64,000 nucleotides of DNA from Companilactobacillus zhachilii (GTDB lineage Bacteria > Bacillota > Bacilli > Lactobacillales > Lactobacillaceae). The number at the start of each line of letters is the position of its first letter. Within the stretch, counting starts at the first letter, position 1. The notes beneath the pieces are model-generated. The model worked only from the letters and a program-made list of their open reading frames with translations. It was not told the DNA's origin and did not search any database. Below, one piece after another: positions 1 through 64,000 of the stretch. Position numbers and translations under genes: made by a program. Location of the stretch: assembly GCF_003606365.2 (NCBI RefSeq), contig NZ_CP031933.2:1240001-1304000 (forward strand). Direction: 5' to 3'.

Positions 1-330
1 GTTAAATTATTTAAAGATAAAGGTTGGACATTAGTTGATAATGATCCAGCCTTTTCTAGTTCGGATAGTTACTTATGGACCGTTCGTCAAGCAGATAATA
101 AGTTAGTTCACTTATCTACTGGTATGACACCTGATGAAGAAACAACAAATGCTAATGCATTGCTGGGCAAGAATGTTGGCAAAGCAATAGTAACAGCTAT
201 TGCAGCTGATAAAAAAGCCGATAATGCCATTAATAGTTCAGGAAAGCTTGCTAAGGCAATAGCTCCAGTTTTAGCAGAATATGAAGCACGCCAAAATACA
301 TCTAACACAACAACAGGGGGTACAAAATAA
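1..330 (+). CDS. phage structural protein, C-terminal part
   Basis: An open frame runs from the first base of the window to a TAA at 328-330, so this is the 3' part of a gene that begins upstream. About 109 residues are visible. The last 70 are rich in Ala, Lys and Asn with helical spacing, ending in a Thr/Gly-rich tail. No family motif is recognisable. Its position immediately before an XkdX-type gene, baseplate protein, holins and endolysin says it is a tail or baseplate-associated phage protein. The stop overlaps the next ATG by one base, which indicates translational coupling. Confidence 0.6.
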   Translation, partial: VKLFKDKGWTLVDNDPAFSSSDSYLWTVRQADNKLVHLSTGMTPDEETTNANALLGKNVGKAIVTAIAADKKADNAINSSGKLAKAIAPVLAEYEARQNTSNTTTGGTK

Positions 331-464
331 TGTTTGATTTCATTAAATTTATGTTTATTATCGGTGGTTATAAAGACGACGATGTAGCTTACTTTGTAAA
401 GATTGGCAATATTGATGCTGATCAGTACAAGCAAATCACAAATGAAGATTATAAAGAGGGCTAG
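330..464 (+). CDS. XkdX family phage protein
   Basis: This 44-residue protein starts at an ATG overlapping the preceding stop. It matches the XkdX pattern: a hydrophobic N-terminus, a central acidic patch, then the diagnostic order Gly-Asn-Ile-Asp, Gln-Tyr-Lys-Gln-Ile-Thr and Glu-Asp-Tyr near the C-terminus (residues 26-41). XkdX proteins are tiny late phage proteins encoded between tail-fibre and holin genes in PBSX-like and lactococcal-type phages; their function is unknown. Too short for routine ORF calling, but family pattern and context agree. A terminator-like hairpin begins at its stop. Confidence 0.8.
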   Translation: MFDFIKFMFIIGGYKDDDVAYFVKIGNIDADQYKQITNEDYKEG

Positions 465-484
465 CCGTTTGGCTAGTCTTTTTT
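461..484 (+). terminator. intrinsic terminator after xkdX-type gene
   Basis: A perfect 6-bp stem CTAGCC/GGCTAG with a GTTT loop (461-476) is followed by a T-rich run. It overlaps the XkdX stop codon. The next gene has a strong RBS but no obvious promoter, so termination may be partial. Confidence 0.6.
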
Positions 485-513
485 GCTATATAACAATTAG
501 AAAGGAGGCAACT

Positions 514-816
514 ATGCCACCACATTTTATGATAATCAATACGATTGAAGATGCTGCAAGTGCTATATCAATAGTAGTGGCAATCGGCACTGCACTAGTG
601 TGGGTGTTTAATCGGTTGGTTATTAAACCTTTATCTGATTCTATGGATCGATTGTCTAGTGAAATTAAGGATTTTAAAAATGATTCAAAATTTGAACATG
701 ATGAGTTTAGGAGACATTTTGAAGAACTAGACGATAAAGTTCATACGCATGATGAAGATATTGTTTCGTTGCAAGAAAAGGTTCATACACTATTTAATCG
801 AGGAAGTTCAAAATGA
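514..816 (+). CDS. small phage membrane/coiled-coil protein (XhlA-like position)
   Basis: 100 residues, starting at ATG 514 because a strong AAAGGAGG lies at 501-508. Residues about 12-33 form one membrane span; the rest is charged with heptad-like spacing (residues 42-95), suggesting a coiled coil on the cytoplasmic side. The size, topology and position just before a holin resemble the haemolysin-XhlA type lysis accessory proteins, but I see no diagnostic motif. The stop overlaps the next ATG, so the two genes are probably translated together. Confidence 0.6.
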   Translation: MPPHFMIINTIEDAASAISIVVAIGTALVWVFNRLVIKPLSDSMDRLSSEIKDFKNDSKFEHDEFRRHFEELDDKVHTHDEDIVSLQEKVHTLFNRGSSK

Positions 817-1058
817 AAAATAAATTAACATTAGACACACATTCACGAGTTTGGTGGATTTCAATTGTTTCATTAGTTTTGGTATTAGCTCAGCAAATCG
901 GTCACTTATTTGGCTGGGAAATTACTAATGATGAGGTCAATCAAATTATGGCTATTGTTAACACCCTATTAGCCATTGCAGGCTCATTAGGATTGATCTA
1001 TGACACTTCAGGAAAGGATGGTGTGAGTGATAAAAATGACAAAAATAGCAAGTATTAA
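813..1058 (+). CDS. phage holin, phi LC3-type
   Basis: 81 residues. An N-terminal Trp-Trp hydrophobic segment (about 14-32) is followed by a short polar loop and a second hydrophobic segment (about 45-66) ending Gly-Leu-Ile-Tyr-Asp, then a short charged tail. This two-span layout, with a Leu-Gly-Leu-Ile-x-Asp motif after the second span and a Lys/Asp tail, is characteristic of the phi LC3 (Phage_holin_1) family. Holins form lesions in the cytoplasmic membrane that release endolysin. The start overlaps the preceding stop; its 3' end overlaps the next gene's start. Confidence 0.75.
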
Positions 1059-2619
1059 CCTTGACATTCGTAAAAATAACACAGTTGATAATGAGCCAAT
1101 CATCTTAAGACAAGGCGATAATGATGTGATTATTGAAGCCTCTATTTCTAATAATGGCTACCCGAATATTGAAATAGACTTTGCAACGTTTGTAGCAAAG
1201 AAATCTGATGGAACAATCATTTCTAATGATCCAACAAACGTGAGTGGAAATGTAATTAGCTATCCAATTAGTAAGCATTTAACTGAGTCTGTTGGTAAGA
1301 TTCAGGACGCTTACTTCATGATTAATAATCAAATCACTACATGTGGGTTTGATATCTCAATCATCCCTAGCGCACAGCTTGATGATACTTCAGTCAACTA
1401 TATTCCGGGTATTGAGAGCATCAACAAGTTTTTGGAATCTGCCGAAGCAGACTGGCTCGGAAGAATCCAACAAATGAAGAATGAAGTTGATGGTCTAGAT
1501 GTTCCAACAGAGTTCAAGTTGCTTATGGATAAGGCTTTGAGCGATGCTAAGGCTCAATATCAACCAATCATAGATGCCGCTCAAGAAAATGTCGAAAGCA
1601 TTGTTGCTGAGTTGGCATCCAAAAAACTGGATTTGGAAAATAATAGTGATGAATTGAATAAAACAATCGCTACTATCAAGGCCCAAGTAGCTTCTATAAC
1701 ATCATTCTTGGATAGCATTCAGAAGCAAATTATTGCAGCCAACTCCAGTTTTACAGCTGGCCAACAAGCTGAAGTTTCTCAATCAATTGCTGATGGCCAA
1801 AAAAAATTAGCAGATTCAATTGCTTCTATGCAAAGTAAAGTATCTCAATCAATTTCAGACTTAAAGGCCCAAATAGATGCTTTAACAGTTGCTAAAACTG
1901 GTCCTAAAGGTGACAAAGGCGATAAAGGTGAAACCGGTCCAACTGGTCCCCAAGGTCCTAAAGGCGATACAGGTGAAACCGGTCCAACTGGTCCTCAAGG
2001 TCCAACTGGTCCTCAAGGTCCTAAAGGTGACAAAGGTGACAAGGGTGATACAGGGACTGTTGATAACGCTGGGTTAATTAGTGCACCTGCATTCCAAAGT
2101 TTGCAAACGCAAGTTAATAACAGTGCTGTTGGAACTAATCTGCTAACGGGAACATATAACTCATTCAGTATGACAGGTAATAATACAACTCCCCAATTTC
2201 AACAAATGTATTTATTAAGTAGAAGACTAGAAAAAGGAACTACAGTAACTATAAGTTTTGATGCTGTTTCTACAGCTCTTGAGAACTTTATGATTCAAAG
2301 TATCGGTAGCCTGACTGGTGGAACTTGGATGCCGTACATTACTGCTATTGCTGATACTACAAAGAAACACTATGTGGCAACAACCACGCTGGATGGATTT
2401 ACAGATGCGGGTATTCGTATGCTCATTAATAATGTTCCTTCAACAACAACTATTAAAGTTTCAAATATGAAACTCGAGTTAGGTTCACATGCAACTGATT
2501 ACTCGCTCAACCCGTTAGACATTACAAACGCCTTAGGCAAAGTTGACGTTGGTAAAACTATTACAGCAACAGACGATACAGGTAAGACAGTGAACCTAAA
2601 GATTACAGGAATTAGCTAG
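1027..2619 (+). CDS. phage baseplate upper protein with collagen-like shaft
   Basis: 530 residues. The first 130 residues resemble the BppU N-terminal domain (Ile-Arg-Gln-Gly-Asp-Asn repeat, antiparallel beta pattern). A long helical stretch with repeated Gln/Ser/Ala heptads follows (about 170-290). Next comes a Gly-X-Y collagen-like shaft of 17 triplets (about 292-343), then a C-terminal beta-rich region with a carbohydrate-binding-module look. It should sit at the baseplate and help bind the host wall. The start is GTG 1027, placed 8 bases after GGAAAGGA; ATG 1036 is the alternative. Unusually for Lactobacillus phages, this gene lies after the holin. Confidence 0.8.
1900..2055 (+). repeat. 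collagen-like Gly-X-Y coding repeat
   Basis: Seventeen consecutive Gly-X-Y codon triplets, mostly [12 protein letters not shown] and Gly-Pro-Gln. At DNA level these form 9-bp and 18/27-bp direct repeats prone to length change by slippage. Confidence 0.9.
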
Positions 2620-2632
2620 GAGGTAGAAGACA

Positions 2633-2998
2633 ATGGAGATAATCAAAAGTTTAAATTTAATGGATAATGCGGGACTAACAGTTTTGATTCTTATCTGTTC
2701 TATGGGATTTACTGCCTTAACTAAGGTAGCAACGCCTTTAGAAGATAAATATCTACCATTTGCATCGATGATCTTTGGAATAATTGCCGGTATATTAGTT
2801 GCACTTATTTTCCATGAAGATATAGGGAGAGCTACAATTGCCGGATTATTGGTAGGTGGATTTACTTCCGGTTTATATGCTGGAGTAAAGGGATCACTTG
2901 GGGGATACGATTCCTCAGCAAAAAGTACCATTAGTGATGATTTAACTGAAGTGAAAACACCTAAGTATAATCAAGAAAATAATACAAGGAGGAACTAG
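2633..2998 (+). CDS. phage holin, Hol44-like (superfamily V)
   Basis: 121 residues with three hydrophobic segments (about 14-30, 42-60 and 68-88), followed by a charged 30-residue tail. The Leu-Pro-Phe-Ala-Ser, Gly-Ile-Ile-Ala-Gly-Ile-Leu and Ala-Gly-Leu-Leu-Val-Gly-Gly patterns agree with the Phage_holin_5_2/Hol44 type. AGGAGG at 2618-2623 overlaps the previous stop. Located directly before the endolysin, it is the more likely main holin; with the gene at 813 the phage has two holin-type proteins. Confidence 0.7.
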   Translation: MEIIKSLNLMDNAGLTVLILICSMGFTALTKVATPLEDKYLPFASMIFGIIAGILVALIFHEDIGRATIAGLLVGGFTSGLYAGVKGSLGGYDSSAKSTISDDLTEVKTPKYNQENNTRRN

Positions 2999-2999
2999 T

Positions 3000-4025
3000 A
3001 TGACTAAATATTTTGCTGATGTTTCGAGTTTTCAACCAGATAATTTAGGCTTCTTTCAAGGCTTAGTTAATGCTGGCGTATCTGGTATTATGATTAAAAC
3101 TACCCAAGGTAGTCCTGATGGAGATAACTACATCAATCCTAAATCAACCGCCCAAGCAAAAAATGCTTTAGCAGCTGGAATGAATGTTGGTTTCTATCAT
3201 TATTTCTTAGCAACAAGCGTTACAGACGCTATTAATGAAGCAAAATTCTTTGAGCAATCCGTTGTTAATTTAGGCTTTGGAAAAGATACACCTCTTTGTG
3301 TTGATGTCGAAGATCCATCTTTGGACACAGCTCATGTAGCAAGTTACGTCGATACCTTTATCAGCTACCTAGAGACTCAAGGCTATACAAATGTATTTCA
3401 ATACTCAATGGCAAGCTGGTTCAATGAAGGTATCTTAAATGCTAATAAGTACCCGACTTGGGTAGCTAATTATGGATCAAGCGATTGTGGAGCAAGAGGT
3501 AATATTGTCGCTTGGCAGTACACATCAAGCTGGGGCGGTGGTTCTCAAGATATGAGTTACGACTGGGGAATCTTTGATAAGCAACCAGCTAAAACTGAAG
3601 CAGCCACACAACCTACAGTTGAACCTGAAAAACCAAAAGTAGAAAATGTTATCAAGCTGACTGAGCAAACTCATCCAGTAGATAGACTGGGTATTGAACG
3701 ACCTGAAACATATGAGGTAGGCTCAACTTGGAAGAGTTCAGATATTGTTATGATTAATGATGAACCACATTATCAAATTGCTACCGATATTTTTGTACCA
3801 CTATCAAAAACAGAGTTTAAAGATTTTATCATCGTTAAATATACGGACGATTCACCGGCACCTGTCTTTGATTCAAAAGGAAATTGGGTACAGAATGCGT
3901 CTGTCAGCACTGGTAAATCCTTTAAAACCGCTGGATTCAAAGTTATCAATGATATTATGATGGCCAAGATTGCAACCAATGAATTTATTCCATTCGAGTA
4001 TACTTCTGGCTCAAAATTTGAATAG
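3000..4025 (+). CDS. phage endolysin: GH25 muramidase with two SLAP anchor units
   Basis: 341 residues. Residues 1-195 form a GH25 lysozyme: Asp7 in the Ala-Asp-Val-Ser motif, and Asp102 with Glu104 in Val-Asp-Val-Glu-Asp, are the expected catalytic acids. It would cut the MurNAc-GlcNAc bond of peptidoglycan at lysis. After a Pro/Glu/Lys linker (about 196-220), two SLAP-type repeats follow, each ending in the pattern Tyr/Lys-x-Ile-Ala-Thr-(D/N)-x-Phe-(V/I)-Pro. SLAP units bind secondary wall polymers. There is no signal peptide, so release depends on the holin. RBS AGGAGG at 2990-2995. The same anchor type occurs in host surface proteins in this window. Confidence 0.92.
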   Translation: MTKYFADVSSFQPDNLGFFQGLVNAGVSGIMIKTTQGSPDGDNYINPKSTAQAKNALAAGMNVGFYHYFLATSVTDAINEAKFFEQSVVNLGFGKDTPLCVDVEDPSLDTAHVASYVDTFISYLETQGYTNVFQYSMASWFNEGILNANKYPTWVANYGSSDCGARGNIVAWQYTSSWGGGSQDMSYDWGIFDKQPAKTEAATQPTVEPEKPKVENVIKLTEQTHPVDRLGIERPETYEVGSTWKSSDIVMINDEPHYQIATDIFVPLSKTEFKDFIIVKYTDDSPAPVFDSKGNWVQNASVSTGKSFKTAGFKVINDIMMAKIATNEFIPFEYTSGSKFE

Positions 4026-4132
4026 TAAAGACTAGACAAATTAAATAATATGCGTTATTTTAAGGGTGTTCATTGACGTGGACAATATTATAAATTACCT
4101 TGGTTTTGAATTAACTTCGATAGTTTTAAAAG
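4026..4132. other. short spacer without gene
   Basis: AT-rich spacer between the endolysin and its terminator. No ORF or site recognised. Confidence 0.5.
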
Positions 4133-4171
4133 AGCCCATCATCTATTAATTTAGGTGGTGGGCTTTTTTTA
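4133..4171 (+). terminator. terminator of the phage lysis module
   Basis: Stem with AGCCCATCATCT on the left and AGGTGGTGGGCT on the right (G-T pairs allowed), then seven T residues. It lies between the endolysin and a convergent gene whose stop is inside the T-run, so it may act on both strands. Confidence 0.8.
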
Positions 4172-4420
4172 TTTTAATCGATTGTCTGATAGTTCAACAC
4201 TGATTTTATTTGCTAGAGGGTAGTATGATCCAGCAAAATCATCGGGGTTAATTTCTTTAATTAATGATTCGATATTTGAGTTGTCATCGATTTTTGAAAT
4301 TACAGGATCGTTTAATTTATCAACACGTGCATATAAGTGACTGTCGTCATTGCTTTGATAAACATCTGCTGATTCTAAACTAATTTTTAAAGTCCAATCT
4401 GATTTATTAAATTTTGTCAT
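4169..4420 (-). CDS. hypothetical small acidic protein (prophage cargo)
   Basis: 83 residues, acidic, no membrane span and no known motif. It starts at the ATG preceded by AAGGAAAGAGG. It has its own near-consensus promoter with a palindromic operator (4451-4479) that is repeated ahead of the gene at 4717-5070, so the two transcription units should respond to the same regulator. Position between lysis genes and the probable attachment site is the usual place for lysogenic-conversion genes. Function unknown. Confidence 0.65.
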   Translation of the reverse strand: MTKFNKSDWTLKISLESADVYQSNDDSHLYARVDKLNDPVISKIDDNSNIESLIKEINPDDFAGSYYPLANKISVELSDNRLK

Positions 4421-4450
4421 TTTGTTTTCCTCTTTCCTTATTACAAATGC

Positions 4451-4479
4451 ATTATATACTGTTAACAGTATATAATCAA
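4451..4479 (-). promoter_or_regulatory. promoter with palindromic operator (copy 1)
   Basis: On the minus strand: -35 TTGATT (4474-4479), exactly 17 bp spacer, -10 TATAAT (4451-4456). The spacer contains TACTGTTAACAGTA; the palindrome is perfect for 26 bp across 4451-4476. A dimeric repressor bound here would cover both promoter boxes. The same core occurs at 5110-5123. Confidence 0.8.
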
Positions 4480-4480
4480 G

Positions 4481-4696
4481 CTATTTTTGTATTTTTTTAA
4501 TTCTTTCATTTAATAATTCTTGAAGTGAGAGTAGGTCGTTTAAATATTCGCCTTGCTTAGTGACGTTAGGCTTAGGATCCTTTGTAATAAAGCTTTTGGC
4601 ACGTGCTTTGTGTCGCAAATATCCAACTCTGTCTTTATTTTTGCTATCCCATTTTTTCTTTGCACGTTTTTGTGCTTCTGTTATTTTTTCTTCCAT
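4481..4696 (-). CDS. small basic hypothetical protein
   Basis: 71 residues, strongly basic and helical: the first 40 residues have many Lys/Arg with an Ala-Gln-Lys-Arg-Ala-Lys-Lys pattern, and the last 25 are a Leu-rich amphipathic helix. This layout is often seen in short plasmid or phage proteins of Firmicutes, possibly DNA-binding, but no function is assigned. RBS AAAGGAG sits well before the ATG. It begins 20 bp after the gene at 4717-5070 and is probably co-transcribed with it from the promoter at 5104-5132. Confidence 0.6.
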   Translation of the reverse strand: MEEKITEAQKRAKKKWDSKNKDRVGYLRHKARAKSFITKDPKPNVTKQGEYLNDLLSLQELLNERIKKIQK

Positions 4697-4716
4697 ATAT
4701 TAGTACTCCTTTAAAA

Positions 4717-5070
4717 TTAGCAAGCTTCGTCCCATAACTTTTCAGAGATGAATACTTTAGCAATTTTTTCTCTGCCATGTAATAATTTAGCATAAACATT
4801 GAATCCATAATAAGCTCCAGCTTTATGAGCTATTTCTCTAACACCGTCTTCAGCATTCATGAAGATGTCAGATATTGAATATTTACCGCTACGGATTAGT
4901 TTACTTTGAATCAAACGGATTTGATTGTAGTTAGGATCAATGAACGAATCAGCATATTCTTTATAAACTTGTTTTAAAGCAAAACTCATAGCAATCATGT
5001 AATCACCAACTGATTCAATAATTTCCTTTGCAATTTTATGTGCTTTTACAAAAATTTCTGATTTAGTCAT
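4717..5070 (-). CDS. hypothetical phage/plasmid protein
   Basis: 117 residues from the ATG at 5070, chosen because AAGGAAG precedes it and because the longer frame would start inside the promoter. The N-terminal helix with His-Lys-Ile-Ala-Lys followed by Met-Ala-Met-Ser-Phe-Ala-Leu-Lys is a pattern I associate with small proteins of integrative elements and plasmids whose role is unknown. First gene of a two-gene unit with 4481-4696. Promoter and operator lie 30-60 bp upstream. Confidence 0.6.
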   Translation of the reverse strand: MTKSEIFVKAHKIAKEIIESVGDYMIAMSFALKQVYKEYADSFIDPNYNQIRLIQSKLIRSGKYSISDIFMNAEDGVREIAHKAGAYYGFNVYAKLLHGREKIAKVFISEKLWDEAC

Positions 5071-5103
5071 GATCTTAACTTCCTTTCCCTTGATTACAAG
5101 TAC

Positions 5104-5132
5104 ATTATATACTGTTAACAGTACATAGTCAA
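5104..5132 (-). promoter_or_regulatory. promoter with palindromic operator (copy 2)
   Basis: On the minus strand: -35 TTGACT (5127-5132), 17 bp, -10 TATAAT (5104-5109). The spacer holds TACTGTTAACAGTA (5110-5123), identical to the core of the palindrome at 4451-4476. Confidence 0.8.
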
Positions 5133-5386
5133 ACATATTTTTAAATTAATTTAATATTTAGCAAGGCGAAGATAAAATGTTAAATATGCGTAAGGACAAT
5201 AATAAAATATGAGTCACCTTTAAGTCGATTTTTATATTAAAATTCGTAGTATAATGAAATTATTGAATCAGCTAACAATTATAATAGAAAAAAATCAAAA
5301 AGATATGGATTTTTGGGAAAATAAAGTTATTCAGCTGCTAAATATAAATGAATTTAATCATGTATAAATGTAATAAAATGAAAGAC

Positions 5387-5595
5387 TTTGCGCAAATTTT
5401 GCGCAGAAGTCAAGATAAGGCTGATGTATAAGTATTATCAAATCCTGTACTCTCCTTAAATAAAACAAAAGAGAACAGAAGCTCTCGTATAAATCAAGAG
5501 GAACGCCGTTAAATCAGTGTTTCTCTTTTTTTGTTTTCTGAAGAATGTAATAGAATTTAAAAGTGCTTTGCGCATTTCTTTGCGCATGCGCAAAG
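5387..5595. other. probable phage attachment region with arm-type repeats
   Basis: A sequence resembling the 3' end of a tRNA gene (T-stem half CCTGT plus acceptor strand ACTCTCC, 5438-5455) is flanked by two clusters of TTTGCGCA: left at 5387-5394 and 5398-5405, right at 5567-5574 and 5579-5586 with an inverted copy at 5587-5594. The last two form an 18-bp perfect palindrome (5578-5595). Such repeats around a core are typical of integrase arm sites. An integrase pseudogene starts about 90 bp further on. Between core and right arm is a long-range hairpin ending in a T-run (about 5467-5531). I found no second copy of the core in the window. Confidence 0.45.
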
Positions 5596-5686
5596 TATTG
5601 TCTTTTTACTATGTATACCAATTCGCTTAAAAAGGCATTGCACAGACAATATTTTGATTAAATTCATTTTGAGCAAAACAACTGCT

Positions 5687-6193
5687 CTAATCACTGTCAT
5701 CACTAGGTTTGTGTTTATTTGTTATGTTATCAAATATATCTTTCAATTCTATATTTTGTTGTAGAGATATCTCGTCAAAAAAATGGGTATAGTATTTCAA
5801 AGTTATTTTTAGATCCTTGTGTCCAACATGTTTTGAGACAAACTTAGGATTCATATCTGTATCCATAAAATATGAAATATAGTTGTTGCTCATATTTATA
5901 GTTTCTAAGAACTTCTAAGTATTCATCAGATACAGTTATCTTACACTAGAAGGAGTCTTTGCACTTTGCAATTCGGTTTCATCGCACCTGTAAGCTTTAT
6001 TAACCAATATCGTAGAGTTATCAAAATTGATTTTATCCCAAGTTAGAGCTGTGACCTCTTCATATCTCATGCCTGTTTGGGTAGCAAGGTAGATCATTGT
6101 TGCAGAAAAGTTTGAGAACCCTGATTTTGCTTTTGATATTTTGATTAGATTTACGTAATCAGTTGGTTCTAGAAATTTGTCATCTTGTAAATG
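5687..6193 (-). pseudogene. int: degenerate tyrosine integrase
   Basis: Minus-strand frames reconstruct a tyrosine recombinase catalytic domain in pieces. About 6184-5934 reads through Ala-Thr-Gln-Thr-Gly-Met-Arg-Tyr-Glu-Glu, which contains the first catalytic Arg. It then shifts frame into a Thr-Val-Ser-Asp-Glu-Tyr-Leu segment (about 5933-5890). The last piece (5687-5893) has Val-Gly-His-Lys-Asp-Leu and Lys-Tyr-Tyr-Thr-His, the His and the nucleophile-Tyr region. The N-terminal arm-binding half is missing. At least two frameshifts and an internal deletion make it inactive. It is oriented outward next to the putative att site, the normal place for a phage integrase. Confidence 0.85.
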
Positions 6194-6324
6194 TTATTAG
6201 CAATTTTATTTTGGGATATCAAAACTCATTATTAAAAAAGCAGAATGAAACATTGAAACAAATAGCCAATAAGGATAGGGAAGATTATAACCTTTTAATT
6301 AGGCGAGATAGCTTATTGAAATGA
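6190..6324 (+). pseudogene. C-terminal fragment of a phage protein
   Basis: An open frame of about 45 codons without a start: a helical Leu-Leu-Lys-Lys-Gln / Leu-Lys-Gln-Ile-Ala-Asn pattern ending in Arg-Arg-Asp-Ser-Leu-Leu-Lys. It abuts the integrase remnant at about 6190, so a deletion joined the two and removed the lysogeny and replication genes expected between them. Parent family not recognised. Confidence 0.45.
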
Positions 6325-6415
6325 CTGTACAAAAAAGCCACCCACAAATGTGAGTAACTAATTAATTTAATTGATTCCGAAACATCAGTTATATCACTTT
6401 GTGGGGGCTAGATTT

Positions 6416-6826
6416 ATGGGATTATTTCCAGAGTTAGATGAAAAAGAAACGATCGATAACGTTAAATACTATTTCAATGAAGAATTTTCTAGACGTGATG
6501 CACGGGCACAAATGAATATTGATTCGATACAGTCACCTTTGTTCGACACAGTAGGAAGTGCTGGTAATGCAATAAATACACAAGAGAACAAGGTTATTAA
6601 CCAATTGAGGGCTCAAGAGTTGGTTAAAACAATTTACAGGACTATTGAAAATTGTCCTAAAGAGCCTAATAGATTAAAAACTATTTTGAAGAATCATTAT
6701 TTACTAAGTGTAAGCAATAATGACACCATGGATCAAGCAAAGTATGAAAAGACTAGATATAACGAGCTCGAGAATACTGCACTTCTGTACTTTGCTGAAG
6801 CATTTGCGGATTGCAGGTATTTGTAG
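6416..6826 (+). CDS. ArpU-family phage late regulator
   Basis: 136 residues from ATG 6416 (a TTG start at 6371 would add 15). It has the ArpU pattern: Leu-Phe-Pro-Glu-Leu-Asp-Glu-Lys-Glu-Thr near the N-terminus, an acidic Phe-Phe/Tyr-Phe-Asn segment, the Ser-Pro-x-Phe-Asp turn, a helix pair around residues 65-110, and a terminal Tyr-Phe-Ala-Glu-Ala-Phe. ArpU-like proteins are sigma-like regulators that activate phage late genes and are usually encoded just before terminase. The frame is intact, unlike most neighbours. Confidence 0.75.
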   Translation: MGLFPELDEKETIDNVKYYFNEEFSRRDARAQMNIDSIQSPLFDTVGSAGNAINTQENKVINQLRAQELVKTIYRTIENCPKEPNRLKTILKNHYLLSVSNNDTMDQAKYEKTRYNELENTALLYFAEAFADCRYL

Positions 6827-7271
6827 AATCAAAAAGCGGTCAATTAGCAAATTTTTAGCGGTAAAAGAGCGGGCTACAACCGACCTAACTACGTTGTATA
6901 TTGGTATCGTTGAAAACATAAAAGATAGCGATTGCGGTTAATCTGCCGCTTTAAAAGAAGCAATTTAGAAGGAAAACTATCAACCAAAAACAACATTTAA
7001 ATAATTTTTAGCCTTTTGTAATCAGTGATGATAAAGCCGATTACATTATACGGATAGTAACTGGGTTACATGCTAAATACACCAAAAATTCCCCTAAATA
7101 CAAGAAAACTTTCGATAATAATACAAATTAACGTAGCCACTTTAAACTCCTTTAATTTATTTTGAAATATCAATTAGTATTTCGATTCGATTCCGAATAT
7201 CCGAATCGTAAATGTAAGACAAGTTTATTTTTGATATAATTATTCATCAAATCTATTTTGGGAGATAGTTA
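6827..7271 (+). other. decayed phage DNA
   Basis: No intact gene. Two broken plus-strand fragments can be read: one ending Gly-Tyr-Asn-Arg-Pro-Asn-Tyr-Val-Val-Tyr-Trp (about 6860-6913), and one of about 37 codons ending at 7131 with Lys-Ala-Asp-Tyr-Ile-Ile-Arg and Lys-Tyr-Thr-Lys-Asn-Ser-Pro. An extended -10 (TG-A-TATAAT, 7232-7240) at the end probably serves the next gene. Confidence 0.5.
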
Positions 7272-7931
7272 ATGGTTAATATTGAAAGTTTTATTTGCTG
7301 GATTTTGGGTTGGGAATGGACGAAAATTGCTGCCATATGTGCTGCTGCCACATATATAGGAAATGTAATTGAGAAAAGAAAACGAGAAAGATTAAAACTT
7401 ATTATACAATCTCAAAATTTAGTTCAGATTACGAGTGACGGTATTACAAAAGTTGGATCTGGGCAAGAATTAACGATTATAAATTCTAGTAATGATCTAA
7501 TATTCATAGAATTCTTAGGTATTGCCAAGAAGTATAATATTTTTAGTAAGTTCAAGGATTTGATACTTAAATACTTAATTCATTACTCATATTCATTTCA
7601 AAAATTTTATACAAAATATAAAAGGAAAATAGTTCCAATTAAATTTCTGGATGAAGAGCCGAAAGACCCTTTTGATATTCATGCTAATAATAATTTGGTT
7701 AAGATTAAATCAGGAAATGATTATATCTATAAAATATCAAGCAAAAATTTTATAGATGCTATTATCAAATTATGCGAGTGCGAACCCTCAATCAAAAAGA
7801 AGTTTCAGAAAAATAAATTAGTCATTATTTCAGGTGTAATACGAATATATGATAAGAAACTACTAGAAACTAAAAATATTTTTTTGCCTGATAATAATCC
7901 CAAAAGTATATATAGTGAAATAAAAAAATAA
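7272..7931 (+). CDS. hypothetical membrane-anchored protein (prophage cargo)
   Basis: 219 residues. Residues about 8-33 form one membrane span (Trp-Ile-Leu-Gly-Trp ... Ala-Ala-Ala-Thr-Tyr-Ile-Gly), followed at once by a basic stop-transfer stretch. The rest is a basic, Ile/Lys-rich cytoplasmic domain with beta-strand alternation and no motif I know. It has its own extended -10 promoter, RBS GGGAG and a downstream terminator, so it is an independent unit within decayed phage DNA. Preservation of the frame suggests selection. Role unknown. Confidence 0.65.
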   Translation: MVNIESFICWILGWEWTKIAAICAAATYIGNVIEKRKRERLKLIIQSQNLVQITSDGITKVGSGQELTIINSSNDLIFIEFLGIAKKYNIFSKFKDLILKYLIHYSYSFQKFYTKYKRKIVPIKFLDEEPKDPFDIHANNNLVKIKSGNDYIYKISSKNFIDAIIKLCECEPSIKKKFQKNKLVIISGVIRIYDKKLLETKNIFLPDNNPKSIYSEIKK

Positions 7932-7950
7932 ATTAGAAATATGAAAAAAG

Positions 7951-7978
7951 GATCTGCTCAAATGAGTGGTCTTTTTTT
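7951..7978 (+). terminator. probable terminator
   Basis: Short stem CTGCTC/GAGTGG (two G-T pairs) followed by seven T residues just after the stop of the gene ending at 7931. Confidence 0.5.
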
Positions 7979-7993
7979 GTTGAAGGAATAAGC

Positions 7994-8281
7994 ATGAAAT
8001 TTGGTAAAGCAATTAAACTAATGAAACGAGGCTACAAGTTAAGGAGAGCTAATTGGAAGTGACAATCAATTTGTTTTCTTTGTTAGAGATACGACACTAG
8101 AGCGCCTTATCCCTTTTTTTATTCATTTGATAGAGTAGACGGAAATTTGCATAGCCAAGTCAATTATTCAGATACGGTAGTTTCAGATATATTAGAAATC
8201 AAGACTAAATCTGGTCAAATTCAATTTGGATGGTTAGCAAGTCAAACAGATATGCTGTCAGACGATTGGGAAGTAAATTAA
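7994..8281 (+). pseudogene. DUF2829 (Tad2-type) gene broken by frameshifts
   Basis: RBS GAAGGAA and ATG 7994 begin a typical DUF2829 N-terminus (Met-Lys-Phe-Gly-Lys-Ala-Ile ... Arg-Arg-Ala-Asn-Trp). A one-base shift near 8058 creates TGA. The next frame continues with Asn-Gln-Phe-Val-Phe-Phe-Val and shifts again at the T-run near 8115-8120. The last frame ends in the family hallmark Gly-Trp-Leu-Ala-Ser-Gln-Thr-Asp-Met-Leu-Ser-Asp-Asp-Trp-Glu-Val. DUF2829 includes the phage protein Tad2, which sequesters the Thoeris signalling molecule. Here it is inactive. Confidence 0.8.
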
Positions 8282-8282
8282 C

Positions 8283-8495
8283 ATGGCGAGTAATGTGTTT
8301 TCACTATTAATTACAGAAGATTTAGTTTAGGAAGCTGTCAATCTAATTAGCTCATCGTATATTGTTGGTAATAGCTATTTCAAGGTTATTTTAGGTATCG
8401 CAGACGAATTAAATGACCAACTATTTCATGTATTAGAGCATAGAAAGACTGTGTTAGTCCAATTGCTGAAGGCGAAAATAGAAAAGTATTGGTGA
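8283..8495 (+). pseudogene. small phage protein with in-frame amber stop
   Basis: From ATG 8283, two bases after the DUF2829 stop, a frame of 70 codons is interrupted only by TAG at 8328-8330 (codon 16). The product would be helical with an acidic N-half and Lys-rich end (His-Arg-Lys-Thr-Val-Leu-Val-Gln-Leu-Leu-Lys). Family not recognised. Confidence 0.55.
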
Positions 8496-8499
8496 AATT

Positions 8500-8613
8500 A
8501 TGAAGATGGTTAAAACATCGTTTGGTTATATGGCTCCCATGGAAGCTAAGATGATTAGTGTCATTGATAAAGAAAAACACGATGAAATTCATGTATCTTA
8601 CAATGACAAGTAA
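8500..8613 (+). CDS. possible 37-residue phage protein
   Basis: ATG 8500 to TAA 8611-8613. It starts five bases after the preceding remnant's stop and has only a weak RBS. The protein is short with a Met-rich centre and charged C-terminus. It may be real or a remnant; no family recognised. Confidence 0.3.
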   Translation: MKMVKTSFGYMAPMEAKMISVIDKEKHDEIHVSYNDK

Positions 8614-8656
8614 TTTATTTAAGTATATAGTTTTTTATAAATAGGAGTGATTATCT

Positions 8657-9376
8657 ATGTTAGAAAATGAGAAAATAAGTGAATATAAAAATAGTGTTAT
8701 CGATCTTATTTCAAAAAAAGGCGAAAATAGTACTACTACGATGTTAGACTTATCTGTTTTTACTTTGTATACTGAAATGTGTGATAAGGCAATGGATATA
8801 ATGCTTTTAGCTAAAGAAAAAAGATATAGCAGTATACCTATTCTCGCACGTTCATTTTTAGAACAGGCTGCCAGCTTAAAGTTTCTATTAAAAGAGGATC
8901 AGGAAAGACGCGGTTCTGCTTATATGTACGGTGCAAGGTATAAGGATATTAGAAATATTCAAAATCTGCATGATGATTTTTCTGATCGTAAAAAGGCAGA
9001 TTTATTTTTAAAAAAGATAAGAGATGATTTTTCAAAAGAAGGGTATGATTCTTATGATGATTGGACTACAGATATGCAGAACAAATACTTTGAATTATTT
9101 GTTGAAAAAGCTAGGCCAAGGAAATGGTTCAACATTAATGGTGACTGTAGTAGTATATTAGACTTATTTGATAAAGTGGGTATGCTCGATGAATATAGAA
9201 CTTATTATAATTTATATTCTGCGGTTACCCATGGTTCTGATATAATGCAAAACCTGTCAATTAAAGTCGGTCAAGTAGAAATTAATTATCGATATGATGA
9301 TGAGAAGACGACCCAACTTTTGAATAAGTATTTGTTAGAATTACAGCAAATATGTTTTAAGTATTATCAAAAATAA
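8657..9376 (+). CDS. DUF5677-like protein (prophage cargo)
   Basis: 239 residues, all helical, no membrane span. The segment [10 protein letters not shown] (about 64-73), the acidic/basic mid-region and a late Val-Thr-His-Gly-Ser (about 196-200) match the pattern of DUF5677 proteins: an Arg-x-x-x-Glu helix plus a conserved His. Function is unknown; related helical proteins occur in phages and defence islands. The gene has an RBS (TAGGAGTG), an intact frame and a strong terminator, in contrast to the broken genes on both sides. Confidence 0.65.
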
Positions 9377-9400
9377 ACCACAATGTTGTGGTTTATTTTT
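9375..9400 (+). terminator. strong intrinsic terminator
   Basis: Perfect 9-bp stem AAACCACAA/TTGTGGTTT with a two-base apex (9375-9394) followed by ATTTTTT. It overlaps the stop of the DUF5677-like gene. Confidence 0.85.
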
Positions 9401-9425
9401 TACGAAAGGAGGCAGGGTCTATGTA

Positions 9426-10130
9426 ATGAAAATTTGGGAATTAGCTAAAAAAGATTGTTTAGCAGGTATGAAGTATAAAGATATTGCCACTAAGTATGGA
9501 GTATCTGTTAATACAGTCAAATCTTGGAAGAGTAGACATAGTTGGATAAGGGATGCATCGACTAAAAAAAGTATGCACCCTAAATCAAAAAAGGTTGCAC
9601 CTAAAATTGTTGATGAATTAGATGAAAATATCGAACTGACTAAAAAGCAAAAATGGTTCTGTTTGTACTATTTACAACAGTTTAACTCTACGTGGGCATA
9701 TTAAAAAGCATACGAATGTAATTACTCTACAGCGATGGTTGAAGGCAATCGCACCCTAAGAAACCCTAATATAAAAAAGCAATTATCTACTTTTAAAAGG
9801 CAGTTAATATCTGATCTCTATTTTGATGTAAACAATGTTATCAATGATTACATTCAACAAGCAAACTCTGATATTAAAGATGTGATTGACTTCAAAACAG
9901 TCAAAAAATGGCTTGGAATAAGATTTATGGTGGTGCGGGTAAAATATGAAGATTATGGGAGAAATTATCGAAGTACACCAAGGATTGACCCTGACACAGG
10001 AGAACAAGCCTATTACTATGAGAACATTTTTAAAATGCATAATATCGATGAGATTGATACTTCAAATGTTAAGTCCGTTCGTATTGACAAGGGTGATGCT
10101 GTGGTGGAGATGTACGATAAACGGTACTGA
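9426..10130 (+). pseudogene. terS: terminase small subunit, nonsense mutation
   Basis: One frame codes for a small terminase subunit of about 234 residues: an N-terminal helix-turn-helix ([16 protein letters not shown], residues about 18-33), then Leu-Thr-Lys-Lys-Gln-Lys-Trp-Phe and the terminase_2 core. A single in-frame TAA at 9702-9704 separates the DNA-binding part from the rest; the frame is otherwise intact to 10130. One base change from CAA or AAA would explain it. TerS recognises the pac/cos site and works with TerL, which is also broken. Confidence 0.85.
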
Positions 10131-10180
10131 TTAACAAATGAAGTCGCTTGATAAACTTTTATCTACTATTACGGAGGACA

Positions 10181-11290
10181 ATGGCGAATCTAACTAAGTC
10201 ATTTACTCCAAAGCAATTGATGGTTCTTGATGAGGTTATCAATAATGCCGATTGGGCTTGATGGTCAATTATGGTGCTGTCAGAGCCGGTAAAACGTTTG
10301 TTGATAACTTTGTCTTCTTGCCTGATGTTCGACATGCTGAAGTTGCTCAAGGTCAAGGAGTATTGCACCCACAGTATATTCTTGCTGGTGTATCTAGTAA
10401 GACAATTCAGAATAATGCTTTAAATGAAATTGAGAATACGTTTGGATTGAAATTTCATTTTGATAAGCACAATTCATTTGAGATTAAATTTCCGGTACTT
10501 CCAGCAATGAGAATTGTTCAAGCGTTTACTGGTACGATTGCTGGTTTGGTAGCTATTCGTGGTATGACAGCTTATGGTGCTTACATCAATGAAGCATCAT
10601 TAGTAGCTGAATTTGTCTTTGATGGAATCAGAAAACGTTGTTCGCTTGAGGGTTCTCGCGTTGTCTGTGACACTAACTCAGATATCCCAACGCATTGGCT
10701 CAAGAATAAGTATATTGGTAATCCTAATCATTCTAAGGAAATTAGAAGTAATCACTTTAGAATTGATAGCAATACTTTTCTTTCTAAAACTTATATTCAA
10801 AATCTGAAAGAAACGGACTTTCTGGAATGTTTTACGATCGTGCTATCAAAGGAGAATGAGCAGCTGCTGAAAGTATCGTTTATCAGGATTTTGATCGAAA
10901 GACAATGATTATTTCTTGCTCCAAGTTTCCTGCCAGTTTAACATATTGTATGTGGTGCCGACTAGGGATATGAGCATAAGGGATGTATTGTTGTGGGTGG
11001 TGTTGATGATAAGAATAGATTTTATATTCTTGAAGAACATACAGCACAATTCAAAGAAATTGATTATTGGACTGATGTTCCTAAAGATATTCAAAGCAAG
11101 TATGGCATACGAGTACTATTCTATGCCGATTCAGTTAGTGTAGAAAGTATATACAGCATTTTATAAAGGGCTGGTATTAAATTGCATTTATGCATATAAG
11201 AATTGTTTAACGGGCGTTGAGTTCGTAGCTAAGTCTACGAAAACTAACGCTTTTTTGTTGCCAAAGAAGACATCGATAATACAGGTATTA
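10181..11290 (+). pseudogene. terL: terminase large subunit, multiple lesions
   Basis: RBS GGAGG and ATG 10181 start TerL. Frame 1 stops at 10258-10260 after Ala-Asp-Trp-Ala. The next frame holds the Walker A motif Gly-Ala-Val-Arg-Ala-Gly-Lys-Thr and the Walker B-like Tyr-Ile-Asn-Glu-Ala-Ser. A further shift near 10820 restores Met-Phe-Tyr-Asp-Arg-Ala-Ile-Lys-Gly-Glu, followed by TGA where Trp is expected. After another shift the nuclease-domain pattern Gly-Val-Asp-Asp-Lys ... Leu-Glu-Glu-His-Thr and Phe-Tyr-Ala-Asp-Ser appears. At least three frameshifts and two stops make it inactive. The 3' limit is approximate. Confidence 0.85.
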
Positions 11291-11604
11291 ATCAAGATAC
11301 AGATAAATATCATTGATTCATTTTTGTCCGATCTTAAAGATACCCTTCAAAATGTTAGTAGTGAAAATCAGAAGTTTATTAAGATTGCTTAAAAAGGCAA
11401 CACATTAAGGCCTAACGGTGCTGTTTTTAATGCAAGAATTACTCAACAATTTGTTAAGAAGTCGATTGCTTTAAAAGTTCAATTAGTTGACAGCACTATG
11501 GATATTCCTGACATAGTTAATGCTAAGAGCTATAAAAGTGCAAATAAAAAATCAATACCTTTAATCGTAAATTTAAATAATCAAGAGATATTGATTTTAT
11601 TTTA
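11291..11604 (+). other. head-gene fragments, unresolved
   Basis: Short open stretches only. One ends at TAA 11390-11392 (Ser-Asp-Leu-Lys-Asp-Thr-Leu ... Ile-Lys-Ile-Ala). Another reads Gly-Ala-Val-Phe-Asn-Ala-Arg-Ile-Thr-Gln-Gln-Phe and ends near 11607. They probably belong to portal or minor-head genes lost by deletion, but I cannot assign them. Confidence 0.4.
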
Positions 11605-12054
11605 TTGAGAACTACGCATAACGCCTTATTAGACCGTCATATTGATTCAAGTATGTTTGGCTCAATTAATAAACAGACGATACAGACACTTAGAAAAGTT
11701 CGTGTGATTGCTGAAAGAGCTGCTAAAAGTCCAAAAGATTCGTTGAATTGGCAGAAAGAAGTTGTCAATATTCTGACTGGAGGTAATAAAGCTACTAACG
11801 GTAAAATGGGACGATCTTCTAATATGGTTCGAACTGCAACTGCTCAAGTTATGAATCGAACACAGCTAGATAACTATGCTAAGAAGCATGTTAAAAGGTA
11901 TCAGTTTGTATCACTCGAAGCACTAAATACATGTACTGACTGCAATGATTTAGATGGAAAAATATTTGGTATTGCTGATGCAGAAGAAGGAGTTAATTTC
12001 CCTTTAATGCATTACAACTATCAACGCTGGACTATCAGCAAACGAAGGTGGTGA
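11605..12054 (+). pseudogene. minor head protein (SPP1 gp7-like), truncated
   Basis: 149 codons beginning at a TTG inside what should be the body of a larger protein. Family signs are the helix around Val-Arg-Thr-Ala-Thr-Ala-Gln-Val-Met-Asn and the motif Thr-Cys-Thr-Asp-Cys-Asn-Asp-Leu-Asp-Gly-Lys-Ile-Phe. This should be followed by Pro-Pro-x-His-Pro-Asn-Cys-Arg-Cys, but here reads Pro-Leu-Met-His-Tyr-Asn-Tyr-Gln-Arg: the final Cys ligands are lost. Both ends are damaged. gp7-type proteins take part in head assembly and DNA entry. Confidence 0.7.
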
Positions 12055-12097
12055 CTAGGACACATCAGATCATGATATTAGTTAAGAACTTAAAAAG

Positions 12098-12616
12098 TTA
12101 TAAGCGGTCAATTTTATTCATAGAATCATAAAACTTAAATCTCAGTTGTGCATCAAAGTTGAAATCTCTATCATAAAATCCTGGCTTAGGAACTGTCCAT
12201 CCATTTTGAAAAGTAAAGCTGGTTTTATCATGGTCAACTGGGTTTAAATCGTAGGAATGTCGAATACTTGAAGAAACTGTTAAATAATCTTTGGCAATAG
12301 AAATCAACAATCTTTCCCTTTTTGATGGTAGAGTCAGAAGTCTATTATTGAGCCAAGCATCAAATTCTGAATCACTCTCAAAAAAATTATTGTTAGATTT
12401 GCCACGCTTTGGTGGTAGGCTCACAGTTACTGCCCTCTCATTCAGAGATTGATTCACTGAGTAATTTAAATAGCCTTTGATAGTATCCTTCACAGCATCT
12501 ATGTATTCTTGCTGCTCTTTTATGTCTTTTAAGGTACGTAGGTGAGATGTAATAAATGGAATGCATAACTCTACAATTGAAACAAGAACCTGCGTCCAGC
12601 TTGAATTTAATTTCAT
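12098..12616 (-). CDS. membrane-anchored protein, paralogue B of a two-gene cassette
   Basis: 172 residues from the ATG at 12616, chosen for the GAAGGGA ahead of it. An N-terminal span (about 6-26, Val-Ser-Ile-Val-Glu-Leu-Cys-Ile-Pro-Phe-Ile) precedes a soluble helical domain with Phe-Asp-Ala-Trp-Leu-Asn-Asn (about 90-96) and Leu-Leu-Ile-Ser-Ile-Ala-Lys. The upstream neighbour shows the same order of motifs (Ile-Pro-Phe-Ile; Phe-x-x-Trp-Leu; Lys-x-x-x-Leu-Leu; Ser-x-x-Arg), so they are divergent paralogues. Minus-strand position inside phage head genes marks it as inserted cargo. Family not recognised. Confidence 0.65.
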   Translation of the reverse strand: MKLNSSWTQVLVSIVELCIPFITSHLRTLKDIKEQQEYIDAVKDTIKGYLNYSVNQSLNERAVTVSLPPKRGKSNNNFFESDSEFDAWLNNRLLTLPSKRERLLISIAKDYLTVSSSIRHSYDLNPVDHDKTSFTFQNGWTVPKPGFYDRDFNFDAQLRFKFYDSMNKIDRL

Positions 12617-12660
12617 GTAAAAAATTCCCTTCATTAAAAGTATATTTCTTAGTTATAATG

Positions 12661-13242
12661 TTATTGGTATTCTTCAATTTCTTTAGATAATTTTTTTATC
12701 GTTTTCCAATTTTCGTTTAGAAGTTTTTCAACCTCTGTGGGTTTATCAAGCTTATCTGAATCAGTATTTTTATTATATTTTTTGACTTTATCAGAAACAT
12801 GCGTATAAAGGGTATTAATAAGTAAAATGTTTTTAGGAGATAAATCCTTAAATTGATTATCAACGGGTAAGTCCTCAGCTTCTCTGAGTAAGGATATAAT
12901 GGTAATTCCCTTATCTAACAAAAGATATGTTTTTTTATCCATGGTATTTACTTGTGAATCAATTAGCCAGTTATTAAATTGTTCAATATTGTGACTAAAT
13001 CTGGATGATTTACCAAGATGATCAATACCATATATTTGATTAAAATTTAGAAATGAAATCATTGATTCCTTTATAAATTCTCTTTTTTTTCGGGTGTTTT
13101 GTCTTTCTTTTAAGTAGTCTATGAAACGATAAATAAATGGAATCATTATTGCCACGATTGATGGAAACAAAGTAATCAAGATATTTGAAGGAGCACTGTT
13201 AACAATTTTTGATATGTAATAGTTAGTGTAAATAATATTCAA
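12661..13242 (-). CDS. membrane-anchored protein, paralogue A of a two-gene cassette
   Basis: 193 residues if translation starts at TTG 13242, which has AAAGGAAAGG at the right distance; an ATG at 13284 is the alternative. A span at about 18-44 (Ser-Ile-Val-Ala-Ile-Met-Ile-Pro-Phe-Ile) leads into a basic linker and a helical domain with Phe-Asn-Asn-Trp-Leu and a Lys/Glu-rich, coiled-coil-like C-terminus. It lies 44 bp upstream of its paralogue on the same strand, probably as one operon. No known family; membrane position plus cargo context would fit a phage-exclusion or defence role, which is inference only. Confidence 0.65.
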   Translation of the reverse strand: MNIIYTNYYISKIVNSAPSNILITLFPSIVAIMIPFIYRFIDYLKERQNTRKKREFIKESMISFLNFNQIYGIDHLGKSSRFSHNIEQFNNWLIDSQVNTMDKKTYLLLDKGITIISLLREAEDLPVDNQFKDLSPKNILLINTLYTHVSDKVKKYNKNTDSDKLDKPTEVEKLLNENWKTIKKLSKEIEEYQ

Positions 13243-13279
13243 ACCGCCTTTCCTTTTATAAACCAATACTATCATTTTA

Positions 13280-13304
13280 AGCATTCACATTGAGTGCTTT
13301 TTTT
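13280..13304 (+). terminator. plus-strand terminator upstream of the cassette
   Basis: Hairpin AGCATTCA/TGAGTGCT (one G-T pair, CAT loop) followed by seven T residues on the plus strand. It would stop phage transcription coming from the left after the inserted minus-strand cassette. Confidence 0.65.
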
Positions 13305-13384
13305 ATTGCTTTCGGTTGCTGGCTTAAAAGAATAGCTGATTAAAGGTTATACTACTTCAAAAAGTATGTAAGAGGAATCTAAGT

Positions 13385-13882
13385 ATGAAATCACCATTAA
13401 AAGCATCAAGTAAATTAAATCTTCAATTCTTTGCGGATGATGGAGCTGGCAGAGAAATATCAAATGATAATGCCGGTAATGATCAATCTGATGATAAAGA
13501 CAATTCTCAAGTTGATAGTAATCAAAAGCCTGACGGGGATGATAAAAAATCTAGTCTTTCCGAATTGAGAAAGATGTTTTCTAGTCAAATGCATGATTTT
13601 AGAAAGAATGAGTTTCTAGGGTTATTAGAAGATGTTTGTAAAGATGGTGAGAATCGTGCCAAAATGACTGAAAAGAAATTTATTGCAACTGACACTAAGA
13701 AACGTGAAGACAAACCTAATAAGAGAGAAGCAGTCTTAAATCAGAGTGGTGCACTTTCGGATACCAAGTCAAAATTGACACAGATCGAACTGCCTACAAT
13801 TTTTTCAGAAATGCTAAACAATCTTGACGAGACTAAACAAACTCAGAATATCAATGAGTTTAAAAAGGCTTATTCTGAATGA
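13385..13882 (+). pseudogene. phage scaffold/minor structural protein, probably truncated
   Basis: 165 residues starting with Lys-Leu-Asn-Leu-Gln-Phe-Phe-Ala (residues 11-18), the usual N-terminus of siphophage scaffold proteins. A long Asp/Asn/Gly-rich acidic linker and a charged helical part follow. RBS AGAGG precedes ATG 13385. The frame ends at TGA 13880-13882, while related-looking codons with further stops continue to about 13925, so the C-terminus is probably lost. Scaffold proteins guide capsid assembly and are encoded just before the major capsid gene, which is missing here. Confidence 0.6.
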
Positions 13883-14317
13883 ATTCATAACGGAGATCTA
13901 GAAGCCACAAAAGAATACTCCTAAAACTTATGGCAGTGAACACATAGATGATTAGATGATTCTGGCTCTAAGTTTGCTGAAATGGCAAACAATATCAAGT
14001 GTCACCTAAAGACCTTTGGGCATAAAATTCCTATAAGGAAATGTTTATGTATTACGGAGATAATATTCACGTTGATGAAATTATTTTTTTCGACATTGAA
14101 AAATTTGTTTCATTACCAATTTTGGTGGATTGAAGTATAGTCGGAGTTGTAAATGGTATTTTGCCAGCTGGTTCAATTGTTCCGGCAAATGATTCGACAG
14201 CAAAAGTAGTAACAACAAATGAAGTGGATTGTCACAAGGTCCAGAAATAATCGGTGGTGTTGTTGATGGTTTCTTGAATGGTGCCACACCCACTGCTGAT
14301 GCTAAAAAAATAAGCTA
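13883..14317 (+). other. remnants of capsid decoration/fibre gene
   Basis: No intact gene. Around 14139-14316 broken frames read Val-Val-Asn-Gly-Ile-Leu-Pro-Ala-Gly-Ser-Ile-Val-Pro-Ala-Asn-Asp and, after a shift, Pro-Glu-Ile-Ile-Gly-Gly-Val-Val-Asp-Gly-Phe-Leu. This resembles the beta-rich repeats of phage head-fibre or decoration proteins. The rest shows nothing I can assign. Confidence 0.5.
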
Positions 14318-14530
14318 GTTATCAATTATGTAACTGGCTATGGCGTTAATTCTTATGACCAGAATGTCAATTCAATCAAAGATTATAATTTGAAATTTAA
14401 AGCAGGGACAGAGTGGAAAATTACGCAAAAGTTAACCGATATTTCTAAAATTGATTGGTGTTATGAAGTTTCTCTAAATACCGTTATACCAACGAAATAC
14501 CAACAGAGTTCGGGATTTACTAAATATTAA
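14318..14530 (+). pseudogene. SLAP anchor fragment of a second endolysin
   Basis: A 70-codon open stretch without start encodes a complete SLAP-like unit: Tyr-Val-Thr-Gly-Tyr-Gly-Val-Asn-Ser-Tyr-Asp-Gln-Asn, then Lys-Phe-Lys-Ala-Gly-Thr-Glu-Trp-Lys, then Cys-Tyr-Glu-Val-Ser-x-Asn-Thr-Val-Ile-Pro. It parallels the C-terminal units of the intact endolysin at 3000-4025 but is not a copy of it. Its place at the end of the decayed structural genes fits a deleted lysis module, and so the right end of the second prophage. Confidence 0.65.
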
Positions 14531-14761
14531 TTTATAAGTGAATTTTAATTTAATCATGAGGTGTAATAGAAATATAAAATAAGTGATGGATTGTTACAGA
14601 TTACTAATATTTATTAGATTGATAAATTTATCGCAAATTAATTTTAACAATTTATATACGGTCAAGTTTGGACTCGTATTTAGGGATTGTGTCAAACATC
14701 ATTAATGAGTATGATATATTATAAAGCAAGTTAGGCGATTATTAAGAAAAAGAGAACAGCT
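14531..14761. other. AT-rich spacer upstream of DUF3800 gene
   Basis: No gene. A possible extended -10 (TG-A-TATATT, 14712-14720) lies about 40 bp before the DUF3800 start. Confidence 0.4.
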
Positions 14762-15475
14762 ATGATATTTGTAGACGAGTCGGGAAGTATAACAAGAAGC
14801 ATAAAACCTAAATATAGATATTTTGTTATTTCTATGATTGAGACTGAAGAACCATATACAGTAAGGAGAGTATTTAGAAAATCAAAAAAGAACTTTATTG
14901 AAAAACATCCATCTTTGAAGATGGATTATTCGAGGGAAATAAAGGGCTCCTGTATGTCGGTACAAATGAAAAAATTCATAATTCGACAATTGTTGGAAAA
15001 AACAGATATTAAATTTCATTATATAATTATTGATAACTTTCATTTAAACGATAGATTTCATGATAATGTTGAACTGTGTTTTAATTTTATTATCGGTAAT
15101 TTTTTGAAAAGATTTTTACCAAAAGAGTATAATGACAAATACAATTTAAAAATGACACTGGATGAAAGAAATTGTACGGTTCCAAGCTTAAATAGTTTAA
15201 AGGATTATTTAAAAATAGAGGTTTGTCTAAAAAATAATATAATAGGTGATGTTTCACAATGTTCCTATGCGGATTCTAAAGAAAAAGATGTATTACAAGT
15301 AGCAGATATATTTGCTAATCTTGTACATAGATCTTGTCTCGCGGAATCAAAAGGATTAGGAAGTAGTGATGGTAATTGTCGATTATTAAAAGATATTAAT
15401 AATAATGATAATATGTATTTTCCGTATAGACATAATGGATTGTCCTTTTTTAAAAACGACGTTTATACTTATTGA
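14762..15475 (+). CDS. DUF3800 family protein
   Basis: 237 residues. Family marks: Ile-Phe-Val-Asp-Glu-Ser-Gly at the N-terminus (Asp4, Glu5), a central Leu-Asp-Glu-Arg-Asn (about 139-143) and a late Gln-Val-Ala-Asp-Ile-Phe-Ala-Asn (about 180-187). These acids fit the RNase H-like core proposed for DUF3800, so a nuclease is likely. DUF3800 genes are common on phages, plasmids and defence islands. The RBS is poor (AAAGAGAA). The stop overlaps the -35 box of the RNA promoter that follows. Intact at the edge of a ruined prophage. Confidence 0.75.
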   Translation: MIFVDESGSITRSIKPKYRYFVISMIETEEPYTVRRVFRKSKKNFIEKHPSLKMDYSREIKGSCMSVQMKKFIIRQLLEKTDIKFHYIIIDNFHLNDRFHDNVELCFNFIIGNFLKRFLPKEYNDKYNLKMTLDERNCTVPSLNSLKDYLKIEVCLKNNIIGDVSQCSYADSKEKDVLQVADIFANLVHRSCLAESKGLGSSDGNCRLLKDINNNDNMYFPYRHNGLSFFKNDVYTY

Positions 15476-15500
15476 CAACTTGTACCATTTTTTGTATGAT
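15472..15500 (+). promoter_or_regulatory. consensus promoter of orphan RNA
   Basis: TTGACA (15472-15477), exactly 17 bp, TATGAT (15495-15500). The region also carries an inverted repeat TTGTAC (15480-15485) / GTACAA (15505-15510) around the -10 box, a possible operator. No ORF with an RBS follows. Confidence 0.75.
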
Positions 15501-15506
15501 ATTCGT

Positions 15507-15643
15507 ACAAGGTTATCGTAATTCACGAGTAGATGCGAAATGATTTTAGCAATAAAATCTGATACGTAAGCCGCCTGTTTGGTCGGTCATCCTCATGTCG
15601 AAACCGGCCGTTATCTATAATAATTGGATAACGGTCTTTTTAT
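15507..15643 (+). ncRNA. orphan structured RNA or attenuator (about 135 nt)
   Basis: Begins at the predicted start of the promoter at 15472-15500. It holds a 7-bp hairpin GATTTTA/TAAAATC capped by a GCAA (GNRA) tetraloop (15542-15559). It ends at a 10-bp terminator stem (15606-15615 with 15627-15636) plus a T-run. A second stem, GGTCGGT with ACCGGCC, uses part of the terminator's left arm, so the two are mutually exclusive as in attenuators. No downstream target remains: an IS element begins at 15649. I do not recognise the RNA family. Confidence 0.6.
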
Positions 15644-15648
15644 TTTAT

Positions 15649-17092
15649 GGCTCTTTGTCAAATCGTATTGATGAATGATTTTGAGCTTAAAAGCATCTCT
15701 TAAGTGAGGTGCTTTTTTTATGCACAGATAAGCGTTGCTCTTTTGAGAAGATGGTCAAGATTTCTGAAGCCATAACAGTTACGTTTTAATTTCTTTATCT
15801 TACCAATGGTTCCCTCTAGGGGACCATTGGAATAAGGCATTGTACAACTGTTACCTACATATTTTATGTTCTTTCGTAGAGTGTTTATTGATTTATCCAT
15901 AGCAGTATTATTTCTCTTGTATCCAAGAAGAGAATCTCTTAGTGATTTACTATTGTAATTTTTAATAGCTGATTCTATTTGTTGGTATGTCTCATATGTT
16001 TGTTTAAATACTTGTGATTGATCTGTACCAAGATCTATCACGTTTTGTATAGTAGAGTATTCATTTAATCCAACTATGTACTTAACATGAGTGGCGTCCA
16101 CATCTGCCTCTGGCAGGTAGAACAAGCGCCAATCCTTTTTTAATGCCTTATATGAACGAGATTTTTTATCATCGATCTCTTTCAGAGTCTGAATACGTAC
16201 TTGATCTAAGGCTCTACTACATAGTTGAACGATATGAAATCTATCAACGATTATCTGGGCATTAGGAAATATTTTATGAATAATCAATTGATAATTGGCG
16301 TTTAGGTCGATTGAAACAGTTTTAACGCTTAAGGCTGTATTTATTGATGAAATGTTCAATAAGTGTCTTAGATAATCTGTCATGAACTAAATCAATGAGG
16401 TGGTGAGTTTTTGCGTCAATCGAAATGAATGTAAATACTTTTTTTACAGAACGGAACTCGTCAAAACAAAGATTTTCAGGGAGATATGGTGATCTCTCCG
16501 GCAACTTTGTATTGCCGTAAAGAATTCTACTTACTGTGCTAGCTGAGATACCTAGTAATTTGGCCATAGATGAAAGGGTGAACGATTCACGTGACATATC
16601 AAATATTCTATTCTTTATTTGTTTTGTCATGGTGTGATTCTTAACAAGTAAATCACTGTGGGCACCGCAAGTGCTCCCACAGTTTTTACAAAGGAATCTC
16701 TGTTTTTTAAGTATTAAGTGATACTCCATACCGTTGAAACTAGCTAAACGTTGGTTAGTGATCCTCTTTCCGTTCTTAACTAGTGTATTTTTACCACATT
16801 GAGGGCAGCGAGTTAGACTGTATGACAGTTCAGCTTTAACCACTTTAATGTGCTTAATTACACCTTTATTGTTAATTTTAGAATCACAAACTGAAACGTT
16901 TTTAATATTATTATCTTTAATGTTTAAAGCACAAAGTATAGAATTGTCTTGGAACATTATTGTTTCTCCTTTGGAATTGGTTTGGTCGCTTAAATCCTAA
17001 CACGAGAACAGTGATGTTCTTTTGTTTTGCCCAAAAAAGATACAAAAAAACTGGTATTGATTTTATTCATCAATACCAGAAAGTGTAGAGCC
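15649..17092 (-). mobile_element. ISL3-family insertion sequence
   Basis: About 1444 bp. The ends are imperfect inverted repeats beginning GGCTCT and sharing GTATTGATGAAT at positions 17-28 (19 of 28 matches). It carries one transposase gene on the minus strand, an outward-facing terminator-like hairpin near the left end (about 15689-15718) and a perfect hairpin near the right end (17051-17079). The flanking 8 bp differ (TATTTTAT and TATTAAAC), so the expected target duplication is absent. Confidence 0.85.
15718..16957 (-). pseudogene. ISL3-family transposase, frameshifted
   Basis: Two overlapping frames together give one ISL3 transposase. The first part (16322-16957) has the zinc-finger pattern Cys-Pro-Gln-Cys ... 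Cys-Lys-Asn-Cys, a helix-turn-helix (Met-Ala-Lys-Leu-Leu-Gly-Ile-Ser-Ala-Ser-Thr-Val) and the first acid in Ser-Ile-Asp-Ala-Lys-Thr. The second part has Val-Asp-Arg-Phe-His-Ile-Val-Gln and Tyr-Ser-Asn-Gly-Pro-Leu-Glu-Gly. The frame changes near 16325-16330, where the first frame stops. ISL3 enzymes are normally made from one uninterrupted ORF, so this copy is probably dead. Confidence 0.85.
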
Positions 17093-17143
17093 TATTAAAC
17101 CACTAGAGTGGGATAACGCATGTTCAATTTCTAGTATCAAAAT

Positions 17144-17183
17144 AATGGCTCCAGTAATCCGATTTTGGATTGCTGGAGCCATT
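17144..17183. terminator. apex-conserved hairpin terminator (family B, copy 1)
   Basis: 17-bp stem AATGGCTCCAGTAATCC with its complement (one G-T pair) around GATTTT. Located downstream of the minus-strand lipoprotein gene. The apex AATCC-GATTTT-GGATT recurs at five other gene ends in this window. Confidence 0.75.
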
Positions 17184-17266
17184 TAATTTAAACGGAAAAA
17201 TATGCTTTGTTCCGTGGTTAAGCTGCATTTTTAAAAGCAGTAGTAGTGTTGTTCCAAACTATTTTT

Positions 17267-17848
17267 TTAATATCCGTATTGGTTTTTCGCACTACCATCC
17301 GGGTTTAAATAACCTTTTTCCATACCTGTTTGTGTTTGCATTTCACCAAAAGTTTTCATTGAATCAGGTGTACTTTGCAAAGCCTGTAATGTGCTCATTC
17401 CATCATGTTCAACTTTATAAGCAGCAGGTGATTCACCATATTTATTTACAAATCCGGTCAAGGTATTCTCGTCATAGGAAATTCCACTGGATTGTTGTTG
17501 GCTGGAGTTATTGGTCTGACCTTGTTGTTCTTGCGATTGTTGATTATTTGTGGTGGATTCGGTGGCCTGTTGAGATTGATTTGAGGAGCCTTGGTTTTGT
17601 TGATTCGAAGTGGTTTGTTGATTGGAATCTTGATTCTTATTATTTACATTATCACGTGACTTATTAGTGTTTTTCTGTGGTGTTTTCTTTTTTGAAACTT
17701 TCTTTTTCTTTGATGCTGATTTATTTTTAGAAACTAAAGTCGTTTTATTTTCCTTTTCAGATTTAGAACTGCCATTCTTATTATTTGAGCATGCTACTAG
17801 TGATAAAGCAGTGGCAATTAATAAGGTTGAAGTAATTATTTTTTTCAT
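17267..17848 (-). CDS. putative lipoprotein with low-complexity linker
   Basis: 193 residues. The lipoprotein signal has Lys-Lys, a hydrophobic core and the lipobox Leu-Val-Ala-Cys (Cys20). A Lys/Ser-rich stretch (25-60) and a Gln/Asn/Ser-rich linker (65-122) follow, then a compact C-terminal domain of about 70 residues with Phe-Val-Asn-Lys-Tyr-Gly-Glu-Ser-Pro-Ala-Ala-Tyr. The linker would hold the domain away from the membrane in the wall. Domain family not recognised. The neighbouring family B hairpin probably ends its transcript. Confidence 0.75.
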   Translation of the reverse strand: MKKIITSTLLIATALSLVACSNNKNGSSKSEKENKTTLVSKNKSASKKKKVSKKKTPQKNTNKSRDNVNNKNQDSNQQTTSNQQNQGSSNQSQQATESTTNNQQSQEQQGQTNNSSQQQSSGISYDENTLTGFVNKYGESPAAYKVEHDGMSTLQALQSTPDSMKTFGEMQTQTGMEKGYLNPDGSAKNQYGY

Positions 17849-18022
17849 TTTATTTCCCCCTAAATATAATGAAACATTTTATAGCCCATTTCAGTATAAC
17901 AAAAACAGATATATTTGATTATTAAGAGAGTAATGATAAACGTCCATATGTGGCCTAGACCATATTAATAGTGTGATACTATTAATATAGTGATAAATAT
18001 AGAGATTGGATTAATAATTCTA

Positions 18023-18625
18023 ATGACAAATTTATATTTCATAAGGCACGCACATACAGCTTTAAATGGACAGCAATTGTTTCAAGGTGGACAAACGGAT
18101 TCAGAGTTAGATGAAGTTGGATATCAGCAATTAGCAAATGCTAGGGCAGGTATTCAAGCTAGCTTACCTGCAAATTATCTATTAGTATGTAGTCCTTTAA
18201 TCAGAACTAAAGAAACGTTTAAAGGATTGCAGCTTAATAGTCAGCATATGATTTTAGATAATAGAATCCGTGAAATTGATTTTGGTACATGGGAAGGTCG
18301 TTCGCTGGAAGATGTAAAAAATGATTTTCCGGAAGCAGTAGCACGTTATTACCAAAACGACCCACAAATGGTCCCACAGAAGGGTGAATCAATTCAGTCG
18401 GTTGCAAATAGGATGGTTGAAGCTATAAAATACTACACTAAATCTGATTATCAGGATATTGTTTTCGTCTCGCATGGAAACTCGATTTCGATTGGATTGA
18501 GTGCGCTATTATTGGAGAATGCACCCTTTAGAAGAGTCTTGGCTATTCCCGATAATGTTTCTTTATCAAAAGTAGTTGTTAATGATCAAATCAGATTGAA
18601 ATACTACAGTCGAATATTTAAATGA
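18023..18625 (+). CDS. histidine phosphatase family protein (phosphoglycerate-mutase-like)
   Basis: 200 residues from ATG 18023, where the protein begins directly with the family motif Tyr-Phe-Ile-Arg-His-Ala-His (catalytic His8 region). Later motifs are Ser-Pro-Leu-Ile-Arg-Thr-Lys-Glu-Thr, Glu-Ile-Asp-Phe-Gly-Thr-Trp-Glu-Gly and Val-Ser-His-Gly-Asn (second His). Such small cytoplasmic enzymes remove phosphate from sugar phosphates or other small substrates; the exact substrate is unknown. A GTG start at 17990 is possible. Single gene with its own terminator. Confidence 0.85.
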   Translation: MTNLYFIRHAHTALNGQQLFQGGQTDSELDEVGYQQLANARAGIQASLPANYLLVCSPLIRTKETFKGLQLNSQHMILDNRIREIDFGTWEGRSLEDVKNDFPEAVARYYQNDPQMVPQKGESIQSVANRMVEAIKYYTKSDYQDIVFVSHGNSISIGLSALLLENAPFRRVLAIPDNVSLSKVVVNDQIRLKYYSRIFK

Positions 18626-18658
18626 TTGGGTATTAGTAAATAAAAATGTTTAGTGAAT

Positions 18659-18714
18659 CTAAAAAAGCACTGTTCTTTGCAATGGTTATCATTGTTTAGA
18701 ACGGTGCTTTTTTG
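18659..18714. terminator. bidirectional terminator
   Basis: Inverted repeat AAAAAAGCACTGTTCT ... AGAACGGTGCTTTTTT between convergent genes, with A and T runs on either side, so it can serve both strands. Confidence 0.85.
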
Positions 18715-18745
18715 CTGTAAAAGGCATTTAATATTTTGAATTTTA

Positions 18746-19228
18746 TTATTTATACCAAACATAATCTTTATTATCCAAGTATTTTGATCGTCCTAAATAT
18801 TCACCATCACAAAAAATAACAGCAGACAATCCGTCAAGATAAGCAGATTGATCAAAGTCTTTAAATTGGTCAGTAGTGCGAATGACAAATAATTGGGCTC
18901 GGTTAAGTAAGTCCTGTTTTTGAGATTCTTTTAGTTTTGAAAAATTATTATTAACATAGATTTCAATCTGGTTATTTTTAAGCAAACGTAAATTTTTAAC
19001 AAATTTGGACCAATCCCGTGAATTGTGGGAAGACTGTTGTTTTGTATAAAACTTTTGGCTTAAGAGTTGATTGGCTTTCCGTAATTTGTTTTCCGCTTTG
19101 GAAATGCGGACTTCGCCTTTGTTAGAGGATTCAGCAGCAATTATAGTTGGATTAATAATTGTTTGATAAGTAGTTAATATCAATCCTAAAAGTACAAAAA
19201 TTCGAATGGCATTTTTCTTCATTGGCAA
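18746..19228 (-). CDS. secreted protein of unknown function
   Basis: 160 residues. AGGAG is best placed for the ATG at 19228. A signal peptide (Lys-Lys, then a Leu/Ile core about 9-32 ending near Ile-Ala-Ala) is followed by a Lys/Asn-rich helical mature part with a Cys near the C-terminus. No wall-binding or catalytic motif seen. Confidence 0.65.
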   Translation of the reverse strand: MPMKKNAIRIFVLLGLILTTYQTIINPTIIAAESSNKGEVRISKAENKLRKANQLLSQKFYTKQQSSHNSRDWSKFVKNLRLLKNNQIEIYVNNNFSKLKESQKQDLLNRAQLFVIRTTDQFKDFDQSAYLDGLSAVIFCDGEYLGRSKYLDNKDYVWYK

Positions 19229-19565
19229 ACTCCTAAATATTTGAGTTCAGTATAGCGGACAAGTGGGTTAATAATCCATTCTAGTTTGATATGACATGAT
19301 ATTTATATAATCGAATAAACTATCGACAAAATTTATCATATGATTGTCATTTAAATAATAAATATAAATAAAAAAACCACTACTATAAAAGTAGTGGCAA
19401 TTGTTAGAAGGGTAATTCTATAGAAGAATTGTACTAAATGAGAATTTTAGTTGTATTATTGCATATTTTGGGTTTCTTCTAACAAATTTATTATATTACA
19501 AATGAAATAAAAATGTAGTAAAATAATTAAAAATTAACAATGAAAACGTTATTCAATGTAAAAAT
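19229..19565 (-). other. spacer with minus-strand terminator
   Basis: No gene. Contains a 7-bp hairpin CCACTAC/GTAGTGG (19377-19397) with a T-run on the minus strand, about 170 bp beyond the potassium-channel gene, which probably ends its transcript. Confidence 0.6.
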
Positions 19566-20345
19566 TTATTTATCATTTGGTTTTTCCCTAGATAATTCTT
19601 TTGCTTTCAATTCAATGATATCTTTACGCAACTTACGATTCTCTTTTTCGATTTTGTCTAATTTCAACAAAATTCGGTCAAGCTTATCGTCACTTTTGAC
19701 TGTTTTTTCAGTTGTGACATAGTTAGTGATCGTGCTAGTTAATGTACCGATAAAGCCAATTCCCACAATCATCAAGGAAATTGCTGATAGTCGACCAACG
19801 AGTGTTTTCGGTGCAACGTCGCCATAACCGACTGTGGAGGCAGTGACAATAGCCCACCAGAAGGAATTGCTTAAAGAAACGCCTTCGGCTAAGGAGTACG
19901 TGATAGCAGCCGTGACGAGAACAATACCGCAAATTATTAGCAGATAAATGAAACCATTGATTTTTAGGAATTTTTTAGCATTTTTCTGCATCTTCCCAGC
20001 AGTACCAATAAAGCGAACCAGGGTAAAAATTTTGGCAAATCGAATGACATTTATAACACGGAAGATTCTAAAAACATTAAAAATGGTATTAAAAGGTAAG
20101 ATAGCCAATAAATCTACAATGTTGTGGCGAAAAAAAGCACCTTTATTTTTTGCTAAATACAACCGTCCAAAATAGTCGAAGGAAAAAATCAGTAATGTTG
20201 CAATATCAATTTCAATATAAGGCGATTTTGAGACATCAAAACCAGGGATGTAATTTAAGACTAGGATTACAAGTGACGCTAATCCGGCCAAAGCTATAAC
20301 AATGTAATAACTATTTGAGTGGAGAAATTTATAAAATTTTTTCAT
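19566..20345 (-). CDS. voltage-gated-type potassium channel
   Basis: 259 residues from the ATG at 20345 (AGGAT ahead of it). Membrane spans S1-S4 occupy about 14-115; the S4-like segment carries spaced Arg residues (Arg-Ile-Phe-Arg-Val-Ile-Asn-Val-Ile-Arg-Phe-Ala-Lys). S5, the pore helix and the selectivity filter Thr-Val-Gly-Tyr-Gly-Asp (171-176), then S6, follow. The C-terminus is a charged coiled coil (about 220-255) that may assemble the tetramer. It would conduct K+ across the cytoplasmic membrane. No RCK domain. Confidence 0.9.
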   Translation of the reverse strand: MKKFYKFLHSNSYYIVIALAGLASLVILVLNYIPGFDVSKSPYIEIDIATLLIFSFDYFGRLYLAKNKGAFFRHNIVDLLAILPFNTIFNVFRIFRVINVIRFAKIFTLVRFIGTAGKMQKNAKKFLKINGFIYLLIICGIVLVTAAITYSLAEGVSLSNSFWWAIVTASTVGYGDVAPKTLVGRLSAISLMIVGIGFIGTLTSTITNYVTTEKTVKSDDKLDRILLKLDKIEKENRKLRKDIIELKAKELSREKPNDK

Positions 20346-20490
20346 TTTGTTAAATCCTATTTGAATAATTGTTTGTGTTAATTTAAGTCTTACTAACTTG
20401 TAATATAGCACTAACAGTTATGTTAGGTATATTTACTTTGCTAATTAATTTCATAATAATGGAAATAACAAGTAAAGGAGAATTATATAT

Positions 20491-21270
20491 ATGCGACAAT
20501 TCACACCTAACATTTCATCAAAGGCGATGAATCGGGATATTTTTAAAATTGTTTTAATGTTGCTAATGGTTTTAGATCATATAACATTTTTTATCTCACC
20601 ATATTTAGCTGATTTCTTTCATATTATAACTAGAGTGGTAGCGGTCGGTTTTGCTTATTTAGTCGTTGAGGGATTACATTATACACATAGTCGAAAAGAT
20701 TATTTAATTCGTCTCTGTGGCTGGGGGTTATTCATGGCGGTTGGTAACTTCCTAATGAATCTATTTGTTTTACGAAAACAATTTGCCATGTCCATTATCG
20801 GCGATAACATTTTTCTAACTTTAGCCCTTGGTGCAGCAATGATTTGGTTATGGGATAATCAACAATCAAATGGAAAAAAGAATCGAAACTTAAAAATTCT
20901 TTCTATAATAATATTAGTTTTAGGCTCTCTGCCAATTCTAGAAGGTAGCTTTATTATTCTACCAGTGATGCTTATCACTCAATTGACCCATAATGATGTA
21001 AAAAAACGAAATTTATGGTACTTGGGATTGGCTATTTTAATGGCTGCGATTGAATTGCCAATGGCATTATCTATTCCAAATCCAACGCCACTCATGATTT
21101 TTGACAGCATTGCTATGAACGCCAGTGATATGTTTTTTATTCTGATCATTCCGTTGTTACATTTTTATAATGGTAAAGTTGGTCAGTATAGTTCACAATT
21201 GAAATATTTATTTTATGCTTTTTATCCGCTACATTTGTGGGTGATTCATTTAATCGCTAATTTTCAATAA
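20491..21270 (+). CDS. TraX family integral membrane protein
   Basis: 259 residues with about eight hydrophobic segments. Family marks are Lys-Ile-Val-Leu-Met-Leu-Leu-Met-Val-Leu-Asp-His near the N-terminus and the terminal Lys-Tyr-Leu-Phe-Tyr-Ala-Phe-Tyr-Pro-Leu-His-Leu-Trp. TraX acetylates F-pilin in E. coli; Gram-positive homologues are chromosomal and their substrate is unknown, so acyl transfer to a surface component is only a guess. RBS AAAGGAG, own promoter region. Ends before a family B hairpin. Confidence 0.85.
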   Translation: MRQFTPNISSKAMNRDIFKIVLMLLMVLDHITFFISPYLADFFHIITRVVAVGFAYLVVEGLHYTHSRKDYLIRLCGWGLFMAVGNFLMNLFVLRKQFAMSIIGDNIFLTLALGAAMIWLWDNQQSNGKKNRNLKILSIIILVLGSLPILEGSFIILPVMLITQLTHNDVKKRNLWYLGLAILMAAIELPMALSIPNPTPLMIFDSIAMNASDMFFILIIPLLHFYNGKVGQYSSQLKYLFYAFYPLHLWVIHLIANFQ

Positions 21271-21350
21271 AACAGGGGTTGTGAAATAACTATTTTTCCT
21301 CAAAAATGTAGCATAAACGTGGAACAAAACATAGCCTTTTCCGCTTAAAA

Positions 21351-21395
21351 CAAATGACCCCAGCAATCCAAAATTCGGATTACTGGGGTCATTTG
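21351..21395. terminator. apex-conserved hairpin terminator (family B, copy 2)
   Basis: 19-bp stem (one G-T pair) between convergent genes; apex AATCC/GGATT as in the other copies. The 70 bp on its left share a flank with copies near 45.65 and 63.65 kb (aaacatagc, then a run ending in gcttaaaac). Confidence 0.75.
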
Positions 21396-21442
21396 CCTTA
21401 ATGTTCGAAAGCTGAGCATGTTTTGTTCCACGTTTTTTTTAT

Positions 21443-21964
21443 TTATCTTAATGATTTACGATAACCAGCGTTAAGGGCGTCTTGTTCAGTATTGAAGAAA
21501 ACGGCATTTTTAGAGTTAATATTATAGTTTCGTTGGCCTGGAACGTGATAAATTTTTGAATCAGTGTTACCGATGATTTTGCCATAAGTTGAATTTGTAT
21601 CAATATTAGGTGTTTTTGCAGGTGGAGTTGTTACTGTTGGCGTCTTTTCATTAATTTTGCCAAGGTAATTTGAGGCTACCCATTCATTAGTAGCAACACG
21701 ATAGTATTTGAAACCATCAGCCCCAATAACAGTTTGGTTATAATACCAAGCTGTATTAGGTGCTAAGCCACGGTTTGTAACACGAGTAAAGAGGTTGCCG
21801 TGGAGTCCAGCTAGAAAAGCCATCTGATTAGTTGTGACAGTACCTGTTTCAGTCATATTTATGGCCGAAGTCGTCGTTGTATCAGCCTGAGTAATTGTTG
21901 GGAAAATTGAACCAACTAGTAACAGGCTTGTTGCGATAATACTTGATAGTAATCCTTTTTTCAT
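21443..21964 (-). CDS. secreted SLAP-domain protein
   Basis: 173 residues. A signal peptide (1 to about 27) is followed by one SLAP unit with Phe-Lys-Tyr-Tyr-Arg-Val-Ala-Thr-Asn-Glu-Trp-Val (about 87-98). After a Thr/Pro linker, a C-terminal module has Gly-Asn-x-Asp-Ser-Lys-Ile-Tyr-His-Val-Pro-Gly and ends Ala-Gly-Tyr-Arg-Lys-Ser. This last module is frequent at the ends of lactobacillus exported proteins; its function is not known to me. The SLAP unit should hold it on the wall. Confidence 0.8.
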   Translation of the reverse strand: MKKGLLSSIIATSLLLVGSIFPTITQADTTTTSAINMTETGTVTTNQMAFLAGLHGNLFTRVTNRGLAPNTAWYYNQTVIGADGFKYYRVATNEWVASNYLGKINEKTPTVTTPPAKTPNIDTNSTYGKIIGNTDSKIYHVPGQRNYNINSKNAVFFNTEQDALNAGYRKSLR

Positions 21965-22091
21965 TATTAATTCCCCCGATACAAATGTTTTATAAGATTA
22001 ATTATATCAGAGCTAATTGTCTTTTAATATGAAATTGTGAAGGATGTGGTAAACTAATTAGCGTGAATTTATTTCCAGAGGGGAGAAAGTT

Positions 22092-24047
22092 ATGAAACAA
22101 ATTGTCACGGGAATTGTAGCTCATGTTGATGCAGGAAAGACGACTTTATCTGAAGCTATGTTATATCGTGCTGGAGCCTTACGTAAATTAGGTCGAGTTG
22201 ATAAAGGCGACGCTTTTTTAGATCCCGATGAATTGGAAAAGAAACGTGGTATTACAATTTTCTCCCATCAAGCTAACCTCAAATATAATGATTTAGAATT
22301 GACATTGTTGGATACTCCGGGACACGTTGATTTTGCTTCACAGACAGAACAAGTAATGAGTGTTTTAGATTATGCCATCTTGGTTATCTCGGCGACAGAT
22401 GGCATTCAAGGATATACGAGAACACTCTGGCATTTACTTGAATATTATCAAGTGCCGACGTTTATTTTTGTTAATAAAATAGATGCAATTGGTGTAGATC
22501 AGAAACGAGTTTTAAGGCAATTACAAACACAATTGTCAGAAGGCTGTATTGCTTTTAATGGTCAAGATGATGAAGGTATTCCTGAAGCTTCTTTTGAAGA
22601 GATTGCCATGCAAGATGATGGTTTACTCGAGCAATTCCTTGACAGTGGTACGGTTGAACCTGATGAAATTAAGAAATTAATCAAGCAGCGTCAGGTTTTC
22701 CCATGTTATTTTGGATCAGCATTAAAAGTTACCGGTGTCGATGACTTTTTGAATGGGTTAGAGCAATGGACGACTGAGACAAATTATCCATCAGATTTTG
22801 CGGCCAAAGTTTTCAAAATTTCTCACGACGAAAAGGGAGAACGATTAACTTGGATTCGCGTAACTGGCGGAATTTTACCAAACAAGACTGTTTTAGTAAA
22901 AGATCAAAAGGCTAATCAATTACGTATTTACGATGGGGCTAAGTATACTACGGTGCCAGAAGTTGGTGCTGGTGGTGTTTGCGCTGTGACGGGATTAGTT
23001 GATACTTATCCAGGTCAAGGTTTAGGTATAGCCAAAGAAGGTTTGAAGCCGACTATTCAGCCTGTTTTGAACTATGCTTTAGATCCTAAAGATAATGATA
23101 TACACAATTGTTTAACAGCTTTACGTGAATTAGAAGATGAAGACCCGCAATTGCATGTTTCGTGGTCTAATCATTTACAAGAAATTCGTATTCAGATTAT
23201 GGGTGAAGTGCAACTGGAAATTTTACAACAGTTATTGTTAAAACGCTTTAATTTAGATGTTAGTTTTGGCGAGGGGAGCATTTTATATAAGGAAACAATT
23301 ACTAAACCAGTTGAAGGTGTCGGTCATTTTGAACCTTTACGTCACTATTCAGAAGTTCATTTAATAATGGAGCCATTGCCAGTTGGCAGTGGTTTAGTCT
23401 TTGATTCCGACTGTAGCTTGGATGTTTTACCAAGCAATTGGCAACATCAAGTATTGACTAATTTGCAATCCAAAGAACATCTTGGCGTTTTGACTGGTTC
23501 ACCAATAACTGATATGAAATTGACTTTGATTAACGGACGAGCCAGCAATGTTCATTCTGTGGGCGGAGATTTTCGTGAAGCTACATGGCGAGCTGTAAGA
23601 CAAGGTTTGATGATGTCAAAACAAGCTAATGATTGTCAGCTGTTGGAACCATGGTATCGTTTTCGATTGGAAGTTACGCAAGATCAAGTTGGACGAGCTA
23701 TGAATGACATTCAGAAGATGAATGGTAGTTTTGATGCCCCCAATATTATGCCCAATCAAACTGAATTGGCATTAACGACGATAACAGGAGTTGCGCCAGT
23801 CTCTGAAATGCAAGGCTATGCGCAAATGGTAAATTCTTATACCCATGGACAGGGACAATTAGAATGTGTGGTTGATGGCTATCGGCCTTGTCATAACGCC
23901 GATGAGGTGATTGCTGCAAGTGATTATGACCCAGTATCAGACTTGGAAAATACACCTGATTCCGTTTTTTGTGCTCACGGAGCAGGCTATCCAGTACCTT
24001 GGGACCAAGTGCCACAGATGGCACACGTTGGATATCTCAAGATGTAA
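22092..24047 (+). CDS. TetM-like ribosomal-protection GTPase (EF-G family)
   Basis: 651 residues, the usual TetM length (about 640). GTPase motifs: His-Val-Asp-Ala-Gly-Lys-Thr-Thr (11-18), Arg-Gly-Ile-Thr-Ile (52-56), Asp-Thr-Pro-Gly-His (74-78), Asn-Lys-Ile-Asp (128-131) and Gly-Ser-Ala-Leu-Lys. The EF-G-like domains II-V follow in full. Such proteins dislodge tetracycline from the 30S A site; this divergent chromosomal copy may have another ribosome-related role. No mobile-element gene or attenuator-type leader peptide is seen next to it. RBS AGGGGAG before ATG 22092. Confidence 0.88.
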   Translation: MKQIVTGIVAHVDAGKTTLSEAMLYRAGALRKLGRVDKGDAFLDPDELEKKRGITIFSHQANLKYNDLELTLLDTPGHVDFASQTEQVMSVLDYAILVISATDGIQGYTRTLWHLLEYYQVPTFIFVNKIDAIGVDQKRVLRQLQTQLSEGCIAFNGQDDEGIPEASFEEIAMQDDGLLEQFLDSGTVEPDEIKKLIKQRQVFPCYFGSALKVTGVDDFLNGLEQWTTETNYPSDFAAKVFKISHDEKGERLTWIRVTGGILPNKTVLVKDQKANQLRIYDGAKYTTVPEVGAGGVCAVTGLVDTYPGQGLGIAKEGLKPTIQPVLNYALDPKDNDIHNCLTALRELEDEDPQLHVSWSNHLQEIRIQIMGEVQLEILQQLLLKRFNLDVSFGEGSILYKETITKPVEGVGHFEPLRHYSEVHLIMEPLPVGSGLVFDSDCSLDVLPSNWQHQVLTNLQSKEHLGVLTGSPITDMKLTLINGRASNVHSVGGDFREATWRAVRQGLMMSKQANDCQLLEPWYRFRLEVTQDQVGRAMNDIQKMNGSFDAPNIMPNQTELALTTITGVAPVSEMQGYAQMVNSYTHGQGQLECVVDGYRPCHNADEVIAASDYDPVSDLENTPDSVFCAHGAGYPVPWDQVPQMAHVGYLKM

Positions 24048-24061
24048 TTTTGGATGTTAAA

Positions 24062-24107
24062 GTAAATAAAACAGGTAATCCGATTTTGGATTACCTGTTT
24101 TATTTAC
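24062..24107 (+). terminator. apex-conserved hairpin terminator (family B, copy 3)
   Basis: 20-bp perfect stem around GATTTT, directly after the TetM-like gene. Same apex as the other copies, different base. Confidence 0.85.
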
Positions 24108-24158
24108 AGTTACATTCTTTACTTGTGGATTTAATTGATTTAAAAACAAACAATGGAT

Positions 24159-24356
24159 TAGCCGGAAAGAGCAAGAAATTAGGTCGCTGTGCAGGTGGCG
24201 TTAGCACTAAAGTGCTAACGCCACGGGACGAATTTTGAAACTCGCGATTTGTGCGAGATTCAAAATCGAGACAAAAGACCTTGGCTTTTGTCGGTCCCCA
24301 TAGCAACCTAATTTTCTTGCTCTTGAGGTGGCATATTTAACTAGCACCACGTGTAT
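24159..24356 (-). repeat. four-helix covarying repeat, copy 1
   Basis: Minus orientation. Outer stem from GAGCAAGAAATTAGGT; arm 1 GACAAAAG/CTTTTGTC; arm 2 TTTTGAA...TTCAAAA with CTCGC/GCGAG; arm 3 GGCGTTAGCAC/GTGCTAACGCC. Flanks are TAGCCGGA and GAGGTGGC plus AACTAGCACCACG. Fills the spacer between the TetM-like gene and a minus-strand gene. Confidence 0.9.
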
Positions 24357-24380
24357 TATTTATATAATTTCAGAAATATA

Positions 24381-24671
24381 TTAATAAAAATTATTAAGGG
24401 CATACTCTTGTCCAGCCGAATCGAGCATTTCTTGCCATGATGAAAAAGTAGTCGATCGTTGGACGTGATTTTCCCACGATTCAATTGGCAGTCGTTCCAA
24501 AGCATTTTGACTCGTTACACCCACAGATTCAAAGAATTCTTCAATACAAAAAAATTGCGTATTTTTCTCCATGAATTCGTTAGTGAAATAATGGGTAAAT
24601 TGAATTTTATTTAAGTCATTTCTAATTTGACATTCTTGTTTGATGAGCTCCAGTCTTTGTTTTGTTTGCAT
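24381..24671 (-). CDS. hypothetical protein
   Basis: 96 residues, acidic, helical, without membrane span or known motif; aromatic and Gln-rich C-terminus ending Asn-Asn-Phe-Tyr. AGGGGATT stands 9 bases before the ATG. No relation to the neighbours is evident. Confidence 0.6.
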   Translation of the reverse strand: MQTKQRLELIKQECQIRNDLNKIQFTHYFTNEFMEKNTQFFCIEEFFESVGVTSQNALERLPIESWENHVQRSTTFSSWQEMLDSAGQEYALNNFY

Positions 24672-24812
24672 AATAACTAATCCCCTAAAAAAATTATTTA
24701 CTATTCACCATCCAGTATATCAAAAGTTTATTATTTATATGTGCAATTATTAACATATTTTTCCGCAACTTGGTAAAATTTAAGTAAAGGATACAAATAG
24801 GAGGAAACTGTT

Positions 24813-25238
24813 ATGTATAAAAAAATATTAGTAGCTATTGATGGTAGTAAAAGTGCTTATAATGCGTTGAATGCTGCAATTGATTTGGCGAAACAATTTG
24901 ACTCAGAACTCTATTTGGTATCAGTCGTTAATACGGCTAACTTACCAATGAATGTTGGTGTTTCATACGCTCCAGGATTAATTGATGATATGGAAAATGC
25001 TTCCAGTAATGATTTGAAAAAAGCCCAAGGTATTGTCCAAGAGGCTGGGTTAACAGCTACTACTAAGTTATTAAATGGTGAACCTCGTGAACAATTGGTC
25101 AATTTCCCTAAGGAGCAAGATATTGATTTAATTGTAATGGGTAAGACTGGTACAAGTGCCTTTACAAGAGTTTTCGTTGGTTCGGTTACACGTTATGTCT
25201 CAGAACATACTAATATTAATATTTTGATTGTTGTCTAA
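24813..25238 (+). CDS. universal stress protein, UspA family
   Basis: 141 residues, the standard single-domain length. It starts Ile-Leu-Val-Ala-Ile-Asp-Gly-Ser and ends with the ATP-binding pattern Met-Gly-Lys-Thr-Gly-Thr-Ser ... Val-Gly-Ser-Val-Thr-Arg-Tyr-Val, the Gly-2x-Gly-9x-Gly-Ser type. Cytoplasmic ATP-binding dimers of this family help survival under starvation or acid stress. RBS AGGAGG before ATG. A structured repeat follows directly. Confidence 0.92.
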   Translation: MYKKILVAIDGSKSAYNALNAAIDLAKQFDSELYLVSVVNTANLPMNVGVSYAPGLIDDMENASSNDLKKAQGIVQEAGLTATTKLLNGEPREQLVNFPKEQDIDLIVMGKTGTSAFTRVFVGSVTRYVSEHTNINILIVV

Positions 25239-25260
25239 AGGTGTAATATGGTTGGCTGCC

Positions 25261-25430
25261 GCCTCTAGGTGCAAGAAATGTTGGCGCTGTGGGGACCGCC
25301 GAAAGCCAAGGCCTTTCGTCTCGATTTTGAACTTCGCAAAATACGCGAATTTCAAAAGTCGTCCCGTGGTGTATGCGTTAAAGCGCCAACGCCACTTGCA
25401 CTGCTGCCAAGATTTCTTGTACCCAGAGGC
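25261..25430 (+). repeat. four-helix covarying repeat, copy 2
   Basis: Outer stem GCCTCT...AGAGGC continuing through GGTGCAAGAAATGTTGG and its near complement. Arm 1 CGAAAG/CTTTCG around the conserved CCAAGG loop; arm 2 TTTTGAACTTCGC/GCGAATTTCAAAA. Twenty-three bases after the uspA stop. Confidence 0.9.
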
Positions 25431-25470
25431 TAGTTTATTAGATAATTTAATTTTTTTATCGTTTAATATC

Positions 25471-25532
25471 AAAAAAGGATTAGATATATTTATCTGGGTA
25501 TAAATACTCGATAAATATCTAGTCCTTTTTGA
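25471..25532. terminator. ATATCTAG hairpin (family C, copy 1)
   Basis: AAAAAAGGATTAGATATATTTA pairs with TAAATATCTAGTCCTTTTT, an approximately 19-bp stem with A/T runs. It lies between the uspA side and a minus-strand gene and can work on both strands. Related hairpins at 28138, 34431 and 62613. Confidence 0.7.
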
Positions 25533-25582
25533 TATTTGCCTATATAACCAAACTTGAAAAGAAATAATTATGTCAAATCCGT

Positions 25583-26119
25583 TTATTCCAGACTCTTTTG
25601 TTGATTATTTAACATCTTGTCAACTTCAATTTCGTTGTGAGCTAACCAACCACAAGCAGCGGCGGCAATTGCACCAACCAAATCATCCAAGAAGACATTG
25701 ATTTTACCAGTAGACTTGTCATTTAACTTGCCAAGAATGCCATGTTTTAATTTATCGACATAACCATAGTTGGTAACGGAAACTGAGCCATAAAGACTAG
25801 CTAAAGTGATAGCCATGTTTTCATCAATACCGTAAGTTGATTCATCAGTTTGCATAATACGTTGCATAGGTGCTGATAGGAGACCCTTTTCAGCCAGCAC
25901 GTCCAATTCGATTCCGGTCATGATAGCGTTCTGTGCTTCTCGTTTATGCAAAACTTTGTTGATAGCATAAATTGAGACGTCTTCATTTAAACCTTCAACG
26001 TAATCTTTTTCCAAGAAAATGACGATTTCAGCGATATCAGATAGCTCAACGCCACGATCCTTTAAATTTCTGATGATATGTTCATAATATTGTTTATCTT
26101 GTTCCTCATATGATACCAA
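25583..26119 (-). CDS. PgpA-like (YutG-type) phosphatidylglycerophosphatase A family protein
   Basis: 178 residues, start TTG 26119 with GAGGAGAG upstream. The second half has the family pattern: Leu-Gly-Lys-Leu, then Lys-Ile-Asn-Val-Phe-Leu-Asp-Asp-Leu-Val-Gly-Ala-Ile-Ala-Ala-Ala, with the Asp pair typical of PgpA, ending Ala-His-Asn-Glu. PgpA dephosphorylates phosphatidylglycerophosphate in phospholipid synthesis. The Firmicute YutG group has a longer soluble N-terminus, as seen here, so the exact substrate is less sure. It is 19 bp downstream of the HD gene on the same strand, probably an operon. Confidence 0.75.
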   Translation of the reverse strand: MVSYEEQDKQYYEHIIRNLKDRGVELSDIAEIVIFLEKDYVEGLNEDVSIYAINKVLHKREAQNAIMTGIELDVLAEKGLLSAPMQRIMQTDESTYGIDENMAITLASLYGSVSVTNYGYVDKLKHGILGKLNDKSTGKINVFLDDLVGAIAAAACGWLAHNEIEVDKMLNNQQKSLE

Positions 26120-26138
26120 AATGATCTCTCCTCAATAA

Positions 26139-26795
26139 TTATTTTTTTGCATCCCATTCGGCTTTGAACTCGTCAAGAAAGTCCAACATATATTGATGAC
26201 GTTGTTCGGCAATCTTTTTAGCGGTTGGGGTATTCATCATAGCAGTTAATTTTAATAATTTCTCGTAAAAGTGATTGATAATTGTTTCATTATCTAAATT
26301 ACGATATTCGGCCTTATTCATACTCTTACGTGGTTGAATGTTTGGATCGTAAATCGTCTCAGAATTAGCACCACCATAATAAATCGCCCGAGTAATGCCA
26401 ATGGCACCAATCGCGTCCAGACGGTCAGCATCCTGGACGATTTGACCAGCCAATGATAATTTTGGAGGATTGGCCGAAAGTGATTTACTAAAAGATAAAT
26501 TATGTGTAATATAAAGAATTTCATTTATTTGTTCTTCAGTAAAATCAATATTTTGCAAAAAATCCCGTATTTCTTGTTCCAGAGTAGCGGGGTCAGAGAC
26601 TAATTTATCATCAGCCACGTCGTGCAAATAGGCAGCAGCCAGAGTAATAGTTGCATCAGCCGGTTCGTCCTTTAAAATACGCTGAGCAGTTTTGATAACG
26701 CGCTGAATATGGTCAAAATTATGGCCAGTCGCATCATTACTCATCTTCTTAAAGGAAAAGGCCTTGATAGCAGCTAATTGTTCTTTATGAGTCAT
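26139..26795 (-). CDS. HD-domain phosphohydrolase
   Basis: 218 residues from the ATG at 26795 with AAGGATTG ahead. A longer reading frame reaches into the repeat at 26851-27035 and is not real. Metal ligands: His in Gly-His-Asn-Phe-Asp-His, the His-Asp pair in Tyr-Leu-His-Asp-Val-Ala-Asp-Asp, and a late Asp in Gln-Asp-Ala-Asp-Arg-Leu-Asp-Ala-Ile-Gly. This is the YedJ/YpgQ-like group of small cytoplasmic HD hydrolases, some of which act on nucleoside phosphates. Probably co-transcribed with the PgpA-like gene. Confidence 0.85.
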   Translation of the reverse strand: MTHKEQLAAIKAFSFKKMSNDATGHNFDHIQRVIKTAQRILKDEPADATITLAAAYLHDVADDKLVSDPATLEQEIRDFLQNIDFTEEQINEILYITHNLSFSKSLSANPPKLSLAGQIVQDADRLDAIGAIGITRAIYYGGANSETIYDPNIQPRKSMNKAEYRNLDNETIINHFYEKLLKLTAMMNTPTAKKIAEQRHQYMLDFLDEFKAEWDAKK

Positions 26796-26829
26796 ATAAT
26801 CAATCCTTTTTTGAATGAATACATATATT

Positions 26830-27040
26830 GTACGCGTGGTGTTAGTAAATATGCCATCTACAAGAGCAAGAAATTTTGGGTCACTGTGGGGACCGATTGG
26901 AGCCACAGTGCGGTCTCCAATCTCGATTTTGAACTTCGCAAAGAACGCGAATTTCAAAACTCGTCCCGTGGTGTAGGCGCTAAAGCGCCAACGCCACCTT
27001 CACAGCGACCAAAATTTCTTGCTCTTTCCGGCTAGTTCAT
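26830..27040 (+). repeat. four-helix covarying repeat, copy 3
   Basis: Outer stem GAGCAAGAAATTTTGG with CCAAAATTTCTTGCTC (26864-27024). Arm 1 GATTGGAG/CTCCAATC; arm 3 GGCGCTAAAGCGCC. The left flank TACGCGTGGTGTTAG mirrors the AACTAGCACCACG flank of copy 1; the right flank is CCGGCTAGTTCATT. Confidence 0.9.
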
Positions 27041-27549
27041 TGTTTGTTCTTAAAATAACTTTAAGTATTATTTTCCCATCAATGACTAAAATTATAGGAT
27101 ATAGAGCATATCCTTAATCTTTTGACTTTAAAAATTATTTCAATTACGTAATCCAAAAATCAACTAGCACCACGAGTATATTGTGACACAAATTATTTTA
27201 TATCTAAAGTTTGGAAGTGAAATAATCTGTCTCCTTCGGTTGTTTTGAAGAAGTTCTTCCATTTTTACGATGGATTAATTTCTCGACAATGACCAGAGTG
27301 AAAAGGGCAAATAAGCTGTTATAATAATATATATAGATAAGTTATGGGGTTTAATTTTAGTTAAATTATTACGTTTCCAATTATATTAGGGTTCGAAAGC
27401 TAGACTTTAGTAAATGTACAAGTCCAAATTAATTGAATGGTTTTGGAAACAGTCTGATTTAACTCTAATTTCAGAAATAATTTTCTATGTATTAGCATTT
27501 CATCAAAATTTGCTTTATAATTAAGACATATTTTAGGGAGGCCTAATAA
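27041..27549. other. repeat flank and ahpC upstream region
   Basis: 27041-27180 continues the repeat copy: it contains ATTATAGGATA and ends AACTAGCACCACGAGTAT, also found after copy 8 (51959-52105). The rest is AT-rich. A TATAAT (27516-27521) before the ahpC RBS is the probable -10. Confidence 0.5.
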
Positions 27550-28113
27550 ATGAATTATATTAATAAAGAAATTCCAGATTTTCAAGTTGACGCGTATCAA
27601 AAAGGTGAATTGAAGCAATTTACCAAGTCTGATTTGCTAGGCAAGTGGTCGATAATCTTCTTTTACCCAGCTGATTTTTCATTCGTTTGTCCAACTGAAT
27701 TAAGTGATTTGCAAGATGCATATGCTGATTTCCAAAAAGCTGGTGCGGAAATTTACTCTGTTTCAGTTGATAGCCAATTTGCTCATATGTCTTGGGCAGA
27801 AACAACTAAGACGATTGGTAAGATTGAATATCCAATGCTTTCTGACCAGAAGCATCAATTAACTGATTTCTTCAACGTATTAGATGAAGAAAGTGGGCAA
27901 GCCTACCGTGGCGTTTTCATTATTGATCCAAAAGGTTTAATTAAGTCATACACGGTCAATGCGATGGGAATTGGTCGTAATGCTCAAGAAATTTTGAGAA
28001 CATTACAGGCGGCCCAATTTGTTGAAGCACATGGTGATAAAGTTTGTCCAGCTAACTGGCATCCAGGGGATAAGACTTTGAAACCAGGTGCAGATTTAGT
28101 TGGTAAGATTTAG
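27550..28113 (+). CDS. ahpC: peroxiredoxin AhpC
   Basis: 187 residues, standard length. Peroxidatic Cys47 in Phe-Ser-Phe-Val-Cys-Pro-Thr-Glu-Leu and resolving Cys166 in Lys-Val-Cys-Pro-Ala-Asn-Trp mark a typical 2-Cys AhpC. It reduces hydrogen peroxide and organic peroxides in the cytoplasm. AhpF normally re-reduces it; no ahpF is adjacent, so the reductant is encoded elsewhere or is thioredoxin-like. RBS AGGGAGG. Own terminator. Confidence 0.93.
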   Translation: MNYINKEIPDFQVDAYQKGELKQFTKSDLLGKWSIIFFYPADFSFVCPTELSDLQDAYADFQKAGAEIYSVSVDSQFAHMSWAETTKTIGKIEYPMLSDQKHQLTDFFNVLDEESGQAYRGVFIIDPKGLIKSYTVNAMGIGRNAQEILRTLQAAQFVEAHGDKVCPANWHPGDKTLKPGADLVGKI

Positions 28114-28137
28114 TCAATAAATATATCTCGTGTAAAG

Positions 28138-28188
28138 AAGGCTAGATATTTTCTTGGTATACATCCAGAAAAAATATCTAGCCTTTTT
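28138..28188 (+). terminator. ATATCTAG hairpin (family C, copy 2), ahpC terminator
   Basis: AAGGCTAGATATTTT with AAAATATCTAGCCTTTTT, 15-bp stem and T-run, directly downstream of ahpC. Confidence 0.85.
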
Positions 28189-28554
28189 GATTATATTCAT
28201 TTTCAAATAATACAACATTTTTCTGTCTAGACCATATTTAACATAGCGATATAGGTTGGAAAGTATGTCGTCGTTATAACAATATATAGTGTTACGATTT
28301 TGAATAAAACTATATATTGTATCAAATGATAAATTGTTAATGTGCTGGGTACAGTAAGCGCTTTACAACGATATGGTGTCATTACATCTGAAATCATAAC
28401 TAACAATTCGATGGCAATTGGTGGTATGATTTTAGCTGTCGGTTAAATTGATATTTTTATAAATACAGTTTGAGGGATAAATAAAATTTGATTGATGCAG
28501 AATATAAATGCCAAAATCATACATTCTGTTTTCAATCCAGAGGAGAAGAAACAT
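28189..28554 (+). other. spacer with a gene relic
   Basis: A start-less stretch of about 34 codons (28342-28446) reads as a hydrophobic peptide (Thr-Val-Ser-Ala-Leu-Gln-Arg-Tyr-Gly ... Met-Ala-Ile-Gly-Gly-Met-Ile-Leu-Ala-Val), probably the end of a lost membrane protein. Otherwise AT-rich; I see no NAD-type riboswitch before pnuC. Confidence 0.4.
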
Positions 28555-29304
28555 ATGAGTATTTTCGATCCAAGATGGTATGTTGAACAAATGAAACATT
28601 GGAGTTTCAGAAGTTACATGCTATTAATGTTTGGCCTAGGAGCCATCACTGCGTCAACTGTTTCACACGCTATTACACCAATCGCAATTTGGACATGGTT
28701 AGCTGCTGTGTTAGGTTTCACATGTACTATTGCTATCACTAACGCTAAGCCATTGAATGGTGTCTTAGGATTAGTTTCCGCACTTATCTATATCTTTGTT
28801 GCTATCAACGCTAAAAACTTCTCAGATGTTGTTTTACAACTTAGTTATATCGTTCTTTTGGATATTCCTGTTTTGATCAGTCCACAATGGGCTAAAGATG
28901 CCGAAAAGCATATCCATGGTCTAACTGCTATGAAGTGGTTTAATACAGCCGTCTTCTTCTTTGTTTCATGGGGATTACTATATTTGATGGATACACGTAT
29001 TTTCATCAGTCCTCGTCCTATTACTGATTCCGTTGCTGCTGCTATTGGTTTCACAGGTGCATTACTATGTACATTGCGTTTTCGTGAACAATATTATTTC
29101 TGGACAGCTCAAGGTATCATGTCAATCGTTCTTTGGGGTATCACAGCTACACAAGGCGATGCTAGTCCGGTTATGTTCTTAACATACATTATGTATTTCA
29201 TGAACGATATGATTGCATTCTTTGATTCACATATTCACTGGTTCCACAAAGATGCTAGTGAAAATCGTGCCCGTGATGAAAAGTTGTCACAAGAACAAGC
29301 TTAA
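28555..29304 (+). CDS. pnuC: nicotinamide riboside transporter PnuC
   Basis: 249 residues from ATG 28555, chosen for AGAGGAGAAG directly upstream. Seven or so hydrophobic segments; Trp-rich positions such as Tyr-Phe-Trp-Thr-Ala-Gln-Gly-Ile-Met-Ser-Ile-Val-Leu-Trp-Gly fit the PnuC family. PnuC facilitates uptake of nicotinamide riboside, trapped by phosphorylation, for NAD synthesis. Single gene here; no NadR-type kinase nearby. Confidence 0.88.
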   Translation: MSIFDPRWYVEQMKHWSFRSYMLLMFGLGAITASTVSHAITPIAIWTWLAAVLGFTCTIAITNAKPLNGVLGLVSALIYIFVAINAKNFSDVVLQLSYIVLLDIPVLISPQWAKDAEKHIHGLTAMKWFNTAVFFFVSWGLLYLMDTRIFISPRPITDSVAAAIGFTGALLCTLRFREQYYFWTAQGIMSIVLWGITATQGDASPVMFLTYIMYFMNDMIAFFDSHIHWFHKDASENRARDEKLSQEQA

Positions 29305-29383
29305 ATTAATAGTTGGCAATAATTTACCATTTAGCTTAAAATTATTAAGCAATTAAATAATCTAAGTAAGGTAAGTTATAGTT

Positions 29384-30298
29384 ATGCGATTAAAGAAGTA
29401 TCTTAAAGTAATTCTTATAGTAACAATCGGGGTAGCACTGGTGGCAGATATTGCCGCTGCTGGTTATATGTTCAATTATGCCTTTAGTAAGAGTGGCTAT
29501 GCTAGTAAAACAAGTGGTCCTTTAAAAAAGAATGATCGATGGTTACTCAAGCAAAAACAGGATATTTGGGAGCAGACTTCAAAAGATAATTTGAAATTGA
29601 AAGCTCGTTATTTACCTGCAACTGAAAAGACTGACAAGACAATGGTTGTCGTCCATGGTTATGGCAGTGCAAGTAAGTATATGGGATCATCCGTAAAGAT
29701 GTTCCATGAAGCTGGATATAATGTTTTAGTACCAGATAATCGTTCCTTTGGTATGAGCCAAGGGAAGTATGCTGGTTATGGATGGAAAGACCGGAAAGAT
29801 TTAAATAATTGGATAAAAATAATCAATAAAAAGATCGGTGCTAAGTCACAGATTGGTTTATATGGTGTCAGCATGGGCGCTGCCACTGTAATGTATACCT
29901 TAGGTGAGAAACCTAAGAACGTTAAGTTTGCAGTCGAGGACTGTGGTTATTCCACTATTTCAGGTGAATTGGATTACCAGTTAAAAGAAATGTTTGGATT
30001 ACCTAGTTTTCCTATCGTGCCAACAGCAAGCCTTTTCGCAGATGTACTAGCGGGATATAACTTTTATCAGGCTAGCACCCAAAACACTTTGAAGAAAAGC
30101 AAGGTGCCACTTTATGTAATTCATGGTTCCAAAGATACCTTTGTTCCGACAAAGAATGCTTATTTGAATTATGATTACGCTAAAGGTCCTAAGAAATTAT
30201 GGATTGTTAAAGGTGCAGGTCATGGAGAAGCAATGAAGGTCGCTGGCGATAAATACAAAGTTAATGTACTTGATTTTGCCAAAGAATATTTTAAATAA
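29384..30298 (+). CDS. membrane-anchored alpha/beta hydrolase
   Basis: 304 residues. One N-terminal span (about 9-30) anchors an alpha/beta-hydrolase domain. Nucleophile Ser in Tyr-Gly-Val-Ser-Met-Gly-Ala-Ala, acid in His-Gly-Ser-Lys-Asp-Thr-Phe-Val-Pro, and terminal His in Gly-Ala-Gly-His-Gly-Glu. The His-Gly-Tyr-Gly-Ser motif gives the oxyanion hole. Resembles the YqkD/FrsA-like hydrolases of Firmicutes; substrate unknown. The catalytic domain probably faces outward. Has its own terminator. Confidence 0.85.
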   Translation: MRLKKYLKVILIVTIGVALVADIAAAGYMFNYAFSKSGYASKTSGPLKKNDRWLLKQKQDIWEQTSKDNLKLKARYLPATEKTDKTMVVVHGYGSASKYMGSSVKMFHEAGYNVLVPDNRSFGMSQGKYAGYGWKDRKDLNNWIKIINKKIGAKSQIGLYGVSMGAATVMYTLGEKPKNVKFAVEDCGYSTISGELDYQLKEMFGLPSFPIVPTASLFADVLAGYNFYQASTQNTLKKSKVPLYVIHGSKDTFVPTKNAYLNYDYAKGPKKLWIVKGAGHGEAMKVAGDKYKVNVLDFAKEYFK

Positions 30299-30300
30299 TA

Positions 30301-30347
30301 AAATAACCTAGATTTCCAATTTTTTGGATGTCTAGGTTATTTTTTTA
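30301..30347 (+). terminator. terminator of the hydrolase gene
   Basis: AAATAACCTAGA / TCTAGGTTATTT stem with an 18-base loop, then T-run. Confidence 0.85.
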
Positions 30348-30465
30348 CTATTCTTAGTGATTATATTTTAAGCTTTGCACTCTGTTCGTCACTGACACAA
30401 GAGCAGTCAAAACGATACTAATACTCTGACTTATTGACAATGTATTCAAAACAACGAATAAACTA

Positions 30466-30647
30466 GCCGGAAGGAGACAGAAAATTAGATGGCAGTGAAG
30501 GTGGCGTTAGCGCTTCAGCGCTTACGCCACGGGACGAATTTTGAAATTCGCGTACTTTGCGAAGTTCAAAATCGAGCTTGGAGACCGCTCTTTGGCTCCA
30601 AGCGGTCCCCACAGCAATCTAATTTTCTGTCTCCTGGAGGCGGCCCC
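30466..30647 (-). repeat. four-helix covarying repeat, copy 4
   Basis: Minus orientation. Outer stem GGAGACAGAAAATTAGAT with ATCTAATTTTCTGTCTCC; arm 1 GCTTGGAG/CTCCAAGC around the conserved CCAAAGAGCGGT; arm 3 AGCGCT/AGCGCT. Flanks AACTAGCCGGA and TGGAGGCGG. It ends at the stop of the YxeA-like gene. Confidence 0.9.
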
Positions 30648-31019
30648 CTATTTTAAAATCTGATCAAGTGATTTTCGAGGGACGGAAGACTTTTCAACTT
30701 TCTCCCAAGAAATTACTTGTTGTCTTTTATCATTATAAGTAACTTTTAAGTAGTTATCTGACTTAATAGGACGTCCGAGAGCACTGTTGAACTCAAGTAA
30801 CTTTTTATTGCCATTTTGATCATAACCAGCTTGGTTATAATAATATTCGCGATGGTCATTGCCAGCGTCGTCTTTTTCAATTATTTCTTTATATGATTTC
30901 CCAACGTAGGTGTAGTAATCATCCCCACCGTAATTTGGAACATACCAGAATTGATAGCCGGCCAGTGGTATTAACAAAATAATAATGGTTAATAATCCAA
31001 CCCCAATTTTTTTACTCAT
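30648..31019 (-). CDS. YxeA-like (DUF1093) exported protein
   Basis: 123 residues from the ATG at 31019 (GGAGG ahead). An N-terminal hydrophobic signal/anchor (about 5-22) is followed by the family pattern Tyr-Tyr-Thr-Tyr-Val-Gly-Lys, an Asp/Tyr-rich middle and Leu-Lys-Val-Thr-Tyr-Asn-Asp-Lys. YxeA proteins are small exported proteins with an OB-like fold and no known function. Confidence 0.75.
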   Translation of the reverse strand: MSKKIGVGLLTIIILLIPLAGYQFWYVPNYGGDDYYTYVGKSYKEIIEKDDAGNDHREYYYNQAGYDQNGNKKLLEFNSALGRPIKSDNYLKVTYNDKRQQVISWEKVEKSSVPRKSLDQILK

Positions 31020-31154
31020 TATCATTCCTCCATAACTTAATTGGAATGATAGCACAGGTGAATAGCCTTTTGTCCTAACGGTTTTGTAAGGTCTGTAAGA
31101 TTGGTTTTATGAATCCATTAATATCGCGGTATTTAACGATTAAAATTGTTAGCC

Positions 31155-31535
31155 TCAAACAGTGAATTTTGCTTGGTAATCGTTGATATCATCGTGGTAG
31201 TCAATAGTTAGAGATAGTTTATCAGTTTCAGTCAAATTGAAAAAGAAACTTTGATTTGGATAAATTATTTGTTGCTCCAAGTTTGATAGATCAAAACTGG
31301 ATGCAATTTTGTCGATAGTGACTGGAACACCACCTAAATTTTTGATAGTCAGTTGTTGACGATTACGTTGACAGAGAAGATATGGCTTAGTAGCTTGCTG
31401 TAACATTTGATTGCGTAGTTTCAAGGCATGAGCAATTCGAAAGAGAGTGATGGCACCTAAAATCACTCCGACAATGAGCGTAATTGCAATGGTAATGCTT
31501 GTTATGTTGAAAATCATTTGTGATGTTGTATTCAT
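31155..31535 (-). CDS. membrane protein of unknown function
   Basis: 126 residues. One span (about 10-34), then a basic linker and a beta-rich C-terminal domain (Leu-Thr-Ile-Lys-Asn-Leu-Gly-Gly-Val-Pro-Val). This arrangement, with the domain starting at an N-G-G turn, looks Ig-like. No family recognised. Confidence 0.65.
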   Translation of the reverse strand: MNTTSQMIFNITSITIAITLIVGVILGAITLFRIAHALKLRNQMLQQATKPYLLCQRNRQQLTIKNLGGVPVTIDKIASSFDLSNLEQQIIYPNQSFFFNLTETDKLSLTIDYHDDINDYQAKFTV

Positions 31536-31754
31536 AGTCCACTTCCTTTGATTAAATTGAAAAGCTCCTTAGTTCATAGTAACAGCCAAATATTACGATT
31601 CAAAAATTAACTCTTTAATAACCATTATAAACTATTGATTTAATAGGTTTTCATAAAAAAGAAATTTGTCTCATTCTCTTTCTAGGAAAAGTTTTTTTAG
31701 GTAAAATTAAGCAATTGGGGGATATTTAGATATTTTTTTGAAAGGGGTACGTTC

Positions 31755-33740
31755 ATTAAACATCATTGGGGAAATAATAAAAAATTGTATATGTTGCTTT
31801 CAATAATTGTCATGATGCTGTTTCTATTATTTGATTTTAATTCAGACGTTAGTCATGCGGGAGGAGTTAAAGCACAGGTAAATACAACCAAAGAAACAGT
31901 AATTCAAGCCCCATTTATACCATCAGAGGATGGCGTTTATGAGTCAATGGTTTGGAGTCGTAGTGGATTCAATGTTCAACCTAAGCCGGATTATTTTGTC
32001 AAAAGTGGCAATGATATTTTTATTCATACGCATTCAGGACGGACGGTAATGAACTGGGGAAATCATGAGTCAGTAAAATATCGTTGGTATGAAAATATTG
32101 ATGATCAGGGTTGGCATGAAATTAAAAATGATTCTGAGGATTTGTCAATTAATGTCGATAAGAACATGCCTGATCATGAGAGACTTTATCAGGCGAGTGT
32201 AACCTATGATTCTAAGTATACTTATTATTCTAAGATAGCAAACGTTCATATAAAACATGATGACGTGAAAGCGACTGAACTAAAGATTAAAGCAGCTAAT
32301 AAATATTTATATAGTTTAGGTGATATTAAAGCCTTTGCCCGTTCAACTAATATCAGTGCAACAATCAATCCTGAGAACAGTACGAGTAAAGTTTTGTGGA
32401 CTCTGGGGAAATTTGCTGGCAAAAAAACGGTACCGGTGTATGAAAATAATTTAGCTATGATCAATTCAAAAGGATTGTTGACTGCTAAAGATAACGTTCA
32501 AGGAACTGTTCGAGTTACGGGGTATATTATTAATGATGATGGAACAATTCTTTCTGATTCTGTAGATATTGAAATTGGAAGGGCTGTGGAAGATAAAGCC
32601 GGTGTTTTAGGCAAGGCCCAGACCTTTGAATTTAAGGCAGATAATCTCAAGCTTGATAATAATAATGAGATTGAAACTAAATGGCTTTTTAAAAAGAGTG
32701 GATCTGACAAGGCAATTGAGCTTTCAGGTAATAAAGACAATCCTTTTGCTTTGACAATCAAACCGTTGACCGCTGAAAATAATGGGGATCAGTATGCTTT
32801 CATTATGAAGAAGAAAAATGCCAATGGTTATATAGTTGTTTTTCAAACCAGATATGCGACGTTAAAAGTTAATCCGCCCGCCAACCGAAACGTCACCATG
32901 ACAACGAATATTAAAAATTTAAATACTAATGAATCTGCTGCATCAGTTTTGAATAATATTACTGATGGAAATGAGCTCAAATTTGATTTTACCGTTCAAA
33001 ATAATGGGTCAGTTGATATTAGAAATTTACAGCTAATTACCAACTTTAGAAGTGATGCTGAAATTACTTCTATAATGGTAGATGACAAGGAAATAGATAA
33101 AAGCCAATTTGAAAAATCAAAAGTTGGTCCAAATCTTCAGTTGGCGATGTATCTTGGATCCATGAGTGCTGGTTCAAAGCAGACCGTAACAGTTATTGTA
33201 AAAGAAACTAATTTGAAACCTGAGGAAACGCATGTTTTTAGTTCAGAGTTAATGGGTAAGTATGCTGATACTGGTGAGCAATTTGTGAATTCGGACTTGC
33301 CAAAATTGAATTTGAATTATGTCTCAAATAGAGGTCAAATTTTGTCGGAAGTGAAAGCAATTAATTTTGAACCGATATTTGGGGATGAGCGAAATACTTT
33401 TAAAAATCGAACTGATGATACTAATGCACCCAATTTTGTCGTTTCTATTCAAGATGCTCGAAGCAACAAGCATCAAATTAAGGTATCAGTTAAACAATTG
33501 AATAAATTTACTAATGAAAACGGCGATATATTAGATGCACACTTAGCTTTCTTTAACCCTGACCCGCAAATGATACCATTCGGGCAAGAAGTAGTAATTT
33601 CTCAAACAAAAGATGGTGAGGAGTTGCATTCGATTCAATGGGACAAAGGGCACGGCTTGAAACTGCACTTGGGCAATTCATTTGCTAAACCGGGAAAATA
33701 TCAGGCTCGTTTGGAATGGGATTTTGTAGACGCTGCTTAA
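31755..33740 (+). CDS. WxL-domain surface protein, possible ATT start
   Basis: About 651-661 residues. Canonical starts (TTG 31785, ATG 31791) leave a signal peptide without positive charge. In frame upstream, ATT 31755 lies 8 bases after GAAAGGGG and would add Lys-His-His-Trp-Gly-Asn-Asn-Lys-Lys-Leu, a proper n-region. The signal core ends near Ser-His-Ala. The body contains Ig/BIG2-like segments. The C-terminus (Val-Ser-Ile-Gln-Asp-Ala-Arg ... Leu-Glu-Trp-Asp-Phe-Val-Asp-Ala) is a WxL-type domain that binds peptidoglycan non-covalently. Usual partner genes (DUF916, small LPXTG protein) are absent. Confidence 0.75.
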   Translation: MKHHWGNNKKLYMLLSIIVMMLFLLFDFNSDVSHAGGVKAQVNTTKETVIQAPFIPSEDGVYESMVWSRSGFNVQPKPDYFVKSGNDIFIHTHSGRTVMNWGNHESVKYRWYENIDDQGWHEIKNDSEDLSINVDKNMPDHERLYQASVTYDSKYTYYSKIANVHIKHDDVKATELKIKAANKYLYSLGDIKAFARSTNISATINPENSTSKVLWTLGKFAGKKTVPVYENNLAMINSKGLLTAKDNVQGTVRVTGYIINDDGTILSDSVDIEIGRAVEDKAGVLGKAQTFEFKADNLKLDNNNEIETKWLFKKSGSDKAIELSGNKDNPFALTIKPLTAENNGDQYAFIMKKKNANGYIVVFQTRYATLKVNPPANRNVTMTTNIKNLNTNESAASVLNNITDGNELKFDFTVQNNGSVDIRNLQLITNFRSDAEITSIMVDDKEIDKSQFEKSKVGPNLQLAMYLGSMSAGSKQTVTVIVKETNLKPEETHVFSSELMGKYADTGEQFVNSDLPKLNLNYVSNRGQILSEVKAINFEPIFGDERNTFKNRTDDTNAPNFVVSIQDARSNKHQIKVSVKQLNKFTNENGDILDAHLAFFNPDPQMIPFGQEVVISQTKDGEELHSIQWDKGHGLKLHLGNSFAKPGKYQARLEWDFVDAA

Positions 33741-33912
33741 AACAACGAATCTTACAATTATGTCACATGAAACTAACAGTTTAGTTATAAAACTGATTAA
33801 TTATTTACATTTTATTGAGTAAACCTGATAATGATTACATGATAAATATTTAATATGTTTATCAAATAATAAAAAAGTACATGCAAATGTTATGTTGACT
33901 CCGTAACATAGG

Positions 33913-33945
33913 AAAAACCGTCCATTTTGTCTGGACGGTTTTTTT
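33913..33945 (+). terminator. intrinsic terminator
   Basis: ACCGTCCA/TGGACGGT stem with T-run, 170 bp after the WxL gene. Confidence 0.8.
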
Positions 33946-33994
33946 GATGTTTAGATTTTTCTCGGGCATAATAATGGCAATTAGAGGTGATAAT

Positions 33995-34147
33995 ATGCAT
34001 GCATGGATGATTTTTATTAGACAGTTACCAATTGATTTATATTTTCCCAGATATTTGATGGTAGTAGTTACCATAGCTCTAATTCTAAGTTTGTTTATTT
34101 TCAGTTTTGTTAAATTGAAGGCAGTTAAAAGCCACCGAGCTAAATAA
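33995..34147 (+). CDS. small single-span membrane protein
   Basis: 50 residues from ATG 33995, supported by AGAGGTGAT upstream. Hydrophobic span about 18-39, then a basic tail (Lys-Leu-Lys-Ala-Val-Lys-Ser-His-Arg-Ala-Lys). No family; the clear RBS and membrane layout favour a real gene. Confidence 0.5.
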   Translation: MHAWMIFIRQLPIDLYFPRYLMVVVTIALILSLFIFSFVKLKAVKSHRAK

Positions 34148-34178
34148 TAAGGTTCTTTCTTAAACTTGGTTATTTGCC

Positions 34179-34348
34179 GTCTCAGAGTGCAAGAAATGTT
34201 GGCGCTGTGGGGACCGACCTGAGCCAAGGTCTCAGGTCTCGATTTTGAACTTCGCAAAGTGCGCGAATTTCAAAACTCGTCCCGTGGTGTAAGGGATAAA
34301 TCCCTAACGCCACCTTCACTGCTGCCAACATTTCTTGCACCCTGAGAC
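34179..34348 (+). repeat. four-helix covarying repeat, copy 5
   Basis: Outer stem GTCTCAG...CTGAGAC continuing through GTGCAAGAAATGTTGGC; arm 1 GACCTGAG/CTCAGGTC; arm 3 AGGGATAAATCCCT. Confidence 0.9.
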
Positions 34349-34430
34349 TAATATATTTGTTATTTTTAATATGATGTAACTAACTCACTCAACAAACAGG
34401 TGCTATCTTATTTAAGATTGAACATAGTCA

Positions 34431-34485
34431 AAAGGCTAGATATTTTCTGGATTTATACCAAGAAAAATATCTAGTCTTTTTTTTA
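34431..34485. terminator. ATATCTAG hairpin (family C, copy 3), no adjacent gene
   Basis: AAAGGCTAGATATTTT with AAAATATCTAGTCTTT plus T-run. It sits between two four-helix repeats with no gene end nearby, so it looks like a repeat rather than a working terminator here. Confidence 0.7.
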
Positions 34486-34570
34486 TTCGATTCTATAACC
34501 AAACTTGAGAAAGAATCCTAAATAATAAGCCGGTGACTTTTTTATGCTAACTAAAGGACATGGTAGTAGT

Positions 34571-34747
34571 CCGCCTGCAGGAACCAAAAAATTATGTCGC
34601 TATGGGGACCGCTTGGAGCCATAGAGCGGTCTCCAAGCTCGATTTTGAACTTCGCAAAGTACGCGAAGTTCAAAATTCGTCCCGTGGTGTAAGGGATAAA
34701 TCCCTAACGCCACCTTCACAGCAACCTAATTTTTTGGTTCCTTCCGG
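34571..34747 (+). repeat. four-helix covarying repeat, copy 6
   Basis: Outer stem GGAACCAAAAAATTA with TAATTTTTTGGTTCC; arm 1 GCTTGGAG/CTCCAAGC; arm 2 TTTTGAACTTCGC/GCGAAGTTCAAAA; arm 3 AGGGATAAATCCCT. Flanks CCGCCTGCA and TCCGGCTAGTTTATT. With copy 5 and the family C hairpin it fills an otherwise gene-free stretch (34148-34878). Confidence 0.9.
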
Positions 34748-34878
34748 CTAGTTTATTCGTTGTTTTGAATAAATTGGAGTATCACATTGTAGGCTTGATT
34801 ATTTTTTCGTCAATAAAAACTAGAGTGCCAAGACTTAAAGTACATTTTGAAACTTTCAACCTTAAGGTACTAATTTAT

Positions 34879-35577
34879 TTAAGCTGTTTGATTGTAGTGA
34901 TCATCAGGTAGTTGCATTAGTCGAGGTTTTCCAAAATAGTAACCTTGTTTAAAATTGATGCCCATTTTATCACTGAGTTGATTATCAGATTGATTTTCGA
35001 TTCCTTCCAAAACCATTCTTATATGATATTCAGTACTCATTGCACGCCAGAAATGTACTTTATTCTGCATTTCTGGTTCGATTAGTCTTTTATGAAAGTT
35101 TTGTAAAGCAAATTTTAATTCAGATGCGAAAGGTAATAATTGTTGAATATCGCTAAATTGATTAATTCCTGAACCGACATCATCCAATGAAATTGGAATA
35201 TTGTTGTCCCAGAAAATTTTTAAATGTGACATGATTTCTTCGTGAGAATAGTTTTCGGAATCAACATCTTCTGTGAGTTCCACCACAAGTTTAGTGGGGT
35301 AGAGTTGTTTTTGACTTTGGACAATTGCATCAGAAATTGAGGTGGTCATTAATTGATCACGGTTAATGTTGATTGATAATCGTAGTGCTTTTGTTGATAA
35401 GGCCTTTGTTGTTCGGACTAGTAAGTCAGCAATCACATTGGAGTCAATGGCAGCAAATGATTCTGGAATACGCCAACCATTTTCTGTGAGCTGTTTAAGC
35501 AAGAGTTCGTATCCGATAATAGACTTCGTCTGGGCACCAATTTGTGGCTGTACAAAAAAACGATAAATTTTTTTCAA
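34879..35577 (-). CDS. stand-alone EAL-domain protein (c-di-GMP phosphodiesterase-like)
   Basis: 232 residues, start TTG 35577 behind AGGAGG. The single EAL domain keeps nearly all catalytic positions: Glu24 in Tyr-Glu-Leu-Leu, Asn72, Glu100 in Val-Glu-Leu-Thr-Glu, Asp132-Asp133, Lys155, Glu191 in Glu-Gly-Ile-Glu and Gln211 in Gln-Gly-Tyr-Tyr-Phe-Gly. The signature itself is Glu-Leu-Leu, a common variant. It may hydrolyse cyclic di-GMP in the cytoplasm. No GGDEF protein is in the window, so it could also be a protein-interaction regulator. Confidence 0.85.
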   Translation of the reverse strand: MKKIYRFFVQPQIGAQTKSIIGYELLLKQLTENGWRIPESFAAIDSNVIADLLVRTTKALSTKALRLSININRDQLMTTSISDAIVQSQKQLYPTKLVVELTEDVDSENYSHEEIMSHLKIFWDNNIPISLDDVGSGINQFSDIQQLLPFASELKFALQNFHKRLIEPEMQNKVHFWRAMSTEYHIRMVLEGIENQSDNQLSDKMGINFKQGYYFGKPRLMQLPDDHYNQTA

Positions 35578-35666
35578 TTAAATAACCTCCTAAATGGGCT
35601 ATACAAATCTCCAAAGAATACTATACTAAAGATAAAATACATAATAAAGGAAAAAAGAAGGGAATC

Positions 35667-37025
35667 ATGAAAGTTGTCGTAATCGGATGTACTCAAGCTG
35701 GAATTGCGGCGATTAGACAGATTTTAAAGGATTATCCTCAATCCCAAGTGACCGTCTATGAACGGCAAAACAGTATTTCATATTTATCCTGTGCAACCTA
35801 TTTACACATCGAAGGGACTGTCAAGACACTTTCAGATGCAATGTACGCTGAACCAGAAGACTTTGTTCGACAAGGGGTCAATCTGAAATTAAAACATGAC
35901 GTAATTCAAATTGACCACCAAAAACATTCTTTAGTTATCCAAGATTTGATAACCAGAGAAATGGAAACAGCAACGTACGATAAATTGATTGTAACAACTG
36001 GTTCTTTAACAGCGATTCCAACTATTAGTGGAGTTGAGAGCCCAAAAGTTTTGTTATGTAAAACATACGACCAAGCACGTGATTTGTGCGCAAATACTAT
36101 CGATGAACATAGGATTGCGGTAATTGGTGGCGGATATGTCGGAGTCGAACTGGCTGAGAGTTATATCAAGTCAGGTCATGAGGTCTGGTTGATTCATAAT
36201 CAGCCCAATTTATTAGAAAAATATGTCGAACCAATTATAGCAAAAACTGTTGAGGCTACATTAATTAAAAAAGGTGTTCATTTAATTACAGGTGCACATG
36301 CTAATGAATTTGTGGACACGAAAGACGATGGATTATTAATAAAGACTAGTCAGGGAGATAGTTATCAAGTTGATATGGCCGTCGTCAGTGCTGGTATTAT
36401 TCCGCAAACAGATTTATTACGCGGACAAGTAAAGATGCAAGCAAATGGAGCAATTATTGTTGATCCGTATATGCACACGTCTGATCCAGATATTTTAGCC
36501 GCTGGAGATGATGCGGTAGTTCACTTTAATCCAACCGATTCTTGTCGCTATTCGCCATTAGCTTCACATGCTGTCAGACAAGGGATGCTGGCAGGAATCA
36601 ATGTTTTTGAACGGAAAGTTCGCTCAATTGGAACTCAAGCAACTACTGGTATACAAATATTTGATCAAACAGTTGCCACCACTGGCTTAACGTTAAAAGA
36701 TGCTAAAACAACAACTTATAATGCTAGAAGTGTGGTTTATGAAGGACCATATCGTCCTGAATTTATGCCAGATGCATTTAAAGTGACAGTTGTTTTGATT
36801 TATGACCACAATAGTCGCAAGATTTTGGGAGCTCAGTTGATCAGTCAGCATGATGTTGCTCAATCCGCCAATATCGTCTCCAGTTTAATTCAAAATGGTG
36901 GCACAATCGATCAATTAGCTTTATTAGATATGTTATTTTCACCAAACTTTAATAATCCGTTTGATTATTTAAATTTGGCTGCACAAAAAGCAGTTGCTCA
37001 AGAAAAAGGTTTTTTAAATTCTTAA
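35667..37025 (+). CDS. FAD-dependent NADH oxidase / CoA-disulfide reductase family
   Basis: 452 residues. N-terminal FAD fold (Val-Val-Ile-Gly-Cys-Thr-Gln-Ala-Gly), redox Cys42 in Tyr-Leu-Ser-Cys-Ala-Thr, NAD fold Val-Ile-Gly-Gly-Gly-Tyr-Val-Gly-Val-Glu-Leu (about 153-163), FAD-ribityl Ala-Ala-Gly-Asp-Asp and the dimerisation domain. The single active-site Cys is the mark of water-forming NADH oxidases, which remove oxygen and recycle NAD+ in lactobacilli. The first Gly-x-Gly motif is altered to Gly-Cys-Thr-Gln-Ala-Gly. RBS AAAAGAAGGG. Confidence 0.85.
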   Translation: MKVVVIGCTQAGIAAIRQILKDYPQSQVTVYERQNSISYLSCATYLHIEGTVKTLSDAMYAEPEDFVRQGVNLKLKHDVIQIDHQKHSLVIQDLITREMETATYDKLIVTTGSLTAIPTISGVESPKVLLCKTYDQARDLCANTIDEHRIAVIGGGYVGVELAESYIKSGHEVWLIHNQPNLLEKYVEPIIAKTVEATLIKKGVHLITGAHANEFVDTKDDGLLIKTSQGDSYQVDMAVVSAGIIPQTDLLRGQVKMQANGAIIVDPYMHTSDPDILAAGDDAVVHFNPTDSCRYSPLASHAVRQGMLAGINVFERKVRSIGTQATTGIQIFDQTVATTGLTLKDAKTTTYNARSVVYEGPYRPEFMPDAFKVTVVLIYDHNSRKILGAQLISQHDVAQSANIVSSLIQNGGTIDQLALLDMLFSPNFNNPFDYLNLAAQKAVAQEKGFLNS

Positions 37026-37122
37026 TTTGATATTTAATGGATTCTTTTGTAAGAGGGACACAAAAATCACTAAATAGCAAGAAAGGGCTTTTATAAAAAT
37101 AATAGTGGGGAAGGTTCTAAAA

Positions 37123-40100
37123 ATGAGGCAAAAAGTATCTAGTTATGAAGAAAAGAAACGATTCATTTTATATAAGGGACATACAGGCTGGAAAATTAAG
37201 ACAAGAATTTTTGGCAGCTTGTTAATTACTTTCTCAGCGTTTGCTTTTGCGGAAAATACTGGGATTATTAGCGTTCACGCGGCTGATGCAACACCACAAC
37301 AGGAAGAAAATGTTGCTGCATCTACAAAGGACAACTCGTCAGCTAAGTCATCTCAATTAGAGTCAAATACTGGAAATGATAATGAGAATGTTATTGGTGA
37401 AAAGAATCAAGACTCAACAACAGACACTAGTACAAATATTGCTGCAAAGGATAATATCGATTCAGAGCAAGAGGCTAAACCACAAATAGAATCAACAACA
37501 AAATCTGAGGACGAAATGGAGTCACAACAAGCAGAAGCACTATCATCTCAGCCTGAATCTATGGAATCTGATGTTGTTCAAAAAGATAAAAAAGTTATGA
37601 CACCTGAAACAACGCAGATTACACCTCAATCAGCAGATGTTAATGATACGTCAACTAATAAATATCCAGTGCTATCACCAGGTAAAGATGTTGATGTCGG
37701 TGCTGATACCACACAAGTCCACTTATCAGCGGATCAAATAGCCGGTCATTTTACGGCTACAGTCGAAAATAGAGATGGTAGTGATAAAGATAATGACCCA
37801 GCAGATAATATTAAAACAGTACCTATTGGAGCGGATGGAACGGTTGCATTAACAAGTAATGATCCACATCAGTATTATACTTCTGCTGGTAATTCAACTT
37901 CAGTTACTGGGCATCAAGTTGCTCATGTATCATTTGAACATGAAATTGACTTTAGTCATGACTTTTCAATGTCAGGTGCTTTAGGTATTGGAAGTAAAAC
38001 ATCTGGCGGTGCCGATAGTGTCGGCTTTATTTTTGCACCGGGTGATCCATCTAAGGCTACCCAAGGTGGATCTGGTGGTATGTTAGGACTTCAGGGCTTG
38101 GATAATGCTTTTGGATTCGTCTTTGATGAATATGACAACATGAATTCCTATAATGATCCAGGAACATCAACAGGTGGCTGGTTTGGTAGTACGACCTTTT
38201 CACCATATGTTGGTTGGCGTACAACTGATGCGGATGGAAAATTACAAAAGGTAAGTAGTGATGCTGAATGGAAGAAAACAAGTGACCTTACTTTAAACCG
38301 TAGTCAAGGTAATACCTTAAACGATTTCACGATGGACTATAGTTCTAATACAAAGACATTAACTGTCCAACTTGGCGGGCAGACATTCACCAGATCAATT
38401 ACAGATGTAAGTTCTGGATATTCGATTTCTGTTGCCGCTTCAACCGGAGGTTCTTGGAATGATTATTCAGCTAAGATCGATAAGTTTAGTTATACGCCAA
38501 AGACGATTCCTTTAGGGGTTAAGTTAGTGGACGCTTCAGATACAGATGCATTATTGAATAATGTAAAAGTTAAGGCAATTGCTAATATTGGTGATACGGT
38601 TTCCATTTTTTCAACTCAAGAAGCAGCTGATCGTGCTGTTAAAGAAGATAAACTTGATCCTAACCTTGTCGCTGTTATACCACCTGATTCAGCTGGAAAT
38701 ATTTATGTTATTGATGGTGATAAAAATGTACCAGGTGAAACAGGAACAGTACATCATATTGGTGGTGATACGACTGTCGGAGATGGAACATATTATAGCT
38801 ATACGGTTAAAGATGGTGATGGTCAAAATATGACCGTGCCAGTAAGATTAGCCTATAAGGCGGTAGTCACTCCAGTTGATTCAAAAACAAAACAACCAAT
38901 TGCCGGATTGGATCCAGTAACAGTAGTCGCCGTTGCTGGTAAACCATCATTAGTTCAGATTCCAGGATACACAACGACTAAAGTTACTTTAGCCGCTCCA
39001 GTTGAGGGCGAAAAAGTTGCTCATGATAATTTGATAATTAATCAAGGAGCTACTGGTACAGAAACAGCAACAACGACAGATCAGTCAAACCCAATTGGAC
39101 ACTACTATACAGGTGAGAGTAAAACTGTTGATGGACATGAGGTAGTGACAAAAGCTACTGTTGGTACTGGACAATCTGTTTCAGATGATTTGAATAATGG
39201 GAAATTGAATGATAAAGATGGTAATCCTGTTGTTAGTGGTCAAAAAGCTGATGACGGTACAGGTCTAAAGACTATTACCAATAATGATTATTATTGGTCA
39301 AGTGTAGGCAATGCTACTGCAACCGACTCAACCGATGAAACTAAACCTAAAGATAGTGGCAGTATTCTGGTCCCAACGACTTCAACCTTGGATTATTGGA
39401 AAGGCGTTGCGGCAGCTAATCAGACTAAAGCTGATACATATAAACAACAGTCACAAGCTATGCATGACAAGTTTGTTGGTATAACAGGATTAACTCAAAA
39501 ACAAAAAGACGATGCGGATGCATTGTTGCAGTCTGTTGTTGATATTTATGCCAACGTATCACAAAAAAACGGTGATGCTAAAGCGGCATTTGAAGGTGCG
39601 GAGACAGCCACCGATGCCGCTGACATATATAATGGTGGACAAAATGGTTATGCATCGTTGCGAGAAGTTCAGAACCTACTAGTTAGTTTTAAAGCAGATT
39701 TAGGAGCACTAACTACTAAAAATGATGATGTAAAGAGTAGTTTAGCAACCTTTAAATCGTCTACTCAAACATATGGAGATGCTGTCAAATTCCCTGATGT
39801 AAATTTTGGTAGCGGTTACGGAGCAATCACCGATGATCAACTAAAAGAATTTAGTGATCCAAAAAATTATTATTATTATGATGTTGATAATGATCCTGAT
39901 GGGAAAGTTCAAATTTTGAAACCGAAAAATCAGGGCCACTACATGTTAAAGTTAACCGATGCAGGTAGAGAGTATCTAAAGAGCCTAGCTCCAGATAATC
40001 CTCAAGCAGGATTGTATGTTTCATCAATGTTAACGATTAATCCAAAGGAAATTAAGAATGTAACTGTTGGAGATTCAAGTGTGACCTATGGTGGGGATGC

Positions 40101-43100
40101 CAACGGAAATATGCCCGCCTTTAGTGGAAACTTAGGTAGTGCAGCTGAAGATTACAGCAGTGATCAAACTAATAAAGATGATTTTGAGGTGACTGATTCA
40201 AGTGGTGCCGTTGTTGGTGTCAGTCAATTATTGGCTGGAAAAACATATACTATAAGTTATACAAAGGCATTACAAGATAAACTAAATTCTGATAAGAATT
40301 ATAAATTTGATAATTTTGGTACGGGAACTTTAACTGTCAACAAGAGACAAATAACAGTTAAAGCACAGAATCACAGTAAGACATATGGTGATTCATCTGA
40401 CCCTGCTTTTGATTTAACTAGTGATTCAGCAAGGGTGCTTGTTAATGGAGATAAGATTTCAAGCTTAAATATGAAATTTAGCAGAACACCAGGAGAAAAT
40501 GCGGGAACCTATACAATTAGTGGAAGTAGCGATAGTAGTAACTATAGTGTGATTGTCAATGATGGTACATTTACGATTGCACAAAAGCCAGTAAGTATTA
40601 GTATAAGTAGTCCAACAGTTCACTATGGTGATAGTATTCCAGCTCCAACATTTACCCTCGATAAGGGGAGCTCGTTAGTTGGTACTGATAATGATTCTGA
40701 TTTGAAAGTGACGCTTACTAATCCCGATGATGCCAAAAATGTTGGTACTTACGATATAACTGGAACAGCCGCCAAGGATGGAAATTACGATGTAAATATC
40801 AATAGGGGAACATTATCTATCATTCCTAAAGAAGCTAATCCAACAGTTGAAGGAAACAGTATAACTTATGGTGATACAACACTACCAGAAATAAAAGGTA
40901 GTTTAGATACTGCATCAGGTGACCATCAATTAGATCAGTCGGATTTTGAGGTAGTAGATGATTCGGGTAATTTAATGGATCTAAGTAAAGATAAATTACA
41001 AGTTGGTAAGAAATATTGGATTCAATATACAGATAAAGCTCAAGCTGATTTGGAAGCGGACAAGAATTATGATTTCAAATCGTTTGGCAGAGCTGCATTA
41101 ATAGTGAATGCCAAAGAAGCTAATCCAACAGTTGAAGAAAACAGTATAACTTATGGCGATGAAACACTACCAGAAATAAAAGGTAGTTTGGATACCGATT
41201 CAGATGACCATAAATTAGATCAGTCAGATTTTGAGGTAGTAGATGATTCGGGAAATTTAATGGACCTAAATAAGGACAATCTACAAGTCGGTAAGAAATA
41301 TTGGATTCAATATACGGATAAAGCAAAAGCTTCCTTGAAAGAAGATAAGAATTATGATTTCAAATCGTTTGGCAAAGCTGCATTAACAGTAAATGCCAAA
41401 GAGGCTAATCCAACAGTTGAGGGAAATAGTATAACTTATGGTGATAAAGTACTACCAGAAATAAAGGGTAGTTTGGATACCGTATCAGGTGACCATAATC
41501 TGGATCAGTCAGATTTCGAAATAGTAGACGATTCAGGAAAGCTAATGGATCTAAATAACGATAAGTTACAGGTTGGTAAGAAATATTGGATTCAATATAC
41601 AGATAAAGCTCAAGCTTCTTTGAAAGCAGATGATAATTATAATTTTGCTTCGTTTGGCAGAGCCGCATTAACAGTAAAAGCTGAAGGTGCTAATCCAACG
41701 GTAGAGACAAACAGTATAACTTATGGTGATACAACATTACCCGAAATAAAAGGAAACTTAGATGCCGCATCAGTTGATCATCAGTTAAGTCAAGCAGACT
41801 TTGAAGTGGTAGATGATTCGGGTAATTTAATGGATCTAAGTAAAGATAAATTGCAAGTTGGTAAGAAATATTGGATTCAATATACGGATAAAGCGAAAGC
41901 TACTTTGAAAGCAGATAAGAATTATGATTTCCAGTCGTTTGGCAAAGCTCAGTTAATAGTAAATGCAGAAGATGTCAATCCAACAGTTGATTCAAATTAT
42001 ATTACCTATGGTGACAAGTCACTTCCAGAAATTACTGGGAGTTTAGATGCCGCGGCGGTTGATCATCAGTTAAGTCAATCGGACTTTGAAGTGGTAGATG
42101 ATTCAGGTAATTTAATAGATTTAAGTAAAGATAAATTACAAGTTGGTAAGAAATATTGGATTCAATATACAGATAAAGCTCAATCTGCTTTGAAAGCTGA
42201 TAAAAATTATGATTTCAAATCGTTTGGTAAAGCTCAATTAACAGTAAAAGCAAAAAATGTTAATCCGTCAGTTCAGAGAAGTAGTATAACTTATGGAGAT
42301 AAAACACTTCCAAAAATTATTGGTGATTTAGATACTGAGTTCAGTGATCACAACCTAGAACAGTCAGACTTCGAAGTAGTGGATGATTCAGGTAATTTAA
42401 TAGATTTAAGTAAAGATAAATTACAAGTTGGTAAGAAATATTGGATTCAATATACAGATAAAGCTCAATCTGCTTTGAAAGCAGATAAGAATTATAACGT
42501 TCAATCGTTTGGTAAGGCTCAGTTAACAGTAATAGCAAAAGATGCCAATCCAACAGTAGATTCAAATTATATTACCTATGGTGACAAGTCACTTCCAGAA
42601 ATAAAAGGTAGTTTAGATACCGCAAAGGTTGATCATCAGTTAAGTCAGGCAGACTTTGAAATAGTAGACGATTCAGGAAAGTTAATGGATTTAAGTAAAG
42701 ATAAGTTACAGGTTGGTAAGAAATATTGGATTCAATATACAGGGAAAGCAAAAGATTCTTTGGAAGCAGATAAAAATTATGCTTTCCAGTCATTTGGTAG
42801 AGCTCAATTAACAGTAAATGCCAAAGAAGCTAATCCAACAGTTGAAAAAAATATAATAACTTACGGTGATACGACATTGCCAGAAATAAAGGGTAGTTTA
42901 GATACCGCAAAGGTTGATCATCAGTTAAGTCAATCTGATTTTGAAATAGTAGATGGTTCAGGAAAGTTAATGGACCTAAGTAAAGATAAATTACAAGTTG
43001 GTAAGAAATATTGGATTCAATATACAGATACAGCCCAAGCAAACTTGAAAGCAGATAAGAATTACGACTTTCAATCGTTTGGCAGAGCTCAGTTAACAGT

Positions 43101-45630
43101 AAATGCTAAATATGCCAATCCAACAGTAGATTCAAATTATATTACCTATGGTGACAAGTCACTTCCAGAAATAAAAGGTAGTTTAGATACCGCAAAGGTT
43201 GATCATCAGTTAAGTCAATCGGACTTTGAAGTGGTAGATGATTCAGGCAACTTGATGGATTTAAGTAAAGACAAGTTACAGGTTGGTAAGAAATATTGGA
43301 TTCAATATACAGATAAAGCTCAATCTGCTTTGAAAGCAGACAATAATTATAATTTTGTTTCATTTGGCAGAGCCGCATTGATTGTTAAAGCTAAAGACGT
43401 CAATTCAACAATTGAAAGCAGTCATATTACGTATGGTGATAAAAATCTTCCTAATATAGTAGGAAACTTGGGGTCAGCTACAATTGATCATAAATTGAAC
43501 CAATCAGACTTTGAAGTAGTGGATAGTTCAGGTAATGTCTTGAACCCAGAACAATTGCAAGCTGGAGGTAAATATTGGATTCAATATACTGATAAGGCGA
43601 AAGCTATTTTGAAAGCGGATAAGAATTATACCTTTAATTTTGAAACCGCTCCGCTAGTAGTTACTCCTAAAGATGTAAGCCCTCAAATTCCAAAAGTTGA
43701 CGTTACTTATGGGGCAGATTCATTACCAGTAATTAATGGTGATTTGGGAACAGAACCAAAAGATCATAAGTTAAGTCAGTCGGATTTTGAAATAGTAGAT
43801 AAATCAGATAATGTTGTGAAACCAGATCAGTTACAGGCTGGCGGTGATTATACAATTCGATATACTGATGAAGCCAAAAAAGCCTTAACCGAGGACACAA
43901 ATTATAAATTTGTCTCATTCGGAGAAGCCAAACTACATGTCAAGAAAGCTGATGCGACTACAACAAAAGCTGATCCAACAAAGCCAACAGAAGCGACATA
44001 TGGAGATACTCCCGAAATAACCAGAATTGCCAAAATAGGTCCTAAATCTATAAAACTTGATCGAGACGATTTCAATCTTATTAACCCTAAAAAAGGGACC
44101 GTTGAATCTGGCAAATTGCCAGTTGGTACATATTCAATTGAGTTAACAAAAGATGCTTTTAATAGATTAGAATCTAAAAATCCAAATTATGATTTTTCTA
44201 AATTATCATTTGGTAATCTCAAAATTAGTCCACTAAAAATTACAGTACAGATTAATAATCAAAATATGTATGCTGGTGATAATGAACCTCAAGATACAGC
44301 TAAGTTGAAAGAAGGCAGTCAATTAAAAGATGGTGACAGTCTTGATAAGTTGGGCATTAAGTATGAGAATCCCGATGTCACTAAAGTAGGAACTTATAAA
44401 ATTAATGCCAAAACGACTAATCCAAACTATGATGTCACAATTGAACCTGGAACACTGAAAGTTTTAGGAAAAGACGTAGATTCCGATGGCAACGTAACAA
44501 TAACCGAAAAAGATACTAAGGGTAATGTCGTTAAGGTCACTAAACAATGGAACGATGGTAGTAATACCGTTTATACCAGTGATCCAGTTCATGATACTAA
44601 GGGCGTTGATGAAATAGATAAAGATGGAGAGAAATCTCCATATCAAACTATTGATCCACACTCTGCCAAAATAGTTTTACCAAATTCTGATGGTTCAGCA
44701 ACAGTGGTAACACTTGATGATTCTGGTCAACCAGTATTCACACATTATGGAGTAGATCCAGATCATGATGGTGTTACAAGTGCCGATGAATTAAAGAATG
44801 GTACTGATCCATTAGTCTATAATTCACGTGGCGGTCATAGTCAATTAATTAATGATGCGACAGTCGTTCAAAAGAACCAAAACGTATCGATAACCACATT
44901 CACAGTTGCTCTTTATAATAAGGAAGGCAAACAAATAAATGACCGTGTCCTTGGTATCGACAGTTGCTGGTTTAGCGATGAAGAATACACTATCGGTGGT
45001 GTAATGTACTACCGTGTAGCAACGGATGAGTTTGCAAAAGCTAGTGATGTTTACGTTTATGTCGACCCAGAACCTAGATTTGTTCGGGTTTACAATGATA
45101 TCCATGGTGATTTAGTTGATTATCAAGGCAACGAATTGAATCGTGAATTATCACCAAGTTCACAATGGAGAACTGATCGGATTGCAATCATCAATGGCCA
45201 ACAATATTACCGTGTTGCGACGAATGAATTTATTCCTGTCGAACAAGTTTATCCTTACGTCAATGTTGATGCCGAAGTAACAACTAATTTTGAAACACCA
45301 ATTTATAATGAACGTGATGAAAAATTAGATATTGCTTTGCCAGCTAATGGAACATATAAGGCCGATAAAGTTGTTACGATGAATGGCGTTAACTATTATC
45401 GAGTTGCAACTAACCAGTTTATTCCGATTGCGGCAGTTCGTAATTATGCAAGCGTTAGTTTAAATGTAACAACGAATATCAATACCCCAATTTATAATGA
45501 ACAAGGTCAATTTATGAATGTTGAATTGCCAGCAAAAGCAACCTATAAAGTTGATCGAATAGTATACATTAACGGTGTACATTATTATCGAGTGGCAACG
45601 AATATGTTCATTCGAGTAAAGGGTTTTTAA
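37123..45630 (+). CDS. giant repeat adhesin with lectin, MBG and SLAP domains
   Basis: 2835 residues from ATG 37123, 7 bases after GGGGAAGG; a GTG at 37105 is less likely. Order: KxYKxGKxW-like signal (Leu-Tyr-Lys-Gly-His-Thr-Gly-Trp-Lys), Ser/Glu-rich stretch, L-type lectin-like domain (about 193-463), MucBP-like segment, helical stalk (about 755-880), MBG-type domains, ten 95-residue repeats (about 1238-2186), further MBG-like units, a calcium-loop motif Asp-Pro-Asp-His-Asp-Gly (about 2546) and four C-terminal SLAP units. No LPXTG motif: the SLAP units should hold it on the wall. Likely a long adhesin for host, plant or neighbour-cell glycans. Confidence 0.92.
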   Translation: MRQKVSSYEEKKRFILYKGHTGWKIKTRIFGSLLITFSAFAFAENTGIISVHAADATPQQEENVAASTKDNSSAKSSQLESNTGNDNENVIGEKNQDSTTDTSTNIAAKDNIDSEQEAKPQIESTTKSEDEMESQQAEALSSQPESMESDVVQKDKKVMTPETTQITPQSADVNDTSTNKYPVLSPGKDVDVGADTTQVHLSADQIAGHFTATVENRDGSDKDNDPADNIKTVPIGADGTVALTSNDPHQYYTSAGNSTSVTGHQVAHVSFEHEIDFSHDFSMSGALGIGSKTSGGADSVGFIFAPGDPSKATQGGSGGMLGLQGLDNAFGFVFDEYDNMNSYNDPGTSTGGWFGSTTFSPYVGWRTTDADGKLQKVSSDAEWKKTSDLTLNRSQGNTLNDFTMDYSSNTKTLTVQLGGQTFTRSITDVSSGYSISVAASTGGSWNDYSAKIDKFSYTPKTIPLGVKLVDASDTDALLNNVKVKAIANIGDTVSIFSTQEAADRAVKEDKLDPNLVAVIPPDSAGNIYVIDGDKNVPGETGTVHHIGGDTTVGDGTYYSYTVKDGDGQNMTVPVRLAYKAVVTPVDSKTKQPIAGLDPVTVVAVAGKPSLVQIPGYTTTKVTLAAPVEGEKVAHDNLIINQGATGTETATTTDQSNPIGHYYTGESKTVDGHEVVTKATVGTGQSVSDDLNNGKLNDKDGNPVVSGQKADDGTGLKTITNNDYYWSSVGNATATDSTDETKPKDSGSILVPTTSTLDYWKGVAAANQTKADTYKQQSQAMHDKFVGITGLTQKQKDDADALLQSVVDIYANVSQKNGDAKAAFEGAETATDAADIYNGGQNGYASLREVQNLLVSFKADLGALTTKNDDVKSSLATFKSSTQTYGDAVKFPDVNFGSGYGAITDDQLKEFSDPKNYYYYDVDNDPDGKVQILKPKNQGHYMLKLTDAGREYLKSLAPDNPQAGLYVSSMLTINPKEIKNVTVGDSSVTYGGDANGNMPAFSGNLGSAAEDYSSDQTNKDDFEVTDSSGAVVGVSQLLAGKTYTISYTKALQDKLNSDKNYKFDNFGTGTLTVNKRQITVKAQNHSKTYGDSSDPAFDLTSDSARVLVNGDKISSLNMKFSRTPGENAGTYTISGSSDSSNYSVIVNDGTFTIAQKPVSISISSPTVHYGDSIPAPTFTLDKGSSLVGTDNDSDLKVTLTNPDDAKNVGTYDITGTAAKDGNYDVNINRGTLSIIPKEANPTVEGNSITYGDTTLPEIKGSLDTASGDHQLDQSDFEVVDDSGNLMDLSKDKLQVGKKYWIQYTDKAQADLEADKNYDFKSFGRAALIVNAKEANPTVEENSITYGDETLPEIKGSLDTDSDDHKLDQSDFEVVDDSGNLMDLNKDNLQVGKKYWIQYTDKAKASLKEDKNYDFKSFGKAALTVNAKEANPTVEGNSITYGDKVLPEIKGSLDTVSGDHNLDQSDFEIVDDSGKLMDLNNDKLQVGKKYWIQYTDKAQASLKADDNYNFASFGRAALTVKAEGANPTVETNSITYGDTTLPEIKGNLDAASVDHQLSQADFEVVDDSGNLMDLSKDKLQVGKKYWIQYTDKAKATLKADKNYDFQSFGKAQLIVNAEDVNPTVDSNYITYGDKSLPEITGSLDAAAVDHQLSQSDFEVVDDSGNLIDLSKDKLQVGKKYWIQYTDKAQSALKADKNYDFKSFGKAQLTVKAKNVNPSVQRSSITYGDKTLPKIIGDLDTEFSDHNLEQSDFEVVDDSGNLIDLSKDKLQVGKKYWIQYTDKAQSALKADKNYNVQSFGKAQLTVIAKDANPTVDSNYITYGDKSLPEIKGSLDTAKVDHQLSQADFEIVDDSGKLMDLSKDKLQVGKKYWIQYTGKAKDSLEADKNYAFQSFGRAQLTVNAKEANPTVEKNIITYGDTTLPEIKGSLDTAKVDHQLSQSDFEIVDGSGKLMDLSKDKLQVGKKYWIQYTDTAQANLKADKNYDFQSFGRAQLTVNAKYANPTVDSNYITYGDKSLPEIKGSLDTAKVDHQLSQSDFEVVDDSGNLMDLSKDKLQVGKKYWIQYTDKAQSALKADNNYNFVSFGRAALIVKAKDVNSTIESSHITYGDKNLPNIVGNLGSATIDHKLNQSDFEVVDSSGNVLNPEQLQAGGKYWIQYTDKAKAILKADKNYTFNFETAPLVVTPKDVSPQIPKVDVTYGADSLPVINGDLGTEPKDHKLSQSDFEIVDKSDNVVKPDQLQAGGDYTIRYTDEAKKALTEDTNYKFVSFGEAKLHVKKADATTTKADPTKPTEATYGDTPEITRIAKIGPKSIKLDRDDFNLINPKKGTVESGKLPVGTYSIELTKDAFNRLESKNPNYDFSKLSFGNLKISPLKITVQINNQNMYAGDNEPQDTAKLKEGSQLKDGDSLDKLGIKYENPDVTKVGTYKINAKTTNPNYDVTIEPGTLKVLGKDVDSDGNVTITEKDTKGNVVKVTKQWNDGSNTVYTSDPVHDTKGVDEIDKDGEKSPYQTIDPHSAKIVLPNSDGSATVVTLDDSGQPVFTHYGVDPDHDGVTSADELKNGTDPLVYNSRGGHSQLINDATVVQKNQNVSITTFTVALYNKEGKQINDRVLGIDSCWFSDEEYTIGGVMYYRVATDEFAKASDVYVYVDPEPRFVRVYNDIHGDLVDYQGNELNRELSPSSQWRTDRIAIINGQQYYRVATNEFIPVEQVYPYVNVDAEVTTNFETPIYNERDEKLDIALPANGTYKADKVVTMNGVNYYRVATNQFIPIAAVRNYASVSLNVTTNINTPIYNEQGQFMNVELPAKATYKVDRIVYINGVHYYRVATNMFIRVKGF
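40834..43686 (+). repeat. ten 285-bp tandem coding repeats
   Basis: The codons for Asn-Pro-Thr-Val recur at 40837, 41122, 41407, 41692, 41977, 42262, 42547, 42832, 43117 and 43402: a spacing of exactly 285 bp with no length change. Each unit contains Ile-Thr-Tyr-Gly-Asp, Gln-Ser/Ala-Asp-Phe-Glu, Gln-Val/Ala-Gly and Tyr-Trp-Ile-Gln-Tyr-Thr. An eleventh, diverged unit follows. Confidence 0.95.
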
Positions 45631-45714
45631 TATTTGCTTGATATGAAAAAGGGGCTGTGAGATAACTATTTTTGCCTTAAACGTGCAGCAAAACATAGCT
45701 TTCTCAGCTTAAAA

Positions 45715-45758
45715 CAAACAAGACCAGCAATCCAAAATCGGATTGCTGGTCTTGTTTG
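45715..45758. terminator. apex-conserved hairpin terminator (family B, copy 4)
   Basis: 19-bp stem CAAACAAGACCAGCAATCC with its complement, between the convergent adhesin and glycosyltransferase genes. The left flank (45650-45714) resembles that of copies 2 and 6. Confidence 0.85.
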
Positions 45759-45760
45759 CT

Positions 45761-47059
45761 TTAAATTCGCTGGGTTTTATTCCAAGTTGTTTGATGACTG
45801 ATTAAATGATAAATAGCGATGATTAAGCTGAAAAATAAAACGATATAAATATAGGAAATTAAACCAATTGAAAACAGAATATTATGAACGTGGAATTTGA
45901 TATTAAAAATATCTCCTCGATTAATAATTAACTTGGCCCGATCGCTTAATTTTAATTCTTGCATATAAATAATTGTAAAGATAATTCCAAAGAACAATCC
46001 AATAATTGCCAACGCAATCAGGACGACGAATAGAAATTCAGGATTATTAATGTGCTTGAAAACAAAGCGGATTGTTAAATAAATAATACTGAAGTCAGCT
46101 AATAAATTAAGCACTGGTTGGAAAAAGAAGAAGTAACTATCAAATTTTTGTGAGAGGGACATTTTTTTTGACTGAATAATTTGTTTCATATATTTCCAAC
46201 AATTAAAACCACCTTGAGACCAACGGGCTCGCTGGATAACTAACTTTTTAACGTTTCTTAGAGCCTCTTGATCGACATAAGCATCGGCAATATAAGCGAT
46301 ATGGAGCCCCTTTAATTCCATTCGTAAAGTTAGTTCATAATCTTCCAATAGCGCGTTACCCCAGGGTGTCGTACCCAATTTTTTAGTAATGCTAGAGTAT
46401 CTAAAAAACTGGCCATTTCCACATAATGCAACAGCGTTTAGATTAGCACGAAATAGTTGGGTTAGGTGATTGATTGTAAAAAATTCAATATCTTGAAATG
46501 TCTGTAGAACTTTTAGTGGTGACTTCATTTTGACACGTAATTGGACAGCATCATTTCTCTCATTACTGAAAGCGTCGTTTAGTTTAAGAATACTGTTATT
46601 GCTTAGGACACCATCGGCATCAATAACACCGACAATACAATTTTTAGGATCGAGATTATGTTGACGAATAAAGGTTTGAATTGTTGGCATTGCATAGTTT
46701 AGGGAATCGCCTTTACCTGTTCGGGCATTAGGTAGTTTACGTTCAACAATGGAAATTGGTCCATCTACTTGATGAACTTTAATTAAAGTATCGTCAATTG
46801 AATCATCGTCAATAACAATAATTTGTTTTTGACCGGGAAGCTTGAGTACATTATTAAGCGTATTTTGAATAACTTTTTCTTCATTTAAACAGGGGATCAA
46901 GATGAAATAGAAGAATTCGTCGACTGGAGTATGTGACTGATATGCATTCATCAAAGCACGTTTGTAAGGCTTACGTTGATTAAAATAAACAAACAGCATG
47001 ATAAAGCATTGCGTCAGAAAAACGGCGAGGGCAATTAAATATATAATCATTTTTATCAT
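45761..47059 (-). CDS. processive family 2 glycosyltransferase
   Basis: 432 residues. One N-terminal span, a GT-A domain, then three or four C-terminal spans. Catalytic signs: Asp-Asp-Asp-Ser (84-87), Asp-Ala-Asp (147-149), Leu-Glu-Asp-Tyr (238-241) and Gln-Arg-Ala-Arg-Trp (276-280), the D,D,D,QxxRW set of processive enzymes such as cellulose, hyaluronan and poly-GlcNAc synthases. It should make and export a beta-linked surface polysaccharide. No accessory synthesis gene is adjacent, so the product is not predictable. It lies next to the giant adhesin. Confidence 0.88.
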   Translation of the reverse strand: MIKMIIYLIALAVFLTQCFIMLFVYFNQRKPYKRALMNAYQSHTPVDEFFYFILIPCLNEEKVIQNTLNNVLKLPGQKQIIVIDDDSIDDTLIKVHQVDGPISIVERKLPNARTGKGDSLNYAMPTIQTFIRQHNLDPKNCIVGVIDADGVLSNNSILKLNDAFSNERNDAVQLRVKMKSPLKVLQTFQDIEFFTINHLTQLFRANLNAVALCGNGQFFRYSSITKKLGTTPWGNALLEDYELTLRMELKGLHIAYIADAYVDQEALRNVKKLVIQRARWSQGGFNCWKYMKQIIQSKKMSLSQKFDSYFFFFQPVLNLLADFSIIYLTIRFVFKHINNPEFLFVVLIALAIIGLFFGIIFTIIYMQELKLSDRAKLIINRGDIFNIKFHVHNILFSIGLISYIYIVLFFSLIIAIYHLISHQTTWNKTQRI

Positions 47060-47160
47060 CCCTTAGATATATTTATAATTATATATTCTAATTGTTTAAA
47101 CAAATAATCCAATTAATAGAGATAGTCGTTTTGTACATGGAAAATGGGCGTAGTGATAGT

Positions 47161-47347
47161 TAATATGCCACCTCCAAGAGCAAGAAATTTTGGTCGCTAT
47201 GGGGACCGATTCGAGCCAAAAGGCGGTCTCGAATCTCGATTTTGAACCTCGCAAAATGCGCGAGTTTCAAAAGTCGTCCCGTGGTGTAGGCGTTGAAGCG
47301 CCAACTCCACCCGCACAGCGACCAAAATCTCTTGCTCTTTCCGGCTA
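47161..47347 (+). repeat. four-helix covarying repeat, copy 7
   Basis: Outer stem GAGCAAGAAATTTTGGTCGC with GCGACCAAAATCTCTTGCTC (47178-47337); arm 1 GATTCGAG/CTCGAATC; arm 2 with CTCGC/GCGAG; flanks GCCACCTCCAA and CCGGCTAG. Confidence 0.9.
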
Positions 47348-47383
47348 GGGTGTGCATTCAAATTAGTCTGGTAAGAATTTATT

Positions 47384-47515
47384 CTGATACGGATAAATAT
47401 TTTAAGAAGGTGATTGTTCCAGAATCTTATCCAGACGGTAATAAGGACCTGAAAAACATTTGAGACATCAAGCCATTCTTGAGTTAATAAAGAACTAGTC
47501 CGAATCTGGAGACGG
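47384..47515 (+). repeat. long flank repeat, hairpin-free copy
   Basis: About 130 bp similar to 52180-52305 (shared stretches GGATAAA, TTTTAAGA, GATTGTTC, AGAATCTTAT, CAAGCCATTCTTG, GAACTAGTC). At its end AACTAGTC runs straight into CGAATCTGGAGACGG, where the other copy has a complete structured repeat inserted. The rest of 47348-47661 is AT-rich with an extended -10 (TG-G-TATAAT, 47622-47630) for the regulator gene. Confidence 0.8.
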
Positions 47516-47661
47516 AATATCCATAATATAAAAAATAATGAAATTTATCATGTTTCTGAAAGTGCCACGACAAGTTCCACAAAGAAAATTTTATAAAAAA
47601 TAGTTTGAAAACACTTTAAATTGGTATAATTAGTTTGTGATATATGGGGGAGAGAAAAAGC

Positions 47662-48609
47662 ATGACGACTTTAGTTGACGTTGCAAAAAAGGCCAATGTT
47701 TCCAAAATGACCGTCTCACGGGTTATCAACCATCCAGATAAGGTCACAGACGAGTTAAAACAATTAGTATATCAAGCCATGCGTGAATTAGACTATCATC
47801 CCAATATGATTGCCAAAGCGTTGGTTAATAAAAGCACACGAATCATTAAGCTCTGTATTTTGGAAGATATCGATACGACTGAGCCTTATTACATGAATTT
47901 GATGATTGGTATAGCCAAAACTTTGGATTTGCATCAGTATTCTCTGCAATTAGTTACGAGAAAAAACTTTGATATTGGTAATTGTGATGGGTATATTATT
48001 ACCGGGATGCGTGAACAAGATGTTGATTGGATCAAGAATTTGAAAAAACCAGTGGTTATCTTTGGTGAGAACCGCTATGGTTTTGATTATGTTGATACTA
48101 ATAATAAATCTGGAACGTATTTATTGTCACAATTAGCTTTGGAAAAAGGTTATGAACGTTTGATTTACATTGGCATTGATTCAAAGGAATCATTTGAGTA
48201 TTCTCGTGAGGCTGGCTATTTACAGCAAGTCCAAGAACGAAGAATGATGCCAGAATTACATCGATTCGGTAATCACAGTCATCTGGCGGAAGAATTTGTG
48301 CGAGAAAACTGGGATAACATTACTGAAAATACTGCTTTCATTTGTGCTTCAGACCGTCTGGCAATTGGCATTGAGCGTGGAATCACACGTTGCGGTGGTA
48401 AAGTACCAGATGATTTCGGAGTAACAGGTTTTGATGGGGTCTTTTTAAATCAGGTTGCTTCACCTAAAATCACAACGATTAAACAATCAATCATTGAAAT
48501 GGGTAGCGCGTGCGGTGAAAATCTGTTAGATAAGATTGATACTGACGCTAAACAGGGAGCTTTAGTTTTTGAGCCAAAGATTAGTATCGGTGGAACACTC
48601 CGCGAATAA
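47662..48609 (+). CDS. malR: LacI-family regulator of the maltose locus (MalR-like)
   Basis: 315 residues from ATG 47662, with GGGGAGAG in front. N-terminal helix-turn-helix (Val-Asp-Val-Ala-Lys-Lys-Ala-Asn-Val-Ser-Lys-Met-Thr-Val-Ser-Arg-Val-Ile) and hinge helix (Asn-Met-Ile-Ala-Lys-Ala-Leu), then a sugar-binding core. LacI proteins of this kind repress maltose genes until inducer binds. Two identical 14-bp palindromes, after this gene (48612) and before the binding-protein gene (52550), are the likely operators. Transcribed in the same direction as the enzymes it should control. Confidence 0.88.
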   Translation: MTTLVDVAKKANVSKMTVSRVINHPDKVTDELKQLVYQAMRELDYHPNMIAKALVNKSTRIIKLCILEDIDTTEPYYMNLMIGIAKTLDLHQYSLQLVTRKNFDIGNCDGYIITGMREQDVDWIKNLKKPVVIFGENRYGFDYVDTNNKSGTYLLSQLALEKGYERLIYIGIDSKESFEYSREAGYLQQVQERRMMPELHRFGNHSHLAEEFVRENWDNITENTAFICASDRLAIGIERGITRCGGKVPDDFGVTGFDGVFLNQVASPKITTIKQSIIEMGSACGENLLDKIDTDAKQGALVFEPKISIGGTLRE

Positions 48610-48611
48610 CT

Positions 48612-48625
48612 TGTTACCGATAACA
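48612..48625. promoter_or_regulatory. putative MalR operator 1
   Basis: Palindrome TGTTACCGATAACA three bases after the regulator stop and about 25 bp before the -35 of the GH13 promoter. Identical (as its reverse complement) to the site at 52550-52563. Confidence 0.7.
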
Positions 48626-48637
48626 TTAAGGATAGCC

Positions 48638-48686
48638 TTGCTTACGTGAGGCTTACTTTTTTATACTGGTGTGTAAGGGTTTACAC
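48638..48686 (+). promoter_or_regulatory. promoter and second operator before GH13 genes
   Basis: TTGCTT (48638-48643), 18 bp, TATACT (48662-48667), then the inverted repeat GTGTAA-GGGT-TTACAC (48671-48686) covering the expected start site: a roadblock-type operator position. The repeat is unlike the 14-bp palindrome, so a different protein may bind. Confidence 0.55.
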
Positions 48687-48703
48687 GAAGGGGGCAGCTT
48701 ATT

Positions 48704-50365
48704 GTGAATTGGTATGATAAAGCAATTATTTACCAAATTTACCCTAAGAGTTTTCAAGATACTAATGATGATGGTATTGGAGATTTAAATGGGGTTACAA
48801 AGCGCTTAGATTATATTAAGGATATGGGATTCAATACTATTTGGTTGAATCCGATCTTCGTATCGCCGCAAGTTGACAACGGTTATGATGTTTCAAATTA
48901 TTTTGCAATTGATCCTATCTTAGGGGACACCGATGATTTTTCTAATATGATTTCAAATGCACATCGGTTAGGATTACATATTATTTTGGATTTGCCGATC
49001 AATCATACATCCGACCAACATCCTTGGTTTAAAGATGCCGTGAATAATGCCAATAGTATTTTTAAGGATTACTATATTTGGCATGATGCTGTTGACGGTC
49101 ATGAACCAAATAACTGGGGTTCTTTTTTTGGAGGTAGTGTTTGGGAGAAAAATCCTACTAATAGTAATGAATATTACTTCCATCTCTTTGATAAGCGAAT
49201 GCCTGATTTAAATTGGAAGAATCCAGAAGTACAAAAGTCAGTTGCCGATATCGCTAAGTTTTGGCTAGAAAAAGGGGTCGATGGATTTCGTTTGGATGCT
49301 TTTATTCATATTGCCAAAGCTAATTTAGAACAAAATTCGTTGTTAACTAACGATAAGTTTCCGATTGATGATGTCTTTTATGCTAAGTTGCCCGCAGTGA
49401 AGAACTATATGGCTAGTTTTGTTAAAGAAATCAAAGACTATGATCTGGATGCCTTTTTGTTTGGTGAAGCTTCATCAGCTAAAGCACGTGATGCGGCTGA
49501 ATATACGCGTCCTGATGGTCATGTATGTGATGTGGTAGTCAATTCCGATAATTACGGCGAGGTCTATGATGAAAGTAATCATGATATACCAAAGTTTTTC
49601 CAAGATCGGAAATTATCATTGCCAGCATTGAAACAGACGTATGTTACTTGGGAGAGTGTATTAGATAACGTTAGTTTGCCAACGTTGACATGGGGTAACC
49701 ATGATATTAGTCGAGTCTTAGACCGATTAAATTTACCAGTCAATGATGATAAAGTGACTAAGCTATTAGCAATGCTTTTATTTTTACAACGTGGAATTCC
49801 CGTGATTTACTATGGTGAAGAAATTGGGATGCACGGTTTAAAATATCAGAAGGTTACAGATTTTGATGATCAACGTGCGCTAGATTTGATCAAGAATTTG
49901 CGCCAAAAATCATATGATGATGCAACTATTTTACGGTTACTAAATAATCAAGATGAAATGACGGCTCGTGGTCCAATGCAATGGGATACCTCAGAATATC
50001 ACGGATTTTCGGCACACCAACCATGGAATTGGGCCCAAACAGATGAGAATAATGTTGATTGTGAGATCAAAGATTCAAAGAGTGTGCTGACATTTTATCA
50101 AACGCTTTTACGTATCAAAAAACACGACTGTTTCACTAGTGGTAATTATCAATTGTTAATTACAGATCCAGAAATTTATGCATATGTCAGAAAAACCGAA
50201 AAAACTGAGGGACTTGTCATTGCCAACTTTTCTGATCAAACAAAGACATTTGTTTTACCTAAGGCTATGTGGAAAAATGTTTTAACCAATGCAACAATCA
50301 AGAAGACCAGTGGTAGTATTGAGTTAGGTCCTTGGGGATGTTGTGCTTTGGAATCAAAAAAATAG
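48704..50365 (+). CDS. malL: GH13 alpha-glucosidase (oligo-1,6-glucosidase type)
   Basis: 553 residues, GTG start behind AAGGGGGC. Begins Trp-Tyr-Asp-Lys-Ala-Ile-Ile-Tyr-Gln-Ile-Tyr-Pro-Lys-Ser-Phe, with the calcium-loop-like Asp-Thr-Asn-Asp-Asp-Gly-Ile-Gly-Asp. Nucleophile Asp198 (Gly-Phe-Arg-Leu-Asp), acid/base Glu255 (Phe-Gly-Glu-Ala), third acid Asp334 (Gly-Asn-His-Asp). This is the GH13_31 group: cytoplasmic exo-enzymes that hydrolyse isomaltose or short malto-oligosaccharides. No signal peptide. First gene of a pair with the next GH13 gene. Confidence 0.92.
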   Translation: MNWYDKAIIYQIYPKSFQDTNDDGIGDLNGVTKRLDYIKDMGFNTIWLNPIFVSPQVDNGYDVSNYFAIDPILGDTDDFSNMISNAHRLGLHIILDLPINHTSDQHPWFKDAVNNANSIFKDYYIWHDAVDGHEPNNWGSFFGGSVWEKNPTNSNEYYFHLFDKRMPDLNWKNPEVQKSVADIAKFWLEKGVDGFRLDAFIHIAKANLEQNSLLTNDKFPIDDVFYAKLPAVKNYMASFVKEIKDYDLDAFLFGEASSAKARDAAEYTRPDGHVCDVVVNSDNYGEVYDESNHDIPKFFQDRKLSLPALKQTYVTWESVLDNVSLPTLTWGNHDISRVLDRLNLPVNDDKVTKLLAMLLFLQRGIPVIYYGEEIGMHGLKYQKVTDFDDQRALDLIKNLRQKSYDDATILRLLNNQDEMTARGPMQWDTSEYHGFSAHQPWNWAQTDENNVDCEIKDSKSVLTFYQTLLRIKKHDCFTSGNYQLLITDPEIYAYVRKTEKTEGLVIANFSDQTKTFVLPKAMWKNVLTNATIKKTSGSIELGPWGCCALESKK

Positions 50366-50377
50366 AGGGGTGTAATA

Positions 50378-51673
50378 ATGGCAAGTCAGACAGATATTAA
50401 ATTGAGAAAAGTTCAAATTTATTCCATTTTTGTAAGAAACCATACCAAAAAGGGTACCTTAATGGCGCTAGAACCTGATTTACAACGTATTAAAAACCTC
50501 GGTACTGACTTTATTTGGTTGATGCCTATTTATCCAATCGGTAAGAAAGATCGTAAGGGTAAATTAGGGTCACCATATTCAATTAAAGATTATCGGGCAA
50601 TTGATCCTAAACTTGGTACTTGGCAAGACTTTCTAAAAATTGTTAAATCGATCCATGATCACGGCATGAAAGTAATGCTTGATATTGTTTATAATCACAC
50701 GTCAAGAGATTCTGTTTTACTACAAGTACATCCTGAATGGTTCTTGCATGATAAAAATGGTAATTTGCACAATAAGAATGAAGAGTGGACCGATGTTGCT
50801 GAATTGGACTACTCACATAAGGCTTTGTGGAATTATCAGATTGAAACATTGAAACGTTATGCCAAAATCGTCGATGGCTTCAGATGCGATGTTGCACCAC
50901 AAGTACCGATTGAATTTTGGAAAGAAGCACGTAAGGAAGTAGCTAAAGTTAACCCTAAGACTGTTTGGTTAGCTGAATCAACAAGTAAGGATTATATTCA
51001 AAAACTTGGAGCTCAAGGTTTCCACGTCTCATCAGATGCTGAGTTATACAGTGCTTTTGATATGACTTATGATTATGATATTGACCAAACATGGCGTGCT
51101 TATGTTAAAGGCGACGTTCCTTTGAAGAAGTATGTCGAAGCTTTGAATACCCAAACGGCAATTTATCCTAAAAATTATATTAAGATGCGTGGCCTTGAAA
51201 ATCATGATCAACCACGCGCACACAGTATGTTTATCAATGAAAGCGATATGTATAATTGGACAGCCTTTTCAGAATTCCAAAAGGGCTCAACACTGGTTTA
51301 TGCCGGCCAAGAATTTGGCTTCAAGCATACGCCAAGTTTATTCGATTCAGATAAGTTAGATTGGAAAGATACTAAGATGAATTTGAGTTCTTTGATTGCT
51401 AAGATGCATGATTTGAGCCAAAGCGACATCCAAGTTTCCGGAACTTATAAGATAACGGCCCTGGAAAACGATACAGTTGAAGTTACTTATCGTTTGGGTG
51501 ACATTATTAGAATCGGTCTATTTACTTTGAAAGGAATGTCCAGTGAGGTACCAGTTGCCTTACCAAGTGACAGTTATACCAATATGCTTGATAATTCCTT
51601 GATCCATGTGAAAGATGGTCTAGTTGAACTTGATTATGATCCAATCGTTATTCAAGGAAAGACTAATGAATAA
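50378..51673 (+). CDS. GH13 alpha-amylase-family enzyme (maltogenic/neopullulanase-like)
   Basis: 431 residues, no signal peptide. Nucleophile Asp171 (Asp-Gly-Phe-Arg-Cys-Asp), acid/base Glu200 (Trp-Leu-Ala-Glu-Ser), third acid Asp277 (Glu-Asn-His-Asp). Short for GH13: no N-terminal CBM34 and a small C-terminal domain. It probably trims or transfers maltodextrins in the cytoplasm together with the adjacent glucosidase, 12 bp upstream. Exact specificity cannot be read from motifs. A family B terminator follows. Confidence 0.85.
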   Translation: MASQTDIKLRKVQIYSIFVRNHTKKGTLMALEPDLQRIKNLGTDFIWLMPIYPIGKKDRKGKLGSPYSIKDYRAIDPKLGTWQDFLKIVKSIHDHGMKVMLDIVYNHTSRDSVLLQVHPEWFLHDKNGNLHNKNEEWTDVAELDYSHKALWNYQIETLKRYAKIVDGFRCDVAPQVPIEFWKEARKEVAKVNPKTVWLAESTSKDYIQKLGAQGFHVSSDAELYSAFDMTYDYDIDQTWRAYVKGDVPLKKYVEALNTQTAIYPKNYIKMRGLENHDQPRAHSMFINESDMYNWTAFSEFQKGSTLVYAGQEFGFKHTPSLFDSDKLDWKDTKMNLSSLIAKMHDLSQSDIQVSGTYKITALENDTVEVTYRLGDIIRIGLFTLKGMSSEVPVALPSDSYTNMLDNSLIHVKDGLVELDYDPIVIQGKTNE

Positions 51674-51721
51674 AGTATTTTAAATTAGTGTGAGAAAACA
51701 TGATTGATTTTCGAGCATTAA

Positions 51722-51767
51722 GCAAATGACTCCAGTAATCCGGGTTTGGATTGCTGGAGTCATTTGC
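51722..51767 (+). terminator. apex-conserved hairpin terminator (family B, copy 5)
   Basis: 20-bp stem GCAAATGACTCCAGTAATCC with its complement (one G-T pair) after the second GH13 gene. Confidence 0.85.
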
Positions 51768-51778
51768 TTTCTATGTAC

Positions 51779-51961
51779 CCGCCTCCAAGAGCAAGAGGTT
51801 TTGGTCGCTATGAGGACCGATTCGAGCCAAAGAGCGGTCTCGAATCTCGATTTTGAACCTCGCAAAAAACGCGAGTTTCAAAAGTCGTCCCGTGGTGTAT
51901 GCACTGAAGCGCCAACACCACCTGCACAGCGACCAAAATCTCTTGCTCTTTCCGGCTAGTT
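51779..51961 (+). repeat. four-helix covarying repeat, copy 8
   Basis: Outer stem GAGCAAGAGGTTTTGGTCGC with GCGACCAAAATCTCTTGCTC (51789-51948). Arm 1 GATTCGAG/CTCGAATC; arm 2 CTCGC/GCGAG. Flanks CCGCCTCCAA and CCGGCTAGTTTATT. A flank block to about 52105 ends AACTAGCACCACGCGTAT, as after copy 3. Confidence 0.9.
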
Positions 51962-52179
51962 TATTCTTTGGTTCTAAATCAATAGTGAGTAATTTTCAAT
52001 ATTATAATGTCACCTATAACTAAAGTTATAGGATAAGGGGCCTATTTGGATTTTAAAAGTGGTTTTAAACCTATAGTAAAAAATAAACTAGCACCACGCG
52101 TATCTATGCTTTTTATTATATTCAATTGCAAATAATGATGTACTTGTTTATCGAATTAGGTAGGGGATTTCTTCCAATT

Positions 52180-52305
52180 AATCTGATATGGATAAACATT
52201 TTAAGAGCAAGATTGTTCTAGAATCTTATCATGACTGTAATAAAGGCTATGAAAAATATTTGAGCTATCAAGCCATTCTTGGGTTAATGAGGAACTAGTC
52301 GGAAG
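52180..52305 (+). repeat. long flank repeat, copy carrying the structured insert
   Basis: Similar to 47384-47505. Here AACTAGTC is followed by GGAAG and the structured repeat copy 9, whose right side rejoins GAATCTGGAGACGG. Confidence 0.8.
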
Positions 52306-52480
52306 ATTCAGACAGTGGTTACTGGCAGTGAAAGTGGTGTTAGGACGACCGCTTTTGTCGTTCTTACAGCACCGGGCGCGTTTAAGACTTGCCGAACTTG
52401 CAAGGCTTAAACCGAGGTCCGAGACCTTGGCTCGGGCCGTTCCGCACTGCCAGTGACCACTGTCTGAATCTGGAGACGGC
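52296..52480 (-). repeat. four-helix covarying repeat, copy 9 (divergent)
   Basis: Minus orientation. The 25-bp outer stem starting ATTCAGACAGTGGT (52306-52469) shares almost no bases with copies 1-8, yet the layout is the same: arm 1 CCGAG/CTCGG region, arm 2 GTTTAAG/CTTAAAC with CTTGC/GCAAG, arm 3 AGAACGAC/GTCGTCCT. Flanks AACTAGTCGGA and TGGAGACGG. Confidence 0.8.
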
Positions 52481-52549
52481 AACTTTTCAAGCGTGAGAAT
52501 TTATGTCAAATACCCTTTTTAGTAGTTGAAATTTTTGAAGTTACAAACC

Positions 52550-52563
52550 TGTTATCGGTAACA
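52550..52563. promoter_or_regulatory. putative MalR operator 2
   Basis: TGTTATCGGTAACA, the reverse complement of the 48612 site, 13 bp upstream of the -35 of the binding-protein promoter. Confidence 0.7.
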
Positions 52564-52575
52564 TCCCGAAAACGG

Positions 52576-52604
52576 TTGCAATGATAGCGTTTTCGCAACA
52601 TAAT
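52576..52604 (+). promoter_or_regulatory. malE promoter with cre-like site in the spacer
   Basis: TTGCAA (52576-52581), 17 bp, CATAAT (52599-52604). The spacer contains TGATAGCGTTTTCGCA, which fits the CcpA cre consensus TGNNARCGNWWWC. CcpA bound here would block RNA polymerase, so glucose repression is expected. Confidence 0.7.
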
Positions 52605-52649
52605 GGAAATCGTAATAAAGAAATATTATTTTTATAGGGGGCTTTGGTA

Positions 52650-53963
52650 ATGAAGAAGAACTTCTGGAAGCGTTTAGGTAAACGCGTCGGAGTTATTGCT
52701 TTGGCAGCCGGTGCAGCATTTATGTTGGCAGCCTGCAGTAACAGCTCATCCTCAGGTAAGGATGTAAAGATTACAATTCTTCAAGGAAAGGTTGAAAATA
52801 ATAAGCAATTTAAACAAATTGCTAAAGAGTACGAAAAGAGCCATCCAAATGTAAAGATTGAAGTTACATCAATCGGTGGTGGTACTCAATACGATCCCGT
52901 TTTGAAGACTAGAATTTCATCTGGTAATGCACCAACAATCTTCAGTTTGGCTGGTCCAGCTGATGTTAAACAATTTAAGGCTCACGAAGCCGACTTATCA
53001 GATACAAAGGCCGCAAAGGCAGCTCAACCAGGAACATTGGATGCTGTTAAGAATGACCAAGGTAAGGCAGTTGGATTACCATTCAACGTTGAAGGTTATG
53101 GATTTGTTTATAACAAGAAGGTCTTTGAAAAGGCTGGAATCGATCCAGAAAGCTTAACAACAGTTGATAAGTTACAAGCCGCTGTTAAACAATTGGATGC
53201 TCAAAAGGATCAATTAGGCATCAAAGGTGTCTTTGCACTTCCTGGTAAAGAAGCATGGATCATGTCAGATCACTTGCTAAACCTTTACGTAGCACAAGAT
53301 TACAACGGTAATGCTCAAAAGCTTTACAAGTCAAAGAAAATGGCATTTTCAAAGAATGCTGATATGAAGACAATGCTTGATCTTCAAAAAGATTACTCAA
53401 TCAAGCCTGTAATGCAAATGGATTACTCAGCACAAGTTAACCAATACTTCTCACAAGGTAAAGCAGCTATGATTCAACAAGGTGACTGGATTTACCCAAC
53501 AGTTGAAGGTATTGATAAAGACTTCGCTAAGAACGATATTGGTATGATTCCTATTCCCGTACCTGGTGAAGAAGGCAAACTACCAGTTGGTACATCACTA
53601 TACTGGGCTGTTAATAGTAAGAAGACACAAGCAGAACAAAAAGCTGCTAAGAACTTCTTAGATTGGCTATACACATCTAAAGCTGGTAAGAAGGATGTTG
53701 TAGATACATTGCACTTCGTTCCTGCATACAAGGGTTACGACAACTACAAGATGAAAGATCCATTGACATCAGTAGTATTCAAGTACTCACAAGAACACAA
53801 GACAACCGGCTGGGCATTCCCAGGATACACAGGTACTTCATGGGATCCAGACGTTGCACAACCAAATCTACAAAAGTACTTATCAGGCAAACAAAGCTGG
53901 GATAAGACAGTTCAAAATATGACTGATGGCTGGGCAAAACAACAAAAATCAGCCAATAACTAA
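52650..53963 (+). CDS. malE: maltose/maltodextrin-binding lipoprotein
   Basis: 437 residues from ATG 52650 (AGGGGG 8 bases before). Signal with lipobox Leu-Ala-Ala-Cys, Ser-rich linker, then a family 1 solute-binding protein (Ile-Thr-Ile-Leu-Gln-Gly ... Gly-Asn-Ala-Pro-Thr-Ile-Phe; Trp-rich ligand-site segments in the C-lobe). It captures maltodextrins outside the membrane and delivers them to MalFG. First gene of the transporter operon, with operator and cre upstream. Confidence 0.9.
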   Translation: MKKNFWKRLGKRVGVIALAAGAAFMLAACSNSSSSGKDVKITILQGKVENNKQFKQIAKEYEKSHPNVKIEVTSIGGGTQYDPVLKTRISSGNAPTIFSLAGPADVKQFKAHEADLSDTKAAKAAQPGTLDAVKNDQGKAVGLPFNVEGYGFVYNKKVFEKAGIDPESLTTVDKLQAAVKQLDAQKDQLGIKGVFALPGKEAWIMSDHLLNLYVAQDYNGNAQKLYKSKKMAFSKNADMKTMLDLQKDYSIKPVMQMDYSAQVNQYFSQGKAAMIQQGDWIYPTVEGIDKDFAKNDIGMIPIPVPGEEGKLPVGTSLYWAVNSKKTQAEQKAAKNFLDWLYTSKAGKKDVVDTLHFVPAYKGYDNYKMKDPLTSVVFKYSQEHKTTGWAFPGYTGTSWDPDVAQPNLQKYLSGKQSWDKTVQNMTDGWAKQQKSANN

Positions 53964-53987
53964 AAGTAACAAAAGAGGGCAATGAAT

Positions 53988-54848
53988 ATGAAAAACAAAA
54001 GTCTTTCATTCTGGTTATTTTTAACACCAACCCTCGTTGCGTTAGCTTTGGTAGTCTTCATTCCCGTTCTTGAAGGTTTGTTCTATTCATTCACTGATTG
54101 GGACGGATTGAGATTTACTAAAGTGGTAGGATTTCAAAATTACATAACATTATTCCAAGATAAGGCGTTTATTAACGCCTTTTGGTTTACAGTGGGGTTT
54201 GTAATTGTCACTGTTATCATGCTGAACGTAATAGGCTTGGGACTAGCATTATTAGTTACACAAAAATTCAAGGGAAATAATTTCTTACGTACGATTTTCT
54301 TCATGCCAAATATGATCGGTGGTTTAATTCTAGGTTTCATTTGGCAATTTATCTTTACACAAGGCTTTCAAGCTTTAGGTAACGCCTTGCATATGGATTG
54401 GCTTCAAAACTGGTTGACGAATGAAGTCACTGGTTTCTGGGGATTAGTTATTGTTACTGTATGGCAAATGAGTGGTTATATTATGATTATCTACATTGCA
54501 TACTTACAAAACATTCCTAACGAAATTATTGAAGCCGCAAAGATTGACGGAGCTTCAGCTTGGCAACGTTTCACTAAGATTACGTTCCCAATGATTGCTC
54601 CAGCATTCACAGTCTGCATGTTCTTGACTCTTTCAAATGGGTTTAAGATTTATGATCAAAACTTGTCATTGACAAATGGTGGACCATATAACTCAACACA
54701 AATGTTGGCTATGGATATTGTTAATACCGCTTATAACTCTGGTAACTTTGCTTTATCAGAAGCTAAAGCTATTATCTTCTTTATCATCGTTGCTGCTATT
54801 TCACTATTGCAAGTAGCTTACAACCGTAAGAGAGAGGAGGATCTCTAA
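53988..54848 (+). CDS. malF: maltodextrin ABC permease, MalF-type
   Basis: 286 residues from ATG 53988, which is well spaced from AAGAGGG (ATG 53982 is too close). Six spans. The EAA loop Glu-Ala-Ala-Lys-Ile-Asp-Gly-Ala-Ser-Ala-Trp-Gln-Arg-Phe (about 183-196) contacts the ATPase. It lacks the large extra domain of E. coli MalF, as usual for Gram-positives. Stop overlaps the start of malG (TAATG). Confidence 0.9.
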   Translation: MKNKSLSFWLFLTPTLVALALVVFIPVLEGLFYSFTDWDGLRFTKVVGFQNYITLFQDKAFINAFWFTVGFVIVTVIMLNVIGLGLALLVTQKFKGNNFLRTIFFMPNMIGGLILGFIWQFIFTQGFQALGNALHMDWLQNWLTNEVTGFWGLVIVTVWQMSGYIMIIYIAYLQNIPNEIIEAAKIDGASAWQRFTKITFPMIAPAFTVCMFLTLSNGFKIYDQNLSLTNGGPYNSTQMLAMDIVNTAYNSGNFALSEAKAIIFFIIVAAISLLQVAYNRKREEDL

Positions 54849-55660
54849 TGGATAAAAAAGGCCGTGTTGGATTAGGAATTATTGGATTATTACTCGGAAT
54901 ACTTTGGTTATTCCCATTTTACCTAATCGTAACTAACTCATTTAAAACACCAAAAGGGATCTTCGCATCTGTACTCTCGTTCCCACATCCAAGTACCGGT
55001 GATAACTATGTGAATTCCTTCAAGGCTTTGAACTTTATCGGTTCATTGACTAATTCATTAATTATCACAGTCTGCAGTGTTTTGTTGATCATTCTTTGTT
55101 CATCAATGGCTGCATATGCTTTACAAAGAAATCACAGTAAATTGAGTGGCGGAATCTTGATGCTCTTTATTTCAGCTATGTTGATTCCATTCCAATCAGT
55201 TATGATTCCTTTGACAGCTAACTTCGGTGCCGTTCATTTTCTAAACATGTGGGGCTTGGTAATTATGTATCTAGGATTTGACGCTAGTTTGTCAGTCTTC
55301 TTGTATCAAGGTACATTAGCAAGTATTCCTATTGCGATGGATGAATCAGCTGAAATTGAAGGAGCTAGTCGTTGGCAGATCTTTACAAAAGTTATCTTCC
55401 CAATGCTTTCTCCAATTACAGTTACAGTTGCTATTTTGAACATCATTGCTATCTGGAACGATTATCTATTGCCATCACTTGTCTTACCACAAGCGCAATA
55501 CACAATTCCTCTACAAATGTTCAACTTCTTCGGTGAATATACTAAGCAATGGCATTTAGCCTTAGCTGGTATTACACTTTCCATCATTCCAGTTATCATC
55601 TTCTATCTATTTGCTCAAAAATGGATTATCAAAGGTGTTACTGATGGTGCTGTTAAGTAA
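54848..55660 (+). CDS. malG: maltodextrin ABC permease, MalG-type
   Basis: 270 residues, six spans, EAA loop Glu-Ser-Ala-Glu-Ile-Glu-Gly-Ala-Ser-Arg-Trp-Gln-Ile-Phe (about 160-173). Overlaps malF by one base; RBS GAGAGGAGG lies inside malF. Pairs with MalF to form the channel. Confidence 0.9.
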   Translation: MDKKGRVGLGIIGLLLGILWLFPFYLIVTNSFKTPKGIFASVLSFPHPSTGDNYVNSFKALNFIGSLTNSLIITVCSVLLIILCSSMAAYALQRNHSKLSGGILMLFISAMLIPFQSVMIPLTANFGAVHFLNMWGLVIMYLGFDASLSVFLYQGTLASIPIAMDESAEIEGASRWQIFTKVIFPMLSPITVTVAILNIIAIWNDYLLPSLVLPQAQYTIPLQMFNFFGEYTKQWHLALAGITLSIIPVIIFYLFAQKWIIKGVTDGAVK

Positions 55661-55671
55661 TTAATTTTAAT

Positions 55672-55858
55672 GCCGTCTCCGGTCACAAGCAGTGAAATCG
55701 CTGTGAGGACCGGCACAAGCCAAGGTCTTGAGCCTCGATTTTGAACTTCGCAAAGACCGCGAATTTCAAAATACGTCCTGTGCTGTAAGGCCGGGGAAAA
55801 CACCCGACCTAACACCACTGCCACTGCTGATTTCACTGCTTGTGACCTCCGACTAGTG
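55672..55858 (+). repeat. four-helix covarying repeat, copy 10 (divergent)
   Basis: Outer stem GGTCACAAGCAGTGAAATC, 19 bp perfect (55681-55847). The arm 1 loop keeps GCCAAGGTC. The inner pair AGGAC/GTCCT replaces GGGAC/GTCCC of other copies, a compensatory change. Flanks CCGTCTCC and TCCGACTAGTGTATT. Lies within the transporter operon, between malG and the DUF624 gene. Confidence 0.85.
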
Positions 55859-55946
55859 TATTAATCAATTAAATAAAATTTTGGTTTGGGACGATATATA
55901 AATAATTATTTTCAATCTTTGAATTAAAAAGAAAGGACGAACTGTT

Positions 55947-56603
55947 GTGATCAATTTAAAATCAAAAAATGGGCAGCGACTTATCGCGAGTGGGAACTGG
56001 TTGATGTCATTGTTTACCATCAATTTCTCATTCTTCTTAATCAATTTTTCGGTTATCTTGACCGCAATTGTTTTGTTCAATTTAAAATTTTCAACTACGT
56101 ATAGTGTTTTTTTGATAATTCTTTGGTTAATGATTTCTGTCTTCACGATTCCTGGATTGGTAGCAAGTTTTGCTGCTGTTCAAGAATGGCAGACTAATGG
56201 TAGTGTAAGTTTCTTCAAATACTTTTTTAAAGAATGGTTTGATTCTCAGAAAAACTATCGTATCAATTTTGGCTTAGGTTTAGTAGCTAGTTTGTTCATC
56301 TTACTAAACAAGGTTACGTTGGGAAGTCCAGTCTGGCACATGGCTGTGTTGATTTTCACATTTGTGTATTTCATGGTTTTAGTGGCAACTGGATTTCAAT
56401 TGGCAACGCATAAATTTGATAGTATTTTGACATTATTTGTTGAAAAACCTTTTCCAATAATTATCTCAGTAATAGTATTTTTAATCTTGATCTTAATGAA
56501 TTTCGTTTTGCAATTGGCTTTTCTAAGTGTTATCTGTAGCGTATCGCTTCCAACGTACGTTTCTTACAGACTGCTTGGTGGTCAAATAGCCAAAAAGGAT
56601 TGA
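55947..56603 (+). CDS. DUF624 (YesL-like) membrane protein
   Basis: 218 residues, GTG start behind AAAGGA. Five or six spans; early pattern Gly-Asn-Trp-Leu-Met-Ser-Leu-Phe-Thr-Ile-Asn and Thr-Ile-Pro-Gly-Leu-Val-Ala-Ser-Phe-Ala-Ala fit DUF624. These proteins are often encoded with sugar ABC transporters and glycosidases and have no proven function. The repeat before it and its own RBS suggest partly separate expression. Confidence 0.8.
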   Translation: MINLKSKNGQRLIASGNWLMSLFTINFSFFLINFSVILTAIVLFNLKFSTTYSVFLIILWLMISVFTIPGLVASFAAVQEWQTNGSVSFFKYFFKEWFDSQKNYRINFGLGLVASLFILLNKVTLGSPVWHMAVLIFTFVYFMVLVATGFQLATHKFDSILTLFVEKPFPIIISVIVFLILILMNFVLQLAFLSVICSVSLPTYVSYRLLGGQIAKKD

Positions 56604-56686
56604 CTATGGGTGTGGTGGACACATCTAGATTAGTAAGATTAAACTTATTTGTTAGCTGAAAGTCGAAAATATAAGGAGCGTTAAAA

Positions 56687-57790
56687 ATGGTAAAAATTAA
56701 CTTGGAACACATTTACAAACGCTATCAAGGTAATACTGACTATTCGGTTAGTGATTTTAACCTAGACATTAAAGATGGTGAGTTTATTGTCTTCGTTGGA
56801 CCTTCCGGATGTGGTAAATCCACCACATTACGTATGATAGCGGGCTTGGAAGACATCACAAAGGGTGACTTTAAGATGGATAATAAAGTCATGAATGAAG
56901 TTTCACCTAAAGATCGTGACATCGCTATGGTTTTCCAGAACTATGCTTTGTATCCACATATGTCAGTCTTTGATAATATGGCTTTCGGATTGAATATTCG
57001 GAAGAATGATAAAGCAGATACAAAGAAGCGGGTTGATAACGCTGCAGAGATTTTGGGATTGACACCATATCTACAACGTAAACCAGCTGCTCTATCTGGT
57101 GGTCAAAGACAACGTGTTGCTTTAGGACGTGCGATTGTTCGTGATGCCAATTTGTTCTTACTTGATGAACCATTGTCAAACTTGGATGCTAAATTGAGAG
57201 TTCAAATGCGTACCGAAATTGCTCAATTGCACCAACGTTTGGGACGTAATTTCATTTATGTTACCCATGATCAAGTTGAAGCGATGACTATGGCTGATCG
57301 TATCGTCATTATGAATGATGGTATGATTCAACAAGTTGGTACACCGGCTGAGCTATATAGCAAGCCTGCTAACAAGTTTGTTGCCGGATTCATCGGTTCA
57401 CCTGCTACGAACTTCTTTGATGTTAAACTTGTCGACGGCAAGATTGTCAATGATCAAGGTCTAAATATTGCTGTACCTGAGGGTCAATATAAAGTTCTTG
57501 AAAAACAAGGCTATGTTGGTAAGGAGCTTACCTTTGGTATTCGTCCAGAAGACGTTCATGCTGAAGAAGTTGCTATTCAAGCTTTCCCTGATGCCGTAAT
57601 TAATGCTAAGATCCAAGTTTCTGAATTACTAGGTGCTGAATCAATTCTTTATTCTAACCTCGGTGGAACCGACTTTATTGCAAAGGTTGACTCACGTGAT
57701 CATCACAAACCTGGTGATGATGTTCAAATGGCTTTTGAAATGACAAAAGCACATTACTTTGACAAAGATACAGACGAAACGATTCTTTAA
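56687..57790 (+). CDS. msmK: sugar ABC transporter ATPase, MsmK/MalK-type
   Basis: 367 residues. Walker A Gly-Pro-Ser-Gly-Cys-Gly-Lys-Ser-Thr (about 37-45), Q-loop Val-Phe-Gln-Asn-Tyr-Ala-Leu-Tyr-Pro-His, signature Leu-Ser-Gly-Gly-Gln-Arg-Gln-Arg, Walker B Leu-Phe-Leu-Leu-Asp-Glu-Pro, and a C-terminal TOBE-like regulatory domain (about 240-367). It energises MalFG and may serve other sugar transporters. RBS AAGGAG. A strong terminator follows. Confidence 0.93.
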   Translation: MVKINLEHIYKRYQGNTDYSVSDFNLDIKDGEFIVFVGPSGCGKSTTLRMIAGLEDITKGDFKMDNKVMNEVSPKDRDIAMVFQNYALYPHMSVFDNMAFGLNIRKNDKADTKKRVDNAAEILGLTPYLQRKPAALSGGQRQRVALGRAIVRDANLFLLDEPLSNLDAKLRVQMRTEIAQLHQRLGRNFIYVTHDQVEAMTMADRIVIMNDGMIQQVGTPAELYSKPANKFVAGFIGSPATNFFDVKLVDGKIVNDQGLNIAVPEGQYKVLEKQGYVGKELTFGIRPEDVHAEEVAIQAFPDAVINAKIQVSELLGAESILYSNLGGTDFIAKVDSRDHHKPGDDVQMAFEMTKAHYFDKDTDETIL

Positions 57791-57798
57791 GGATTATG

Positions 57799-57834
57799 AA
57801 GGTAATTAGGTATTTTTACCTAATTACCTTTTTT
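57799..57834 (+). terminator. strong terminator between msmK and maltose phosphorylase
   Basis: 14-bp perfect stem AAGGTAATTAGGTA/TACCTAATTACCTT with TTTT loop and T-run. Only 17 bp separate it from the next ATG, so there is no room for a promoter: downstream genes need read-through, or the hairpin marks a processing point. Confidence 0.85.
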
Positions 57835-57851
57835 AATAGGAGGTGTACTTA

Positions 57852-60095
57852 ATGCAAAGAATTTTTGAAGTAGATCCTTGGAACGTTGTAACTCACAAAT
57901 TAGATAAAGAGAATAAACGTCTTCAAGAAAGTTTGACCAGCTTAGGAAATGGTTATATGGGGATGAGAGGAAATTTTGAGGAAGATTACACTGGAGACAG
58001 TCTTCCTGGAATTTACTTGGCAGGTATTTGGTATCCTGATAAGACTCGTGTCGGCTGGTGGAAAAATGGTTACCCTAAGTATTTCGGTAAGGTCATTAAT
58101 GCCGTCAATTTTATTAAAATGAACTTTTTGATCAATGGTTCACAATTGGATTTGAATAAGGATTCAATTAGTGACTTTACATTGGACTTAAATATGAAAG
58201 ATGCTACTTTAACTCGTTCATTTATCGTGGATAAAGATGGTAGCAAAGTTAAATTTAATTTTGTGAGATTTTTAAGCGTTGCTCGGAAAGAACTTTCGGT
58301 TCAAAAAGTTAGCTTTGAAAATTTATCAGATGAAAAGGTTGATATTAAGGTTATTTCAGCTTTAGATGCCAATGTTAAAAATGAAGATGCTAATTATGAT
58401 GAACATTTTTGGAATGTTTTGGAAATCACTGATAATAGCTTGATTGCTGAAACAAAGCCTAATGATTTTGGTACACCACGTTTTACATCTGGCATGCAAG
58501 TAGCATATGTTACCGATTTGCCTGAAACTGACTCTAATATTACTGATTTAGAAACAAGTAAAACATTTGAAAAAGTTTTAGCTCCAAAAGAGGCTGGTAC
58601 AATTGAGAAACGTGTCATCGTCGTAACTTCTCGTGATTATCAAGATATTGATGATATTCGTGATGCACTTGAGGGGATTAGTTCTCGAGTAGCTACTGTC
58701 TCTTATGAAGATCTTTATCGTGAGCATGAAAATGTTTGGGCTGACCGTTGGAATCAATCTGATATTAAGATTGACGGTGATACTGACGCTCAACAAGGGA
58801 TGCGCTTTAATCTATTTGGTTTATTTACAACGTATTCTGGAGAAGATTCACGACTCAATATTGGTCCAAAAGGTTTCACCGGTGAAAAGTATGGTGGAGC
58901 AACTTATTGGGATACCGAAGCTTTCTGTATACCAGTTTACTTGGGTATTTCAAAACCTGAAGTTGCCAGAAACCTTTTGATGTATCGTTATAACCAGTTA
59001 AATGGTGCTTATATCAATGCGCAACAACAAGGTCTAAAAGGTGCTTTGTTCCCAATGGTGACATTCAATGGAATCGAATGTCATAACGAATGGGAAATCA
59101 CCTTTGAGGAAATTCATCGTAATGGTGATATTGCCTTTGCCATTTATAATTACACTCGTTATACCGGTGATAAATCCTTTGTTCTCAATGAAGGTAGTAA
59201 GCTTTTGACAGAAATGTCACGCTTTTGGGCTGATCGAGTTCACTTTAGTAAGCGTAACGGTGAATATATGATCCATGGCGTTACGGGACCGGATGAATAT
59301 GAGAATAATGTTGATAATAACTGGTATACCAATTTCTTAGCCAAATGGACTTTGAAGTATACTTTACAAATTCTTGGTGAAGTAACTAAAGAACAGTTTG
59401 CTAAGTTGAAAGTTTCAGATGCTGAAATGAAACAATGGCAAGATATTGTAGACAAAATGTATTTGCCATATGACGAAGATCTAGGTATTTTTGTGCAACA
59501 TGACGGCTTCTTGGATAAAGACATCAAGCCGGTAAGTGCTATTCCAAAGGATCAGTTGCCAATTAATCAACACTGGTCTTGGGATAAAATTTTACGTTCT
59601 CCATATATCAAACAAGGTGATGTCTTACAAGGTATCTGGGACTTTATCGATGACTTTTCAGAACGTGAAAAGAAACGTAATTTCGATTTCTATGAACCAT
59701 TGACAGTGCATGAATCAAGTCTTTCTCCCGCAATTCACTCTGTTTTAGCTGCTGATTTGCACTACGAGGAGAAAGCGGTTGCATTATATGAGAGAACCGC
59801 TAGACTAGACTTAGACAATTATAATAATGACACCGCAGATGGTTTACATATTACTTCAATGACCGGTGGCTGGTTGGCAATGGTTCAAGGATTTGCTGGT
59901 ATGCGAGTACATGACGATGGATCTTTGAGTTATAAACCTTTCTTACCTAAGAAATGGAACAGCTACTCATTTAGACAAGTCTTTAGAGGTCGAGTAATTG
60001 AAGTTGCTGTCGATAATGATGGACCACACTTCAAACTTATTTCTGGAGAGCCACTTCAGATCCAAGTTTATAATGAACCATTAATGTTGAAATAA
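57852..60095 (+). CDS. mapA: maltose phosphorylase (GH65)
   Basis: 747 residues from ATG 57852 (AGGAGG in front). GH65 pattern throughout: Gly-Asn-Gly-Tyr-Met-Gly-Met-Arg-Gly-Asn-Phe (32-42), Tyr-Trp-Asp-Thr-Glu (352-356), His-Asn-Glu-Trp-Glu-Ile-Thr-Phe-Glu (411-419). The catalytic acid Glu481 lies in Thr-Gly-Pro-Asp-Glu-Tyr. It splits maltose with phosphate to glucose and beta-glucose-1-phosphate in the cytoplasm. PgmB, next in line, uses the second product. Length agrees with known lactobacillus enzymes. Confidence 0.93.
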   Translation: MQRIFEVDPWNVVTHKLDKENKRLQESLTSLGNGYMGMRGNFEEDYTGDSLPGIYLAGIWYPDKTRVGWWKNGYPKYFGKVINAVNFIKMNFLINGSQLDLNKDSISDFTLDLNMKDATLTRSFIVDKDGSKVKFNFVRFLSVARKELSVQKVSFENLSDEKVDIKVISALDANVKNEDANYDEHFWNVLEITDNSLIAETKPNDFGTPRFTSGMQVAYVTDLPETDSNITDLETSKTFEKVLAPKEAGTIEKRVIVVTSRDYQDIDDIRDALEGISSRVATVSYEDLYREHENVWADRWNQSDIKIDGDTDAQQGMRFNLFGLFTTYSGEDSRLNIGPKGFTGEKYGGATYWDTEAFCIPVYLGISKPEVARNLLMYRYNQLNGAYINAQQQGLKGALFPMVTFNGIECHNEWEITFEEIHRNGDIAFAIYNYTRYTGDKSFVLNEGSKLLTEMSRFWADRVHFSKRNGEYMIHGVTGPDEYENNVDNNWYTNFLAKWTLKYTLQILGEVTKEQFAKLKVSDAEMKQWQDIVDKMYLPYDEDLGIFVQHDGFLDKDIKPVSAIPKDQLPINQHWSWDKILRSPYIKQGDVLQGIWDFIDDFSEREKKRNFDFYEPLTVHESSLSPAIHSVLAADLHYEEKAVALYERTARLDLDNYNNDTADGLHITSMTGGWLAMVQGFAGMRVHDDGSLSYKPFLPKKWNSYSFRQVFRGRVIEVAVDNDGPHFKLISGEPLQIQVYNEPLMLK

Positions 60096-60108
60096 TTGTA
60101 GAATACGG

Positions 60109-60143
60109 GTGTCTGGATGATTATTAGTTCAGGCATCTTTTTA
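60109..60143 (+). terminator. weak terminator or processing hairpin
   Basis: TGTCTGGA/TTCAGGCA (two G-T pairs) with T-rich tail between mapA and pgmB. Confidence 0.5.
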
Positions 60144-60165
60144 TCAAAAGAAGGAGCGCGCTAAT

Positions 60166-60849
60166 ATGGTTAAATTCGCACAGGTTAAAGGATTTTTATT
60201 CGATCTAGATGGAGTTATTGCTAATACATCAGTTTATCATGCTAAAGCATGGCATCAATTAGCTGATGAATTGGGTGTAACATGGACCGAAGATTTAGGT
60301 AATCAACTTAAGGGCGTCGGTCGTATGGATTCGCTCAATCTTATTTTGAAGTATGGTGGTAAAGAGAATGACTATACCGAAGATGAGAAGATTAAGTATG
60401 CTGAAGAAAAGAACGATAATTATTTGAAATTGCTTGATACTTTAGACAAGTCAGAAATTTTACCTGGTATGGAAGATTTCATTAAGGATCTAGCAGCACA
60501 TCATTACTTGATTTCATTAGCATCATCATCAAAGAATTCACCACTAGTTTTGGAAAAATTAGGTTTAGCGCAATATTTTGATGAAAAAGTTGATCCTGCA
60601 ACTTTGAAACATGGAAAACCTGATCCTGAAATTTATACTCGTGCAGCTGAAGTCTTAAACTTGAAACCAGAAGAATGCATTGGTTTGGAAGATGCCTCGG
60701 CAGGTGTCACATCCATCAATGGTTCTGGCGCTATTTCTGTTGGTATTGGTGATCCGAAGGTCTTGCATGAAGCTGACATTAACTTCAATGATACATCTGA
60801 GGTTACTTTGGATAATATCAAGAAAGAAATGGATAAAAAAAAGTTTTAG
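60166..60849 (+). CDS. pgmB: beta-phosphoglucomutase
   Basis: 227 residues, HAD family. Nucleophile Asp13 and acid/base Asp15 in Phe-Asp-Leu-Asp-Gly-Val; the cap domain follows with His at Tyr-His-Ala-Lys-Ala-Trp. Ser-Ser-Ser-Lys-Asn (motif II/III) and Gly-Leu-Glu-Asp-Ala-Ser-Ala-Gly (motif IV) match PgmB. Converts beta-glucose-1-phosphate to glucose-6-phosphate. RBS AAGGAGCG. Confidence 0.92.
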   Translation: MVKFAQVKGFLFDLDGVIANTSVYHAKAWHQLADELGVTWTEDLGNQLKGVGRMDSLNLILKYGGKENDYTEDEKIKYAEEKNDNYLKLLDTLDKSEILPGMEDFIKDLAAHHYLISLASSSKNSPLVLEKLGLAQYFDEKVDPATLKHGKPDPEIYTRAAEVLNLKPEECIGLEDASAGVTSINGSGAISVGIGDPKVLHEADINFNDTSEVTLDNIKKEMDKKKF

Positions 60850-60872
60850 ATGATTGAGGGTTCGGACGATAA

Positions 60873-61859
60873 ATGGTAGTAGTAAAGAAATATTTTGGGG
60901 AAACAGACGGAAAAGAAGTTTCTCTCTATAAAATAACTAATAAAAATCAAACAAGTATTAGCGTTTTAAGTTATGCCGCAACTTGGCAAAACTTTGAGGT
61001 TGTTGAGGATGGTGTCAAACATTCATTAATTGAACATTTTGATAATTTGAATGATTATGTAAAAACACCATATGAAGTTGGAAAAACTATTGGTCGTGTT
61101 GCCGGTCGTATTACTAAGTCTCATTTTCAAATTAATAATGTCGACTACCAATTGACACCTAATGACGGCAAAAATATCATTCATAGCGGGAAAAATGGTT
61201 TACAAACTCAGAATTTCGACGGCACAGTCGACTCCGATAATTCGGTTGTTTTTACGCACACAGTTGCTGGCGAGGATGGTTTTCCCGGTGAATTAAAAGT
61301 TAAGATACGTTATGCATTGAGTGATGATGATGAAGTGTCAATTACTTACAGTGGTCAAACGAATCACGATACATTGTTTAATCCAAGTTGCCACGTTTAT
61401 TTCGATTTGGACGATGGAAATATTAGACAGCAACAACTACGTATCAATGCTAAGCATTTCTTAGATATGGACAGTGAAAAACTACCAACTGGGAAGATGT
61501 TGGCCGTTACTAATGCGTATGATTTTAAGAATTTCAAAAAAATTGGTCAAGGATTAAAGCAGTTAAAACCACTGGATAAATTTGAATTTGATGATGCTTA
61601 TGTAGTGCATGATAAGGCTGCAACGTTGAAAGATAGTCAGCGGGCTGTTGATTTCTATACTGATCGTAACGGACTAGTTATTTTCACGGCCAGTCCAATT
61701 GATCAACAAAGAGCCGGCGCCAATGATTACAGTTCCATTGCTATGGAGTTGATGACGTTACCAGACGCAATCAATCATGAGGACTTTGGTAATACCATTT
61801 TACAGGCAGGACAAAAAGTTAGTTATACAAACAAATTCAAGTATCGAAAATTAGATTAG
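60873..61859 (+). CDS. galM: aldose 1-epimerase (mutarotase)
   Basis: 328 residues. Gly-Arg-Val-Ala-Gly-Arg-Ile, Asn-Pro-Ser-Cys-His-Val-Tyr-Phe-Asp-Leu (catalytic His) and late Leu-Pro-Asp-Ala-Ile-Asn-His-Glu-Asp-Phe identify GalM. The usual Asn-His-Thr-Tyr-Phe is Ser-Cys-His-Val-Tyr-Phe here. It interconverts alpha- and beta-anomers; the phosphorylase pathway handles one anomer of glucose, so mutarotation helps use both. Confidence 0.88.
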   Translation: MVVVKKYFGETDGKEVSLYKITNKNQTSISVLSYAATWQNFEVVEDGVKHSLIEHFDNLNDYVKTPYEVGKTIGRVAGRITKSHFQINNVDYQLTPNDGKNIIHSGKNGLQTQNFDGTVDSDNSVVFTHTVAGEDGFPGELKVKIRYALSDDDEVSITYSGQTNHDTLFNPSCHVYFDLDDGNIRQQQLRINAKHFLDMDSEKLPTGKMLAVTNAYDFKNFKKIGQGLKQLKPLDKFEFDDAYVVHDKAATLKDSQRAVDFYTDRNGLVIFTASPIDQQRAGANDYSSIAMELMTLPDAINHEDFGNTILQAGQKVSYTNKFKYRKLD

Positions 61860-61872
61860 AGGGGTCTATTTT

Positions 61873-62256
61873 ATGAGAATTGAACATGTTGGGTTATTTG
61901 TTAAAGATCTGGAGCGCACGGTTGAGTTTTATCAAACATTTTTTGATGCGACTGCTTCGGAAAAATATCATAATCCAGTAACCACATTTTCATCACGTTT
62001 CTTAACATTTCCAGATGGAGCACGCTTGGAAGTTGGAACGCGGGAAGATTTAAATCGTCATCACGAGCAAGGGTATCCTTTGGGGTATATGCATTTGGCT
62101 ATGTCACTTGGTTCTAAAGAGAATGTTGACAATTTAACTAAAGAAATTGCAGCCGCCGGATATAAGCATCTCAGTGGTCCTCGGACAACTGGAGATGGTT
62201 ATTATGAAAGTGTTGTTTGTGACCCTGAAGGAAACCAAATTGAATTAACAGTTTAA
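61873..62256 (+). CDS. VOC (glyoxalase/bleomycin-resistance fold) protein
   Basis: 127 residues, one VOC domain of two beta-alpha-beta-beta-beta modules. Probable metal ligands: His5 (Ile-Glu-His-Val-Gly-Leu-Phe-Val), Glu in Arg-Leu-Glu-Val-Gly, His in Tyr-Met-His-Leu-Ala, and Glu in Asn-Gln-Ile-Glu-Leu-Thr. Substrate unknown; a glyoxalase I-like role fits a sugar-catabolic setting. 13 bp after galM, last gene of the locus. RBS AGGGGT. Confidence 0.85.
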   Translation: MRIEHVGLFVKDLERTVEFYQTFFDATASEKYHNPVTTFSSRFLTFPDGARLEVGTREDLNRHHEQGYPLGYMHLAMSLGSKENVDNLTKEIAAAGYKHLSGPRTTGDGYYESVVCDPEGNQIELTV

Positions 62257-62355
62257 ATAATGGAAATTGAATATAAAATGCGGGAGAGTGTGACAAACAA
62301 AGTCAACTTTTGGTCATTGAAACAAATAAAATTCGTAATCCGATTTTGTTGGTTG
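62257..62355. other. spacer with half of a family B hairpin
   Basis: Contains GTAATCCGATTTTG (62336-62349) without the matching right arm: a decayed or interrupted family B copy that runs straight into structured repeat copy 11. Confidence 0.5.
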
Positions 62356-62534
62356 CCGTCTCTGGGTGCAAGAAATGTTGACGCTGTGGGGACCGGTTCG
62401 AGCCGAAAAGCGGTCTCGAACCTCGATTTTGAACTTCGCAAAGTGCGCGAATTTCAAAACTCGTCCCGTGGTGTAATGGCTAAATCCATAACACCACCGT
62501 CACTGCTGCCAACATTTCTTGCACCCAGAGACTA
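62356..62534 (+). repeat. four-helix covarying repeat, copy 11
   Basis: Outer stem GTCTCTGGGTGCAAGAAAT with its complement (62358-62532). Arm 1 GGTTCGAG/CTCGAACC; arm 2 TTCGC/GCGAA; arm 3 ATGG/CCAT. Ends the maltose locus. Confidence 0.9.
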
Positions 62535-62612
62535 ATACATTCTTTGTTTTTTATATGGTATAACTAATTGATTCGATAAAAGGATTACACATTATTTGAA
62601 ATTGAATATAAG

Positions 62613-62675
62613 TAAAAGGTTAGATGTTTTTTCTGGATTTATTATACAAGGAAAATATATCTAGCTTTTTTTTAT
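62613..62675. terminator. ATATCTAG hairpin (family C, copy 4)
   Basis: AAAAGGTTAGATGTTTTT pairs imperfectly with AAAATATATCTAGCTTTTTTT. The downstream flank (ATTCGATTCTATAACCAAA) also follows copy 3 at 34487-34504. Confidence 0.65.
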
Positions 62676-62824
62676 ATTCGATTCTATAACCAAAATTGCG
62701 AGAGAGACCGATTAGAGTCTGCCTCGTCAAATATTTTTCGGTTCTTCCCAGAAAAATAGTAACCGATTTCAATAATTTGCTACAATAGAGTAGATAATTA
62801 ATTTATTTATGCGAGGATGATACA

Positions 62825-63634
62825 ATGCCAAAATATTTAGTATTTATGGATCTTGATGGAACTTTACTTTGTGATCATAAGCATATCTCTGTTCGTACCA
62901 AGTCAACGATTGAACGTTTACAAAGACATGACATAATGTTTTATATTTCTACAGGTAGAATGTATGAATTGGCAAAGATTACTCAAGGTTTATTGAACCC
63001 CAATGTACATATGATTACGTCAAATGGGGCTGTTTTTGATGGACCTGCTGGTCAGGAGATCACTCATTTAGGGGGTAAAGCGGTCGAATTGGCGTATGAG
63101 GTTACGCAGGTCAACAAGTTACCAATGATGTTATTTACACCAGAAGAGGCCTACTTTACGGAAAAAATACCTCGTTTCATTGCTCAAAATACTGGTAATT
63201 TTGATGAAGCATTTGGATATAGAGAGATTAAAAGTTTTGCTGAATTAAAAGAAGTTGAGTCAGAAATAACTAATGGGGTCGTTTTGAGTCGAGGTAACAT
63301 GTCGGAACTCAATCAGGCCCGTGAAAAAATGGCGGAAACTAAATTGTTACGTTTGTCTTCATCTGGTGTTGATAATATCGAAATGATTCCTCTAAAGACA
63401 GACAAGGGGACAGCAGTCAGAAGGATTCAATTGGAACGTGGAGTGGACGCTGATCACACCTTTGTTTTCGGTGACGGAATGAATGATGTTGGTATGATGA
63501 AAGAAGCCAAGTATTCAGTTGCTATGGGCAACGCCTTGGCTGAAGTTAAAAAAATTGCCAATTATGAAACAGATACCAATGATAATGATGGTTTAGCTAA
63601 GTTTTTGGAGAACTTTTTTAAAGATGAAATGTAA
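62825..63634 (+). CDS. Cof-type HAD hydrolase
   Basis: 269 residues. Asp9 and Asp11 in Met-Asp-Leu-Asp-Gly-Thr-Leu; Ser-Thr-Gly-Arg (motif II); Lys in Lys-Thr-Asp-Lys-Gly-Thr-Ala-Val; and Gly-Asp-Gly-Met-Asn-Asp (motif IV), with a C2B-type cap between. Cytoplasmic phosphatase of sugar phosphates or similar small molecules. RBS GAGGATG; TACAAT upstream. Confidence 0.9.
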   Translation: MPKYLVFMDLDGTLLCDHKHISVRTKSTIERLQRHDIMFYISTGRMYELAKITQGLLNPNVHMITSNGAVFDGPAGQEITHLGGKAVELAYEVTQVNKLPMMLFTPEEAYFTEKIPRFIAQNTGNFDEAFGYREIKSFAELKEVESEITNGVVLSRGNMSELNQAREKMAETKLLRLSSSGVDNIEMIPLKTDKGTAVRRIQLERGVDADHTFVFGDGMNDVGMMKEAKYSVAMGNALAEVKKIANYETDTNDNDGLAKFLENFFKDEM

Positions 63635-63683
63635 GTTATCTGAGAAAAATTTCTTTAGCAATAACATGGATTTTTCCGCTTAA

Positions 63684-63733
63684 AACAAAATGGCACCAGC
63701 AATCCGATTTTGGATTACTGGTGCCATTGTTTT
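63684..63733. terminator. apex-conserved hairpin terminator (family B, copy 6)
   Basis: Stem TGGCACCAGCAATCC/GGATTACTGGTGCCA (one G-T pair) around GATTTT, between convergent genes. The upstream flank resembles copies 2 and 4. Confidence 0.85.
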
Positions 63734-63788
63734 GTTAGTTACTGTCATTGTTTTGTTAGTTACTGTCATTGTTTTGTTAGTTACTGTT
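63726..63788. repeat. 21-bp tandem repeat, three units
   Basis: The 21-base unit starting ATTGTTTTGTTAG is present at 63726, 63747 and 63768, the last with one change. It spans the space between the family B hairpin and the end of the minus-strand gene. Confidence 0.9.
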
Positions 63789-64000
63789 ATTGTATTGTTG
63801 AATGACTAATAATATAAAACTCTTCTTGACTAGGTTGCCATTTTTTTATCTTAGGTTCAAAACCTTTGTCGAATTGATCAATTTTTTCTTGATTGATTTC
63901 TAAGGCGGCACTCTCTTGATATGACCAATGATGGCCCTTCAATGAATCGGGAACTAACTCCTTCACTAGCATAGCGGTAGGATATGTCTGATTCATTGTT
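63787..64000 (-). CDS. hypothetical protein, end of window
   Basis: Minus-strand frame of at least 69 codons ending at 63787; an ATG lies at 63996, but the gene may begin beyond the window. The visible part is polar with Trp-Ser-Tyr-Gln-Glu and Lys-Lys-Trp-Gln-Pro-Ser; no family recognised. Its stop lies inside the 21-bp tandem repeat. Confidence 0.5.
   Translation of the reverse strand, partial: TMNQTYPTAMLVKELVPDSLKGHHWSYQESAALEINQEKIDQFDKGFEPKIKKWQPSQEEFYIISHSTIQ

Follow-up and report, generated by a model that had tools for sequence, protein, structure and literature searches.

The 64,000-nucleotide stretch analysed here (the window) carries eleven copies of a folded repeat that, in the reading we favour and hold somewhat more probable than all others together, belongs to MITE-like non-autonomous mobile elements of Lactobacillaceae with folded DNA domains, moved by a transposase acting in trans. 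Comparison among sequences establishes mobility, copy number, the fold, the coupling of stem arms, and tail-to-tail pairing. In the first-pass annotation of this DNA, covariation, fold, mobility, copies, and the lack of an Rfam family stood up; RNA from the plus strand is unlikely, and the fold makes up part of the unit, not all of it.

Fold architecture and covariation

All eleven copies claimed for the window were present, as four-helix folds of 175–186 nt (n = 11), and the arm sequences quoted earlier were found in them. No copy was present in the window beyond 24–62.5 kb.

24158–24332, minus strand, copy 1, four-helix fold
25258–25433, plus strand, copy 2, four-helix fold
26853–27035, plus strand, copy 3, four-helix fold
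30463–30644, minus strand, copy 4, four-helix fold
34176–34351, plus strand, copy 5, four-helix fold
34570–34751, plus strand, copy 6, four-helix fold
47167–47348, plus strand, copy 7, four-helix fold
51778–51959, plus strand, copy 8, four-helix fold
52295–52480, minus strand, copy 9, four-helix fold
55672–55856, plus strand, copy 10, four-helix fold
62355–62535, plus strand, copy 11, four-helix fold

The architecture consists of two nested three-way junctions: an outer stem, an inner stem (GGGAC/GTCCC) bearing arms 1 and 2, and arm 3 alongside. The four-helix description held as a conserved fold, but the element that moves is larger: several subfamilies add terminal inverted repeats, and in other genera a second fold, inverted, is usually present. 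Covariation was gauged by pair counts against shuffles, using a structure traced on copy 7. In the 11 window copies, 92.5% of 719 cells were paired, both-side changes were found in 36 of 66 pairs, and 0 of 500 shuffles matched any of five measures. Pairing fell to 33–45% when partners were slid by 1–3 columns, a test that is biased in the structure's favour because the structure was traced on copy 7. For 86 genome copies, whose alignment was fitted to a covariance model and leans towards structure, 94.3% of 5619 cells were paired, double changes occurred in 51 of 66 pairs, and double-change cells numbered 890 versus 230 in shuffles; the 86 copies share 40 distinct arm-1 stems, the same variants turning up in different copies, so cells are not independent events. 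Covarying pairs were found in every helix by these counts and shuffles, in agreement with the covariation first claimed.

When outer-stem arms were aligned to each other without a model, 1953 positions matched, 83 mismatched, and 51 contained a gap, in a stretch that by construction starts and ends in matched runs. Within a copy 96% matched, and mean arm identity between copies was 54% (600 random pairs) versus 44% shuffled.

Pairing could instead be kept by mutation, with template switching or hairpin repair perfecting palindromes and altering both arms per event, in which case the elements would be ordinary MITEs with a functionless fold. We regard this as rather unlikely. Single-sided changes are few and mismatches of every kind are rare, as such correction would leave them. 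Mean entropy of loops versus stems was 0.62 versus 0.71 (0.58 versus 0.56 within arms); loops are thus not clearly more conserved than stems, which is likewise compatible with correction and lends no support to recognition of loop letters.

Whole units, empty sites and target duplications

The window was compared with a sister genome (G024) and other relatives, among them G011 and G012.

26832–27177, plus strand, unit around copy 3, ends ACGCGTGGTG.../...CACCACGAGT, 346 bp
34151–34518, plus strand, unit around copy 5, ends GGTTCTTTCTTAA.../...GAAAGAATCC, 368 bp
55665–55921, plus strand, insertion with copy 10, 257 bp, AATTAA at either end
47495–47515, minus strand, collapsed-fold foot, CTAGTC adjoining CGAATCTGGAGACGG, read by eye

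The unit around copy 3 is flanked on either side by ATATTGT and its site in G024 is empty. The insertion with copy 10 is common to G024 and missing in all 10 further relatives that were aligned; no terminal inverted repeats are visible at copy 10. Target duplications at two window sites are 6 and 7 bp, and by eye TAAATAATAA flanks the copy 5 unit on both sides. Presence/absence comparison with sister genomes was thus positive (empty sites for copies 3 and 10), and empty sites together with target duplications bear out a non-autonomous mobile element, one of the options raised at first pass. By their size (257, 346, and 368 bp), the window units are without a transposase gene, as MITEs are.

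Copy 1 is missing in G011 and G012 (the G024 site is not comparable), and the place of copy 2 is empty in G024, G011, and G012. Copies 4, 5, 6, and 7 are each missing in G024. Copies 8 and 9, the latter from a diverged subfamily, form a tail-to-tail pair, and both are missing in G024, G011, and G012. At copy 11, G024 retains only an apparent decayed stump. One of 10 comparable window copies is in common with G024, where 76 kb around the matching places held one fold (E up to 1e-10) versus 11 in the 64-kb window. The foot at 47495–47515 is apparently the remnant of a fold once set tail to tail with copy 7; the stretch preceding it is homologous to 52178–52313.

Terminal inverted repeats (TIRs) were seen in two source-genome subfamilies and in genome G321; not every copy shows recognisable ones. 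In one subfamily, TIR arms mismatched at 15% within a unit and at 13% against other units (both ends readable in 5 of 8 units), and are therefore uncoupled. Uncoupled arms at this distance would also be expected if pairing were maintained by correction between neighbouring arms.

Copy number and genomic setting

In a spaced sample of the source genome (G000), 86 full-length copies were counted in 464 kb, or about 500 per genome, in line with the many genomic copies foreseen. A copy cut by a stretch end (L078:1–118), a 71-nt remnant (L079:2754–2824), a 34-nt match, and antisense matches of palindromes were left out.

ORFs were called by a simple longest-ORF choice of at least 80 codons, with no gene caller. 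By this rough test, the statement that copies always lie between genes held in part: contact with an ORF, mostly a small one, was seen for 23 of 86 copies. Twenty of these 23 ORFs are 83–132 aa, and many sit inside the element itself; in the remaining three contacts the copy overlaps a longer ORF, by 1, 83, and 105 nt, respectively. The 83- and 105-nt overlaps fall at ORF starts, which were possibly called too long.

Relative to the nearest upstream ORF, the fold ran in the same direction in 39 copies and the opposite direction in 46, with no such ORF for 1 (n = 86; crude ORF calling). This lack of bias speaks against the fold being an RNA (e.g., a 3'-UTR, processing, or regulatory element) spread through transposition, an explanation to which deep covariation would lend itself and which we consider improbable. 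A 3'-UTR or terminator reading of tail-to-tail pairs was ruled out, as orientation to neighbouring ORFs is unbiased.

Distribution in Lactobacillaceae and paired folds

Of 301 Lactobacillaceae genomes, 79 carry the fold, which is represented in 11 of 40 genera. Full-length matches to a multi-junction model in 11 genera would hardly persist under drift and correction, and so count against upkeep of pairing by mutation. In two other genera, one genome each, most folds are arranged tail to tail with an unlike partner, and in one of these genomes the unit measures ~540 bp, has terminal repeats, and is flanked by target duplications.

Among fold pairs <600 bp apart, 39 of 42 were tail-to-tail and 0 head-to-head (15 of 16 tail-to-tail in the source genome and 24 of 26 in four other genomes, for which 3 of 65 rows, antisense, were dropped). 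Only 32 of 86 source-genome folds sit in close pairs. Paired folds in G321 are spaced by 1–52 nt, leaving scant room for the outward-reading promoters that RNA folds would need.

Of the G321 end pairs, 22 of 23 span 201–556 bp and one spans 3676 bp. With a tolerance of up to 4 bases in the position of the ends, a perfect 7–11 bp duplication flanked 16 of 23 end pairs, and 10 of 11 positions were duplicated in 3 more; perfect duplications with unshifted ends (n = 8) were of 8 bp in five cases, 7 bp in two, and 9 bp in one. A match to the G321 end (≤2 mismatches) lies downstream of three of 86 source-genome copies, and 0 show the reversed pattern; none of those three has an upstream partner of the G321-like end. 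Similarity of ends between the source genome and G321 is suggestive only.

Strand and nucleic acid

Compensatory change within a repeat is commonly taken to indicate RNA; in this family the balance tips towards DNA. Plus-strand stems over 61 of 66 column pairs contained 4996 Watson-Crick, 107 A·C, 44 G·U (0.85%), and 52 other combinations; over all 66 the counts were 5189, 144, 107, and 179, respectively. Per copy (n = 86), A·C exceeded G·U in 50, fell below it in 16, and tied in 20, and in four other genomes A·C was in excess in 43 copies versus 8, with 11 ties (p = 7e-7). As a control, 35 tRNAs of the source genome gave 562 Watson-Crick, 26 G·U, 3 A·C, and 4 other. G·U is scarce and rarer than A·C on the plus strand, so structured RNA from that strand, as written in the first-pass annotation, is unlikely. 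One kept column pair opposes the trend: 48 of 86 copies have plus-strand T·G there.

Minus-strand stems contained 2.1% G·U and 0.85% A·C, the direction that RNA predicts, but weaker than in tRNAs (p = 0.04 for the ratio, 0.001 for the G·U share). An RNA reading of the fold would draw on this minus-strand excess; the plus-strand wobble test points the wrong way for it. Strand asymmetry of wobble pairs would also be unexpected from strand-symmetric repair, and so tells against mutational perfection of the palindromes. The folded strand is probably the complement of the orientation used here, and we infer DNA rather than RNA as the conserved form, passing through a single-stranded state at some stage.

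Searches for a mobiliser, a named family or a carrier

For three TIRs, no autonomous insertion sequence (IS) with matching ends was found in lists judged by eye (for G321, the best 100 of 132 matches). The 3.7-kb stretch between two G321 ends was rejected as an autonomous relative, its ORFs being polysaccharide-like by eye with no transposase, and a 1.3-kb candidate in the source genome proved to be two adjacent units. ORFs beside unpaired G321 folds were ordinary-looking by eye. One ISL3-family match was found in the genome, inside the window and across two overlapping frames; it was rejected as mobiliser, as its ends start GGCTCTTTGTC and agree with those of one subfamily in the first letters only.

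Rfam returned 0 families at gathering score over the whole window, and two weak matches at E up to 1 over 24–36 kb, neither on a copy. The possibility of an already described Rfam family, raised at first pass, thus met with no match, which counts against an RNA reading. Plasmid and phage records gave no match for one source-genome copy, and plasmid records gave none for one composite each from G321, G228, and G169. In the open-access literature, as far as accessible, no paper on the family in Companilactobacillus or other Lactobacillaceae was found, which is weak evidence of absence.

It is very improbable that an IS200-type (Y1, RAYT) transposase moves the repeats as palindromes of a REP/BIME-like kind. 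PF01797 (Y1_Tnp) had 0 matches in the source genome and is present in 18 of 36 genomes of the genus. Target duplications speak against a Y1 mechanism; IS200-type Y1 enzymes are not known to make any. REP/BIME dimers, as far as described in PMC3733652, do resemble the present repeats in being palindromes with a short unpaired foot that frequently form dimers of unlike partners, but REPs are single hairpins of 20–40 bp, against 175–186 nt and several helices here, and the GTAG kind is linked to RAYT genes.

Proposed mechanism

A full unit would consist of a TIR, a four-helix fold of ~180 nt, a spacer, a second, unlike fold in opposite orientation, and a TIR, with many Companilactobacillus units bearing one fold. 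Insertion duplicates a few target bases, in G321 usually about 8. A usual transposase gene would not fit into so short a unit, which implies movement in trans; TIR sequences differ among subfamilies, so a single common transposase does not account for them. In two-fold units the 3' end of the folded strand would face outward on each side. The folds are most likely structure-specific sub-terminal recognition sites or hairpin intermediates, and one arm could template repair of its partner.

A more radical scheme, which we think unlikely, is a mini-replicon- or transposon-like unit bounded by two unlike cloverleaf hairpins, each on the 3'-end strand, that would multiply via a strand-specific, single-stranded folded intermediate with arm templating arm, like hairpin-ended genomes. 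If true, bacterial mobile DNA would here propagate in a way that depends on recognition of the shape of the DNA more than of its letters.

With ~500 copies in the genome and relatives in 11 genera, the family offers a data set for asking which strand and which nucleic acid folds. If the folds are transposition substrates, they provide a ready system for shape-based DNA recognition by a transposase; if they are not, they are a natural record of palindrome repair.

Comparison with known systems

The favoured reading, a MITE-like element moved in trans, places the repeats in a familiar kind, and no named family with such paired folds was found among the descriptions consulted. Streptococcus pneumoniae is in the same order as Lactobacillaceae. 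Its BOX, RUP, and SPRITE elements (PMC3049150) are likewise repeats of high copy number that fold strongly and are apparently mobile. The word stems 'compensat' and 'covaria' are absent from the main text of that source. By description, BOX and RUP are set apart in that their TIRs pair with each other, whereas in the subfamily tested here TIRs are uncoupled and internal arms coupled. Repeats bcr1–bcr18 of the Bacillus cereus group (PMC6542083) are similar in length (100–400 bp), numerous chromosomal copies, and mobile features; as described there, they differ in a TTTAT motif tied to movement and in restriction to the B. cereus group. Prokaryotic MITEs, as far as covered in PMC10969869, share short length, absence of genes, TIRs, target duplications, AT-rich intergenic sites, high copy number, and folding. 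The present elements differ from them in that the parent IS was not found, that the full form has two unlike folds set tail to tail, and that what is conserved lies inside the element, a multi-branched fold common to subfamilies with different TIRs.

Fold architecture and copy number

The eleven window copies of the four-helix repeat are 175–186 nt long and have conserved feet (head mostly GCC(G/A)(C/T)C, tail mostly G(G/A)CTA(G/A)). The outer stem has a median of 23 matched pairs in 86 copies and opens into a three-way junction, whose other two branches are arm 3 and the inner stem GGGAC/GTCCC; arms 1 and 2 extend from this inner stem. A covariance-model search of the window plus a 400-kb spaced sample (464 kb in all; E up to 1e-15) identified 86 full-length copies, 11 and 75 respectively, which extrapolates to ~500 for the 2.71-Mb genome. 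The many genomic copies that the first-pass annotation named as decisive support were found, as were both orientations (42 plus, 44 minus). Exact matches to one fold segment were obtained in 43 stretches, every one from a named Companilactobacillus species. One 142-nt copy in a sampled stretch (L079:13805-13946) lacks the whole of arm 2 with the remainder intact, which looks like a deletion between two CTCG repeats.

Covariation and folded strand

Pairing was far above both controls in the 11-copy and 86-copy sets alike, upholding the compensatory covariation proposed from the window. Outer 5' arms comprised 82 distinct sequences among 86 copies (mean identity 54% vs 44% shuffled), outer-stem arms matched their own partners at 1953 of 2036 ungapped positions, and arm-1 stems were of 40 distinct kinds (86 copies). 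Eight of 36 arm-1 5' sequences were present in more than one outer-stem cluster, where one loose cluster contains 62 copies; because arm-1 variants are shared across different outer stems, whole-arm exchange between copies may inflate the double-change counts, which are of sequences and not events. The same stems could be kept paired through hairpin-templated correction, which we consider unlikely and on which sequence alone is indecisive.

Selection on a plus-strand transcript (the orientation in which the fold is written) would tolerate G.U and not A.C. Plus-strand pairs in 86 copies comprised 107 A.C, 44 G.U, 52 other mismatches and 4996 Watson-Crick, with 5 of 66 column pairs left out that were Watson-Crick in <70% of copies; with all 66 kept, the figures were 144, 107, 179 and 5189, respectively. 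A.C exceeded G.U in 50 of the 86 copies and G.U exceeded A.C in 16; the gap was small in the outer stem alone (31 A.C vs 21 G.U pairs). A further 62 folds, drawn from stretches of four other genomes (one congeneric, three from other genera), had 140 A.C and 58 G.U (43 A.C-richer copies vs 8 G.U-richer). C. zhachilii tRNAs, as a control, gave 26 G.U and 3 A.C among 595 pairs, with stems set by best match, which lowers mismatches. Because A.C exceeds G.U on the plus strand, the strand under constraint would seem to be the complementary (minus) one, where wobble occurred at about half the tRNA frequency. The first-pass annotation had allowed RNA or single-stranded or cruciform DNA; the excess of A.C speaks against plus-strand RNA and the DNA reading is favoured. 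A minus-strand RNA, which would also place the constraint on that strand, is less likely, and a cruciform with both strands used equally would not yield the observed asymmetry. The kept form is probably DNA, probably single-stranded at some stage.

Insertions and empty sites

Over window 54860-56600, which contains copy 10, the sister genome G024 has the copy (93% identity across the whole query), and its site is empty, with the same flanks, in two further relatives (G011 and G012) and eight further aligned genomes. The 257-bp insertion, which has AATTAA at either end, consists of 7 nt, the fold and a 65-nt AT-rich tail. G024 is empty at the unit (whole mobile element) around copy 3:

26832-27177, copy 3 unit, ends ACGCGTGGTG and CACCACGAGT, ATATTGT on both sides

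Ten window copies were comparable with G024, copy 1 being left out because its left flank was unmatched in the stretches taken; 1 was shared, 8 were absent and copy 11 was apparently a stump only. Several sites have inexact boundaries because intergenic DNA also diverged, and at those a deletion could instead account for the absence. These presence/absence differences between related genomes, with the empty sites and flanking duplications, support the mobile-element option of the first-pass annotation. Around the matching places (L156-L159), G024 had 1 fold in 76 kb vs 11 in the 64-kb window, yet at least 76 matches elsewhere in its own genome, a sharp local difference in density.

Whole units and paired folds

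Two C. zhachilii subfamilies have extended units, each with its own terminal inverted repeats (TIRs); in one, the TIR arms are uncoupled (5 units), providing an internal control. Many units in the C. zhachilii genome carry a single fold. Close pairs in it were tail-to-tail in 15 of 16 cases, some being, by eye, two adjoining units (e.g., 51778/52295). Among the Lactobacillaceae sampled, 79 of 301 genomes, from 11 of 40 genera, had matches; the stricter search filters make these lower bounds. In G321 and G228, single genomes from two further genera, tail-to-tail pairs accounted for 22 of 26 and 16 of 20 folds found, respectively, in stretches partly picked around known matches, which give no copy number. 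Spacing within pairs was 1–52 nt in G321 and 69–108 nt in G228, as a rule between one high-scoring and one low-scoring fold. The G321 unit (~540 bp) is bounded by CTAAAGGTTGAAAG and its complement; this end pattern, with 1 mismatch allowed, occurred at 132 places in the genome vs 0 for the reversed control, and 16 of 23 end pairs examined had a perfect flanking duplication of 7–11 bp.

Other features of the window

24057-24105, 45716-45764, 51720-51770, 63680-63728 and about 17139-17190, second repeated hairpin, ~48 bp
15650-17090, ISL3-type insertion sequence, transposase split between two overlapping reading frames on the minus strand (15718-16383 and 16322-16957)
37105-45630, ORF of 2841 codons containing about eleven tandem repeats, mostly 285 bp

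The ~48-bp hairpin (TAATCC...GGATTA) has outer arms that differ yet stay complementary, and sits near gene ends, terminator-like. By eye, the copy 11 unit (at 62308-62340) and a sampled unit (L090:16442) appear inserted in its loop. The insertion sequence is the sole ISL3-family match in the genome, and the long ORF probably encodes a large surface protein.

Proposed mechanism and known classes

The simplest mechanism would be a MITE moved in trans by a DDE-type transposase. The folds would then act as sub-terminal structures in the DNA, recognised either by a host factor or by the transposition complex. A DDE enzyme joins to the target the strand with the outward 3' end. In a two-fold unit, the folded strand indicated by the wobble test would be this strand at both ends, an agreement that could arise by chance one time in two. 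MITE features were present except for a parent IS, none being found by eye among the matches listed in searches with three TIRs. REP/RAYT membership was ruled out by fold size and the missing Y1 gene in C. zhachilii. Rfam gave no match to the copies at gathering scores across the window, in keeping with the first-pass annotation, which knew of no named family that fits. Judged by published descriptions rather than sequences, BOX and bcr repeats resemble these elements in type.
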